In this document: positions 1 through 47,492 of the stretch, piece after piece
Layout of the letters: every line of letters starts with the position of its first letter
Position numbering within the stretch: position 1 is the stretch's first letter
Program-made: the position numbers and the translations under genes
Source: an uncultured Oscillospiraceae bacterium
GTDB taxonomy: Bacteria > Bacillota > Clostridia > Oscillospirales > Acutalibacteraceae
Direction: 5' to 3'
NCBI GenBank assembly: GCA_948471095.1
Contig: CAOKRG010000015.1
Span: 1 to 47,492 of the forward strand
DNA length: 47,492 nt
The notes under the pieces: model-generated
Database searches by the model: none
Told to the model about the DNA's origin: nothing
Seen by the model: only the letters and a program-made list of their open reading frames with translations

Positions 1-413
1 GGCAGGGAGGTGGGGGCCATCTGGCCGCCGGTCATGCCGTAAATGGCGTTGTTGATAAAGATGACGGTGATATTCTCCCCCCGGGTGGCGGCGTGGACGG
101 TCTCGGCGGTGCCGATGGCGGCCAGGTCGCCGTCGCCCTGGTATGTAAAAATAACATTCTCCGGCTTGGCCCGCTTCAGGCCCGTGGCAACCGCTTGAGC
201 CCGGCCGTGGGGGGCCTGGACCATGTCGCAGGCAAAATAGTCGTAGCACATCACGGAACAGCCCACGGAGGCGACCCCCACCGTGCGGCCCTCTACCCCC
301 AGCTCGTCTATGGCCTGGGCCACCAGTCTGTGTACGATGCCGTGGGTGCAGCCCGGGCAGTAGTGCAGGGGGGCGTCCGTTAAGGCGTGGGGCTTCTGGA
401 ATACAATTGGCAT
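1..413 (-). CDS. 2-oxoacid:ferredoxin oxidoreductase, beta (TPP) subunit, partial
   Basis: Thiamine-diphosphate subunit of a 2-oxoacid:ferredoxin oxidoreductase (VorA/KorB type), which decarboxylates a 2-oxoacid and passes electrons to ferredoxin while making an acyl-CoA. The reading frame starts at an ATG at 413 ([20 protein letters not shown]) and runs off the left edge, so only about 137 N-terminal residues are visible. Seen: the CPGC-T-HG motif near residue 20 typical of these beta subunits, and a GDGD motif followed by a conserved NN, the Mg/TPP-binding signature. It is the last visible gene of a minus-strand operon with the ferredoxin and alpha subunits, but is separated from them by a hydrolase and a repeat element. 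Substrate (branched-chain versus 2-oxoglutarate or pyruvate) cannot be told from this fragment. Confidence 0.9.
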
Positions 414-484
414 ATAAGAGCACTTCCTTTCGGGTGATATCACTTGGTTGGCGGATGAAAAAGTTTGGGTCAGGCCTCCAGGCA

Positions 485-665
485 GAGGAAGGGGGAGTGT
501 CCAAAGGACACAGTTTTTGAAGTTTTACGGAGTGGCCTCCGGCGGCTTAGGGACTCCGTCCCTAAGAACCCTGCAACCTTTGTAAAGGTTGACGAAACTT
601 TTACTGTTTCGTTTAGCGAGCCTTTCCATTCAAAAATGCACAAGTGGACACTCCCGAGGAAGGGG
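485..665. mobile_element. MITE-like palindromic element with flanking direct repeats
   Basis: An element of about 161 bp (495-655) begins GAGTGTCC and ends GGACACTCCC (terminal inverted repeats). It is flanked on both sides by the same 10 bases, GAGGAAGGGG (485-494 and 656-665), which looks like a target-site duplication. Inside are the hairpins CTTAGGGAC/GTCCCTAAG (546-554/558-566) and CAACCTTT/AAAGGTTG (574-581/584-591), plus the GGCCTCCGGCGG module shared with other gaps. It encodes no protein and lies between two genes of the oxidoreductase operon. Confidence 0.7.
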
Positions 666-703
666 CCCAGTTCTTCTCCATTATCCCAACACCCAACACA
701 CAT

Positions 704-1513
704 TTAGCTTACTAAAGTATCGCGGCGCAGAAAAGCCAGGACCCGCCGGTTAAAGTCAGGGGCTTCGTCATAGGCGGCGTGGCCCAGCCCCTCATAGAGA
801 TACGCTTCGCAGCCCAGCCTTTCGGCAATCTCCGCCGAGGCCCGGCCCGTGAGCACCTGGTCCTGCTCCCCGCCCAGAACCAAGACGGGGCAGGAAATTT
901 TGTCCAGCTCCGGGTAGCTGTTACAGGTCAGGCAGGCTTGGGCCAGGGCGAGAAACCGCCCGGGGTCCCTGGGCTTTCCCATTCTGGAGAGCAGTGGGAA
1001 CAGCCAGCGGTATTTTTTCACGTAAGGGGCGGAGTACGTCCGCTCCATCATGTCAACGGTCAAAGCGGCCCAGTCCTCCCGCCGGGCCAGCTCCATCCAG
1101 CGCCCCAGAGCCCGCTCCATCGCCTCGTTGGGCCGGGAGGCCGTAACCGCCAGCACCAACTTGCGGACCAAATCGGGGCGGCGGATGGCCAGCTCCTGGG
1201 CGATCATCCCGCCCTGGGACACCCCCAGCACGTCCGCCTGGGAGAGGCCCAGCTGCTCCATGGCCCGGACAATGTCCTCCGCCAAGTCCCGAATCGTGCA
1301 TCCCGCCGGGACAAAGGCCCGCCGGTCAAAGACATACACCGTGTAGTCCTTGGCAAATACCCGGTACATCCAGGCAAGGGGGAAGGCGGCCTCCCACACG
1401 CCTTTCAGGCTCAGCCCCGGGAGCATCACCAGAATATCCGGGCCTGTCCCAAAGCGCACGCCGTCCAGGGTGGAGGGGCCTATATCCAGCCGGAGCTTTT
1501 TCACGGAGGTCAT
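704..1513 (-). CDS. alpha/beta-hydrolase fold protein
   Basis: A 269-residue alpha/beta hydrolase. The nucleophile elbow is GVSQGG (Ser nucleophile in G-x-S-x-G), the acid is probably in GGEQDQVL, and the catalytic His is in GLGHAAYDEAP near the C-terminus. The order nucleophile-acid-His fits the family. The chosen ATG at 1513 overlaps the stop of the alpha-subunit gene as ATGA, so translation is probably coupled; an in-frame ATG further upstream would lie deep inside that gene. No signal peptide, so cytoplasmic. Its position inside an oxidoreductase operon suggests a role with the acyl-CoA or 2-oxoacid pool, for example as a thioesterase or ester hydrolase, but this is inference and the substrate is unknown. 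Confidence 0.85.
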   Translation of the reverse strand: MTSVKKLRLDIGPSTLDGVRFGTGPDILVMLPGLSLKGVWEAAFPLAWMYRVFAKDYTVYVFDRRAFVPAGCTIRDLAEDIVRAMEQLGLSQADVLGVSQGGMIAQELAIRRPDLVRKLVLAVTASRPNEAMERALGRWMELARREDWAALTVDMMERTYSAPYVKKYRWLFPLLSRMGKPRDPGRFLALAQACLTCNSYPELDKISCPVLVLGGEQDQVLTGRASAEIAERLGCEAYLYEGLGHAAYDEAPDFNRRVLAFLRRDTLVS

Positions 1514-2556
1514 ACCAGCTTCTCGATCTCCCCCAGCACCTGGGCCGGGGTGGGGATCATGCCGCCGGTGCGGCCGAAGAAACGGACCGGGACCTTGCAG
1601 TCGATGGCCAGTTTTACGTCGTCCACCATCTGGCCCATGCTCATCTCCACCACCAAGAAGCTTTTGGCACGGCCCGCCGCCTTTTGCAGGATGTCTTTCG
1701 GGAAGGGCCACAGGGTGATGGGACGGATCAGCCCCACTTTCCGCCCCTCTTCCCGGGCTTTGTTCACCGCGGACTTGGCTACCCGGGCCGAGGCCCCATA
1801 GGCTACCACCACAATCTCCGCGTCTTCGCACAGATATTCCTCCGCCCGCTGTTCTTGGGCCTTTACCTGTTCATAGCGCCGGTAGCGCTCTACCACCAGG
1901 TCCTCCAGCTTGTCGGGGGTCAGGTACAGGGAGTTGATGACGTGATGCTCCCGCCTGCCCTGGTGGCCGTCCGCGCACCAGTCCTTCTCCGGCAGCGCCT
2001 TGCCCTCCTCCTCCGGCAGGGAGACCGGTTCCATCATCTGGCCCAGCATTCCGTCCGCCAAAATCATGGCGGGCATGCGCCAGCGGTCCGCCGCGTCAAA
2101 GGCCGTGCCCACCAGGTCCACCATCTCCTGGACCGTGGAAGGGGCGAAGACCAGAATCTGGAAATCTCCGTGGCCGGTGGCCTTGGTGGCCTGCCAGTAG
2201 TCCGCCTGGGAGGGCTGGATGCCGCCCAAGCCCGGGCCGCCCCGCTGCACGTTGATGATCAAGGCGGGCAGGTCGGACCCGGCCATATAGGAAATGCCCT
2301 CCGATTTCAAACTGATGCCCGGAGAGGAGGAGGAGGTCATGGCCCGGACCCCGGCGGCGGAAGCCCCCAGGACCATGTTGACGGCGGCTACCTCGGACTC
2401 CGCCTGCAAGTAGGTTCCGCCTATCTTTGGCATGCGCTTGGACATGTAAGCGGCCAGCTCCGTCTGGGGGGTGATGGGGTAGCCGAAAAAGTGGCGGCAT
2501 CCGGCGCGGATGGCTGCCTCGGCCAGGGCTTCGTTGCCCTTCATCAGTACTTTCAT
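1510..2556 (-). CDS. vorB: 2-oxoacid:ferredoxin oxidoreductase, alpha subunit (VorB/KorA type)
   Basis: A 348-residue alpha (pyrimidine-binding plus transketolase C-terminal-like) subunit. The N-terminus has NEALAEAAIRAGCRHFFGYP followed by ITPQTE, the signature of this subunit, and then EAESEVAAVNMV-like residues that contact the TPP site (seen as QAESEVAAVNMVLGAS). The C-terminal domain carries the VEMSMGQMVDDVK segment typical of VorB. Length is normal for VorB or KorA subunits (about 350). It lies 23 bp after the small ferredoxin gene and overlaps the hydrolase by 4 bases. Which 2-oxoacid is used is not decided by the sequence; the symbol follows the closest family resemblance. Confidence 0.9.
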   Translation of the reverse strand: MKVLMKGNEALAEAAIRAGCRHFFGYPITPQTELAAYMSKRMPKIGGTYLQAESEVAAVNMVLGASAAGVRAMTSSSSPGISLKSEGISYMAGSDLPALIINVQRGGPGLGGIQPSQADYWQATKATGHGDFQILVFAPSTVQEMVDLVGTAFDAADRWRMPAMILADGMLGQMMEPVSLPEEEGKALPEKDWCADGHQGRREHHVINSLYLTPDKLEDLVVERYRRYEQVKAQEQRAEEYLCEDAEIVVVAYGASARVAKSAVNKAREEGRKVGLIRPITLWPFPKDILQKAAGRAKSFLVVEMSMGQMVDDVKLAIDCKVPVRFFGRTGGMIPTPAQVLGEIEKLV

Positions 2557-2579
2557 GGGTATGTATCATCCTTTCGGGG

Positions 2580-2786
2580 TTATTTTTCCACGGTGATGGC
2601 GGAATCCGGACACATGGCGGCGCAGGCGGCGCAGCCCACGCATTGGTCCGGCTGGGCCAGGCGCGCGGGGTGGTAGCCCTTGGCGTTAAGCCGTCCCGTG
2701 TCCAGGGAGATGATGCGCCTGGGGCAGGCATGGGCGCAGAGCCCGCAGCCCTTGCAGACTGCCTCGTCGATGTGGATGGTTGGCAT
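2580..2786 (-). CDS. small 2[4Fe-4S] ferredoxin subunit of the oxidoreductase
   Basis: A 68-residue dicluster ferredoxin (MPTIHIDEAVCKGCGLCAHA at the N-terminus). Two CxxCxxCxxxCP motifs are seen: CKGCGLCAHACP and CVGCAACAAMCP, each able to hold a [4Fe-4S] cluster. It would carry electrons from the TPP-bound intermediate to soluble ferredoxin (delta or VorD/KorD role). The longer in-frame ATG at 2921 is rejected because the chosen ATG has a strong AGGAGGT site about 7 bases upstream and the upstream frame runs through a repeat element. First subunit gene of the alpha-hydrolase-beta operon. Confidence 0.9.
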   Translation of the reverse strand: MPTIHIDEAVCKGCGLCAHACPRRIISLDTGRLNAKGYHPARLAQPDQCVGCAACAAMCPDSAITVEK

Positions 2787-2844
2787 GATGCAGACCTCCT
2801 TGTATATTAATATAAAGTTCTTGGGAATTTCTTTTTGAGTAATA

Positions 2845-3138
2845 GAAGGCCTCCGGCGCAAAGGACGCGCCTGCGGCAAGACCGTGGGACTTCTGACATT
2901 CGCTTCGCGAAGTCGCCCCACACCCTGCCAGGGGCCTAACGCCCCTGGACCGCGAAAAACGCAACAGCAAAAGTTTCGTCCTTCTCGCCTGCTTCAAAGG
3001 TGGCGTGGGAAGAGAGCCAGTAAAAGTTTTTGATCCAAACTTTTTTCAAAAAGTTTGGTCCAGTCCAGGGTGAAACCCTGGCCGCCAGCGGCCACTCCGT
3101 AAAACTTCCATAAAAATGTGCCCTTTGGACACTCTCTC
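2845..3138. repeat. modular intergenic repeat, composite copy
   Basis: This gap holds modules seen elsewhere. AAGGCCTCCGGCGCAAAGG (2846 on) recurs near 15736. A GGGGCCTAACGCCCC hairpin is followed by TGGACCGCG. The near-perfect hairpin CCAAACTTTTT/AAAAAGTTTGG (about 3035-3058) recurs inverted near 26921-26942. A CCAGGG/CCCTGG hairpin follows, and GGACACTC at 3131-3138 resembles the terminal repeat of the MITE-like copies. No left terminal repeat was found, so this copy may be rearranged. Confidence 0.7.
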
Positions 3139-3141
3139 AAA

Positions 3142-3834
3142 CTATAACGCGTAACGCGGCGCGGCCTGGGCCTCTTCCTCCCAGGCAAAGCGCACATAGT
3201 GCCGTACCTTCTTGAACCCCTCCGGCAGGGGCTCCGGCGCGGCGAAATCCGGGACCGTGCTGTACAGCAGGGGCAGGCCCAGCAGCTCCGCCGTGCGCCG
3301 CCCAAAGGAAGCGGCCTCCCGTATATCCTCCCAGGCGGTCTCCACCCCCAGGTGGGAGTTGTTCACCACCGCGGAGGCCCGCAGGCGGCAGGCGGCTTCA
3401 ATCTCCCCCAGCAGGCCTGCCGCTTCCTCCGGGGTTTGGGTTAGGGCGCGGAAGCGGTTGACCACATAAAGCATCTGATACCCGGCCCGGTCCAGCCGGG
3501 GGGAAAGCCCGCCCAAGGCGGTGGCCCCCGCGTCGTCGCCGCCCGCGTCCACAAAGACACGGCCCGCCTGGGGGGAAAGGATGGAGTAGATTTCCGGGGG
3601 CAGCGTGGGCGTATCCAAGGTGGTGCCCGCGAACACCGGCGCAATCACCCGAACCCCGCTTTTTTCCAGCAGGCCCCGGTACTCGCAGGAGCGGAAATAG
3701 GGGTTGACCACATCCAGGTCCGCCAAAGTGACCGGCCCACCGGCGGCGGCAGCCTCCAGGGCCAGGTTGAGGGTAAGGTTGGTCTTGCCGCAGCCATAAT
3801 GGCCGCAGACGATGGTGACGGCGGGGCTCCGCAT
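3142..3834 (-). CDS. ParA/MinD-like P-loop ATPase
   Basis: A 230-residue SIMIBI-class nucleotide-binding protein. Residues 11-19 are GHYGCGKTN, a Walker A/P-loop, and LADLDVVNPYFRS follows at the place where deviant-Walker NTPases carry the A' aspartate; FVDAGGDDAGATAL is the likely Walker B region. No DNA-binding domain is visible. The ATG at 3834 is chosen over the one at 3870 because a GGAGGAGAT site lies 7 bases upstream. ATPases like this often neighbour VorB/KorA operons in Clostridia (established context, from memory), where they may aid cofactor or cluster assembly; the exact role is unknown. Separated from the ferredoxin by a 355-bp repeat-bearing gap. Confidence 0.8.
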   Translation of the reverse strand: MRSPAVTIVCGHYGCGKTNLTLNLALEAAAAGGPVTLADLDVVNPYFRSCEYRGLLEKSGVRVIAPVFAGTTLDTPTLPPEIYSILSPQAGRVFVDAGGDDAGATALGGLSPRLDRAGYQMLYVVNRFRALTQTPEEAAGLLGEIEAACRLRASAVVNNSHLGVETAWEDIREAASFGRRTAELLGLPLLYSTVPDFAAPEPLPEGFKKVRHYVRFAWEEEAQAAPRYAL

Positions 3835-4002
3835 AGGCGATCTCCTCCTGGAATTGAGGGTTTGTATCAATAGGACGCCCCTCTTTTCGGCAAATACTGG
3901 CAGCGTACTTAAAGTTCCTGCGTCCTCACTCCTTACTCCCGGCTGAATTTACTGGAAGCCATGGGCGCATATTCAATCGCTGCAGGACGGGCAGGCAGCT
4001 TT

Positions 4003-4031
4003 ATTTTAGCACAATTTCTCCTCCAATTCAA
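4003..4031 (-). promoter_or_regulatory. sigma-A-type promoter for the ATPase/oxidoreductase operon
   Basis: On the minus strand TTGAAT (-35), a 17-base spacer and TAAAAT (-10), with an extended TGTGC just before the -10. It lies about 170 bases upstream of the ATPase gene start. Confidence 0.6.
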
Positions 4032-4040
4032 CAGGAAATA

Positions 4041-4218
4041 CCAGTGAGGAAGTGTCCAAACGCATCTTTTGTATGGAGAAATCTCCCTGAGCGCAACAGT
4101 AAAAGTTTCGTCCACCTTTTCAAAGGTGGTAGGGTTCTTAGGGACAACGTCCCTAAGCCGCCGGAGGCCTTTTAATACTCCACACAACAACGCTCTTCGG
4201 ACACTCCCTCCCAGTGAG
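4041..4218. mobile_element. MITE-like palindromic element, second copy with direct repeats
   Basis: The direct repeat CCAGTGAG occurs at 4041-4048 and again at 4211-4218. The 162 bp between them begin GAAGTGTCC and end with GGACACTCCCTC, so terminal inverted repeats match those of the 485-665 copy, and the lengths agree (161 and 162 bp). Internal hairpins are CCACCTTT/AAAGGTGG and CTTAGGGAC/GTCCCTAAG, followed by CCGCCGGAGGCC. The internal order is inverted relative to the first copy. No coding capacity. Confidence 0.7.
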
Positions 4219-4264
4219 TGCCCAAGAGAGACTTTTTGCTCCACTCTCCGCATCCCCCAAATAG

Positions 4265-4298
4265 GAGCCCGCCTGCGCGTTGGGGCGCAGGCGGGCTC
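4265..4298. terminator. strong GC hairpin, probable terminator
   Basis: Perfect 14-bp stem GAGCCCGCCTGCGC/GCGCAGGCGGGCTC directly after the stop of the small membrane-protein gene. The T-rich side (TTGCTTTTATTTTC) is on the plus strand; on the minus strand the tail is weak, so it may act in both directions. Confidence 0.6.
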
Positions 4299-4304
4299 TT
4301 GCTT

Positions 4305-4655
4305 TTATTTTCTTCTTTCCGATTTGTTCCAGATAAGCGCTGCGGCCCCCATGGAGAGCAGGCCTACCGCCAGATACCCGGCGGCATAGAATAGAAAGTC
4401 CATCTCCAAAAAGTCCACAAACAGCCATGCCCCGCACAGGTACAGCGCCGCCGCCCCTATGGGGAACCACCAGCGGGCCCGCACGTCCCAACCGGCGAAA
4501 ATGCCGGTTGCCAGCAGGCAGAGCGGGTCCACGATGAAAAACAGCGGAATGATAGCCGCCATATAGGCCTGGGGCGGAAGCAGCAGAGTCAGCGCGGGCA
4601 GGAGCAGCATGACCGCCCCCACGCCGAGCAGCCAGGCAACGCCGGTTTTTTTCAT
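4305..4655 (-). CDS. small four-helix membrane protein
   Basis: A 116-residue hydrophobic protein I do not recognise. Four membrane segments are predicted by eye: about 7-27, 31-53, 62-85 and 88-108, with a Lys/Arg-rich C-terminal tail (NKSERRK), so the tail is probably cytoplasmic. No lipobox or catalytic motif is visible. It has a GGAGGG site before the ATG and follows serS by 34 bp on the same strand, so the two are probably cotranscribed; a strong hairpin follows the stop. Function unknown. Confidence 0.8.
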   Translation of the reverse strand: MKKTGVAWLLGVGAVMLLLPALTLLLPPQAYMAAIIPLFFIVDPLCLLATGIFAGWDVRARWWFPIGAAALYLCGAWLFVDFLEMDFLFYAAGYLAVGLLSMGAAALIWNKSERRK

Positions 4656-4689
4656 AAGGCTTCCCTCCTATCCCTGCCTGTACAGCGCC

Positions 4690-5967
4690 TTAGCCGATGG
4701 CTTCCTTGCCGCCCATATACATGCGCAGGGCCTGGGGAATCTTTACCGTGCCGTCCGCCTGCAGGTTGTTTTCCAAAAAGGCGATGAGCATCCGGGGCGG
4801 GGCCACCACGGTGTTGTTCAGGGTGTGGGGGAAGTAGTTGCCCTCTGGGTGCTTCACCCGGATGCCCAGCCGCCGGGCCTGGGCGTCGCCCATATTGGAG
4901 CAGCTGCACACCTCGAAATATTTCTTCTGGCGGGGGGACCAGGCTTCCAGGTCCACGGACTTTACCTTCAAATCCGCCAGGTCGCCGGAGCAGCATTCCA
5001 GGGTCCGCACGGGAATGTCCAGGGACCGGAAGAACTCCACCGAGTAGCTCCACATCTTATGGTACCAGTCCATGCTGTCCTCGGGCTTGCAGACCACGAT
5101 CATCTCCTGCTTTTCAAACTGGTGGATGCGGTACACGCCCCGCTCCTCGATTCCGTGGGCGCCCACCTCCTTGCGGAAGCAGGGGGAATAGCTGGTCATG
5201 GTCTGGGGCAGCTGGTCCTCGGTGAGGAGGTTCCCGGCGAACTTGCCGATCATGGAGTGTTCGCTGGTTCCGATGAGGTACAGGTCCTCCCCCTCGATCT
5301 TGTACATCATATTCTCCATCTCCGCGAAGCTCATGACGCCGGTAACCACGTCGCTGCGGATCATAAAGGGCGGGATGCAGTAGGTGAAGCCTTTATCAAT
5401 CATGAAATCCCGGGCAAAAGCCAAGATAGCTTCGTGAAGCCGGGCAATGTCGCCCATCAGATAGTAAAAGCCGTTGCCACTGGTGCGCCGGGCGCTGTCC
5501 AGGTCGATGCCATGAAGGCGCTCCATAATGTCCGTGTGGTAGGGCACTTCAAAGTCCGGCACAACCGGCTCGCCAAAGCGCTCCAGCTCCACGTTCTCGC
5601 TGTCGTCCCGGCCAATGGGGACGGAGGCGTCGATGATGTTGGGAATGACCATCATGCGCTTTTTGATCTCCTCGGTCATCTCCGCCTCTTTGCGCTCCAT
5701 CTCCTCCAGCTCCCCGGCGATGGCGGCTACCTTCCGCTTTACTTCCTCGGCTTCCTGCTTTTTGCCGGCCTTCATCAAGCCGCCTATCTCCTTGCTGATG
5801 GCGTTGCGCTGCTGGCGCAGCTCGTCCCCCCGGGCCTTGCTGGCCCGGAACTGGCCGTCCAGCTCCAGCACCTCGTCCACCAAGGGCAGCTTTTCCTCTT
5901 GGAATTTCTTCTTGATATTCTCCTTAACCAGCTCCGGGTTGGTCCTGACCAGCTTAATATCCAGCAT
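4690..5967 (-). CDS. serS: seryl-tRNA synthetase
   Basis: A 425-residue class II synthetase that charges tRNA-Ser (and tRNA-Sec). The N-terminal 110 residues form the long antiparallel coiled coil (MLDIKLVRTNPELVKENIKK and the RASKARGDELRQQRNAISKE segment). Then come the catalytic motifs: TSEHSMIGKFAGN, motif 2 with FRKEVGAHG and RIHQFEKQEM, and CSCSNMGDAQARR. Motif 3 reads NNTVVAPPRMLIAFLENN instead of the common NGSGLAVGRTLVAILEN; the class-defining Arg is kept, so this belongs to a divergent SerRS clade. Start ATG at 5967 has an AAAGGAGG site. A repeat hairpin lies about 30 bases upstream, within the leader. Confidence 0.95.
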   Translation of the reverse strand: MLDIKLVRTNPELVKENIKKKFQEEKLPLVDEVLELDGQFRASKARGDELRQQRNAISKEIGGLMKAGKKQEAEEVKRKVAAIAGELEEMERKEAEMTEEIKKRMMVIPNIIDASVPIGRDDSENVELERFGEPVVPDFEVPYHTDIMERLHGIDLDSARRTSGNGFYYLMGDIARLHEAILAFARDFMIDKGFTYCIPPFMIRSDVVTGVMSFAEMENMMYKIEGEDLYLIGTSEHSMIGKFAGNLLTEDQLPQTMTSYSPCFRKEVGAHGIEERGVYRIHQFEKQEMIVVCKPEDSMDWYHKMWSYSVEFFRSLDIPVRTLECCSGDLADLKVKSVDLEAWSPRQKKYFEVCSCSNMGDAQARRLGIRVKHPEGNYFPHTLNNTVVAPPRMLIAFLENNLQADGTVKIPQALRMYMGGKEAIG

Positions 5968-5986
5968 TTCGTTTCCTCCTTTATTT

Positions 5987-6438
5987 GCCTCCGGCGGCTT
6001 AGGAAACTTTTTGAAAAAAGTTTCCTAAGGACCTTCAAAAATCTTTACACGTTTTGGTAGAGTAGGATGCGCAAGCTTTGCGCTCGGTTTGGGGCTCACA
6101 ACGTTCACTTCGTGAAGTTGACGTTCACTTCGTGAAGTTGACGTTCACTTCGCGAAGTTGACGTTCATTTCGCGAAGTTGACGTTCTCTTCGCAAAGTCG
6201 ACATTTACTTTTGACTGACTCGGCAAGCGAGAAGGACAAAGCTTTTGCTGGCTTGCTGCCCAACCCATTTCACTTTGTCAGCGCAATTCAGATACCTAAA
6301 ATAATCGCGCGGTCTGATCGAGCAGAAACCCCCAAATAACGTAACAGTAAAAGTTTCGTCAACCTTTTCAAAGGTTGCAGGGTTCTTAGGGACGACTTGG
6401 CGAAGCCAACGTCATGAGTCCCTAAGCTGCCAGCGGCA
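5987..6438. repeat. large composite palindromic repeat upstream of serS
   Basis: Begins GCCTCCGGCGG and ends with a degenerate inverted copy (CTGCCAGCGGC near 6428). Contains the perfect 15-bp hairpin CTTAGGAAACTTTTT/AAAAAGTTTCCTAAG (5998-6012/6015-6029), the GCGCTCGGTTTGGGG end module, five 20-bp tandem units and then a stretch (about 6210-6345: CTTTTGCTGGCTTGCTGCCC, TTTGTCAGCGCAATT, TCTGATCGAGC) that recurs in inverted orientation near 26960-27090 and 28755-28880. No gene is seen here. Confidence 0.8.
6101..6200. repeat. five tandem 20-bp palindromic units
   Basis: Units start at 6101, 6121, 6141, 6161 and 6181. The consensus is ACGTTCACTTCGTGAAGTTG; the stem ACTTC/GAAGT is kept in units 1-3, while the loop changes from GT to GC; units 4 and 5 carry single stem changes. 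Single units of the same kind are found inserted in other repeats (for example near 2910 and 21358). Confidence 0.9.
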
Positions 6439-6455
6439 AAGTCGCGGCTTTGCCT

Positions 6456-7304
6456 CTACTCTTTCAGCTTCAAGTCGCTCAACAAATTCTGCAAATCCTC
6501 TTCTCCGTAAAACTCGATTTGCAGAACGCCCTTTTTCTTGGTGCCAGCCACTTTTACCTTGCGGCCTAGGTAATCGCTTACCGCCAGCTGGGCCTCGGAG
6601 TAAAACTGGTTGGCGGGGGTAGATCGAGGGGCCTCCCGTTTTTGGGCCTCCCCCGATTTTTTGGCCAGAGCCTCCAGCTCCCGCACGGAAGCCCCCTCCC
6701 TGGCCTTTTGGGCCGCGGCCCGCATATCGTCCTCATTTTTGAAGCTTAGAAGCGTCCGGGCATGGCCCGCGCTGATCTCTCCCCGCTCCACCATCTGCTG
6801 GATGTCCTCCGGCAGATTCAGCAGCCGCAGGGCGTTGGCCACCGCCGGGCGGGATTTTCCCACGGCGCTGGCAGCCTCCTCCTGGGTAAAGCCCTGGCTG
6901 TCAATGAGCTGCTGATAGCCTTTCGCCTCTTCCAAGGGGCTCAAGTCCTCCCGCTGTAGGTTCTCGATCAGGGCGAAGAGCATCTCTTCCCCATCGGTCA
7001 TCTCCCGCACCACTGCCGGGACCTCCGACAAACCGGCCATGCGGGCCGCCCGCCAGCGCCGCTCACCGGCCACGATCCGGTAGCCGCCGCTGAGCATGGG
7101 CCGCAGCAGCAATGGCTGCAGCACGCCGTGCTGGGCGATGGATTCCGCCAGCTCCGACAGGGCTCCGCTCTCAAATTCCTTTCTAGGCTGGTCCCGGTTG
7201 GGCTCGATCTCGCTGACCCGGATGGTCACCGCGCCCTCGCCGCCCTCGCCGGCGTTCTCCGCGAAGATGGCGTCCAAGCCCTTGCCCAGCCCTCTCTTTT
7301 TCAT
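6456..7304 (-). CDS. parB: chromosome-partitioning protein ParB (Spo0J)
   Basis: A 282-residue CTP-dependent DNA clamp that loads at parS and spreads, working with Soj/ParA and recruiting SMC. Seen: the N-terminal MKKRGLGKGLDAIF peptide that stimulates ParA, the box IEPNRDQPRKEF, the CTP-binding motif GERRWRAA (about 80-87), then the HTH region (FTQEEAASAVGKSRPAVANALRLLNLP) and a C-terminal dimerisation domain. An ATG two codons upstream (7310) is only 3 bases from the AAGGAA site; the one at 7304 has 9 bases and matches the usual start of the family. It lies 27 bp after soj in one operon. Confidence 0.93.
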   Translation of the reverse strand: MKKRGLGKGLDAIFAENAGEGGEGAVTIRVSEIEPNRDQPRKEFESGALSELAESIAQHGVLQPLLLRPMLSGGYRIVAGERRWRAARMAGLSEVPAVVREMTDGEEMLFALIENLQREDLSPLEEAKGYQQLIDSQGFTQEEAASAVGKSRPAVANALRLLNLPEDIQQMVERGEISAGHARTLLSFKNEDDMRAAAQKAREGASVRELEALAKKSGEAQKREAPRSTPANQFYSEAQLAVSDYLGRKVKVAGTKKKGVLQIEFYGEEDLQNLLSDLKLKE

Positions 7305-7331
7305 GCTCATCGCTTCCTTTCCCGCGCGGGA

Positions 7332-8105
7332 TCACGCGTTGCTTTTTAGCAGCTCCTCCGCCAGCTCCCGGTAGGCCCGGGCCCCTTTGGAGCTCTTATC
7401 GTAATACATCACCGGCTGGCCGAAGCCCGGTGCCTCGGAAAGCCGGACCGCCCGGGGCACCACGGTCTTGAAGACCTTGCGGGGAAAGTACTTTTTCACT
7501 TCCTCCACCACCTGCTGGGTCAGGTTCAGCCGGCCGTCGTACATGGTCAGCAGCACCCCTTCCAGGTCCAGCATACCGTTATACTGCCGCTTCACCCGGC
7601 GTATGGTGTTCATCAGCTGGGAGAGCCCTTCCAGGGCGTAATACTCGCACTGGATGGGAATCAGAATCGTATCCGCCGCGTTTAAGGAGTTGGTGGTAAT
7701 CAGCCCCAAGGAGGGCGGGCAGTCGATGAAGATGTACTCATAGCTGCCCCGCACGGCGGCCAGGGGCTCCTTGAGGCGCTCCTCCCGGCGCTCCACTCCG
7801 GCCAGCTCGATTTCCGCCGCCGCCATGTCGATGCTGGCGGGCAGCAGGTCCAGGTTTTGAAATTCCGTGTGCACAATGGCCTCGCTGGCCTTTGCCCCGC
7901 CGATGACCACCTGGTACATGGTCACCGGGCATTTTCTCCGGTCCACGCCCACCCCGCTGGTGCTGTTCCCCTGGGGGTCCGCGTCGGCCAGCAGCACCTT
8001 ATGGCCCATGCTTCCCAGCTCAGCGGCCAGGTTCACGGCGGTAGTGGTCTTTCCCACTCCGCCCTTCTGGTTAGCAATGGCAATAATTTTACCCAAGCCT
8101 ATCAC
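7332..8105 (-). CDS. soj: chromosome-partitioning ATPase Soj/ParA
   Basis: A 257-residue ParA ATPase. The deviant Walker A is NQKGGVGKTTTAVNLA (KGGVGKTT at 13-20, with the signature Lys), DADPQGNSTSGVG is the A' region, and IDCPPSLGLITTNSL is Walker B. It binds DNA non-specifically as an ATP dimer and is cycled by ParB; in Firmicutes the monomer/dimer state also controls DnaA. Starts with GTG at 8105 (an ATG two bases upstream runs straight into TGA). A promoter and a parS-like site lie about 310-375 bases upstream, and a hairpin repeat lies in the leader. Confidence 0.93.
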   Translation of the reverse strand: MIGLGKIIAIANQKGGVGKTTTAVNLAAELGSMGHKVLLADADPQGNSTSGVGVDRRKCPVTMYQVVIGGAKASEAIVHTEFQNLDLLPASIDMAAAEIELAGVERREERLKEPLAAVRGSYEYIFIDCPPSLGLITTNSLNAADTILIPIQCEYYALEGLSQLMNTIRRVKRQYNGMLDLEGVLLTMYDGRLNLTQQVVEEVKKYFPRKVFKTVVPRAVRLSEAPGFGQPVMYYDKSSKGARAYRELAEELLKSNA

Positions 8106-8154
8106 ATTCTCTCTTATTCTGACTTTTTTGCTTTCTTCCAGGGCAGCTTCGCCC

Positions 8155-8260
8155 CCGGCAGCTTAAGAAACTTCTTGAAAGAAGTTTCTTAAGAATCTTC
8201 AAGAACTTTTACACGTTTGACGGGGGTGTGAGGCGCAGGCTTTCCGCTCGGTTTGGGACG
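8155..8260. repeat. repeat module with perfect 13-bp hairpin in the soj leader
   Basis: CTTAAGAAACTTC (8162-8174) and GAAGTTTCTTAAG (8181-8193) form a perfect stem with loop TTGAAA, followed by the ACTTTTACACGTTT and TTTCCGCTCGGTTTGGG modules. The rest of the 8106-8414 gap shows no gene. Confidence 0.85.
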
Positions 8261-8414
8261 GGAAGCTGCAACCGGCGCGGCAGTGGCAACCTCATTCTCT
8301 ACTCTTCAAAAAGTACTCCCTCATAGAAGTTTGTGTTCTCATGCCATCTCAAATCCACATGGAGCTTCGCCGCCTTTTCATAAAGCGGAAGCTCCGAATC
8401 TATACGCTGGGTAT

Positions 8415-8443
8415 ATTATAGCACACTTTCTCTCCCCTGCCTA
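8415..8443 (-). promoter_or_regulatory. extended -10 promoter upstream of soj-parB
   Basis: Minus strand TAGGCA (-35, 4 of 6), 17-base spacer and a consensus TATAAT with TGTGC before it. The first gene downstream is soj, about 310 bases away. Confidence 0.6.
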
Positions 8444-8465
8444 GCCCCTAGATGTTGTTGTCTCG

Positions 8466-8481
8466 TGTTTCACATGAAACA
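8466..8481. promoter_or_regulatory. parS-like ParB-binding site
   Basis: TGTTTCACATGAAACA is a perfect 16-bp palindrome, one base from the parS consensus TGTTNCACGTGAAACA. It lies 22 bases upstream of the -35 of the soj promoter, so ParB or Noc bound there could regulate its own operon. Confidence 0.65.
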
Positions 8482-8505
8482 TTTGGTTTAAACGCGTTAC
8501 GGAGT

Positions 8506-8800
8506 GCCTCCGGCGGCTTAAGAATTTTCAAGAACTTTTACACGCTTATTGTAGGTGTGGGGCGTACACTGGGCGCTCGGTTTGGGGTTTTTAATGACCT
8601 CCCAGCTTGCTCCTTCCACTTCGCAACCTAATGTAAAAAGTATGGGAGGGGGCACAATTGGCAAAGACAACGTGTAGCATTCCGCCCCAAACCGAGCGCT
8701 CAGCTGACTCCTTCCGCCCCCGTAAAACGTGTAAATGTTTTGTCCACTTTTTCAAAAGTGGTGGGGGTGGAGGGGGCTAAGCCCCCTCCCCGCCGGAGGC
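8506..8800. repeat. composite repeat bounded by inverted GCCTCCGGCGG ends
   Basis: A GCCTCCGGCGG end at 8506 is matched by CGCCGGAGGC at 8791-8800. The inner ends are GCGCTCGGTTTGGGG (8573-8587) and its inverse CCCCAAACCGAGCGC (8685-8699). The right half carries CCACTTTTT/AAAAGTGG and GAGGGGGC/GCCCCCTC hairpins. Between the halves are about 100 bases without a recognisable feature. Confidence 0.8.
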
Positions 8801-8871
8801 CAGCAAAAGAAAGAACGGCCAAAGCTTTTGCCTTGAGCCGCTCTTCTGTGGGAAATGAATAAGGGAATGGG

Positions 8872-9672
8872 TTAAACTTGTACTCGATTTAATTTGGGGA
8901 TGCGCACCACGCACTCGATGTATTCTTCGGTTTCCTTCTTTTCGGTCTGGGCCTGAATACCCGCCGTCTTCATGGCGTCCACCGCGTGGTCGATGGTGTT
9001 GATGAACAGCCGGATGTCCTTTGCCACAAAGGTCCTCCTCCCCTTCCGGGTTGTCTCCTTTGGCTTCAGGGTTTCGGAGATCAGTTCCTCGGTCTGGGCC
9101 ACGTTCAGCCCCCGGTTGATCACGTTCCGCAGAATTCTCTGCCGCTGCTCAATGTCGTCCACCCGCAGCAGGGCCCGGGCGTGGCGCTCGGTCAGTTTAT
9201 GGTTGATGATCTCCGACTGCTCTTCCGGGCTCAGCTTGAGCAGCCGGACCTTGTTGGCTAAGTAGGACTGGCTCATTCCCAGCCGCCGGGCGGCCTCCTC
9301 CTGGGTGATCTGCCACTCCCGGATCAGGTTCAGAATAGCGTTGGCCTGCTCAAACATCTGCAGGTCCCTGCGCTGGACGTTTTCCAAAAGCGCCAGCACC
9401 GCGCTGTCTTCGGGTTCGCAGTCCGAAAGGATGGCCTGAATCTCCCGAAGGCCCGCCAGTTTGCAGGCCCGCAGCCGGCGCTCCCCGGCGACCAGGTAGT
9501 ACAGGCCGTTTTCCCGGCGCACGGTCACCGGCTGGAGCAGCCCGTTTTCCTGGATGCTTTTGGCCAGGCTTAAGAGCTCGTCCTCCTGAAAGATTTTGCG
9601 GGGCTGGGAGGGATTGGGAAGAATCTTCCCCACAGGCAGTTTGATCAATTTCAGCTTGTCCCTTGTAAACAT
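8872..9672 (-). CDS. noc: Noc-like ParB/Spo0J-family DNA-binding protein
   Basis: A 266-residue second ParB paralogue. It has the box ILPNPSQPRKIF, the CTP-binding motif GERRLRA (63-69), LLENVQRRDLQMFEQA, and an HTH with WQITQEEAARRLGMSQSYLANKVRLL. In Firmicutes the paralogue next to rsmG is Noc, which binds NBS sites and the membrane to stop division over the nucleoid. The start MFTRDKLK is not the amphipathic membrane helix of Bacillus Noc in an obvious way, so the Noc role is inferred from family and place. It has its own -10 (TATAAT at 9697-9702) and a GGGAGGT site. Confidence 0.85.
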   Translation of the reverse strand: MFTRDKLKLIKLPVGKILPNPSQPRKIFQEDELLSLAKSIQENGLLQPVTVRRENGLYYLVAGERRLRACKLAGLREIQAILSDCEPEDSAVLALLENVQRRDLQMFEQANAILNLIREWQITQEEAARRLGMSQSYLANKVRLLKLSPEEQSEIINHKLTERHARALLRVDDIEQRQRILRNVINRGLNVAQTEELISETLKPKETTRKGRRTFVAKDIRLFINTIDHAVDAMKTAGIQAQTEKKETEEYIECVVRIPKLNRVQV

Positions 9673-9751
9673 CCGCCTTACCTCCCTTGCAGGCCTATTA
9701 TACTATACCGGGTACGCGAGGATTGTTGCATCCTGTCGGCTGGAAAAATAT

Positions 9752-10189
9752 TCAGAGATATTTTTTGAACCCCTTCACTTCCTCAAAGCCCAGGGCCTGA
9801 TAGAATTTATGGGCCCCCCTGCGCCCCAGGCCTGACACCAGCATCTCGTAGTGGCAATGGTTCTCCCGGCCCCAGCGCTCGACCTCCTCAAACATCAGCC
9901 GCCCAATGCCCTGGCCCTGCCGCTGGGCCAGCACGGCCACATTCTCTACCAGCAAAATGGGGCTTCCGTCTCCACAGACGTCCTCGAACACCACGCCCAG
10001 CAAGCTGCCTACAATGCGCCCCTCTTCCCGGTCCTCCGCTACCAGAAGATACTTTTCCTCATTCCTTCCAATCTTCTCCACCAGCCGCCGCATCTTCTCC
10101 AGGTTTCCCGGGCCGTCCGCGATGACCTGCATCACCAGGTCCAGCTGTTCCACATCCTCCACAACAGCCTTTCTGCAAATGATGTTCAT
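9752..10189 (-). CDS. GNAT-family N-acetyltransferase
   Basis: A 145-residue acetyltransferase of the GNAT fold. The acetyl-CoA pyrophosphate-binding loop is RQGQGIG (Q/R-x-x-G-x-G/A), preceded by the beta-4 strand VENVAVLAQ and followed by GRLMFEEVERWG. The C-terminal YQALGFEE is typical. It has a short N-terminal RKAVVEDVEQL start common to this family. Substrate unknown. It is inserted between rsmG and noc, genes that are usually adjacent. A repeat element (10283 onward) sits just upstream of its start. Confidence 0.88.
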   Translation of the reverse strand: MNIICRKAVVEDVEQLDLVMQVIADGPGNLEKMRRLVEKIGRNEEKYLLVAEDREEGRIVGSLLGVVFEDVCGDGSPILLVENVAVLAQRQGQGIGRLMFEEVERWGRENHCHYEMLVSGLGRRGAHKFYQALGFEEVKGFKKYL

Positions 10190-10282
10190 ATCTTTCCTCC
10201 TTCACAAAATTCTTCAATCAATTTTACGGCGCAGCGGTGTATCCATCGAATGTTGCCGTTATTTTTTAGAGTAATACGGAGT

Positions 10283-10475
10283 GGCCTCCGGCGGGGAGGG
10301 GGCTTTGCCCCCTCCACCCCCACCACTTTTAAAAAAGTGGACAAAACTTTTACACGCGCATTATGGGTGCGAGACATGCCCTGGGCGCTCGGTTTAGGAT
10401 GGGGAGCCTCCCCACCACCTCCGACGCCTTTGTGTAGCTCTCTGACCAACCTATCTCCCTTTCTCAACGTCACTC
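10283..10475. repeat. modular intergenic repeat between rsmG and GNAT gene
   Basis: GGCCTCCGGCGG, then the hairpin GAGGGGGC/GCCCCCTC, the hairpin CCACTTTT/AAAAGTGG, ACAAAACTTTTACACG and GCGCTCGGTTTAGG. The last part (CTGACCAACCTATCTCCC and a TCAAC stretch) recurs at about 15909-15940. Confidence 0.8.
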
Positions 10476-10480
10476 CCACT

Positions 10481-11194
10481 CTATAATGGATGCTTCCCAA
10501 TGGTCCCCCCATGCCGGGGGTACTCCTTGGGAGTGAACCGCAGCTTTTGGAGCAAAATGATATTTCTCTCCCCCGCCGTAGGCAGTTGGACCTGCTTTCG
10601 CTCCATCTTGCCGCCGCCCAGCAACTCCAAGGCCCGCTGAGCCTCTGTCAATTCCTGCTCCGCCCCCGGGCCCTTCATAGCCACAAAGAAACCCTTCATT
10701 TTGACCAAGGGCAGGCAGTACTCGCTGAGAACGTTTAGGGAGGCCACCGCCCGGGCGGCTGCCAGGTCAAACCTCTCCCGCATCTCCTTGTCCCGGCCCG
10801 CCTCTTCGGCCCGCTTGTGGACCAGCCGGGCCTCCAGGCCCAGGGCCCCGCAGACCTCTCCCAAAAAGTTCAGCTTCTTGTTCACGCCGTCCAGCAAAGT
10901 CAATTCTATGTCCGGGCGGGCTATTTTGAGAACCAGCCCGGGGAATCCCGCCCCGGTACCCACGTCAATGACCTTGGCCCCCTCCTTTATCTGGCAGGAA
11001 GACAGCACGGTCAGGCTGTCCAAAAAGTGTTTTTCCGCCACTTGATCCGGCTCAGTGATCGCCGTCAGGTTTATTTTTTCATTCCACTCCACCAGCATCT
11101 CCATATAAGTTTGAAACTGGCCTGCCTGCTTCTCGCTGAGCCTTACTCCATAAGCCTTCGCCATCGTTTTCAACTGTTCCCGTATGTCCTTCAT
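10481..11194 (-). CDS. rsmG: 16S rRNA (guanine-527-N7)-methyltransferase RsmG
   Basis: A 237-residue SAM-dependent methyltransferase (GidB). Seen: VEWNEKINLTAI near the N-terminus, the SAM-binding VIDVGTGAGFPGLVLKI, LLDGVNKKLNFL, and RAVASLNVLSEYCLPLVK, all family signatures. It methylates G527 of 16S rRNA; loss gives low-level streptomycin resistance (established knowledge). Its ATG overlaps the mnmG stop by 4 bases, so it is the last gene of the mnmE-mnmG-rsmG unit. Confidence 0.95.
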   Translation of the reverse strand: MKDIREQLKTMAKAYGVRLSEKQAGQFQTYMEMLVEWNEKINLTAITEPDQVAEKHFLDSLTVLSSCQIKEGAKVIDVGTGAGFPGLVLKIARPDIELTLLDGVNKKLNFLGEVCGALGLEARLVHKRAEEAGRDKEMRERFDLAAARAVASLNVLSEYCLPLVKMKGFFVAMKGPGAEQELTEAQRALELLGGGKMERKQVQLPTAGERNIILLQKLRFTPKEYPRHGGTIGKHPL

Positions 11195-13098
11195 CCTGCG
11201 CCCTCCTTATGAACCGTTCCATGGCCTTCCGCCTCATGAGCGGCCAGCCAGATCATCAAAACCGAAACATCCGCCGGGCTCACTCCCGAGATCCGGCCCG
11301 CCTGCCCCAGATTTTCCGGCCTCACCCGGTTCAGCTTTTCCACCGCTTCCAGCCGCAGGCCCAGCACCTGGCTATAGTCCAGCCCTACGGGAAGCCTCTT
11401 CCCCTCCAGACGGCGGGCCTCCTCAATGTCCGCCTGCTGGCGGCGGATATATCCCTCATATTTCAGCTCAATCTCCACGCTCTCCAAAACGTCTTCCGGC
11501 AGAGAGGGACGCTCTGTGTCTGCCTCCTTCAAATCCCGGTAAGTGATCTGGGGCCGCTTTAAAAGCTCGGAAAGCTTCACCCCGGTGGATACCGGAGATG
11601 TTCCACGTGAAACAAGCGCCCGGTTCAAGGCCTCGCTGGGGGGGAGGTTGGTCCCCCGCACCCGCCGCAGCTCCCGCTTCTTTAAGTCCATCCAATGAGT
11701 AAATTTTTCCCAGCGCCGGTCCGAGATCAGGCCCAGCTCCCGGCCCAAAGGCGTCAGCCGCTCCCCGGCGTTGTCCTGCCGCAGCACCAGCCGGTATTCG
11801 GACCGGGAGGTCATCATCCGGTAAGGGTCGGCGGCTCCTTTGGTGATCAAATCGTCAATCAAAGTGCCAATGTAGGACCCGGCCCTGTCCAGAACCACCC
11901 GTTCCTTTCCCTGAAGCTTTCGGGCCGCGTTGATTCCGGCCACCAGGCCCTGGGCCGCCGCCTCCTCATAGCCGGAGCTCCCGTTAAACTGTCCAGCCCC
12001 ATACAGGCCCGGCCAGTCCCGAAACTCCAGGGCGGCGTCCAGCTGCAGGGGGTCGCAGCAGTCGTATTCGATGGCGTAGGCGCTGCGCATCAGGCGCACA
12101 TGCTCCAAACCTGGAATACTGCGGTAGAATTTTTCCTGGACCTCCTCCGGCAGGGAGGAGCTCATGCCCTGCAAGTACATCTCCTCCGTGTCCAGGCCGC
12201 AGGGCTCAATAAACAGCTGATGCCGCTCCTTATCCGGAAAACGCACCACCTTGTCCTCAATGCTGGGGCAGTAGCGTGGCCCTACCCCCTCGATCATCCC
12301 CGCATAGAGAGGGGAACGCTCCAGGTTTTCCCGAATGATCCGGTGGGTCCCTTCATTGGTCCAACTGATGTAGCAGACGTCTCGGTTTTCCGGCGGAGTC
12401 TCGGTTTCAAAGGAAAAGGGGACCACCGGCTCGTCTCCGTGCTGAACCTCCAGTTTTTCCCAGTCCACCGAGGAGCGGAGCACCCGGGCGGGGGTGCCGG
12501 TCTTAAAGCGGCGAAGGGAAATGCCCAGCCGCTCCAGAGCCTCCGGCAAAAAGGCCGAGGGAAACATGCCGTCCGGACCGCCCTCATAGGAAGCCTCGCC
12601 CACAAAAATCTTCCCGCCTAAAAAGGTTCCCGTGCAGAGAATGACCGCCCCCGCCCGGTAAACGCCGCCCAGCCGGGTGGTAAGCAGCCAAAAGTCCTGG
12701 TCTTGGCGCAGGTCCACCACCTCCGCCTGACGCAGCCCCAGCCTGGGGCAGAGCTCTAAGGCGTGCTTCATGTAGCGGGAATAGGCGTTCCGGTCGATCT
12801 GGGCCCGCAGGGAGTGGACCGCCGGCCCCTTTCCCCGGTTGAGCATCCGGCTCTGAATGGTGCAGGCGTCCGCCGCCCGGCCCATCTCGCCGCCCAAAGC
12901 GTCGATCTCCCGAACCAGATGTCCCTTTGCCGTGCCGCCAATGCTGGGGTTGCAGGGACAGTTTCCCACCGCGTCCAGATTCATGGTGAAGACCACCGTC
13001 TCGCAGCCCAAGCGCGCCGCGGCCAGCCCGGCCTCAATGCCGGCATGGCCCGCGCCGATCACAGCCACATCTACCAAACCCGCGTCATATGTCTTCAA
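11191..13098 (-). CDS. mnmG: tRNA uridine-34 5-carboxymethylaminomethyl modification enzyme MnmG
   Basis: A 635-residue FAD protein that with MnmE puts cmnm5 groups on U34 of several tRNAs. Seen: FAD-binding VAVIGAGHAGIEAGLAAAR at the N-terminus, CNPSIGGTAKGHLVREIDALGG, RMLNRGKGPAV, FKTGTPARV, and GQFNGSSGYEEAAAQG near the middle. The start chosen is a TTG at 13098 giving (M)KTYDAGLVDVAVIGAGHAG, with a AGGAGGG site 7 bases upstream; the ATG at 13125 lies inside mnmE and has no site. A perfect parS sits within the coding sequence. Confidence 0.95.
   Translation of the reverse strand: MKTYDAGLVDVAVIGAGHAGIEAGLAAARLGCETVVFTMNLDAVGNCPCNPSIGGTAKGHLVREIDALGGEMGRAADACTIQSRMLNRGKGPAVHSLRAQIDRNAYSRYMKHALELCPRLGLRQAEVVDLRQDQDFWLLTTRLGGVYRAGAVILCTGTFLGGKIFVGEASYEGGPDGMFPSAFLPEALERLGISLRRFKTGTPARVLRSSVDWEKLEVQHGDEPVVPFSFETETPPENRDVCYISWTNEGTHRIIRENLERSPLYAGMIEGVGPRYCPSIEDKVVRFPDKERHQLFIEPCGLDTEEMYLQGMSSSLPEEVQEKFYRSIPGLEHVRLMRSAYAIEYDCCDPLQLDAALEFRDWPGLYGAGQFNGSSGYEEAAAQGLVAGINAARKLQGKERVVLDRAGSYIGTLIDDLITKGAADPYRMMTSRSEYRLVLRQDNAGERLTPLGRELGLISDRRWEKFTHWMDLKKRELRRVRGTNLPPSEALNRALVSRGTSPVSTGVKLSELLKRPQITYRDLKEADTERPSLPEDVLESVEIELKYEGYIRRQQADIEEARRLEGKRLPVGLDYSQVLGLRLEAVEKLNRVRPENLGQAGRISGVSPADVSVLMIWLAAHEAEGHGTVHKEGAG
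11599..11614. promoter_or_regulatory. parS site inside mnmG
   Basis: TGTTCCACGTGAAACA matches the 16-bp parS consensus TGTTNCACGTGAAACA exactly. It lies about 10 kb left of dnaA, close to parB and soj, as expected for an origin-proximal centromere. Confidence 0.9.
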
Positions 13099-13109
13099 AA
13101 AAATCCCTC

Positions 13110-14477
13110 CTACTTGCCAACGCAAAAGCGCTCAAACACCTGGTCCACCACCGCTTCCGAAACCCGTTGGCCGGTCAACTCATACAGATCCCCCAAGGCG
13201 GCGTCCAGACACACGGTTACCGCGTCCAGGGTTACGCCCGCCTCCAAAGCTTCCAGGGCCTGGTCCAGGGCCTCCCCCGCCGAGGCTGCGGCCCGCCGCT
13301 GTCTTTGGGTAAAGAGTTCTCCGGCGTCCGGGTCAAAGTCGGACGTACCCAGCAAAGCGGCAAGGGCCTCTTCCAGAGCCTCCAAGCCCCGTCCCTCCGC
13401 AGCGGAGCACTCCACCACATAGGGAAAGGCCTTTCGTAAAGCCTCTTCGTCAATGCGGCTTTCCAAGTCCGATTTATTCACCACCGCGATGGCCGGAACC
13501 TGCCGCAGCTCTTCCATCAGCTGAAAGTCCTCCCCGCTCAGGGCCTGGGACTGGTCGAACACGGCCAGCGCCAGCTCCGCCGAAGCCAGCCGCTGCCGGG
13601 CCGCCGCCACGCCGATTTCCTCCACCGGGTCATCCGTCTCCCGCAGCCCAGCGGTATCCGCCAGCAGCAAGGGGACGCCCGCCAGGCTTACCGGCTCCTC
13701 CACCACGTCCCGGGTGGTGCCCGCGTAAGGGGTGACGATGGAGCGCTCCCGTCCGGCCAGCCAATTCATCAAGGTAGACTTGCCCACATTGGGCCTGCCC
13801 ACAATCACCGTGCGCAGGCCCTCCCGGAAAATCCGGCCCTTCTCAAACTGGGCCAGCAGGCTGTCCAACCCGGCTTTGCAGCGCTCCAAAACTCCCCGCA
13901 GCTCCGCCTGGGAGAGCTCTTCCACGTCCTCATCCGGAAAATCCGCCCAAGCCGCCAAATGGGCCGCCACTCCCTCCAGGTCCTCCCGAATCTTTTCCAG
14001 CCTGCGGGAGAGCCGGCCGCTCCCGCCAGCCCGGGCCATTCGGGCCGCCTGCCGTCCAGTGGCGCCGATCAGCTCCATCACGGACTCCGCCTGGGCCAGA
14101 TCCAGCTTTCCATTTAAATAGGCCCGCTTAGTGAATTCCCCCCGCCCGGCCGGAGAGGCGCCGGCCGCCAGTACCTCCTCCAAAACCCGGCGCGTCACAT
14201 AGAGCCCCCCATGACAGGAAAGCTCCACCACGTCTTCCCCCGTGTAGCTTTTCGGGGCCCGGAACACCAGGGCCACGCAGTCGTCCAAAGCCTCCCCGTC
14301 CGCCCCGAAGGCTTGGCCCAAAAGGGCCTGATAGCCCGGAATCTCCGCCAAACCCCGGCCGGACCGGGAACGAAAGACCCGCTGGGCAACCGCCAGGGCC
14401 CGAGGCCCGGAGATACGGATTACGCCAATCCCTCCCGGAGCCTGGCCGGTGGAGATGGCGGCAATGGTAGCGTTCAA
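13110..14477 (-). CDS. mnmE: tRNA modification GTPase MnmE
   Basis: A 455-residue three-domain GTPase (TrmE). The N-terminal folate-binding domain begins NATIAAISTGQAPGGIGVIR; the G domain carries GRPNVGKST (G1), GTTRD (G2), DTAGLRE (G3) and NKSD (G4); the C-terminus is FCVGK, the C-x-G-K motif essential for modification. The start is a TTG at 14477 with a GGGAGGG site 7-8 bases upstream; an ATG at 14528 would add a non-homologous tail. It lies 11 bp before mnmG, whose ribosome site overlaps the mnmE stop. Confidence 0.95.
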   Translation of the reverse strand: MNATIAAISTGQAPGGIGVIRISGPRALAVAQRVFRSRSGRGLAEIPGYQALLGQAFGADGEALDDCVALVFRAPKSYTGEDVVELSCHGGLYVTRRVLEEVLAAGASPAGRGEFTKRAYLNGKLDLAQAESVMELIGATGRQAARMARAGGSGRLSRRLEKIREDLEGVAAHLAAWADFPDEDVEELSQAELRGVLERCKAGLDSLLAQFEKGRIFREGLRTVIVGRPNVGKSTLMNWLAGRERSIVTPYAGTTRDVVEEPVSLAGVPLLLADTAGLRETDDPVEEIGVAAARQRLASAELALAVFDQSQALSGEDFQLMEELRQVPAIAVVNKSDLESRIDEEALRKAFPYVVECSAAEGRGLEALEEALAALLGTSDFDPDAGELFTQRQRRAAASAGEALDQALEALEAGVTLDAVTVCLDAALGDLYELTGQRVSEAVVDQVFERFCVGK

Positions 14478-14533
14478 AAGAAATCCCTCCCAGAAGAAAA
14501 GGCGGAGCAGCCATGCCCCGCCTTTCAAGCCGT

Positions 14534-15478
14534 CTATTTTTTTACCTCGATCTTCCCATAAATGGGCGCGCTGGGATCGTCCGATTTCGGCCCGCCGCTG
14601 CGGGGGGCCTGATTCTGTTGGGCGCCGCGCTGGGGACGGCCTCCCCGGCGGTCCCGGTCAAAGCCCCGGTTGTTGTTGTAACCGGGCTTTCCCCGGTGGT
14701 TGTCCCTGCGGGGCTGGTAGCGTTCGCCGCCCTCCGGGCCGATGACCACATGACGGGCCTGGTCCTCGCCCTCGCTCCAGGACTTGGCCCCCTCCACCTC
14801 CTGCACGGCCGTGTGGATGATCCGCCGCTCATAGGGGTTCATGGGCTCCAAAGAGGAGTTCCGGCCGGACTTCACCGCCCGGTAGGCCATTTTTCGGCCC
14901 AGGGCCTCCAAGGTCTCCCGGCGCTTTTCCCGGTAATTGCCCACGTCCAAGGTCAGGCGGAAGTAGGACCCGCCGGAGTGGTTTGCCACCAGGGAGGCCA
15001 GGTACTGCAAGGCGTCCAAAGTCTCGCCCCTGTGGCCGATGACAAAGCCGATGTCCCCCCCGTTCAAGGTCAGGGAAGCGCCGGATTCCGCGGGCTTGAT
15101 CTCCACCGTAGCGTCCGGCAGGCCCATGCCGACCAGCACCTGCTTCAGATACGCCGCCGCGCTCTCCGCCGGGCCAGTCCCCCCCCCACTGGCGGGAGAG
15201 GAATCCACGGGCTTGGCGGGAGCCGGAGCCTCCGGCTGGGGCGCGGCCTTCTCCACCGGAATGGGAGCGGGCTTAGGCGCTGGGGCCGGAGCCGGGTCCG
15301 GCACTTCGATATAAGCCCGGACCTTGGCGGGCCGTCCGCCAAAAAGACCCAGGGTTTTTTTCTGAGGCATCTCCAAAATTTCGAATTCCGCGTCTACCGT
15401 CTCCACGCCCAGGCGGGCGCAGGCATTGGCAAAAGCGGCGTCCACATTGTCGCCAGTGGCGATCGCTTCTCGGATCAT
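14534..15478 (-). CDS. khpB: Jag/KhpB RNA-binding protein (Jag_N-KH-R3H)
   Basis: A 314-residue RNA-binding protein. The Jag_N domain is at 1-57 (MIREAIATGDNVDAAFANAC, with KKTLGLFGGRPAKVRAYIEV), followed by a long Pro/Ala linker (about 60-105), a KH domain (DIGFVIGHRGETLDALQYLA) and an R3H domain (NPYERRIIHTAV). The last 80 residues are Arg/Asn/Gly-rich and look disordered, which is an unusual RGG-like extension that may add RNA binding. In other Firmicutes it acts with KhpA in cell elongation control. Lies between yidC and mnmE as usual. Confidence 0.93.
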   Translation of the reverse strand: MIREAIATGDNVDAAFANACARLGVETVDAEFEILEMPQKKTLGLFGGRPAKVRAYIEVPDPAPAPAPKPAPIPVEKAAPQPEAPAPAKPVDSSPASGGGTGPAESAAAYLKQVLVGMGLPDATVEIKPAESGASLTLNGGDIGFVIGHRGETLDALQYLASLVANHSGGSYFRLTLDVGNYREKRRETLEALGRKMAYRAVKSGRNSSLEPMNPYERRIIHTAVQEVEGAKSWSEGEDQARHVVIGPEGGERYQPRRDNHRGKPGYNNNRGFDRDRRGGRPQRGAQQNQAPRSGGPKSDDPSAPIYGKIEVKK

Positions 15479-15605
15479 AACGAATCCTCCTTTATCTCAT
15501 TGGACCGCAAAGCCCAAAAATTTTCATAATCATGCGCACAAATTCGACCGGAACAACTTCTTAAAAGAGCCTTAAAACCTGTCAAAATCACCCGTCAATA
15601 AACAA

Positions 15606-15953
15606 GAGGAATGCTTGGGTCGGGACTTATGGCATTGGCTTCGCGCGGCAAACGTCAACTTCGCGTAGCGAACGTTGTAAGCTCCTGGACCGCATACATT
15701 AGAGCTCTTGCTAAATTGCTTTTTGAGTAATAGAAGGCCTCCGGCGCAAAGGACGCGCCTGCGGCAAGACCGTGGGACGCTGTTCCACACCCTGCCAGGT
15801 GCCTAACGCACCTGGACCGCGTATATTCCCCTACTTTTACCTGTCAGCGTAATCGTTCTTCATTTGTGAATACAGGTTCTAAAGGTTAACGAAACTTTTA
15901 CTGGCTCACTGACCATCCTATCTCCCGTTATCAACGGGTTTGGACTCTCCCCA
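15606..15953. repeat. composite repeat between jag and yidC
   Basis: Starts with GGAATGCTTGG-TCGGGACTTATG, the same end module as at 31352. Contains small palindromes around CTTCGCG, the GAAGGCCTCCGGCGCAAAGG module also found at 2845, a GGTGCCTAACGCACC hairpin followed by TGGACCGCG, and an end shared with 10440-10475. No gene is supported in this 490-bp gap. Confidence 0.75.
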
Positions 15954-15968
15954 GTTTTTGCCTCCCGC

Positions 15969-17027
15969 CTACTTCTTGCTTCCCACATAGCTGGAGGAAT
16001 CCCCCGAGCCGGCTTTCTTCTTTTTCTGACCGGCCTTTTGCTGCTTGACCTGCTCCTTTCCCGCCTTCTGCTGGGGAGCCGCCAACTTATCCGCAATCAG
16101 CTTCTGCTGGGCCGCCGGCAGGGGCCGCACATTGGCCTCGGCCAGCTCCAGCGCCACAGCCCGGCGGGCCTCCGTCATGGCGGTCACTTGGTTCACGCTG
16201 AAATACCGGTTCATTACCCAGGTCTGCAGAGCGCTGCCCAAAATAGAGATGATATTATAGATGCCAACCGCCGCCGGCATGATGAACGCCCAGTACACGC
16301 TGATCAAGGGGAAGACGTACATCATCGCCTTGGTGCAGCCCGTGGAGGCCTGCCCCGTGGCCTTGCTGGTGTAGAACTGAAACCCAAAGCTGAGCACCAG
16401 CGACAGCAGGGGGATGATCCACAAAAAGGTCAGGAAGGAAGACTCCTGGGGGGAGGCCAGCAAGTCCAGGCCCAAAAATTTGAAGCCCTGGGAGAAGAAC
16501 TGGATTTTCTCCATATCCCCCTGGGAGAACATGGTCAGGTTGTCCCGCAGGGCGTCGAAATGCCGGATGATCTGCAGCTCCGGATACATGCCAAGCCCCG
16601 TGGCCGAGGCCACGCCCGGAATCTTGGAGATATAGTCCGTGGCCTGAGAGATGGTTTCCGCCGCAATGTGCAGGGTGTTGGAAAGAGGCATGATCACGCT
16701 GTAAAAAATGCCCAGCATGATGGGGAAGGGAATCAGGGTGGTCAGGCACCCGCTGCCCGGGTTGACGCCTTCCTTCTCATAGAGCTTCATCAGCTCGTCG
16801 TTATACTTCTGCTGGTTGTTGGCATACCGCTTTTGCAGCTCCTTCTGCTTGTCCGCCAGCTTCGCCTGCGAGGCCATGCTGCGCTGCTGTTTCACGGACA
16901 TGGGGAACATAAGCGCTTTTAGAATCAGCGTGAACAGAACGATGGCGATACCGTAATTCCGAAAAATGGAATACAAAAACCACAGTAAATATCCTAATAT
17001 GCTGCCGAAAAAATTAAATATTGCCAT
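15969..17027 (-). CDS. yidC: membrane protein insertase YidC/OxaA
   Basis: A 352-residue insertase that helps Sec and also works alone. Membrane segments by eye: about 8-44 (two helices around FGSILGYLLWFLYSIFRNYG and VLFTLILKALMFPM), 93-115, 205-225, 240-265 and 262-280. The LKALMFPM site has Lys where many homologues have the groove Arg. There is no lipobox, unlike Bacillus SpoIIIJ. The C-terminal tail is very Lys/Gln-rich (QQKAGKEQVKQQKAG) and probably binds ribosomes. Between yidD and jag, the usual place. Confidence 0.93.
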   Translation of the reverse strand: MAIFNFFGSILGYLLWFLYSIFRNYGIAIVLFTLILKALMFPMSVKQQRSMASQAKLADKQKELQKRYANNQQKYNDELMKLYEKEGVNPGSGCLTTLIPFPIMLGIFYSVIMPLSNTLHIAAETISQATDYISKIPGVASATGLGMYPELQIIRHFDALRDNLTMFSQGDMEKIQFFSQGFKFLGLDLLASPQESSFLTFLWIIPLLSLVLSFGFQFYTSKATGQASTGCTKAMMYVFPLISVYWAFIMPAAVGIYNIISILGSALQTWVMNRYFSVNQVTAMTEARRAVALELAEANVRPLPAAQQKLIADKLAAPQQKAGKEQVKQQKAGQKKKKAGSGDSSSYVGSKK

Positions 17028-17201
17028 AATGCGTTCCGTCTCTCCTTATGCCTTAAGAAAATTTTTAAGCGGGATCTTCAAAAAATCCATACGCCGCGCT
17101 TCCGTTCGTGAAGAACGGTCGCGCCCTCCAAATAAAATCCGCTTTTCCCACATAATTTCAGAAAGAACAACCGGCAGCTTCCCCCGCCGCGTTATCCCCG
17201 C

Positions 17202-17477
17202 TTACTTCTGCCGCCCAGGTGAGGCATCGCCCTGCCGAACGCGGATTCGCCGGCGGGGGCTCCCCGCCGCTGGCACGGGGTCGTAGCCGCCCCGGGACCA
17301 GGGGTTGCAGCGGAGAATGCGCCAGAGGGTCATAAGCCCGCCCTTCAGCGCTCCAAAGCGCTCGATAGCCTCCAGGCCATATTCCGAGCAGGTTGGAACG
17401 TACTTACAGCAGGGCTTGGTACGGGAAGAGATCTCCCTGCGGTAAAAACGAATGAGCCACAGCAGCAGGCGCTTCAT
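17202..17477 (-). CDS. yidD: membrane protein insertion efficiency factor YidD
   Basis: A 91-residue small protein with the family signature [18 protein letters not shown] and [23 protein letters not shown], including the conserved Cys residues. The amphipathic N-terminus ([17 protein letters not shown]) associates with the membrane. It assists YidC-dependent insertion. The ATG overlaps the rnpA stop by 4 bases. A short gap of 174 bp to yidC shows no feature. Confidence 0.93.
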
Positions 17478-17824
17478 GGCCGCTTCTCCCCCGTCAGGGC
17501 TCCGGCCTGGGCCAGGGCCTTTTCCAAAACCCGGCCCACATCCGTGCTCTTCACAAAGGGAGTCCGCCCCCGGGCCACCAACACCAGGTCATACCCCCGC
17601 TTCACCCGGGAGGCAAGCGGACGGTAGGCTTCCCGAATCACCCGGCGGGCCCGGTTGCGCCGCACCGCGTTGCCGATTTTCTTGCTGGTGGTGATGCCCA
17701 CCCGGCGGGCCTTCTCCCGGTTGCGGGACAAATAGACCACCACCAGGGGCGTGACGACGCTCTTCCCCTTGGTATAGGCCCGGCGGAAGTCGCTGTTGCG
17801 CGTCAGAGAATGTATCTTGTCCAA
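17474..17824 (-). CDS. rnpA: ribonuclease P protein component
   Basis: A 116-residue basic protein that binds RNase P RNA and the 5' leader of pre-tRNA. Seen: [18 protein letters not shown] at the N-terminus and the RNR-like [21 protein letters not shown] signature, followed by RVIREAYR. The start chosen is TTG at 17824 ([10 protein letters not shown]) with GGGAGG 9 bases upstream; the ATG at 17860 would add a tail unlike the family. It forms an operon with rpmH upstream and yidD downstream. Confidence 0.93.
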
Positions 17825-17917
17825 AATCAAGCGCCTCCCACACAAGGCAAAGCGTCCCACCGGCCAAAACGCGCCAAAAAATCAGGCATAACAAATAAAG
17901 GCCACGCCGGGCCTGCA

Positions 17918-18050
17918 CACATAAGCGGGAGACCCCCGCGCCGCTGGGCGGATTTTGCCAGATTTCAAGCAAAGGACCGGGATATCCCCAGTCCGTTTCC
18001 TCACGCAGAAACTGGCAAAAAGGCCGAACGGCACTTGGTCCGCTTATGTG
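17918..18050 (-). other. long imperfect stem-loop between rpmH and rnpA
   Basis: CACATAAGCGG (17918-17928) is perfectly inverted as CCGCTTATGTG (18040-18050). Inside, TTTTGCCAG (17953-17961) pairs with CTGGCAAAA (18012-18020), and a central GGAC-GGG/CCC-GTCC hairpin lies at about 17974-17992. The nested pairs suggest a structured leader in the rpmH-rnpA mRNA. The whole 333-bp gap (17825-18157) otherwise shows no gene. Confidence 0.55.
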
Positions 18051-18157
18051 AACAGGCTCCAGGTGGCCTTTAAGCGCCGGTAAAGAATCGAAAAGACGGG
18101 CTCAGCCCTTCGCCCGGCCGCATGCCAGTACTTACGTCCACATGCAGGGCGGAATGC

Positions 18158-18292
18158 TTACCAAGTCAGGCGGGCCCTGCCTTTTGCCCGGCGCCGCGCC
18201 AGAACCTTACGGCCGTTGCGGTCGGACATTCTTTTCCGGAAGCCGTGCTCCTTTTTCCTGTGGAGCTTCTTCGGCTGATACGTTCTCAGCAT
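18158..18292 (-). CDS. rpmH: 50S ribosomal protein L34
   Basis: A 44-residue basic protein: [20 protein letters not shown] then [20 protein letters not shown], the universal L34 signature. Too short for many ORF lists. It has an AGGAGGG site 8 bases upstream of the ATG and a consensus promoter 41 bases upstream. L34 is the first gene of the rpmH-rnpA-yidD-yidC set left of the origin. Confidence 0.96.
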
Positions 18293-18332
18293 GAAAAGTC
18301 CCTCCTTTCGGGCTTATCCCTTGCATTATTGA

Positions 18333-18362
18333 ATTATACCCTATCCCCGCCCCGGATGTCAA
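18333..18362 (-). promoter_or_regulatory. consensus promoter for rpmH-rnpA
   Basis: Minus strand TTGACA (18362-18357), 18-base spacer and TATAAT (18338-18333): both boxes are full consensus, as expected for a ribosomal protein gene. Confidence 0.85.
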
Positions 18363-18417
18363 CATAAAATTTGAAAACGGTGGAATTTCCGAAAACAACC
18401 AGAACTTTATACAGAAT

Positions 18418-19641
18418 TTACCCGGCCAGGGGCGCAAATAGCGCCTCGTTCACACAGTCCCCCGCCCCATAGGCCAAAATAACCAGGTCGGGCCGGGTCT
18501 CTTCCACATAATCCCGCACCGATTCCTTATAATACCGCAGGTCCAGAATATCCAGCCGGGCGCAGGCCTGGGCCAAAAAGGGGGCCAGGGTGCAGCTGAA
18601 GCTCTGCCGCAGCAGAAGCACCCGCTTGCCGGAGCCTGGGTTCTGGTTTTCCGCGATACTTAAAGGGTAGTCCCCGCCGGAATAGGCGGCATAGGGATTG
18701 AGGTGGTAGTAATCCTTTTTCTCCAGCATCTCGTAAAAGAGGAACGCGTCTTCAAAGCCCCCCTCCCGGGTCAGGTCCTTGTGGGGGACGCGGTACCGGT
18801 AGCCGCTGTCCGCCCCCTTGGGGAGCCAAAGGACGAAGTCGTCCACCCCGGCGTAAAGGGGCCCCACCCGCTTGCCCTGGCTGCCCAAGAACCAATTTTC
18901 ATAGACAACGCGCTCATAATGGTCCGGGTCCGTAAGCTCCGGGTCGATCGCAAAGCCGTACTCGTCCCGAAGCTCCTGGCAGAGGCATTGAAAGCCCAGA
19001 AAGGCCCCCTCCGGGGTCCAGTGGTGGTCCGTATCAAAAAAATAATCGTCATAGGGCCGCTCCGCGGTCTGAAAGCATTCCCGCAGGTCCAGGGAGCCCA
19101 CCGAAGGGTCCAGAAGCTCCAAAAACTGGTCGCCGTGGCCATTGCCATAGCCAAAGGAGCCAGTGGGCATCTGGTCCGCGTTCGGGTCCACCTTATTGGG
19201 CAAGGTCACATAAAGAGTGGGAACACCCAAGGAATGGTTATAGGCGGCAAAATCATTTAAGAGGGCGGCATTCGGAGCAGGGTCCGAGGGAGAATCTAGG
19301 AAAGTAAGCTTGCCGTTTTTCATGCGGACAACCGTATAGCCGCCGCTGTCCCGGACCACATCGTTGCCAATCAGGCGCTGTAAGCCGCCAAAAAGGGTGA
19401 TCAATTCGGTGTGCTGGTTCAGGGTGCGGTCCACGGCGGTTTCAGCGGCGGAGATGGCGGTGGAGAGCTTTTCCACTGGGCCGGGGTTTTCGGGACGGGC
19501 GGAGGCGTAGGAATTTCGAAAGAGGGCGGGCAGATTGGAGGCATTGGACCAAAGGAGGAAAGCCCCCCAGAGGAGGAGCAGAAGAAGAAGGCAGGCGGTT
19601 AAGGAGAACCGAAATTTTTCAGAAAACGATTTCGAAGACAT
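18418..19641 (-). CDS. AlgJ/AlgX-type SGNH (DHHW) acetyltransferase-like protein
   Basis: A 407-residue membrane-anchored extracytoplasmic protein. One N-terminal membrane segment (SLTACLLLLLLLWGAFLLW) leads into an SGNH-like domain with FDTDHHWTPEGAFLGF, the DHHW motif whose Asp and His act in acyl transfer; LRQSFSCTLAPFLA near 320 carries the likely Ser nucleophile. In AlgX/AlgJ and DltD-like systems such a protein takes acyl groups from a partner MBOAT protein and adds them to a polymer outside the cell. The ATG at 19641 has GAGGTG 9 bases upstream. It follows the MBOAT gene on the same strand by about 110 bp; the polymer is unknown. Confidence 0.85.
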   Translation of the reverse strand: MSSKSFSEKFRFSLTACLLLLLLLWGAFLLWSNASNLPALFRNSYASARPENPGPVEKLSTAISAAETAVDRTLNQHTELITLFGGLQRLIGNDVVRDSGGYTVVRMKNGKLTFLDSPSDPAPNAALLNDFAAYNHSLGVPTLYVTLPNKVDPNADQMPTGSFGYGNGHGDQFLELLDPSVGSLDLRECFQTAERPYDDYFFDTDHHWTPEGAFLGFQCLCQELRDEYGFAIDPELTDPDHYERVVYENWFLGSQGKRVGPLYAGVDDFVLWLPKGADSGYRYRVPHKDLTREGGFEDAFLFYEMLEKKDYYHLNPYAAYSGGDYPLSIAENQNPGSGKRVLLLRQSFSCTLAPFLAQACARLDILDLRYYKESVRDYVEETRPDLVILAYGAGDCVNEALFAPLAG

Positions 19642-19749
19642 GGTCAAAAGCACCTCGCAAAAAAATTTAGCCCACAGCTAATGGAAAGCAAATGTTCGCG
19701 GCCCCTTGACCGCGCAATATTTCCTACAATTAACTGCCGGGGTAATATT

Positions 19750-21150
19750 TCAGAAATTAAAATAAATAAACGGATTATACGCGCCCTTGGCCACATAAGA
19801 GAAAGTCAGCACCGCCAGCGCCCCCATGCCCAGGGCATAGCACACCGCCCCCGCCGGACTCTTCGCCAGCTTCGTCTTGGAAATCCACCGGCCCACCGGC
19901 ACAGAGAACACCGCCGCCAACAGGTAGACCACATGCCCGTCCCGCCAAGCGGCCGAAGCCGCCGCGTCCCACAGGCCGTTAACCCCAAAGCCCAGCATGG
20001 CCCCCAAGTACCGGCCCGCCGCCGTCAGAGTTTCCGCCCGGAACAGCACCCAGCCGAAATTGACCAGCAGAAAGGTCAGGGGGACCCGCCACGGGCCCAG
20101 GGCCTTCTTGTCCAGGCCCGCGGCCTTCTCCGCCGCCAGCAGGACAAAATAGTAAAGGCCCCACAGCAGAAAGGTCCAGTTGGCCCCGTGCCACACGCCG
20201 GTGAGCAGCCAGACGACAAATAAATTGAAAAACCGCCTTGCCGTGCCCACCCGGCTCCCGCCCAGGGGGATGTACACATAGTCCCGAAACCAGGTGGAAA
20301 GGGAGATGTGCCAGCGCCGCCAGAATTCCGTTACGCTGCGGGAGATATAGGGATAGTTGAAATTTTCCAGGAAATGAAAGCCGAACATCTTCCCCAGGCC
20401 GATGGCCATGTCCGAGTAGCCGGAAAAGTCGAAAAAGATTTGAAAGCTGTAGGCCAGGGCCCCCAGCCAGGCCATGCCCACCGAGAGCTCCGGCTTGGCG
20501 TAGGCGCTGTCCGCGATCAGGGCCATGGTGTTGGACAAAAGCACCTTTTTGGAAAGCCCCGCCGCGAACCGGCACAGGCCGGAGGAAAAATCCTCCCAAT
20601 TCTCCCGGCGGTGGAGGATCTCATAGGCCACGGTCTCATACTTTACAATGGGGCCGGCGATCAGCTGGGGGAAAAAGGAGATATAAAGCCCCACCCACAG
20701 AGGGTTTTTCTGCACCGGGGCCTGGCCCTTGGCCACATCCAGCACATAGCTCATGGCCTGGAAGGTGAAAAAGGAAACGCCGATGGGCAGGGCGATCTCC
20801 GGGAAAGGCAGGCTCCACCCGGTAGCCGCCCGCAGGTTTTTCAGGGTAAAGCCCAAATATTTGAACACGAACAGCAGCCCCAGGTTGAAGCCCACCGTAA
20901 TCCCCAGGGCCCAGCGGCGGGCAGGGGCCTTTTCCCGGACGCCCGCCGCCCAAAGGCCGAAAAAGTAATTCATTAGAATGGAGGCCAGCATCACCAGAAC
21001 GAACCAGGGCTCCCCCCAGGCATAGAAGCCCAGGCTGGCGGCTAAAAGGAGCAGGTTCCGGGCCCGGAGAAACCGGCGGGGGATGATATAATAAAGTCCC
21101 AAGACGCAGGGCAGAAAGGCAATGAGAAAAACCGGGCTGGAAAAAAGCAT
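19750..21150 (-). CDS. algI: MBOAT-family O-acyltransferase (AlgI/DltB-like)
   Basis: A 466-residue polytopic membrane acyltransferase, about ten membrane segments. The catalytic His is in LLTGVWHGANWTF and an upstream invariant region reads FFPQLIAGPIVKYE and FWRRWHISLSTWFRDYVYIPLGG. These are signature strings of the AlgI/DltB/PatA subfamily that moves acetyl groups across the membrane for polymer O-acetylation. Length and motifs are complete. It pairs with the AlgJ-like gene downstream. Its place between rpmH and dnaA breaks the most conserved bacterial origin order, so the pair was probably acquired or relocated there. Confidence 0.9.
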   Translation of the reverse strand: MLFSSPVFLIAFLPCVLGLYYIIPRRFLRARNLLLLAASLGFYAWGEPWFVLVMLASILMNYFFGLWAAGVREKAPARRWALGITVGFNLGLLFVFKYLGFTLKNLRAATGWSLPFPEIALPIGVSFFTFQAMSYVLDVAKGQAPVQKNPLWVGLYISFFPQLIAGPIVKYETVAYEILHRRENWEDFSSGLCRFAAGLSKKVLLSNTMALIADSAYAKPELSVGMAWLGALAYSFQIFFDFSGYSDMAIGLGKMFGFHFLENFNYPYISRSVTEFWRRWHISLSTWFRDYVYIPLGGSRVGTARRFFNLFVVWLLTGVWHGANWTFLLWGLYYFVLLAAEKAAGLDKKALGPWRVPLTFLLVNFGWVLFRAETLTAAGRYLGAMLGFGVNGLWDAAASAAWRDGHVVYLLAAVFSVPVGRWISKTKLAKSPAGAVCYALGMGALAVLTFSYVAKGAYNPFIYFNF

Positions 21151-21226
21151 GGAAAGACCACCTCAAGAGGGAAAAATAGGGAAGCCGTTTAGGTTTTGCG
21201 TGAAGTCTTTTTCTCGATATTCCTAT

Positions 21227-21255
21227 AGTATAACAGAAACTCCCCCGCCCGTCTA
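21227..21255 (-). promoter_or_regulatory. promoter for the algI-algJ-like pair
   Basis: Minus strand TAGACG (-35, 4 of 6), 17-base spacer, TATACT (-10). About 75 bases upstream of the MBOAT start. Confidence 0.5.
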
Positions 21256-21269
21256 CCCCCAGCGCGGAC

Positions 21270-21660
21270 AGGGGAGTGACACAGAGAAGAGTTTTTGACG
21301 ATATGATGGCCTCCGGCGGCCAAGTTCATCAAAGATGAACTTGCGGGACTCATGACGTTCGCTACGCGAAGTCAACATTGGCTTCGCCAAATCGTCCCTA
21401 AGAACCCACGAGTTATCCTTTGGATAACTCGTCAACCTCTTGAAAAGGGCGCTGGCCGCCGGCTACTTGGCAAAGCCAAGTAGAGCGACCGTTCAGCGCA
21501 CGAGTTGACTTGGTCAACTCGACCGAGGGGAAGGTCCCCAGTGGGGACCGTTCTGACCCGACCGACGCGGCAGCGGAGACTCGGCAGTCGAGAATGACGA
21601 AACTTTTAATAGCTTCACTATCGGGGCTCTCTTCTTTAACTCCCTGCTTCGGACACATTC
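21270..21660. repeat. composite repeat with nested palindromes upstream of dnaA
   Basis: Contains GGCCTCCGGCGG (21307 on) and several small inserted palindromes: TTCGCTACGCGAA, TTGGCTTCGCCAA, GAGTTATCC/GGATAACTC (21409-21430), ACTTGGC/GCCAAGT (21463-21480) and GAGTTGAC/GTCAACTC (21502-21520). It then has GGTCCCC/GGGGACC next to GACCCGACCG. The TTATCC strings here belong to the palindromes and are not judged to be DnaA boxes. Confidence 0.75.
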
Positions 21661-21724
21661 TAACAGCTGGGGTAATGACCCCGCAAAAGTTTTCCTCCGC
21701 TCCCGGCCACGATGTTGAAAACTA

Positions 21725-21753
21725 TTGAAAATCTCTTTGAGCTGTGCTATACT
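21725..21753 (+). promoter_or_regulatory. dnaA promoter
   Basis: TTGAAA (21725-21730), 17-base spacer, TATACT (21748-21753), with TGTGC as an extended -10. It lies 75 bases before the TTG start of dnaA and is the only promoter-like match in the gap outside the repeats. Confidence 0.7.
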
Positions 21754-21827
21754 ATTTTCTGTAAACTGTTTTGAATGGGGATTGGCGGACGCCATGCCGC
21801 CGAAAATGAAAAATGGAGGGTATTTCG

Positions 21828-23135
21828 TTGGATTCTTTCGAACAAGCATGGGAGATTGTGTGCGGCTACTGTAAGTCGCAGATTACGGACGTGGCCTACA
21901 AAACCTGGTTCAGCCGGTTAAAGCCCGTCTCGCTGGACTTTGAGCAAGCGATGGCCGTCATCGAGGCGCCAAACGAATTTCATAAGCAGACCCTGCTGCG
22001 CTGCTACAGCGACCTGCTGGAACGGGCCCTGAAAAATGTGTTTGGGGAGAGCATCGGCCTTCAAGTCGCCGTTACGGAGGAGAGGGAGGTTTCCGCCGGA
22101 GAGGACGCGCCCCAGGACGACGGCTACGAGCTGACCTTCGACACCTTCGTGGTGGGCCCTTCCAACCGCTTCGCCCACGCGGCCTGTCAGGCGGTGGCCA
22201 GCAAGCCCGCCATCCTGTATAACCCGCTGTTTATTTATGGAAACTCCGGCCTGGGCAAGACCCACCTGCTCTCGGCGGTTTCCAAGGAATTTAAGAACAA
22301 CTTTCCCAACCGCAGCGTGGTGTACGTAAAAAGCGAGGACTTTACCAACGAGGTCATCGACGCCATCGCCAAGGGCACCACCCAGGCCCTGCGGGCCAAG
22401 TACCGCAGCGCGGACCTGCTGCTGGTGGACGACATCCAATTTATCGGGGGCAAGGTATCCACCCAGGAGGAGTTCTTCCACACCTTCAACACCCTGTACG
22501 AGGCCAAAAAGCAGATCGTGCTCACCTCGGACCGGCCGCCCCGGGACATCGCCACGCTGGAAGACCGGATGAAGAACCGCTTCGAGTGGGGCCTGACTGC
22601 GGACGTGCAGACCCCGGAGTTCGAAACCCGGGTGGCCATCATCCGGCGCAAGGCGGAGAGCTTCGACTTTGAAATTCCCGAAAACGTGTGCGAATACATT
22701 GCCAACAAGCTGAAAAACAACATCCGCCAGCTGGAGGGCGCGGTGAAGAAGCTGCGGGCCTTCCACATGCTGGAGGGCCGGCCGGTGAACATCGTCACGG
22801 CCCAAACGGCCATCAGCGACATCATCAACAACTCCCAGCCCATGCCGGTAACGGTGGACAAGATCATCGAGGAGGTGGCCAGGACCTATCAGGTCTCCCC
22901 AGACGACATCCGCTCCCAAAAACGGAACGCGGCGGTTTCCAAGGCCCGGCAGGTGGCCATGTACGTGGTGCGGGAGGTCACCGGCATGTCCATGGTGGAG
23001 ATCGGCCAGACCTTCGGGGGCCGGGACCACTCCACGGTGGTGTACGCCCTGCACCAGATGGAGGACAGGATGGAAAAGGAGGCCCACACCAAGGACACGG
23101 TGGAGGACATCGTCAAGAACATCCAGAACCGGTAA
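21828..23135 (+). CDS. dnaA: chromosomal replication initiator DnaA
   Basis: A 435-residue AAA+ initiator. Domain I is at 1-75 (FEQAWEIVCGYC...TWFSRLKP), followed by a short acidic linker. Domain III has Walker A GNSGLGKTH (138-146) and Walker B LLLVDDIQF, the initiator-specific region and sensor motifs (LEDRMKNRFEWGL). Domain IV ends with the DNA-binding signature GGRDHSTVVYA. The start chosen is a TTG at 21828 with a GGAGGG site 7 bases upstream; an ATG at 21813 overlaps that site and has none of its own. First gene right of the origin, followed by the oriC-like spacer and dnaN. Confidence 0.95.
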   Translation: MDSFEQAWEIVCGYCKSQITDVAYKTWFSRLKPVSLDFEQAMAVIEAPNEFHKQTLLRCYSDLLERALKNVFGESIGLQVAVTEEREVSAGEDAPQDDGYELTFDTFVVGPSNRFAHAACQAVASKPAILYNPLFIYGNSGLGKTHLLSAVSKEFKNNFPNRSVVYVKSEDFTNEVIDAIAKGTTQALRAKYRSADLLLVDDIQFIGGKVSTQEEFFHTFNTLYEAKKQIVLTSDRPPRDIATLEDRMKNRFEWGLTADVQTPEFETRVAIIRRKAESFDFEIPENVCEYIANKLKNNIRQLEGAVKKLRAFHMLEGRPVNIVTAQTAISDIINNSQPMPVTVDKIIEEVARTYQVSPDDIRSQKRNAAVSKARQVAMYVVREVTGMSMVEIGQTFGGRDHSTVVYALHQMEDRMEKEAHTKDTVEDIVKNIQNR

Positions 23136-23350
23136 GTTTCCACTTTTCCTCCACATTCCACACCGGGTTTTCCACGGCCGGTGGAATGCGGGAGGGCGCT
23201 TCCACAGTTTGAGAAATTTGTCCACAGGGAAAAGTGGAGACTGCGGGGGGCAAAAAGCCAGGCTTTTCCAGGGCCGCCGAAGATTTCCACAGAATCCACA
23301 GCCCCTATTACTGCTTCTAAATCTAAGAAAGAAGAAAAGAATAAAAAAAG
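23136..23350. other. probable origin of replication (DnaA-box cluster and A-rich unwinding tract)
   Basis: The dnaA-dnaN spacer holds at least seven TCCAC motifs in about 170 bases, among them TTGTCCACA (23218-23226, one mismatch to TTATCCACA), ATTTCCACA, GAATCCACA, CATTCCACA and TTTTCCACG, plus inverted GTGGA copies. An A/T-rich tract follows (about 23304-23349). In Firmicutes the unwinding element lies in this spacer. Gene orientation also diverges here. Confidence 0.75.
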
Positions 23351-23370
23351 ACCTGGCAGGGGCGGAAGAG

Positions 23371-23834
23371 TTTTACGGAGCGGCCTCCGGCAGGGAGGGG
23401 GCTTTGCCCCCTCCACCCCCACCACCTTTGAAAAGGTGGACGAAACTTTTAAACGTTTGTCATGAGTGTGAGGCGCAGGCTTTCCGCTCGGTTTTAGGCA
23501 GGATGCTGTACGTTGGCTCCGCCAATCACCCCCCACTCCGTAAACTTTTCAAAAACAGCCCCTGTAAAGGCCCAAAATGAGCCCTCGGCTTACTCTTTCC
23601 ACTTCACGCAACTAACGTAAAAGTTTTTGGAGGTTCTGCGACTTCATAGAAAATGAAGTCGGAAACTTCTTTCTAAAAAGTTTCCCAAGCCGCTGGTGGG
23701 TGAGCATCTTCCAGCAAGCCCCAAACCGAGCGCCCAGCCTTCTATTTCCGCCCCCTCAAAACGTGTAAAAGTTTTGTCCACTTTTTCAAAAGTGGCGGGG
23801 TTTTCAGGGGCAGAGCCCCTGAACCGCCGGAGGC
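23371..23834. repeat. inverted pair of modular repeats before dnaN
   Basis: Left half: GGCCTCCGG at 23382, GAGGGGGC/GCCCCCTC and CCACCTTT/AAAGGTGG hairpins, then CCGCTCGGTTTTAGG. Right half, inverted: CCCCAAACCGAGCGC (23719-23733), CCACTTTTT/AAAAGTGG, a CAGGGGC/GCCCCTG hairpin, and CCGCCGGAGGC (23824-23834). The right end lies 29 bases before the dnaN start. About 200 bases between the halves have no clear content apart from a GAAACTTCTTT/AAAAAGTTTC hairpin. Confidence 0.8.
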
Positions 23835-23863
23835 TAATACTGTTTAAAGGAGATACAAAGCTT

Positions 23864-24967
23864 ATGCAATTTACTGTTAACCGAAAAGAAATTACCGAGG
23901 CGGTTTCCAACATTCAGCGGGCCGTGTCGGCCAAAACCTCCATTCCCGCTTTGGAGGGTATTTTGCTCAGCGCCGGCGAAGACAGCCTGGAGCTGTGCGC
24001 CTATGACCTGGAGCTGGGCATCACCACCTTGATCCCCGCCCGAGTCCAGGAGCCGGGCAGGTCCGTGCTCAACGCCAAAATCTTTTCCGACATCGTCCGC
24101 CGCACCCCGGACGACGCCGTCTCGGTCACGGTGGACGAAAAGGACCTGGCCTCCATTGAGAGCGGATGCAGCAAGTTTTCCATCATCGGCATTCCGGCCG
24201 TGGAATTTCCCGAGCTGCCCAAGCTGGCCGACTCCACCAAGCTGGAGCTTCCCGGCAGCGTGCTGAAAAGCATGATCCGGCAGACCGTGTTCGCCGTGGC
24301 GGAAAGCGACGCCAAGCCCATCCACCAGGGCAGCCTGTTCAACCTGGAAAACGGCATGCTGGACGTGGTCTCGGTGGACGGCTACCGCCTGGCCAAGCGC
24401 ACGGAGCCGGTGGAGTTCTCCGGGAGCCTCTCCTTCGTGGTGCCGGGAAAGACCCTGACGGAAATCCTCAAGCTGATCAAGGACTCGGAGGACGTGGTGG
24501 AGATTTCCGCCGGGCAGCGGCACATCCTGTTTAAAATCGACAACTATACGGTGATCTCCAGCCTGTTGGAGGGAGAATTCCTCAACTACAAGGCCACCAT
24601 CCCCTCGGCCAGCAAGACCGATGTGACGCTGCGCTCCCGGGAGGCCATTGAGAGCGTGGAGCGGGTGTCCCTGCTGATCACGGACCGGCTCAAGAGCCCG
24701 GTGCGCTGCGTGTTCTCCGGCGGGGAGATCCGGCTGCTGTGCACCACCTCCATGGGCCGGGCCAGCGACCAGCTCAGCGTGGAGATGGAGGGAGAGGACG
24801 TGGAGATCGGCTTTAACAACCGGTACCTGCTGGACGCCTTGAAAAACACCGAGTGCGACGAGATCAAGGTGGGCCTGAGCGGCCCCCTGAGCCCCATGAC
24901 CGTGCGGCCCAAGGAGGGGGACAGCTTCCTGTTCTTGGTGCTGCCGGTGCGGCTGAAGAACGACTGA
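23864..24967 (+). CDS. dnaN: DNA polymerase III beta sliding clamp
   Basis: A 367-residue clamp, the normal length. The start is [20 protein letters not shown]; the three repeated clamp domains follow and the C-terminal residues are [20 protein letters not shown] (the clamp family ends in P-V/M-R). It tethers polymerase and many repair proteins to DNA. The ATG at 23864 has GGAG about 12 bases upstream; an in-frame ATG at 23696 lies in repeat sequence and is rejected. Followed by the S4 gene after 13 bp. Confidence 0.96.
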
Positions 24968-24980
24968 GGCGGGGGCGCAT

Positions 24981-25193
24981 ATGGAGACGGTTGCCATTCA
25001 GACGGAATATATTAAGCTGGACTCCTTCTTAAAGCTGGCGGGCCTGGCGGATACAGGAGGCCAGGCAAAGGCCGCGGTGCAGGCCGGGCTGGTGAAGGTA
25101 AACGGGGAGGCCTGCTCCATGCGGGGCAAAAAGCTGCGGCCCGGGGACCAAGTGGAAGCCGGTGGAAAGACCTGGCAGGTGGCGCGGAGATGA
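24981..25193 (+). CDS. yaaA: S4-domain RNA-binding protein YaaA/RlbA
   Basis: A 70-residue protein made almost entirely of one S4 domain: [48 protein letters not shown]. It matches the small S4 protein always found between dnaN and recF in Firmicutes, where it takes part in 50S subunit assembly (RlbA). Starts 14 bases after dnaN, with a GGGGGCG site. Complete. Confidence 0.93.
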
Positions 25194-25223
25194 GGGCGCG
25201 AGGGAGAGGCTCTTCCAAAAAGC

Positions 25224-25410
25224 GGGAGCGTCCAAACGCGCGTTTTGTTGAGAAGCAGGCTTCCTCAGCGCGACAGTAAAAGTTTCGTCCGCCTTTTCAA
25301 AGGTGGCGAGGTGTGGAGCGGAGCTCCACGACCTTGCCGTAAGTCGCGACCTGTGCGCCTGAAGGCCACTCCGTATTACTCTTTAATTACTGCGTCCTTT
25401 AGACGCTCCC
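25224..25410. repeat. MITE-like repeat between yaaA and recF
   Basis: Left end GGGAGCGTCCAAACG (25224 on) is inverted at the right end as TTTAGACGCTCCC (25398-25410). Internal modules: CAGTAAAAGTTTCGTCC, the CGCCTTTTCAAAGGTGGCG hairpin, GTGGAGC/GCTCCAC and GGCCACTCCGTATTACTC. No matching direct repeats are seen at its ends. Confidence 0.75.
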
Positions 25411-25449
25411 GTTTTTTGCCCGTCCATTGTTTTTAGAAAGGAATGCTTT

Positions 25450-26574
25450 ATGTACGTCACTCGGGTTTCCTCCCGCAACTACCGCAACCTGGCCGAAGCC
25501 GAGCTCTTCCCCTGCCAGGGCGTCAACGTGATCTACGGCGGAAACGCCCAGGGAAAAACCAATCTGCTGGAATCCCTCTGGCTTTTTACCGGCGGACACT
25601 CCTTCCGGGGCTCCAAGGACGGCGAGCTCCCCCGCCTGGACCCGGAAACCGGGAAAAATACTCCCTCCGCCGCCCTGGCTTTGGACTTTTTCAGCGAGGG
25701 ACGGGACCAGAGCGCCCAGCTTCTCATTGAAAACGGACGGCGGAGCAGCGTGATCAACGGCGTGAAGAAAAAGACCGGTTCGGCCCTCATTGGCAAGGTG
25801 CGGGCCGTCATCTTTTCCCCGGAGCACCTGCTGCTGGTAAAGGAGGGGCCCGCCCGGCGGCGGGGCTTTCTGGACGGGGCCCTCTGCCAGATCCGGCCCG
25901 GCTACGCGGCCCTGCTCCACGCTTACCAGCGGGCCCTGCTGCAGCGGAACGCCCTTTTGAAGGACCTGGCAAAATATCCCGAGCTGCGGGACACCTTAGA
26001 GGTCTGGGACCTGCGCCTGGCCAGGCTGGGCGCCCAGGTAATGGAGGAGCGGCGGCGCTATGGGGAGCGCGTCGGCCCCATGATCCGGGAGATATACGGG
26101 GGCATTGCCCGGAGGCGGGAAACGGTGGACGTAGCCTATGCCCCTTCGGCGCCTGCCGGAGGGAGCCAGGAGGAGACGGAAGCCCTGTTCTATCAGGAGC
26201 TGGAGCGCACCCGGGCTTCGGACGGGCGCAGCGGCTTTACCTCGACGGGCCCCCACCGGGACGACCTGCGCATTACCATCGACGGCGTGCCCGCCCGGGC
26301 CTATGGGTCCCAGGGGCAGCAGAGAAGCGCCGTGCTGGCCATGAAGCTGGCGGAGGCCCAGGCGCTTGCCGGAATTTCCGGCGAAACCCCCATCGTGCTG
26401 CTGGACGATGTGATGAGCGAACTGGACCAGCAGCGGCAGGACTACCTGCTGAACCATCTGCACGGGAGGCAGGTGTTCATCACCTGCTGCAGCCCGGAGA
26501 CCATAGGGCTGATGGAGACCGGCATGCGCTTCCGGGTGGAAGGCGGAACCGTATACCCGGAAAAGGTAACATAA
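25450..26574 (+). CDS. recF: DNA replication and repair protein RecF
   Basis: A 374-residue SMC-like ATPase that loads RecA at gaps with RecO and RecR. Walker A is GGNAQGKTNLLE (30-41), the signature motif GSQGQQRSAVLAMKLAE and Walker B PIVLLDDVMSELD are seen near the C-terminus. The start MYVTRVSSRNYRNLAEAELF is the family N-terminus. It has an AAAGGAATG site. Length is normal. Thirty bases separate it from remB. Confidence 0.95.
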   Translation: MYVTRVSSRNYRNLAEAELFPCQGVNVIYGGNAQGKTNLLESLWLFTGGHSFRGSKDGELPRLDPETGKNTPSAALALDFFSEGRDQSAQLLIENGRRSSVINGVKKKTGSALIGKVRAVIFSPEHLLLVKEGPARRRGFLDGALCQIRPGYAALLHAYQRALLQRNALLKDLAKYPELRDTLEVWDLRLARLGAQVMEERRRYGERVGPMIREIYGGIARRRETVDVAYAPSAPAGGSQEETEALFYQELERTRASDGRSGFTSTGPHRDDLRITIDGVPARAYGSQGQQRSAVLAMKLAEAQALAGISGETPIVLLDDVMSELDQQRQDYLLNHLHGRQVFITCCSPETIGLMETGMRFRVEGGTVYPEKVT

Positions 26575-26603
26575 ATTTTGTAAAATTAGGCGGGATTGGA
26601 AAA

Positions 26604-26864
26604 ATGTACCTGCATTTGGGGCAAGATACCATTGTGGCGGCTGACACGGTGGTGGGCGTGTTTGATCTGGACAATTCCACCATCTCCAAGCATACCCGGG
26701 AGTTTTTGGCCCGGGCCCAGCGGGAGGGACGGGTGGTGGACGTGACCCGGGAGCTGCCAAAATCCTTTATTGTGTGCTGGGACAGAGGGCGGGAGACGGT
26801 TTACCTTTCCCAAATGGCCCCGTCCACGCTGCTGAAGCGCAGCAAGGCTGGCGGCTTTTTATAG
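26604..26864 (+). CDS. remB: DUF370/RemB-type extracellular matrix regulator
   Basis: An 86-residue protein of the RemA/RemB family: MYLHLGQDTIVAADTVVGVF, DLDNSTISKHTREFL, KSFIVCWDRG, VYLSQMAPSTLLKR. RemB (YaaB) sits after recF in Bacillus and is linked to matrix and osmotic gene control; RemA relatives bind DNA as ring oligomers. Complete and of typical length. The ribosome site is weak (GGCGGG). Confidence 0.9.
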   Translation: MYLHLGQDTIVAADTVVGVFDLDNSTISKHTREFLARAQREGRVVDVTRELPKSFIVCWDRGRETVYLSQMAPSTLLKRSKAGGFL

Positions 26865-26885
26865 ACCCAGCCGGACGGCAAGATC

Positions 26886-27300
26886 GCCTCCGGCGGCCAA
26901 GGTTTCACCCTGGACTGGACCAAACTTTTTGAAAAAAGTTTGGATCAAAAACTTTTACTGTTACGTTCTTTGGGTTTTCCGCTCGATCAGACCGCGCGGT
27001 TTTTATAGATGTCTTAATTGCGCTGACAAAAGGGAATGGGTTGGGCAGCGAGCCAGCAAAAGCTTTATGCTTCTCGTCTGCCGAGTCAGTTTAAAGTGAA
27101 TGTCGACTTCACAAGGTGAATGTCGTGAGCCCCAAACCGAGCGCTCAGCGTGAGCCTCACACCCACGATAAACGTTTAAAAGTTCTTGAAAATTCTTAAG
27201 AAACTTCTTTCAAGAAGTTTCTTAAGCCGCCGGAGGGGGAAGGTCCCCAGTGGGGACCGTTCTGACCCGACCGAGGCGGCAACCGAGACCCTACTCCACC
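26886..27300. repeat. composite repeat bounded by inverted GCCTCCGGCGG ends, with nested insert
   Basis: GCCTCCGGCGG (26886-26896) and CCGCCGGAGG (27227-27236) bound about 350 bp. Inside: hairpins CCAAACTTTTT/AAAAAGTTTGG and CTTAAGAAACTTCTT/AAGAAGTTTCTTAAG; a stretch inverted relative to 6210-6345; CCCCAAACCGAGCGCTC. Past the right end comes the GGTCCCC/GGGGACC-GACCCGACCG-CGAGACCC module (27239-27290). Confidence 0.8.
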
Positions 27301-27350
27301 CTGGTTCCCCGGGACGGCGAAACTATACAAGAAAAGGTGGTCGATGACAC

Positions 27351-28574
27351 ATGCGTTATATTGGAATTCCTACCTGCCCCTATTGCCGGAAGCGGGTGAA
27401 TTTGATTCGAACCTGGTCCCTCAAGCGGCAGGGGGAGTATCAGTGCCCCCGCTGCGGGGGAATTTCGAATATTTTTCTCTCCCCCCTGGTGTACGTGCTG
27501 GCGCTGCTGGCGGTATTCGGAGGCGGGGCCATGTATTTTTTCTACAAGTTCGTGTTAGACGACATCACCCTGAAAACGGCCTTGTATGTGTTCGTCCCCT
27601 TTGCCGCCTTTTTCTTGTTGAGCCTCTTTATGGTCTATTTGGAGAAGCCGGTGATTAAAAAGGTTTCCAAGGATGAGTATAACAAGCGGCGGAACAAGCG
27701 GGAGGGGGCCCAGGCCTATGACCGGACCGGGGACTACCAGCCCGAGCCAAACACGGGCTATCTGCCCCGCAACGGGGGCCAGGCCCGGGCGGGGGGCGCT
27801 CCCCGCAGGCCGGAGGCGGCCGCGCCCATGAGCATCAACCAGGAGAACTTCCACAAGGCCAAGCAGCAGACCGCCTCTATGAACGCTGTGCACGAGAGCC
27901 GCGGGACGGCCGCGCCCCGAGCCGCCCAACCCGCCGCCCCGGCCCAAAGAGCCCCGGCCTCCCAGGCGGCGCAGGCGGAGCTTCCAGAGTCCGCGCCCCA
28001 GAGGGAAAACCGGCGGGCCGCGCCCCAGCGGGCGGAAGCGCCCAGGCCGGATTTTCGGAAAATGGGCCAGGAATATGCCCGGAATGCCTCGGAGACGGCC
28101 CGGCCCCAGGTTCAAGACCAGCCCCAGGTGCGGGAATACATGCCGCCCGCGGCCCAGCGGAGGAGCCCTGCCCCCCCGCTGGAAGCGGCCCCTTATCAGC
28201 GGCCTGCCGCGTCCCGGGCAGTTCCGGCCAGCGGGACGGGAGAGCTGCCCGGCGCGTACCAGCGCCCAACGGCCCGCCCGGTCCAAGGGACCGCCTATCA
28301 GCCCGGCGGAGCCTATGCCCCTCCCAGACCGGTTGCCCAGCGTCCGGCAGAGGGACAGCGGCCCGCGCAGCCCAGAGCCCAGGTTCCAGGGGCCTATGCC
28401 GCCTATCAGCCCAGAAACGCGGTGGGCCAGCGCTATGATCCGCCCCGCAGGAGCACCCGGGTGACGGGCAGCGTGGAGCATCCCAGCGTGGGAGGCAGCA
28501 TTTTTGAAAAATACAACGATCCCAACTATGGGCGGCATTCTGCGGAAAACCCAGAGGAAGATAGTACGCGCTGA
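27351..28574 (+). CDS. zinc-ribbon membrane protein with long disordered tail
   Basis: A 407-residue protein I do not recognise. Residues 9-39 form a zinc ribbon with CPYC and CPRC (MRYIGIPTCPYCRKRVNLIR, then YQCPRCGG). Two membrane helices follow (about 46-68 and 77-98), then a basic stretch (KKVSKDEYNKRRNKREG). From about 120 to the end it is a low-complexity Pro/Ala/Gln/Arg tail with recurring PAAQR, YQRP and QRPA-type words and no fold visible. It lies in the remB-gyrB gap, where Clostridia usually have no gene. Probably a membrane protein with a cytoplasmic or exported flexible tail; function unknown. Confidence 0.8.
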   Translation: MRYIGIPTCPYCRKRVNLIRTWSLKRQGEYQCPRCGGISNIFLSPLVYVLALLAVFGGGAMYFFYKFVLDDITLKTALYVFVPFAAFFLLSLFMVYLEKPVIKKVSKDEYNKRRNKREGAQAYDRTGDYQPEPNTGYLPRNGGQARAGGAPRRPEAAAPMSINQENFHKAKQQTASMNAVHESRGTAAPRAAQPAAPAQRAPASQAAQAELPESAPQRENRRAAPQRAEAPRPDFRKMGQEYARNASETARPQVQDQPQVREYMPPAAQRRSPAPPLEAAPYQRPAASRAVPASGTGELPGAYQRPTARPVQGTAYQPGGAYAPPRPVAQRPAEGQRPAQPRAQVPGAYAAYQPRNAVGQRYDPPRRSTRVTGSVEHPSVGGSIFEKYNDPNYGRHSAENPEEDSTR

Positions 28575-28583
28575 GGCCAGCGT

Positions 28584-31270
<2,687 letters not shown>

Positions 31271-31353
31271 GGGTATTTTTACGGGCAAGGCCGCAAAGTT
31301 TGGAGTGCGCTCAATGATTGTGAATCCGTATTACTCAGCCAGTGTGCAGTAGG

Positions 31354-31625
31354 AATGCTTGGCTCGGGACTTATGACGTTGGCTTTGCCAAGTCGTCCCG
31401 AAGGGGGGTGAGCGTCTGCCGGGTACTTGGCAAAGCCAAGTACAGCAGACCAAGCTGCGAACATGAGTTGGCTTCGCCAACTCAACCGAGCCGGCAGGCG
31501 AGACCCCTACGGCCCTGGTAAGTACGTTTTGGCCTCCGGCGGCTTAAGGCTCTGCCTTAAGAATCCGCAAGGGGCCTAACGCCCCTTGACCGCGTACATT
31601 GGTTACCGTTAGCTGAGTGGTAGTT
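31354..31625. repeat. 272-bp composite repeat, one of an inverted pair
   Basis: AATGCTTGGCTCGGGACTTA to CGTTAGCTGAGTGGTAGTT. Nearly the whole stretch recurs in reverse orientation at 37709-37980, with a few substitutions and small gaps. It contains inserted palindromes TTGGCTTTGCCAA, TACTTGGC/GCCAAGTA and GAGTTGG/CCAACTC and the GGCCTCCGGCGGCTTAAGG end. Confidence 0.9.
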
Positions 31626-31677
31626 TCTCCAGCACAGGTTCACCCCCCACAATTCGCATCAAAAGTTTTTGAAAATT

Positions 31678-31709
31678 CTTAAGAAACTTTTTTCAAAAAG
31701 TTTCTTAAG
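31678..31709. repeat. perfect 15-bp hairpin of the repeat family
   Basis: CTTAAGAAACTTTTT/AAAAAGTTTCTTAAG with a TC loop, 45 bases before gyrA. It may act as an attenuator or terminator; the same structure with other arm sequences occurs in at least four other gaps. Confidence 0.85.
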
Positions 31710-31754
31710 CAGAGCGCGAGACAGCGTCTCGCAGCCTTTCCAGGGAGGAGTCGT

Positions 31755-34289
31755 ATGGACGAATTTGAGAATAAGAATCCGCCGGAGGAAGAGGCGGGCG
31801 GACGGGTGATCGATGTGGCGCTGACCAAGGAGATGGAGCAGTCGTTTCTCGACTACTCCATGTCCGTTATTGTGCAGCGGGCCCTGCCGGACGTGCGGGA
31901 CGGCCTAAAGCCCGTGCACCGGCGCTTTTTGTATAAGATGTATCAGGATTCCCTGTGGCCGGACGGGGCCTACCGCAAGTGCGCGGACACGGTGGGCAAA
32001 ACCCTGGCGGAATACCACCCTCATGGCGACATGTCGGTGTATGACGCCATGGTGCGCTTTGCCCAGGATTTCTCCATGCGCTATGTGCTGGTAGACGGCC
32101 ACGGCAACTTTGGCTCGGTGGACGGGGACCCGCCCGCCGCCTACCGTTATACCGAGGCCCGGATGACCAAGCTCTCCGTGGCCATGCTGGACGACATCAA
32201 CAAAGATACGGTGGACTTTAAGCCCAACTACGACGACCGCCTGAAAGAGCCCGTTGTGCTGCCCAGCCATTTCCCTAACCTGCTGGTCAACGGCTCCATG
32301 GGCATTGCGGTGGGCATGGCCACCAATATTCCGCCCCACAACATCGGCGAGGTGGTGGACGGGGTCTGCTGCCTCATCGACAACCCGGAGGCCACCCTGG
32401 ACGACCTGATGGAGCACATCAAGGGGCCGGACTTCCCCACGGGCGGCATTATAATGGGCCGCAGCGGCATTCGGGCGGCCTATGCCACCGGCCGGGGCAA
32501 GGTGGTGGTGCGGGCCCGGGCGGAGATCGAGGAGGCGGAGAAGACTGGCCGCTCCAAGATCATCGTGACGGAGATTCCCTACCAGGTCAACAAGGCCCGG
32601 CTCATTGAGAACATCGCGGAGCTGGCCAAGGAGAAGCGCATTGAGGGCGTGGCCAATGTGGACGACCACTCGGACCGGGAGGGCATGCGGATCGTCATTG
32701 ACGTGAAGCGGGAGGCCTCGCCCCAGATCGTTCTGAACCACCTGTACAGCCTGACCCAGATGCAGATCTCCTTTGGCGTAATTATGCTGGCCATTGTAAA
32801 CGGCAGGCCGGAGATTCTCAACCTGCACAAGATCTTACAGGAATACATCCGCTTCCAGCTGGAAGTGATCACCCGGCGGACCCGCTTTGACCTGCAAAAG
32901 GCCCAGGACCGGGCCCATATCTTGGAGGGCCTCAAGCGGGCCATCGACATTGTGGACGAGATCATCGAGACCATCCGCGCCACCAAGGGCGGCAGGCCGG
33001 AGGCCAAGGCCGCGCTGATGGAGCATTTCGGCTTCGACGACCCCCAGGCGGATGCCATCTGCCGGTTCCAGCTGGGCCAGCTGGCCGGGCTGGAAATCTT
33101 GAAGATTGAGACCGAGCTGGGCGAGCTCCACCAGCAGATCGCGGACCTGAGCGACATTTTAAGCAGCGAGGCCCGCCGGCTGGCCATTGTGAAGGACGAG
33201 GCGCTGAACATGAAAAAGCGCTTCGGGGACGAGCGGCGCACGGAGATCGCGGCCATCAGCGGCGAGGTGGACGTGGAGGACCTGATTCCCGTGGAGGAAT
33301 GCGTGCTGACCCGCACCCGCTTCGGCTATGTGAAGCGCCAGAAGATGGAGGCCTACCGGACCCAGAAGCGGGGAGGCCGGGGGATCTCCGGCATGACCCG
33401 CAAGGACGAGGACGCGGCGGAAGAGATTTTCGTCATTGGAAGCCACGACTATATTCTCTTCTTCTCCAACCTGGGCCGGATGTACCGGTTGAAATGCTAC
33501 GAGGTGCCCGAGGGCTCCCGGACCAGCCGGGGCATGCACATCCGCAACCTGCTGCCCCTGCAGCCGGAAGAGACCATCACCTCCGTGCTGCGGCTGGAGG
33601 ATCTGGACGATGAGAAATATTTGGTCATGGTCACCCGCCGGGGCGTGGTGAAGCGCACAAAGCTCTCGCTCTTCAACAACGTGCGCAAGGCGGGGCTGAT
33701 TGCCGTTGACCTGGACGAGGGGGACTCCCTGGCCTGGGTACAGGTCACCTCCGGCAGCGACGACCTGATTGTGGCCACCCGCAACGGCATGGCCCTGCGC
33801 ATGAATGAAAACGATGTGCGCTCCATGGGCCGCAACGCCCGGGGCGTGAAGATCATGACCCTGCGGGAGGACGACTCCATCGTGGGCATGGACGTGATCC
33901 GGGAGGGCAAGATGATCCTGACGGTCACCGAAACGGGCTTTGGACGGCTCTCCTCTCCGGAAGAGTACCGGTTCCAACACCGGGGCGGCAAGGGCGTCAT
34001 CAACTACCATGTGGACAAGTTCGGCCTGGTAGCCGGCGTCAAAGTAGTCTCGCCGGACGAGGATATTATCCTGATCTCCGAGGACGGCGTAATTATCCGC
34101 ATTCCGGCGGCGGACGTGCGGGTCTGCGCCCGGCCCAGCAAGGGCGTGCGGGTGATGCGGGTACAGGAGGGCAGCCGGGTGGTGACCCTCTCCAGCGCGC
34201 CCAAGGAGGAGGCCCAGGAGGACCCGGAGAACCAGGAGCCGGAGGCCTCTGAGGAAGCGCCGGCAGAGCCTGGCCCGAATGAGGAGTAA
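31755..34289 (+). CDS. gyrA: DNA gyrase subunit A
   Basis: An 844-residue breakage-reunion subunit. The active site is AAYRYTEARM with Tyr132 as the nucleophile. The quinolone-resistance region reads HPHGDMSVYDAM: position 93 (Escherichia Ser83) is Met, while Asp97 (Asp87) is kept. The C-terminal beta-pinwheel has six blade-like repeats; the GyrA box is QHRGGKG rather than QRRGGKG. The last 30 residues are acidic (EAQEDPENQEPEASEE). Start ATG has GGGAGGAG. A terminator hairpin follows the stop. Confidence 0.95.
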   Translation: MDEFENKNPPEEEAGGRVIDVALTKEMEQSFLDYSMSVIVQRALPDVRDGLKPVHRRFLYKMYQDSLWPDGAYRKCADTVGKTLAEYHPHGDMSVYDAMVRFAQDFSMRYVLVDGHGNFGSVDGDPPAAYRYTEARMTKLSVAMLDDINKDTVDFKPNYDDRLKEPVVLPSHFPNLLVNGSMGIAVGMATNIPPHNIGEVVDGVCCLIDNPEATLDDLMEHIKGPDFPTGGIIMGRSGIRAAYATGRGKVVVRARAEIEEAEKTGRSKIIVTEIPYQVNKARLIENIAELAKEKRIEGVANVDDHSDREGMRIVIDVKREASPQIVLNHLYSLTQMQISFGVIMLAIVNGRPEILNLHKILQEYIRFQLEVITRRTRFDLQKAQDRAHILEGLKRAIDIVDEIIETIRATKGGRPEAKAALMEHFGFDDPQADAICRFQLGQLAGLEILKIETELGELHQQIADLSDILSSEARRLAIVKDEALNMKKRFGDERRTEIAAISGEVDVEDLIPVEECVLTRTRFGYVKRQKMEAYRTQKRGGRGISGMTRKDEDAAEEIFVIGSHDYILFFSNLGRMYRLKCYEVPEGSRTSRGMHIRNLLPLQPEETITSVLRLEDLDDEKYLVMVTRRGVVKRTKLSLFNNVRKAGLIAVDLDEGDSLAWVQVTSGSDDLIVATRNGMALRMNENDVRSMGRNARGVKIMTLREDDSIVGMDVIREGKMILTVTETGFGRLSSPEEYRFQHRGGKGVINYHVDKFGLVAGVKVVSPDEDIILISEDGVIIRIPAADVRVCARPSKGVRVMRVQEGSRVVTLSSAPKEEAQEDPENQEPEASEEAPAEPGPNEE

Positions 34290-34300
34290 GCCACTCCATT

Positions 34301-34338
34301 AAAAAAGGGATAGAGCCGAAAGCTCTATCCCTTTTTTA
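34301..34338 (+). terminator. gyrA terminator
   Basis: Stem GGGATAGAGC/GCTCTATCCC (34307-34316/34322-34331), loop CGAAA, then TTTTTTA; the A-run before it makes it bidirectional. Confidence 0.9.
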
Positions 34339-34374
34339 TAAATTAGCTTACTCAGTGTGTGTTTACTCGCGATT

Positions 34375-34770
34375 TTATTACTTCTGCGCTAACCGATAGG
34401 AAAAGCAGGTCGGGACTGCGTCCCGAAGGGGCCTACGGCCCAGAAAGTACGGTTAAGGAGTCTCGCCTGCCGGCTCGGTCGGCGCTGTACGGTCGCCACT
34501 GGCGACCAGCGCCCTCCGGCGGCTTAGGGGCTTTGGGTCTCGGCTACCGCCTCGGTCGGTTCGCGGCATGTCTGCCGCTGGCAGACGCTCACCCCCTAAG
34601 AACCCTACCAGGGGCCTAACGCCCCTGGACCGCGTAATTTTTCCTACCATTTGAGTCTGAGGTAATATCAAGAACAGAGTTCATTGAGCGCAACAGTAAA
34701 AGTTTTGTCCACTTTTTCAAAAGTGGTGGGGGTGGAGGGGGCAAAGCCCCCTCCCCGCCGGAGGCTACTC
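34375..34770. repeat. composite repeat with nested palindromic inserts
   Basis: GTCGGGACTGCGTCCCGAAG, GGGGCCTACGGCCC, then TCTCGCCTGCCGGCTCGG with the palindrome GGTCGCC/GGCGACC, CCTCCGGCGGCTTAGGGG, a second nested module (GGGTCTCGGCTACC to GACGCTCACCCC, 34535-34593) in the loop of TTAGGGG/CCCCTAA, a GGGGCCTAACGCCCC hairpin with TGGACCGCG, and lastly the CCACTTTTT/AAAAGTGG and GAGGGGGC/GCCCCCTC hairpins with CCGCCGGAGGC. Confidence 0.8.
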
Positions 34771-34801
34771 CGTAGTACTTTATTATAGTTCCAGACCAGC
34801 C

Positions 34802-35413
34802 TCAGCCCGCTGGCTGTCCGCTGACAATAGCCTCCAGGTCCGGCAGCTCCCCGGCGTGGCCATAGTAGGTCTGGCACAGGAAGGAGGCCTGTGCCCGGTA
34901 ATATTCCATCTTTTCCTGAGCCGCGGCCAGCCAGCCGTCGTCATCCTCGCCATGGGAGTCCTCAATCTTTTCCAATTCGCTCTCCAAGCTTGCCTCCCAG
35001 CCGGACTGCTTCTCTTCCAGCTGGGCCAGGGCCCCGGCGTCCAGGTCGTGGAAGGAGGCCGGATACAGCTGATTGATGATTTTCTCCCAGCTCTTCTGGG
35101 CGTCTTTATAGGCGGCAAAAATTTGGGAGTAGGAGGCCGCCGCTCTCAGGTCATCCGAGAGGGCCTTGTCCACAGGGTTTTCCTGGAAGAGGGCCTCAAA
35201 GTCCCCGGCCGGGCTGGCCGCGGCGGTAGGCTCCGCCGTGGGAGAGGCTTCCGGGGAAGCGGCGGGCTCCGGGGTGGGAGTGGGCGCGGATGTGGCAGTA
35301 GGCTCGGACGCCGCCACAGAGGACCAGCTTTCCGCCGGGTCCTTTTCGCAGCCCGGGAGCAGGCAGAGCGCCAGCAGCGCCAAAGCGGCGAGAATGGCAA
35401 TTTTTTGTTTCAT
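34802..35413 (-). CDS. putative lipoprotein with Pro/Thr linker
   Basis: A 203-residue exported lipoprotein: signal peptide MKQKIAILAALALLALCLLP with lipobox LPGC (Cys22). A Pro/Thr/Ala-rich spacer follows (about 36-70, with TPTPEP and ASPTAEPT), then a helical domain with DAQKSWEKIINQLYP and LEEKQSGWEASLESELEK, loosely like the LprI/DUF1311 pattern of conserved Trp. No catalytic motif. Ten bases downstream of the NUDIX gene on the same strand, so cotranscribed. Function unknown; the LprI resemblance is weak. Confidence 0.75.
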   Translation of the reverse strand: MKQKIAILAALALLALCLLPGCEKDPAESWSSVAASEPTATSAPTPTPEPAASPEASPTAEPTAAASPAGDFEALFQENPVDKALSDDLRAAASYSQIFAAYKDAQKSWEKIINQLYPASFHDLDAGALAQLEEKQSGWEASLESELEKIEDSHGEDDDGWLAAAQEKMEYYRAQASFLCQTYYGHAGELPDLEAIVSGQPAG

Positions 35414-35423
35414 GGTTACCTCC

Positions 35424-35972
35424 TTAGAGCAGGCCTTTGTTGACCAAAGCGGCGGTCTTTAAAATGCCGATCTGGGTTTTCGCGTCGGGGATCTCGTTGC
35501 TGCACACCATCTCCACGGCCTTGTCCAGGGGGATGCGCTCCGGGGCCAGGAACTCGTCCTCGTCCAGGTGGAGCTGGCGCTTGTCCTCCGCCACACGGCA
35601 GGCCCACAGGCGGATGACCTCCCCGCAGTAGCCCCCGGTGGGGTAGACCTCGCCCAGGGAGACATAGCGTTCCCCCGTGGTGCCGGTCTCTTCCAGCTGC
35701 TCCCGCTTCATGGCTTCAAAGGGGTCCTCCCCGGGCTCCAGCTTTCCGGCGGGCAGCTCCAGCAGGACCTTGTGGTAGGGGTAGCGGAACTGGCGCACAA
35801 AAATCAGCTCGTTGGCCTCGGTCAAAGCCGCCACGCTGACCCCGCCGGGATGCTCCACCACCTCCCGCTTGGCGGTGGAGCCATTGGGCAGCTCCACATC
35901 GTCCACATGCACGCGGATGATCCGGCCCGTATAAATCGTCTCCTGATTGAGCGTCTTCTCAAAAAAATCCAT
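35424..35972 (-). CDS. NUDIX hydrolase, ADP-ribose pyrophosphatase type
   Basis: A 182-residue NUDIX enzyme. The box is G-KLEPG-E-DPFEAMK-REQLEETGTT, with all invariant Gly, Glu and Arg residues (GX5EX7REUXEEXG); U is Gln, an unusual polar residue. ELPAGKLEPGE before the box and LGEVYPTGGYCGE after it mark the ADP-ribose pyrophosphatase (NudF) group, where the PSPG/PTGG residues lie. It would hydrolyse ADP-ribose or related sugars to AMP. The repeat hairpin at 36003 lies in its leader. Confidence 0.9.
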   Translation of the reverse strand: MDFFEKTLNQETIYTGRIIRVHVDDVELPNGSTAKREVVEHPGGVSVAALTEANELIFVRQFRYPYHKVLLELPAGKLEPGEDPFEAMKREQLEETGTTGERYVSLGEVYPTGGYCGEVIRLWACRVAEDKRQLHLDEDEFLAPERIPLDKAVEMVCSNEIPDAKTQIGILKTAALVNKGLL

Positions 35973-36002
35973 GAAAAATTTTCCTTTCTAACAAAACTAA
36001 AT

Positions 36003-36288
36003 GCCTCCGGCGGCTTAGAAAACTTTTTGAAAAAAGTTTTCTAAGAACTTTCAAAAACTTTTACGCTGTGACGGGGGGGTGGAAGGAGGACGCTGGGTGC
36101 TCATTTTGTGGCTTGCTCCTTCCGCTGCCTAAGTCAACCCTTCCGGCAGCTTCTGCCCTGCGTGTTATCCGGGTTTCCTCCTATCACCAACTCAGCGACT
36201 GGAAGGAGCGCCCTGCGGATTTGCCTGCGGGGGCACCCCGCCGACTGGAAGGAGCGATCCGCGAAGTGGGTGCAGCGTCACGCTGCCG
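36003..36288. repeat. repeat hairpin and non-coding gap before the NUDIX gene
   Basis: GCCTCCGGCGG (36003-36013) and the stem CTTAGAAAACTTTTT/AAAAAGTTTTCTAAG (36014-36028/36031-36045), then AACTTTTACGCTGTG. Farther on, CGACTGGAAGGAGCG occurs twice (36196-36210 and 36242-36256), 46 bases apart. No gene is seen. Confidence 0.75.
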
Positions 36289-37569
36289 TTATTCCAAATT
36301 GTTCATTACTAGGCCGGTTAGGAGTTTGGGGTAAAAATAGGTGGATTTCTGGGGCATCTTCTCCCCGGCCTGAGCCACGGCGCCGATCTCCTCCACCCGA
36401 GTGGGGTTTAGCAGGAAGCAGCACTGGCTCTCCCCCTGGGCTACGGAGTCTTCCGCCTCCTGGGCGGACCGGGTGTAGGTCAGGTTTACCTGGTTGGCCA
36501 TGTTCTCCTTGTCAATGCCCAGCAGGCGCTCTAAAACCAGCGTGTGCAGAATGGTCACGTCCAGGCCCCGGTAGGCGGGGCTTTTTTCCGGCAGCAGGGA
36601 GGAAAGGTCCTCGCCCGGCCGCAGGGTGAGCAGGGCCCGGCGGGTGCCGTCAAAATAGGCGAAGGCGTGCCTGCCCTCCTGGTAGGCGGCGTCCAGCGCG
36701 GCTTGGGCGGCGGCGGGGCCCTCCAAGGCCTCCACCGCAAAGGCGGTTTCGCAGGCCCGCAGCAGGGCTTCCCCGTCAAACTGGGCCAGGCCCCGCACCA
36801 GCCGGTGGGTGGGGAACACCACCAGGCCCGGGTCGTCCATGGCGGCCAGGAACATCATCACATAGTCCGCGCCGGGGCAGAATGCGCCGGCCTCGCGCAG
36901 ATGGCGCTGAAAGTTCAGGGCGGTCTCATAGCGGTGGTGGCCGTCGGCGATGTAGAGCTTGCGGGCGGCGAAATCCTCCTGGATGGCGGCGATGGCCTCG
37001 GGGTCGTTGACCACCCATAGGCGGTGGGTCACCAGGCCGTCGGAGAAGTCATAGCGGGGGGCGCAGCCGGAGGCCAGATTATCCAGCCTTTGGCGGGTGG
37101 ACTGGGCCTCGTCCTGATAGAGGCAGTAGATTTGGCTGAAATTGCAGTGGGTGGCCCCCATCAGCTGGAAGCGGTCCTCCTTGGCCTTGCTGAGGGTCTC
37201 CTCGTGGGGCAGCACCACGCCGGCGGAGAAGTCCTCCAGCCGCACCCGGGCGATGAGGCCCCGAAGCTTTTTGACCTCTCCCCGGTCCACTTGGGAGAGA
37301 AATTCCATTTCATAGACGTACAGGCCCGGGTCCATGTCCATTTTCAAAACGCCGGATTCCAGCCAGGCCTCCAGGGCCTTTCGGGCCTCCTGATAGGGCT
37401 CCTGGCCCTTGGGCAGCTCCAGGCGGATGATGTTGTGGGGGTTGCGCTGTAAATAGTCCTGCCGCTGGGCTTCGGAGACGACGTCGTAAGGGGGGGAAGT
37501 CAGGTCCTCGATTTTTCCCGCCTTGGTTAAATCATACCGCAGGGCGCGGAAGGGTTGGATGTCGGCCAT
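36289..37569 (-). CDS. DUF1015 family protein
   Basis: A 426-residue cytosolic protein of the DUF1015 family: MADIQPFRALRYDLTKAGKI, SPPYDVVSEAQRQDY, NPHNIIRLELPKG, and IADGHHRYETALNF in the middle, which is its most conserved block. The family role is not known for certain. The ATG at 37569 has AGGAGG 7 bases upstream; the longer frame start at 37644 lacks a site. It is a minus-strand gene in the right arm, transcribed against replication. Confidence 0.88.
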   Translation of the reverse strand: MADIQPFRALRYDLTKAGKIEDLTSPPYDVVSEAQRQDYLQRNPHNIIRLELPKGQEPYQEARKALEAWLESGVLKMDMDPGLYVYEMEFLSQVDRGEVKKLRGLIARVRLEDFSAGVVLPHEETLSKAKEDRFQLMGATHCNFSQIYCLYQDEAQSTRQRLDNLASGCAPRYDFSDGLVTHRLWVVNDPEAIAAIQEDFAARKLYIADGHHRYETALNFQRHLREAGAFCPGADYVMMFLAAMDDPGLVVFPTHRLVRGLAQFDGEALLRACETAFAVEALEGPAAAQAALDAAYQEGRHAFAYFDGTRRALLTLRPGEDLSSLLPEKSPAYRGLDVTILHTLVLERLLGIDKENMANQVNLTYTRSAQEAEDSVAQGESQCCFLLNPTRVEEIGAVAQAGEKMPQKSTYFYPKLLTGLVMNNLE

Positions 37570-37708
37570 AGTGTTTCCTCCTAAAGGTTTACGGGAATTC
37601 TTTGCAAGGTATATTGTAAACGCAATCGCCTTCCGCGTCAACAAGAATCACCGGGTCTTCACGTAATATTCACAAATGGGGGGTATACTGGGGCATATAT
37701 GGGCAAGA

Positions 37709-37980
37709 ACTACCACCCAGCTAATGGTAGCCAATACGCGGTCAAGGGGCGTTAGGCCCCTTGCGGATTCTTAAGGCAGAGCCTTAAGCCGCCGGAGGCC
37801 AAAACGTACTTACCAGGGCCGTAGGGGTCTCGCCTGCCGGCTCGGTTGAGTTGGCGAAGCCAACTCATGTTCGCAGCTTGGTCTGCTGTACTTGGCTTTG
37901 CCAAGTACCCGGCAGACGCTCACCCCTCTTCGGGACGACTTGGCGAAGCCAACGTCATAAGTCCCGGCCCAAGCGTCATT
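37709..37980. repeat. 272-bp composite repeat, inverted partner of 31354-31625
   Basis: Reverse complement of 31354-31625 at more than 90 percent by eye. From left: CTAATGGTAGCC, AATACGCGGTCAAGGGGC, CCTTAAGCCGCCGGAGGCC, GTAGGGGTCTCGCCTGCC, palindromes GAGTTGG/CCAACTC and TACTTGGC/GCCAAGTA, GGCAGACGCTCACCCC, and TCGTCCCG-like end with GTCCCGGCCCAAGC. Confidence 0.9.
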
Positions 37981-38050
37981 GTTGTTTGCCTGGCTGAGCG
38001 ATTATGAATACAGCTACAAAAAAGAAAGCGCGAAGCTCCGGCGGGAACAC

Positions 38051-38079
38051 TTGACAAACGCCCTGGATTTTGCCATACT
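38051..38079 (+). promoter_or_regulatory. promoter for the ABC exporter operon
   Basis: TTGACA (38051-38056), 17-base spacer, CATACT; alternatively TACTAT with a 19-base spacer. The first 12 bases, TTGACAAACGCC, recur at the tRNA promoter (44729). Confidence 0.6.
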
Positions 38080-38159
38080 ATAAGGAAGCGGCTTTTATAG
38101 AGGCGGCTCTATGCAATTTTTTAAATAGATATCGTTTCAAAATAGGAGGAATCACGGAA

Positions 38160-39116
38160 ATGGTAGAAGTCAGGAACCTGACCAAGCGCTACGGCGCCAA
38201 CCTGGCGGTGGACCAAGTCAGCTTCACCATAGAGGAAGGCTCTATCGTGGGCTTTCTGGGGCCCAACGGCGCGGGCAAGTCCACCACCATGAACATCATC
38301 ACCGGCTATCTCTCGGCCAGCGAGGGCAGCGTGACGGTTTCCGGCAAGAACACCCTGGACGAGCCCAACGAGGTGAAAAAGCTCATCGGGTACCTGCCGG
38401 AGCAGCCCCCCCTGTATCTGGACATGACCGTCAAGGAGTATCTGGACTTTGTCTATGATCTCAAAAAGGCCGGCCAGCCGAAAAAGCAGCACATCGAGGA
38501 GATCTGCCAGCTGGTGAAGATCGATAACGTGTACGGGCGGCTCATTGGCAACCTTTCCAAGGGCTACAAGCAGCGGGTGGGCATTGCCCAGGCCCTCATC
38601 GGCAACCCGCCGGTCCTCATTCTGGACGAGCCCACCGTGGGCCTGGACCCCAAGCAGATCATTGAGATCCGCACCCTGATCAAGAACCTGGGACGCAACC
38701 ACACGGTGATTCTCAGCTCCCACATTCTGCCTGAGGTGCAGGCGGTGTGCGAGCGCATCATCGTCATCAACAACGGCAGGTTGGTGGCGGACGGTGCCAC
38801 GGACACCCTGGCCCACGACCTCTCCCAGGACCACCGGCTCATCCTCCGGGCGGAAGGGCCGGAGCGGGAGATGCTCCACGCCATGGAGGCCCTGGAAAAG
38901 GTGAAGGAGGTCCACTCCCTGGGCGAAAAAGAGCCGGGGGCCTATGAGTTCAGCGTGGAGACCCAGCCGGACCAGGACGTGCGGCGGGACCTGTTCGCCC
39001 TGATGGTCCGCAACGGCTGGCCTATGCTGGCCCTGAAAAATACCGACCTGACGCTGGAGGACCTGTTCCTGCAGCTGACCAGCTCGGACGCCGCCGCGGC
39101 GGGGAAAGGGGAATAA
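38160..39116 (+). CDS. ABC transporter ATP-binding protein (GldA/CcmA-like)
   Basis: A 318-residue ATPase of the ABC-2 exporter class. Walker A is GPNGAGKST, signature NLSKGYKQRVGIAQAL, Walker B PVLILDEPTVGLDP, followed by the D-loop and an H-loop in LSSHILPE. A C-terminal regulatory extension of about 80 residues ends in LEDLFLQLTSSDAAA. The ATG at 38160 has TAGGAGGA before it; an upstream frame start at 38070 lies in the promoter region. First gene of the Gld-type operon. Confidence 0.92.
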   Translation: MVEVRNLTKRYGANLAVDQVSFTIEEGSIVGFLGPNGAGKSTTMNIITGYLSASEGSVTVSGKNTLDEPNEVKKLIGYLPEQPPLYLDMTVKEYLDFVYDLKKAGQPKKQHIEEICQLVKIDNVYGRLIGNLSKGYKQRVGIAQALIGNPPVLILDEPTVGLDPKQIIEIRTLIKNLGRNHTVILSSHILPEVQAVCERIIVINNGRLVADGATDTLAHDLSQDHRLILRAEGPEREMLHAMEALEKVKEVHSLGEKEPGAYEFSVETQPDQDVRRDLFALMVRNGWPMLALKNTDLTLEDLFLQLTSSDAAAAGKGE

Positions 39117-39122
39117 CGGATT

Positions 39123-39830
39123 ATGAACGCGATTTTCAAGCGGGAGCTGCGCTCCTATTTCAGCTCGCCCATCGGATATGTGTGCATCGCCATTTTGGCG
39201 GCGCTTTACGGGTTCTTTTACTTCATGGTGATGGCCTACGGCTCTTCCAGCTACATTCCCAGCGTGGTGTATAACACCATGTTCAGCTTTTCCATGCTGG
39301 TCATTCCCATCATCACCATGCGCAGCATGACCGACGACCAAAAGAACAAGACGGACCAGATTCTGCTTACCGCCCCGGTGGGCGTGACGGCCATCGTGCT
39401 GGGCAAATTTTTGGCCTGCTTCGTGGTCTTCTTTGGGGCCAGCACCTTCGGCCTGCTGCCCGCCGTGGCCATGAGCGCCTTTTCCAGCCCCAGCTGGGGG
39501 GAGGTTTTGGGCAACTACATCGGCACTTTGCTCTATGGCGGGGCTATGATCTCCATCGGGGTGTTCATTTCCAGTCTGACGGTAAGCCAGATCATCGCGG
39601 CCATCGGGACTTTCGCGGTGTCGGTGCTCTTGATGTTCATCGACAACCTGGCCTCCTCCATCAACAACGCGGCGGCCGCGGCGGTGGTGGACTGGATCTC
39701 CTTTAGCAACCGGTACAATGTGTTCACCCGGGGCCTGTTCAGCGTACCCAGCCTGGTGTTTTTCTTAAGCGTGATGGCCGTGTTCATCTTCCTGACGGCC
39801 CGCCGCCTGGAAAGCCGCCGCTGGAGCTAA
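39123..39830 (+). CDS. ABC-2 type permease (GldF-like)
   Basis: A 235-residue membrane protein with six helices. The start MNAIFKRELRSYFSSPIGYV is the GldF signature; helices about 16-40, 52-72, 96-120, 135-160, 165-190 and 210-232. It forms the pore with the ATPase, six bases upstream. Usual length for the family (about 240). Substrate unknown. Confidence 0.9.
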   Translation: MNAIFKRELRSYFSSPIGYVCIAILAALYGFFYFMVMAYGSSSYIPSVVYNTMFSFSMLVIPIITMRSMTDDQKNKTDQILLTAPVGVTAIVLGKFLACFVVFFGASTFGLLPAVAMSAFSSPSWGEVLGNYIGTLLYGGAMISIGVFISSLTVSQIIAAIGTFAVSVLLMFIDNLASSINNAAAAAVVDWISFSNRYNVFTRGLFSVPSLVFFLSVMAVFIFLTARRLESRRWS

Positions 39831-39877
39831 ACCGCGGCAAGGAAAACCCACAGGCGCAGTAAAAGTCTTTGGAGATT

Positions 39878-39909
39878 CTTAAGAACCTTTCTTCAGAAAG
39901 GTTCTTAAG
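39878..39909. repeat. perfect 15-bp hairpin of the repeat family
   Basis: CTTAAGAACCTTTCT/AGAAAGGTTCTTAAG with a TC loop, in the 298-bp gap between permease and GldG-like genes. The rest of the gap (39910-40128) holds an upstream frame extension with no ribosome site. Confidence 0.85.
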
Positions 39910-40128
39910 CCGCGGCGGCGACCTTAAAAAGGCGGCGCAGAGAAACCTTTCGCGTATTAAGTTCGCTCATCCAAAAAAAGCAAAAGAAGCGCGCAAATGC
40001 TGCGCCGCCGCCGAGCCAGACAGCGCCTTTGCGCGAAGCGCAAACAGCGGACTCCCCGCCCGGGCCCGGCCCAAACGAAGGGGCCCGCCCCAATTCCCCA
40101 AGCATCCCCCACAGAAAGGACGAAAACA

Positions 40129-41748
40129 ATGGACGAGAAAAATCAGACCCAGGAAAACCTGGAACCTATAAACGCGGACCAGACCGGGCCCGCCGCGCCG
40201 GAGGCCGCTCCGGCCCCCGAGCCCAGCCCGGAACCCGCCCCGGCCCCCAAGCCCGGGAAAAAGCCCTCCGTATTCCGGGGAAATAAGTTTAAGAGAGGCG
40301 GCATGGCCACGGCGGCGACCGTGGTGTTCATCGCCATCGTGGTGGTGGCAAACGTGTTGGTCTCCCTGCTGGCCGAGCGCTTTCCCTCTATGAACATCGA
40401 CCTGACCGCCCAGGGGATGAACACCCTTTCGGACCAGGCGGTGGAGGTGGCCAAGGGCGTGCAGGAGGAGACCACCATCTACCTGATCGGCACCGAGGAC
40501 GCCTACCGGGAGGACCGGATCAACGCCAGCTACGGCCTGAAGTACAGCCAGGTGGCCAACCTGGCCGAGCGGCTGGGCGAGGTAAACTCCAAGATCAAGG
40601 CCAAGTTCATCGACCCGGACACCAACCCGGACTTTATCAACTCCTACCCGGAAGAGTACCTGACCTCCGGCCGGGTGCTGGTGAAGACCGAGAAGCGCTA
40701 TAAGGTGCTCACCGTGGACGACATGTTCTCCATGTCCCAGAATTCCCAGAACCCCAATGTGCCCAACACCTACTCCAATGTGGACAGCGCCCTGGCCGGG
40801 GCCCTGGAGGTGGTGAACATGGACAAGGTGCCCGTGATGGCCATTGCCACCGGCCACGAGGAGATGCTCACCAGCAGCGACATGGCCGAATTCCTGGACA
40901 TGGTCAAGCACCTGAACTTTGAGGTGAAGGAATTCAACATTATGACCGAGGACATTCCGGAGGGGGTCCAGCTTTTGATGCTTCCCACCCCCACCACTGA
41001 CTATACCGACGAGGAGCTGGACAAACTAAGGGCGCTGCTGGGCGACCAGGAGCGGCAGGAGTCCATCACCGTGCTGGTCAGCTGCTACCCGGCCCAGAGC
41101 GAGCTGCCCAAGTTCAGCGGCTTTTTGGAGGAATGGGGCGTGGCGGTAGGCGCAGGCTCCATTGTGGCTGAGACGGATTCCTCCCGCTTTGCCCTGGCAG
41201 ACCAGAGCGTGGTCTTTGTGGACGCCAGCTCCGAGGTGCTGGACGAGGGCGGCTACAGCCGGCTGGTCTCCCCCATGAGCGCGCCCCTGACCCTGCTGTT
41301 TGAAGGCAACGGCGACGTGGGCACGAAGGCCCTGTGGACCACCTCGGACAAGGCCTACGCCCTCTCCACCGAGGACCTGGAGGGGGGCGCGGAGCCCCAG
41401 ACCTCCCAGCAGACCCTGGCCACCCTGTCTTCCACCCTGAGCCAGTTTGGCAACGAGTTCTATTACCGGAGCGTGATCGTGTTCGGCTCCTCCCATGTGT
41501 TTACCGACCGCTTTATGACCACTGCCTATGGAAACCGGGAGTATCTGACGGATCTTTTGCAGTATGCCACGGACACCGACGGCAGCCAGGTAAGCGTGAT
41601 GACCGAGCGGGTGCAGACCAATGTGCTGGACGTGACCGCCAGCCAGAACACCATTGTGGTGCTGGGCCTGGGCGTGTTCACCATCGGCCTGCCCCTGGTG
41701 ATCTTGGCCGCGGGCCTGGTGATCTTCTTGAAGAGGAGGCACCTGTAA
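40129..41748 (+). CDS. GldG-like ABC transport auxiliary protein
   Basis: A 539-residue protein. An acidic/Pro-rich N-terminal cytosolic tail (about 1-55, PAPEPSPEPAPAPKPGKK) leads to a membrane helix (about 65-85), then a large extracellular domain (LTAQGMNTLSDQAVEVAKGV, the GldG start) and a second helix at the C-terminus (NTIVVLGLGVFTIGLPLVIL). The domain resembles the DUF7088/DUF4350 arrangement of GldG. The ATG at 40129 has AAAGGA upstream; the frame start at 39997 lies in a gap and is rejected. Partner of the ATPase and permease; linked to gliding only in Bacteroidetes, so here a general export or membrane role is inferred. Confidence 0.85.
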   Translation: MDEKNQTQENLEPINADQTGPAAPEAAPAPEPSPEPAPAPKPGKKPSVFRGNKFKRGGMATAATVVFIAIVVVANVLVSLLAERFPSMNIDLTAQGMNTLSDQAVEVAKGVQEETTIYLIGTEDAYREDRINASYGLKYSQVANLAERLGEVNSKIKAKFIDPDTNPDFINSYPEEYLTSGRVLVKTEKRYKVLTVDDMFSMSQNSQNPNVPNTYSNVDSALAGALEVVNMDKVPVMAIATGHEEMLTSSDMAEFLDMVKHLNFEVKEFNIMTEDIPEGVQLLMLPTPTTDYTDEELDKLRALLGDQERQESITVLVSCYPAQSELPKFSGFLEEWGVAVGAGSIVAETDSSRFALADQSVVFVDASSEVLDEGGYSRLVSPMSAPLTLLFEGNGDVGTKALWTTSDKAYALSTEDLEGGAEPQTSQQTLATLSSTLSQFGNEFYYRSVIVFGSSHVFTDRFMTTAYGNREYLTDLLQYATDTDGSQVSVMTERVQTNVLDVTASQNTIVVLGLGVFTIGLPLVILAAGLVIFLKRRHL

Positions 41749-41752
41749 GCGG

Positions 41753-43201
41753 ATGAAGAAGAACCTGCGGAATATCATTATCATGCTGGTGGTGCTGGCC
41801 GTGCTGGGCGGGGCGGCCTTCCTGCTGACCCGGATGCCTGCCGGCGGAGGGGAGGAGGCCTCTTCCCTGCCCGCGGAGGAGTCCAGCCAGCCGGGCGAGA
41901 CCGTGCTGGAGCTGGACGAGGCGGAGGTGGAGTCCGTGGAGGTCCGCAACCAGAACGGGGAATTCACGGCCGTGCCCATCACCGATGGGGACAGCCTGCG
42001 CTTTACCCTAAAGGGCTATGAGGGCTATGGGCTGGAAAACGACCACCTGACCTCCAACCTGCGGTCCCTGTTCCACATGACCGCCGCCAAGAGCCTGGGG
42101 CCCCAGGAGAACCTGGAGGCCTTCGGCCTGGAGGGCGGCGGGGAGGCGGAGGTGACCATACGCGCCAAAAGCGGGGACCACACCCTCATCTTGGGCAAAA
42201 ACGCGGCGGAAACCACCGGCCGGTACGTGCGCAAGGGCGACGAGGTGTATATCTCCTCCAGCGTGCCCGCCAACCTGTATGAGAGCATGTACGTGTACTT
42301 TGTAAAAGACGTCTACGCTATCGCCGGCCGGACGGTGGAGACCGTGGACGAGGAAGGCAACAAGACCGAGGCCGCCGGAGACGACATTATGCAGCGCATG
42401 GCCCTTTCGGGGACCCATTACCCGGAGGAGGTGGTCATTGAGCGCAGCTCCCGGGCCAGCAGCAGCTACCTGATGACCGAGCCCGTGGTGGCCGAGTCCG
42501 GCAACACGGCCTTTAACGAGCTGGCGGTGTCCCTCAAGAGCCTGACCGCCTCCCAGGTGGTGAGCACGGACGTCTCCGAGGCGGGGCTGAAGGAGCACGG
42601 CCTGCTGGAGCCGGAGGCGCGCATCCAGTTTACCCTCAACGACAGCTCCCATGAGCTGGCGGTCAGCGCCAAGGACAACGAGGGCAACCGGTACCTTCTG
42701 GCCGATGAGAACGGGGTAATCTACCAGGTGTCCAACGACCAGGTCTCCCAGTGGGCGGAGGCCAGCGTCATGGGCCTGCGCATGAGCTATATCTGGATTC
42801 CCAACATCAAGAATGTGGAAAAGCTGACCGTCACCGTGGATGGGGACCAGGTCCATGCCTACCAGATTACCCGCACGAAGAACGAGGAGAAGTCCACCGA
42901 TTCCAATATCCAGTATGACCTGAGCATTACGGATGGAAGCGGCGGCCCCGTGGACTACGAGGAGGCCTACCAGCCCTTCTACCAGAAGATGATCAGCCTG
43001 GCCGTGTTCAGCGGCGAGGAAGCCGCTTATGGCAAAAGCTGCGCGCTGCGGGCCGAGTATGAATATTTTGAGGGCGGCGGCGACCGGGTGGAATTCTATC
43101 CCATCGAGGGCCAAAACCGGTACGCGGCCCTGCTCAACGGGGAGTATACCGGGCAGATTCGGGGCACGGAACTGGAAGCGCTTTTCGAGTTGATCCCCTA
43201 A
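41753..43201 (+). CDS. DUF4340 domain protein
   Basis: A 482-residue membrane-anchored protein: one N-terminal helix (NIIIMLVVLAVLGGAAFLLT), then extracellular DUF4340 repeats (LDEAEVESVEVRNQNGEF, LRSLFHMTAAKSL, VYQVSNDQVSQWAEAS). It starts 4 bases after the GldG-like stop and is the usual last partner of these operons. A hairpin follows the stop. No catalytic motif is seen. Confidence 0.9.
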   Translation: MKKNLRNIIIMLVVLAVLGGAAFLLTRMPAGGGEEASSLPAEESSQPGETVLELDEAEVESVEVRNQNGEFTAVPITDGDSLRFTLKGYEGYGLENDHLTSNLRSLFHMTAAKSLGPQENLEAFGLEGGGEAEVTIRAKSGDHTLILGKNAAETTGRYVRKGDEVYISSSVPANLYESMYVYFVKDVYAIAGRTVETVDEEGNKTEAAGDDIMQRMALSGTHYPEEVVIERSSRASSSYLMTEPVVAESGNTAFNELAVSLKSLTASQVVSTDVSEAGLKEHGLLEPEARIQFTLNDSSHELAVSAKDNEGNRYLLADENGVIYQVSNDQVSQWAEASVMGLRMSYIWIPNIKNVEKLTVTVDGDQVHAYQITRTKNEEKSTDSNIQYDLSITDGSGGPVDYEEAYQPFYQKMISLAVFSGEEAAYGKSCALRAEYEYFEGGGDRVEFYPIEGQNRYAALLNGEYTGQIRGTELEALFELIP

Positions 43202-43207
43202 ACGGCT

Positions 43208-43237
43208 TTCCCACAAGCACACGGCTGCTTGTGGGAA
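43208..43237 (+). terminator. hairpin after the exporter operon
   Basis: Stem TTCCCACAAGCA/TGCTTGTGGGAA with a CACGGC loop (12 bp, perfect). The T-run is poor, so terminator strength is uncertain. Confidence 0.6.
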
Positions 43238-43323
43238 TCGGCCTTTCCAAAAATAAAGCTAAAATAAAGTCGTAATACGGACGGGGGCCCAGGCTCCTAA
43301 AAGGGAGAGTGGTTTTAAAGCTT

Positions 43324-44331
43324 ATGAAAAAGACGGTATGCGTAGTTTTAGCCTTGCTGCTGGTCCTATGCGGGCTGGCCGGATGCAAGCGGCAGGAGGA
43401 GCGGGAGCCGGAGTCTTCCATGCCTCCCGGCGCCAGCGCCGCCCCTGTGGCGAAAACCCAGGAAAAATACCGCATCGGCCTGGTGCAGTATGCGGAGTAC
43501 GCGCCTCTGGACGCGGCCCGGGAGGCCTTTATGAGCCGCCTGGACGAGTGGGGCTACGGCGAACAAAAGCTGGAGATCGACTATCAAAATGCCGGGGGCA
43601 GCGCGGACAGGGCCAAGGAGATCTGTGAGGCCTTTGTGAAAAACAAGACGGACTTGATCGTGGCGGTGTCGGCCCCGGCGGCAAAGGCGGCGGCCCAAGC
43701 AGCCCAGGGCGGCAAGGCCCAGGTGGTCTTTCTGGGCGGTGATGAGAGCCTGTGGGGGGACATGAGCGGCGCCACCGGCGTGGCGGAGGGCCAGAACGCC
43801 CGGGCCGTGGTGGACCTGGCCCTGCAGGCGGACCCGGATCTGGAAAGCTTCGGCCTGCTGGCGGACCCGGCCTGTGCGCTGGGCGCGGCGGAAGCCCAGG
43901 CCTTTCGGGAATACTGCGGGGAAAAGAACCTGACGGTGGTGGAGGGCCAGACGGCCAGCGCCGGGGAAGCGGCCCAGCGGATGAAGGAGCTCTGCGCCCA
44001 GGTGGACGCGGTCTTTACGCCGGTGGACAGCACCATCGCCCAAAGCGCCCAGGAGGCGGCCAAAGAGGCTCAGGCGGCAAAAAAGCCCTGGTATACCTGC
44101 GCGGAGGACCTGGTACAGGCCGGGGCCCTGGCCGGCGTCAGCACGGACTACACCGAGGCCGGCCGGAAAGCGGCAGACATGGCGGTACAGCTGGCAGCGG
44201 GCAGGGAATTGAGCCAGGTGCCGGTCTACCGCTATGAAAACGGCCAGATCAGCGTGAACCAGGCCTCCATGAGCGCGCTGGGGGCGAAAATTCCGGAAGA
44301 GGCGCTGACCATGGCCAATTATTATGGGTAA
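43324..44331 (+). CDS. ABC transporter substrate-binding lipoprotein (PF04392 type)
   Basis: A 335-residue lipoprotein: signal MKKTVCVVLALLLVLCGLAG with Cys21 as lipobox Cys. The mature part begins YRIGLVQYAEYAPLDAAREA and has YQNAGGSADRA, typical of the PF04392 family that often binds aromatic amino acids or similar ligands. No permease or ATPase of the matching class lies beside it, so it is an orphan in this window. A GTG at 43309 is an alternative start; the ATG is preferred by the signal peptide. Ligand unknown. Confidence 0.85.
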   Translation: MKKTVCVVLALLLVLCGLAGCKRQEEREPESSMPPGASAAPVAKTQEKYRIGLVQYAEYAPLDAAREAFMSRLDEWGYGEQKLEIDYQNAGGSADRAKEICEAFVKNKTDLIVAVSAPAAKAAAQAAQGGKAQVVFLGGDESLWGDMSGATGVAEGQNARAVVDLALQADPDLESFGLLADPACALGAAEAQAFREYCGEKNLTVVEGQTASAGEAAQRMKELCAQVDAVFTPVDSTIAQSAQEAAKEAQAAKKPWYTCAEDLVQAGALAGVSTDYTEAGRKAADMAVQLAAGRELSQVPVYRYENGQISVNQASMSALGAKIPEEALTMANYYG

Positions 44332-44344
44332 CGCGGCCCGAGGA

Positions 44345-44671
44345 AGGCGATAGGCCCTTTTTCAACCCGGCGGCAGGACCGTCAACCGGGCTCACCGGTT
44401 TTCCCGTGGGCTTACGGTTACCCCTGCGTCCGGCAGGGAATCGCGCGGGCCTTTGGCGGGAGCTGCCAGGGCCTGTGGCTGTACCTATGGCTCCGCTGCT
44501 TGCCGCGGGGATATAGGTAACACGGTTTAAAGGAGGCAGCAACTACCTCTTTTAAACCAGGCGGCGTAGCCGCCCGGCTTGCCGTAGGAGAACGTACAAG
44601 GACATCCAGACGGTTTCTGGAAAAAGAGAGAGCGCAGCGAGGCGAAAGAGCCGTCCTGCGCTCCTTTTCTT
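44345..44671 (+). ncRNA. candidate structured RNA
   Basis: No ORF of note. Nested pairs are seen: TACCTAT/ATAGGTA (44482-44488/44513-44519), GGTTTAAA-GAGG/CCTC-TTTAAACC (44524-44536/44546-44558), GGCGGC-GTA-GCCGCC (44560-44574), and a terminator hairpin at the end. I cannot assign it to RNase P, tmRNA, SRP or 6S RNA by conserved motifs. A promoter was not found, so it could also be a processed 3' region of the gene before it. Confidence 0.45.
44630..44671 (+). terminator. terminator of the candidate RNA
   Basis: Stem GAGCGCAG/CTGCGCTC (44630-44637/44656-44663) with an inner GGC/GCC pair, then CTTTTCTT. Confidence 0.75.
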
Positions 44672-44728
44672 AATAAAAAGACAGCGTGCGGTTTTATAAA
44701 AATTATCCAAGCAAAATGCGAAATTCAT

Positions 44729-44757
44729 TTGACAAACGCCGGGAAATCGTATAGAAT
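44729..44757 (+). promoter_or_regulatory. strong promoter for the tRNA array
   Basis: TTGACA (44729-44734), 17-base spacer, TAGAAT (44752-44757). It is the only promoter-like match before the tRNA fragments and would transcribe all of them. Confidence 0.75.
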
Positions 44758-44860
44758 AGAAAAAGCGATTTGAACGGAACAGCGCGGAGCGGATCCGGAC
44801 GGCTTTTGCGCGGGCCTCGTGCTGACGCTTTCAGTCACTAAAACGGAATTTCCTTATTAT

Positions 44861-44899
44861 GCCTCCTTAGTTAAATGGATATAATACGCCCCTCCTAAG
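44861..44899 (+). pseudogene. 5' half of a different tRNA-Arg(CCU), truncated in the anticodon loop
   Basis: GCCTCCTTAGTTAAATGGAT (acceptor and D-arm side) runs to CTCCTAAG (44892-44899), the CCU anticodon loop, and stops there. The 3' half is absent; its sequence differs from the intact tRNA, so it comes from another source. Confidence 0.75.
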
Positions 44900-45119
44900 A
44901 AAGTGTTCCAACACTCGCCTTGGGAGGGCAAGGGAAATGTTGCAAGTCCCACAATTTCATAGTTTTTATAAATGTTTCCGTAGCTCAGTTGGATAGAGCG
45001 ACCGCCTCCTAAGAAAGTGTTCCAACGCTCGCCTTGGGAGGGCAAGGAAAATGTTGCGAGTTCCACAATTTCATAGTTTTTATAAATGTTTCCGTAGCTC
45101 AGTTGGATAGAGCGACCGC
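44892..45119. repeat. two 114-bp direct repeats with tRNA 5' halves
   Basis: 44892-45005 and 45006-45119 differ at only four positions. Each starts at CTCCTAAG, has AAAGTGTTCCAAC and a CTTGGGAGGGCAAGG hairpin region, then ATTTCATAGTTTTTATAAAT and the 5' half of the intact tRNA up to its anticodon stem. Confidence 0.93.
44974..45013 (+). pseudogene. 5' half of tRNA-Arg(CCU), second fragment
   Basis: Identical to the 5' 40 bases of the intact tRNA (45088 on), ending at CTCCTAAG; foreign sequence follows. CTCCTAAG can pair with the later CTTGGGAG, making a false anticodon hairpin. Confidence 0.85.
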
Positions 45120-45164
45120 CTCCTAAGCGGTAGGTCGGGTGTTCGAGTCACCTCGGGAACGCCA
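45088..45164 (+). tRNA. tRNA-Arg (anticodon CCU)
   Basis: A complete 77-base gene including 3' CCA. Acceptor GTTTCCG/CGGGAAC (one G-U), D-arm GCTC/GAGC, anticodon stem ACCGC/GCGGT with loop CTCCTAA (anticodon CCT), T-stem GGGTG/CACCT with loop TTCGAGT, discriminator G. It reads AGG. The two upstream fragments share its first 40 bases or its loop. Confidence 0.95.
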
Positions 45165-45171
45165 AAAACCC

Positions 45172-45212
45172 CGCCGAAAACCCTGTAAAATCAAGGTTTT
45201 CGGCGTTTCTTA
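45172..45212 (+). terminator. tRNA terminator
   Basis: Stem CGCCGAAAACC/GGTTTTCGGCG (45172-45182/45195-45205) then TTTCTTAT. Directly after the tRNA. Confidence 0.85.
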
Positions 45213-45633
45213 TTTTCCGAGAGAAATCGGACAGGTAGCAAAGTGCGATTAGCAAAAGCCCATCTTGCTAATCAGACACACCAGAGAAAAATCGAACTTG
45301 GATTTTTCGTTCATCGGTTATCCTGCTTCGGCTTGCTAATGATTAGCAGGATTTTTGCCGAGTTTGCTAAAAATCGCCTCTGAAATACCCCGAAATCAGG
45401 GCTGTGGTTGTCCTATTTTTTAACCACTAAGCCCGTTTTTTACCTCCATTTTTGCCGGTTGTCCTATTTTTAACCACTAAAAATTGGGTGAAAATGGCTC
45501 TCGTTGTGTCAAATCAGGTCAAACTATATCAGCTTGTTTGGGTATAAGAAAACCCCGGAAAACCTTAATTTTACGTTGATAAGGAAGTATTCACAATAAC
45601 TTATCATCAACGCTGACAAACAGGGTGCAATAA
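45213..45633. other. AT-rich gap with short repeats, no gene
   Basis: Holds a direct repeat GGTTGTCCTATTTT-AACCACTAA (45406-45430 and 45457-45480), TTGCTAAT and ATTAGCA strings in both directions near 45249-45349, and GTTGATAAG with inverse near 45574-45611. No ORF is convincing. GC content falls sharply after the tRNA. Confidence 0.6.
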
Positions 45634-45679
45634 AAAACAGAGAATTGATTGCTTTCAAAAATAATCAATTCTCTGTTTT
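45634..45679. terminator. perfect 17-bp inverted repeat, bidirectional terminator
   Basis: AAAACAGAGAATTGATT (45634-45650) is inverted at 45663-45679, ending in TTTT; it lies about 107 bases past the stop of the DUF262 gene and can end transcription from either side. Confidence 0.8.
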
Positions 45680-45786
45680 CAACTATATTCCTCTATGAAA
45701 GCTGAAAGTGTTCTTGATTTACAAAAATCCAACAGACTTTACAATAAGAATATTACTGTATCTTTTGTTATAGAATTTCTATTTTA

Positions 45787-46950
45787 TTATATTTTCAAGA
45801 GTTCTGAATATATCTTTCTACGTGCTGTGTTTGATTTGTTTATAAAATTGACACTATTGTACCAGTCAATCAATCCTTTTTTTTGTTTGTCTGTAATTTC
45901 TTCTCTATGAAAAACAAAGTATCCAATTAAATAGTTTACGTAATCAGAGCGGTTGTATTTTTTTAACCTGTTATCATCTATAAATTTTAGGGCTTTATCT
46001 AAAGCCTCCAATGTAACATCAAAACATTTCAAAAGTTGCTCTGGTTTTAAATTACATAATTGATTTTCCTTTGTATCAGATGATATTGGTGCAAAATTGT
46101 TAGAGTGACGTCCCGATATTAGCACTTCATATGCAGGATTTAATGCGGCTATAGGATATGATACGTTGGCTTTCTGTGGCGTAAAATAGTCATATCCATA
46201 ATCCAATACTTTATTCCGATAAACATGGGTATATTGCGTGTAGACATCAATTCCATGTGCCTTTAATTTTGAAAATCTCATCTGAATAATACTAACTCGG
46301 CTACCAGCATTATTCAATACTTCAAACCAGTTAATTTGTTCGTCTTCTGAAAGGTCTGTTGCAAAATTAATTGTATATTGATATGTTTTTATTTTATTAC
46401 GTATTTGCAATAAGGCATTAACTATGATAGGGGAAGATAACGCCCTTTCTTTTTCTGTATATTCAATGAGTTTTGTATCATCTTTATTCATCAATATTCC
46501 GACTGGAATTTGATTCTTGCGATAGGATTCGGTATTTATAATAAATTCTCCCTTTCCTAAATCTAAAACAACATTTTTTAAGTCTGGGTGATTGCAATAT
46601 GCTTTATAATTAGTAGTCAATCGTTGTTGACCATCAACAACTGACATTTGTCCTCTAACAGCATTAGGAAGCAATTCACGTTCAATAAAAGAAACTTGTG
46701 GCACTGCAAAATCTGGAGAAGTATTATTTATAATATTCATAGAAATAGCCGATATTGGAGATTTACTAAGTAACTGGTAATTAAGTAATTCGACACACTT
46801 ATGTAAAGTCCAACTAATATCTCTCTGATATAAAGGAAGCGTTAATTCATTCTTCTCTATATACTCACAGAGCGTAAAAATGTATTCTTGTCTGCTGTTT
46901 TTAGTAGGATTAAGATTTGCTGCTTCTAATAATTGGCGATTAATATTCAT
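45787..46950 (-). CDS. DUF262 domain protein (GmrS-like, lone)
   Basis: A 387-residue DUF262 protein. Residues 38-51 (LPLYQRDISWTLHK) and 106-113 (DGQQRLTT) are the family signatures; the fold is ParB-like and binds nucleotide. No DUF1524/HNH nuclease domain is present in the C-terminal 150 residues, and no partner gene is visible on either side, so it is a single-domain form. DUF262 proteins occur in type IV restriction (GmrSD, BrxU) and SspE-like defence; defence is therefore likely but not shown. The gene is very AT-rich compared with the rest of the window and was probably acquired. Confidence 0.85.
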   Translation of the reverse strand: MNINRQLLEAANLNPTKNSRQEYIFTLCEYIEKNELTLPLYQRDISWTLHKCVELLNYQLLSKSPISAISMNIINNTSPDFAVPQVSFIERELLPNAVRGQMSVVDGQQRLTTNYKAYCNHPDLKNVVLDLGKGEFIINTESYRKNQIPVGILMNKDDTKLIEYTEKERALSSPIIVNALLQIRNKIKTYQYTINFATDLSEDEQINWFEVLNNAGSRVSIIQMRFSKLKAHGIDVYTQYTHVYRNKVLDYGYDYFTPQKANVSYPIAALNPAYEVLISGRHSNNFAPISSDTKENQLCNLKPEQLLKCFDVTLEALDKALKFIDDNRLKKYNRSDYVNYLIGYFVFHREEITDKQKKGLIDWYNSVNFINKSNTARRKIYSELLKI

Positions 46951-47187
46951 AGCTTCCTTTCTGCTGCTTTTTTTAGCAGCTATATACTTTTTATTGAATT
47001 ATATTGATTATTTTTGATTTTGTCAAGTGCAGCTATTCATTTTCATAAATCCATTGTATAACAAAAAGAGAGTACACATATACACAAAATATCCATTTTA
47101 GTTCCTAATCCCATATTATTATTGATAAATTTATGTTACGCAATAGAACGCTGTTTTTGGGGACAGACATATAAAACCCTTGCCCCA

Positions 47188-47307
47188 TCACTTCAACGCC
47201 CGCAAAGCCGCATAAATCAAGGACAAAATACCCCCTACTGCGTAACAATCCCCATAATAAATTGAGGGCGAAAGCAGTTTACTGATTTCGTCCTCTTGAC
47301 TACCCAC
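47188..47307 (-). CDS. possible small protein of an integrative element
   Basis: A 39-residue frame starting at GTG (47307): MGSQEDEISKLLSPSIYYGD then CYAVGGILSLIYAALRALK. It looks like a real small protein by its composition (acidic start, conserved-looking YYGDCYAVGGI), but the ribosome site is unclear and there is no way to confirm it here. The region 46951-47187 upstream of the DUF262 gene shows no gene. Confidence 0.4.
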   Translation of the reverse strand: MGSQEDEISKLLSPSIYYGDCYAVGGILSLIYAALRALK

Positions 47308-47309
47308 AA

Positions 47310-47379
47310 GCAAAGGCGGGAAAAGCTGTCAAGGGCGCGTAGCGCGAAGTTTACCCTTGACAGCTTTTCCTGTCTTTGC
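47310..47379. repeat. long perfect stem-loop of the acquired segment
   Basis: GGAAAAGCTGTCAAGGG (47319-47335) is inverted as CCCTTGACAGCTTTTCC (47354-47370), with GCAAAG/CTTTGC outside. Similar stem-loops lie between genes of Firmicutes integrative elements (from memory). Confidence 0.85.
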
Positions 47380-47385
47380 TACTTC

Positions 47386-47492
47386 CTATCGGTCGAAGCG
47401 GAATTTCAGTATGGCTTCAACCAGTTTCGCCTTTAACCTGTCCTGCGTATCGTCATTGATATGCCCTTTATACATAGACAGATATTTGATGT
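47386..47492 (-). CDS. C-terminal end of an unidentified protein, partial
   Basis: Only the last 34 residues are in the window: IKYLSMYKGHINDDTQDRLK then AKLVEAILKFRFDR and a TAG stop. The helical, charged end gives no family call. It probably belongs to the same integrative-element remnant as the small protein and stem-loop beside it. Confidence 0.6.
   Translation of the reverse strand, partial: IKYLSMYKGHINDDTQDRLKAKLVEAILKFRFDR

What the first reader, a model, noticed from the sequence alone, without database searches (positions are those of the whole stretch)
485..39909. A genome-wide-looking family of modular palindromic repeats fills the intergenic gaps
Nearly every gap of over 150 bases between 0.4 and 40 kb contains the same short modules in either orientation and different orders: GCCTCCGGCGG, CTTAAG-hairpins, GAGGGGGC/GCCCCCTC hairpins, CCACTTTTT/AAAAGTGG, ACTTTTACACG, GCGCTCGGTTTGGGG. 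At least 18 clusters are listed above. They sit in leaders and trailers alike but not inside genes. This is denser and more modular than ordinary REP or BOX elements, so it could be an undescribed repeat system maintained by an unlinked transposase or by gene conversion, perhaps serving as terminators or RNA-processing sites.
Basis: seen in the sequence. Interest (0 to 1): 0.8.

Follow-up and report, generated by a model that had tools for sequence, protein, structure and literature searches.

The report
Mobile hairpin repeats with mirrored tails
The gaps between genes in this bacterium are filled with small jumping DNA repeats built around two hairpins, each followed by a tail that mirrors the hairpin, a pattern kept across many related bacteria that suggests the DNA folds into short three-stranded structures.

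Summary
All 17 gaps over 150 bp between 0.38 and 40 kb contain dispersed repeats: 4,922 of 7,884 gap bp recur in a 400-kb sample of the genome, against 77 of 32,116 other bp. One module has 174 exact copies genome-wide. There are three layers. (1) A MITE family with ends GGGAGYGTCCAAA and target duplications, mostly 8-9 bp (22 of 40; shuffled mean 0.6, maximum 5), so it moved by transposition. (2) A two-hairpin core, matched in 91 of 394 genomes, 49 of 168 genera and 11 families of the order. Stems change with compensation and almost no G-U pairs. After each hairpin comes a tract that is the parallel complement (mirror image) of the stem: for hairpin 2 exact in 67 of 81 records and 14 of 18 fetched later as a test. 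That is the sequence requirement of an intrastrand triplex. (3) 20-nt and ~57-nt palindromic units, about half and a third of them inside other hairpins. I read this as selfish MITE-type repeats whose core is selected as a DNA fold, perhaps triple-stranded. No transposase was found in the three families searched.

The parts
485..663 (+). Complete family-A MITE (493-655, ends GGGAGTGTCC / GGACACTCCC) with 8-bp target duplication GAGGAAGG at 485-492 and 656-663
   Evidence: single-strand DNA fold z -5.2
544..603 (+). Two-hairpin core: H1 546-566, third tract CCCT 569-572 (mirrors GGGA 550-553), H2 574-591, third tract GAAA 594-597 (mirrors CTTT 578-581)
   Evidence: 81.3 bits; mirror rule
4039..4217 (-). 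Family-A MITE 4048-4208 with 9-bp target duplication TACCAGTGA/TCCCAGTGA (8 of 9); core 4100-4159
25224..25410 (-). Family-A MITE with both ends, no target duplication detected; core 25277-25333, just upstream of recF
3021..3085 (-). Core match (26.8 bits), tract type CTTTTT mirrored by CAAAAAC
6348..6428 (-). Core match with a 20-nt palindrome inserted in the tip of H1
6100..6210 (+). Tandem array of the 20-nt palindromic unit (about 5 copies) after GGGGCTCAC
8145..8260 (+). Type-C element: long T/A hairpin about 8162-8193, mirrored tract and GCTCGGTTTGGG end
8505..8590 (+). Type-C element (hairpin reduced)
8697..8802 (-). Core 8732-8791 with GGAGGGGGC hairpin and GCTCGGTTTGGGG end
10263..10400 (+). 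Core 10293-10352 in a composite with GGAGGGGGC hairpin
15714..15881 (+). Family-B type piece ending in TGAATACAGGTTCTA, with CCAGGTGCC hairpin
21310..21420 (+). Composite with two 20-nt units nested between GGGACTCAT and GTCCC
23392..23451 (+). Core in the gap after dnaA
23766..23825 (-). Core in the gap after dnaA (86.6 bits)
26887..26960 (+). Element with CCTCCGGCGG box, H2 of n=5 type and mirrored AAAAA tract
27130..27236 (-). Type-C element (TTCTT tract mirrored by AAGAA)
28586..28690 (+). ~57-nt unit inserted in the tip of a GGAGGGG hairpin, itself carrying a nested TACTTGGC..GCCAAGTA palindrome
28699..28755 (+). Core match (33.1 bits)
29066..29162 (-). Type-C element upstream of gyrB
31357..31596 (+). 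240-bp composite (family-B type), 98% inverted copy of 37735-37974
34411..34650 (+). Family-B type composite with two ~57-nt units, one inside the tip of CTTAGGGG..CCCCTAAG
34697..34756 (-). Core with GGAGGGGGC hairpin
36000..36285 (+). Type-C element, up to the GCAGCGTCACGCTGC palindrome
37735..37974 (-). 240-bp composite, inverted copy of 31357-31596
39861..39910 (-). Type-C hairpin with tail tract
   Evidence: family D4

Best explanation
These are non-autonomous mobile repeats. At least one family is a MITE, moved in trans by a DDE-type transposase that duplicates about 8-9 bp of target (ends and duplications shown; the enzyme inferred). Their core is an old two-hairpin module that sits in more than one kind of element (ends A, ends B, or no recognised ends) and was amplified in many genera. 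The core is kept as a structure: stem pairs change on both sides. After each hairpin a tract mirrors the stem, so that a base of the stem's left strand, its Watson-Crick partner and the matching base of the tract change together (shown). I infer that this three-way match is kept because a DNA strand folds each hairpin into a short intrastrand triplex when it is extruded from supercoiled or single-stranded intergenic DNA. On one strand the triads would be C+*G-C/T*A-T for H1 and G*G-C/A*A-T for H2; on the other strand the motifs swap. Hairpins also receive further small palindromes (20-nt and ~57-nt units), giving nested mosaics; how these are inserted is not known. The most likely benefit is to the element itself (recognition or replication as a folded strand), with the host tolerating it between genes.
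For: Transposition: 22 of 40 family-A elements (37 in G000, 1 in G001, 2 in G005) have 7-11 bp target duplications, 18 of them 8 or 9 bp; null mean 0.63, maximum 5 of 2,000 shuffles. Pairing: 94.2% of cells paired against 75.6% shuffled, 14 of 16 pairs with double changes, 6 G-U or U-G cells of about 825 paired. Mirror tract at H2: T-run equals A-run in 110 of 111 records; whole tract exact in 67 of 81, and among 43 asymmetric tracts 34 match the mirror and 0 the copy of the right arm. Later test set: 14 of 18 exact, shuffled maximum 11 of 5,000. Mirror tract at H1: 16 of 33 informative records (shuffled mean 5.3, maximum 10), copy 0. Nesting: 15 of 30 arrays of the 20-nt unit lie between complementary arms of 6 bp or more (null 4-5%), 10 of 31 of the 57-nt unit (null 1.5%).
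Against: No transposase with these ends was found; the genome is a draft, 86.6% complete. 18 of 40 family-A elements show no clear duplication. The possible triplexes are short: of 67 exact H2 tracts 59 are 3-5 long and 8 are 6, while the published search used stems of 6-15; no structural experiment exists. The number of pair types does not exceed shuffles (223 of 500 reach it; 382 of 500). The mirror rule has exceptions: 14 of 81, some not true cores, L194 a real one. H1 is looser (49 of 82 perfect), and its informative test set (6 of 8) does not exceed the shuffled maximum of 6. Some matches of the model were in its training set. The named relative L009 does have core matches near its recF; whether these are at the same sites was not settled.
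Confidence: 0.55

Rival explanations
1. Ordinary MITE infestation only: the hairpins are kept because the elements are young copies of a few masters, and the mirror tracts are an accident of shared ancestry of a few subfamilies.
For: Family-A ends and target duplications; many copies within the genome are close relatives.
Against: Thirteen H2 tract types have exact mirror matches. Both n=3 and n=4 forms occur in families f1, f13 and f26 with the matching tail. Asymmetric tracts never match the direct copy (0 of 43; 0 of 15). No tree-aware test was made.
Confidence: 0.2
2. A structured RNA (riboregulator, processing or termination site) transcribed from the repeat; the mirror tract forms an RNA triple (U*A-U) or an A-minor contact.
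For: Two conserved hairpins with covariation. On the strand opposite to the model, H2 with its upstream tract is a legal U*A-U / C+*G-C triple. Three terminator-like hits lie in family-A ends at 497-511, 3118-3132 and 25392-25406, and hits in 1-20000 exceed shuffles (39 against 25.5, sd 5.7), though not in 20001-40000 (25 against 25.1).
Against: Almost no G-U pairs. Both orientations about equally common, no clear orientation bias to genes in the window (6 to 4). No Rfam match. The 11 stronger window cores overlap no terminator-like hit. H1 and H2 would need opposite strands for RNA-type triads.
Confidence: 0.15
3. A REP-like system: the hairpins are recognised as single strands by an HUH (Y1) transposase, as REP by RAYT.
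For: Palindromic, intergenic, high copy. Of the 8 genomes with the 15-mer 6 were searched for Y1_Tnp and 3 have a match: G000, G001 (weak) and G011.
Against: The other 3 (G005, G006, G015) have none. The G000 match looks IS200-like; its locus shows none of the three core patterns searched, only one imperfect family-A end (L095). Family A has ends and target duplications, which HUH elements do not make (recalled).
Confidence: 0.1

Closest known systems
Prokaryotic MITEs (review PMC10969869: abstract in listing and one passage seen)
   Same: Short, non-autonomous, inverted-repeat ends plus target duplications, many copies
   Different: Core shared by elements with different ends and found across an order; nested palindromes; mirror tracts
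PIT elements / TMECO intrastrand triplex repeats (Holder et al. 2015, PMC4666352: abstract, passages and two sections read)
   Same: Stem, complement and a third tract on one strand; dispersed, many copies per genome
   Different: TMECO: 9-nt G/C-rich stem, proteobacterial, one sequence pattern. Here two hairpins in series, tracts of 3-6, variable sequence with three-way compensatory change, in Clostridia related to Acutalibacter
REP / BIME / REPIN with RAYT (PMC2817692, PMC3116915: listings only; PMC3733652: listing and a term search)
   Same: Intergenic palindromic mosaics in many copies
   Different: No linked RAYT seen; inverted-repeat ends with target duplications instead. GTAG/CGTC tags were not sought
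Mitochondrial hairpin elements (sponge RHE, PMC2800124: passages; fungal double-hairpin elements and yeast GC clusters: named there, otherwise recalled)
   Same: Small hairpins filling intergenic gaps, composite hairpins
   Different: Organellar; no mirror tracts or target duplications in the passages seen

Membership tests
MITE | terminal inverted repeats | tested here: met
   GGGAGYGTCCAAA-like ends on 40 family-A elements; elements were selected by these ends
MITE | target-site duplication | tested here: met
   22 of 40, mostly 8-9 bp; null maximum 5
MITE | short | tested here: met
MITE | related autonomous IS | tested here: inconclusive
   IS256, IS1595 and Y1 families searched, no partner; draft genome
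PIT / intrastrand triplex motif | third tract mirrors the stem's like strand | tested here: met
PIT / intrastrand triplex motif | stem of at least 6 as in the published search | tested here: not met
   59 of 67 exact H2 tracts are 3-5 long, 8 are 6 (threshold read)
PIT / intrastrand triplex motif | triplex formed in solution | not testable with these tools
   needs CD, NMR or footprinting
REP/RAYT | Y1 transposase flanked by the repeat | tested here: not met
   own genome's one match, locus L095
REP/RAYT | GTAG or CGTC tag at one end | not tested
   not searched
Rfam RNA family | score over gathering cut-off | tested here: not met
   only a tRNA in the window

The most novel reading that the evidence does not exclude
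An order-wide family of dispersed DNA repeats in which two successive hairpins and their third tracts co-evolve base by base as intrastrand triplexes. It would be direct evolutionary evidence that short DNA triplexes form and are selected in living bacteria, and that MITEs carry them.
Probability: 0.42. Interest if true: 0.92.

Novelty: new variant of a known kind. Interest (0 to 1): 0.76.

Why it matters
Whether DNA triplexes form in cells is still open; the one paper read on bacterial intrastrand triplexes says that its in vivo data do not support stable triplex formation. A repeat family whose stem and third tract change together across many genera would turn the question into comparative genetics, since each tract variant is a natural compensatory mutant. 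The nested hairpins would be a bacterial parallel to the hairpin elements of mitochondria, and the repeats make up most of the longer intergenic sequence of this window (4,922 of 7,884 bp).

Tried and rejected
Autonomous partner: Y1_Tnp in 26 genomes, IS256 in 5 (ends inspected), IS1595 in 29: no partner with these ends. Exact ends A and B searched in 29 genus genomes: by eye I noticed no facing pair 0.8-3 kb apart. Viral contigs: 0 matches for two patterns, 4 and 42 exact matches for two others, none in the right context. Plasmids and phages, one query each: no match. A generic empty-versus-filled hairpin search with 9-nt arms was too strict (15 filled against 6 and 2 in controls). One search's tally of stem letter against tail letter used a wrong pattern and is not used; one search replaced it. 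I first read the tail as a change of one base; one search showed that the whole tract follows the stem. Copying of the right arm as the explanation of the tract was tested and failed for asymmetric tracts, with symmetric tracts included, it scores 30 of 120 against 55 for the mirror. Protein structure prediction was not used.
Full report
What the window is. The 47.5-kb window lies on contig C15 of a 2.52-Mb draft genome in 83 contigs, 86.6% complete. It holds replication-origin genes: mnmG, rsmG, parA/parB-like genes, jag, yidC, dnaA, recF, gyrB, gyrA (dnaN at about 23.9-24.97 kb is read from the ORF list, and its place). The nearest named genomes by RecF are Acutalibacter and similar Clostridia (68-72% identity). 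The genus has 29 genomes in the held set.

The observation. All 17 gaps over 150 bp between 0.38 and 40.0 kb hold sequence found at two or more places in a separate 400-kb sample of the genome: 4,922 of 7,884 bp in gaps against 77 of 32,116 bp elsewhere. One 15-mer has 174 exact copies genome-wide and no copy of its reversed control. It occurs in 8 of 40 genomes searched, the own one included; all 8 are in the same genus. Rfam finds only a tRNA in the window.

Layer 1, MITEs. Listing all CCTCCGGCGG sites in the window and sample showed recurring ends GGGAGYGTCCAAA. Forty elements of 123-444 bp (37 in G000, 1 in G001, 2 in G005), chosen by such ends with at most 4 mismatches in both together and an internal motif, were scored for target duplications: 22 of 40 reach the threshold (11 of 8 bp, 7 of 9, 2 of 10, 1 each of 7 and 11). 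Shuffling right flanks gives 0.63 on average and never more than 5 in 2,000. In the window, 493-655 has GAGGAAGG on both sides. A second end, AGAACCTGTATTCA, marks family B. Facing pairs of it exactly 162 bp apart recur in G000, G011, G014 and G016 (spacing only), and longer versions in G000 carry the core. No transposase with end A was found. Within 1.5 kb of recF, 0 of 25 genus-mates has a core match (L100-L124), while the window has one at 25277-25333; this suggests that the insertion is not ancestral to the genus. Of 48 longer loci of named genomes scanned in the same call, 8 have matches, among them L009 (Acutalibacter sp. 1XD8-33) with 5.

Layer 2, the two-hairpin core. A DNA search over 394 genomes of the order found 7 with a match: the own one, three of its genus, one in another genus of the family (G254) and one each in two other families (G138, G390). 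There the same architecture has different stems. I aligned 27 cores, counted pairs and built a covariance model. Some of these genomes gave training sequences, and single weak matches may be chance. In 447 kb of the own genome there are 73 matches at E up to 0.001, 12 in the window. On 60 distinct matches from this and other genera 94.2% of cells pair (shuffled 75.6%) and 14 of 16 pairs show changes on both sides; G-U or U-G cells are 6 of about 825. The number of pair types is not above shuffles. This alignment was fitted to the model, so it leans towards it, on a free alignment, gives 94.7% against 81.6% and 11 of 16. So few wobble pairs fit a DNA hairpin better than an RNA one; this is inference.

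The mirror tracts. After H2 (5'-C-[pyrimidine tract]-GA...) the tail reads 5'-C-[purine tract]-C-TTTT. The purine tract is the complement of the left-arm tract in the same 5' to 3' order, that is, the mirror image of the right arm. First, run lengths: (3,3) 47, (4,4) 47, (5,5) 15, (6,6) 1, (3,4) 1; the pattern asked for a T run of 3-6, a complementary stem and an A run of 2-7 followed by C and a T run. Second, without asking for a pyrimidine tract, hairpins followed by CTTTT: at length 4, 55 of 120 perfect against 13.1 shuffled (maximum 21); the copy relation scores 30 of 120 (shuffled 10.6, maximum 19), because many tracts are symmetric; at length 6 only 1 of 110 is perfect either way. Third, whole tracts: 67 of 81 exact (shuffled mean 9.3, maximum 19); of 43 asymmetric tracts 34 match the mirror and none the copy. 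Matched types include CTTT/GAAA, TTTT/AAAA, CTTTT/GAAAA, TTCTT/AAGAA, TTTCT/AAAGA, TTTCTT/AAAGAA, TTTTCT/AAAAGA, CTTC/GAAG and CTTTC/GAAAG. Misses include hairpins that are not cores and real exceptions such as L194. H1 obeys the same rule with purines on the left: GGGA is followed by CCCT, GAGG by CTCC, GAGA by CTCT. In 82 records 49 are perfect at length 4 (shuffled 24.3, maximum 35); in the 33 where mirror and copy differ 16 match the mirror (shuffled 5.3, maximum 10) and 0 the copy.

Test set. I then fetched 40 regions and applied the same rules. They are other copies, mostly in genomes of which one copy had been seen, so they are new copies and not new genomes. H2: 18 distinct records from 11 genomes, 14 exact (shuffled mean 4.6, maximum 11 of 5,000); of 15 asymmetric tracts 11 match the mirror, 0 the copy. 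Two of the 18 do not look like forward cores (L322, counted as a match; L334 second row, counted as a miss); without them it is 13 of 16. H1: 20 records, 16 perfect (shuffled maximum 14); of 8 informative 6 match the mirror (shuffled maximum 6) and 0 the copy. The places had been listed as model matches, so this tests the mirror rule, which is not among the model's base pairs, although the model holds the commonest tail letters.

Why mirror order matters. Polymerase copying, slippage, gene conversion and ordinary base pairing make direct or inverted repeats, not mirror repeats. A mirror tract beside a hairpin is what an intrastrand triplex needs: a purine third strand runs antiparallel to the purine strand (G*G-C, A*A-T), a pyrimidine third strand parallel to it (C+*G-C, T*A-T). 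This is established triplex chemistry. Holder et al. 2015 (PMC4666352; abstract, passages and two sections read) describe such motifs in bacteria, searching stems of 6-15 nt, and report that their in vivo data do not support stable triplex formation. Ours are 3-6 long, so stability is doubtful and untested.

Layer 3, nested palindromes. The hairpin CTTAGGG..CCCTAAG has a 7-nt loop in 14 of 31 listed copies (5 nt in 2), but 26-28, 48 or 61-64 nt in 14 others and 142 nt in 1. The like is seen in CCAGG-, CAAGGGG- and TCGGGAC-hairpins. The inserts are a 20-nt palindromic unit (40 matches in 30 arrays, one, in L134, probably chance) and a unit of about 57 nt. 15 of 30 arrays lie between complementary arms of at least 6 bp, against 4-5% of random or shifted positions; for the 57-nt unit 10 of 31 against 1.5%. 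So half and two thirds respectively are not in such arms by this test. The 57-nt unit is separate from the core: G014 has 52 matches to its 15-mer and 0 to the core 15-mer, and four of them stand 53 nt apart in a row.

Terminators. None overlaps the 11 stronger window cores; one overlaps the weak match at 8767-8830; three lie in family-A ends (497-511, 3118-3132, 25392-25406). So the core does not look like a terminator, but the MITE ends may act as one.

Judgement. Shown: genome-wide intergenic repeats; transposition of family A; an order-wide two-hairpin core with compensatory change; the mirror rule; nesting. Inferred: a trans-acting DDE transposase; selection on a DNA rather than RNA fold; the triplex. 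Not known: the transposase, how the small palindromes enter hairpins, and any host function. In the papers searched (search listings; passages or term searches of PMC2800124, PMC10969869 and PMC3733652) I saw no description of this family; subscription journals are mostly not covered.

Noticed in passing
window 44876-45103: Two 114-nt direct copies (90% identical) just before the tRNA-Arg gene, containing its 5' part; looks like a partial tandem duplication.
   Followed up: no
window 31357-31596 and 37735-37974: 98% identical 240-bp inverted copies flank a 6.1-kb segment with gyrA, a possible substrate for inversion.
   Followed up: no
L160 (G014 C87, about 18.5-18.7 kb): Tandem copies of the ~57-nt unit at period 53.
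   Followed up: partly
G000, G011, G014, G016 (family-B end pairs): Facing AGAACCTGTATTCA ends exactly 162 bp apart recur in four species; the part of one copy that was read (L139, from 2730) shows no core.
   Followed up: partly
L095 (G000 C4, about 84.6 kb): Single IS200-like Y1 transposase match downstream of an Rpn-like gene (by eye); one imperfect family-A end lies in the locus.
   Followed up: partly
L294, L295, L299, L308 and others: In other genera a further hairpin (CGC..TGCG..GCG type) often stands directly before H1; in this genome GCC-TCC-GGC may be its remnant.
   Followed up: no
window 497-511, 3118-3132, 25392-25406: Family-A ends contain a small hairpin followed by a T run and score as terminator-like.
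   Followed up: partly
window against the 400-kb sample: Core density is higher around oriC (12 in 47.5 kb) than in the sample (61 in 400 kb).
   Followed up: no
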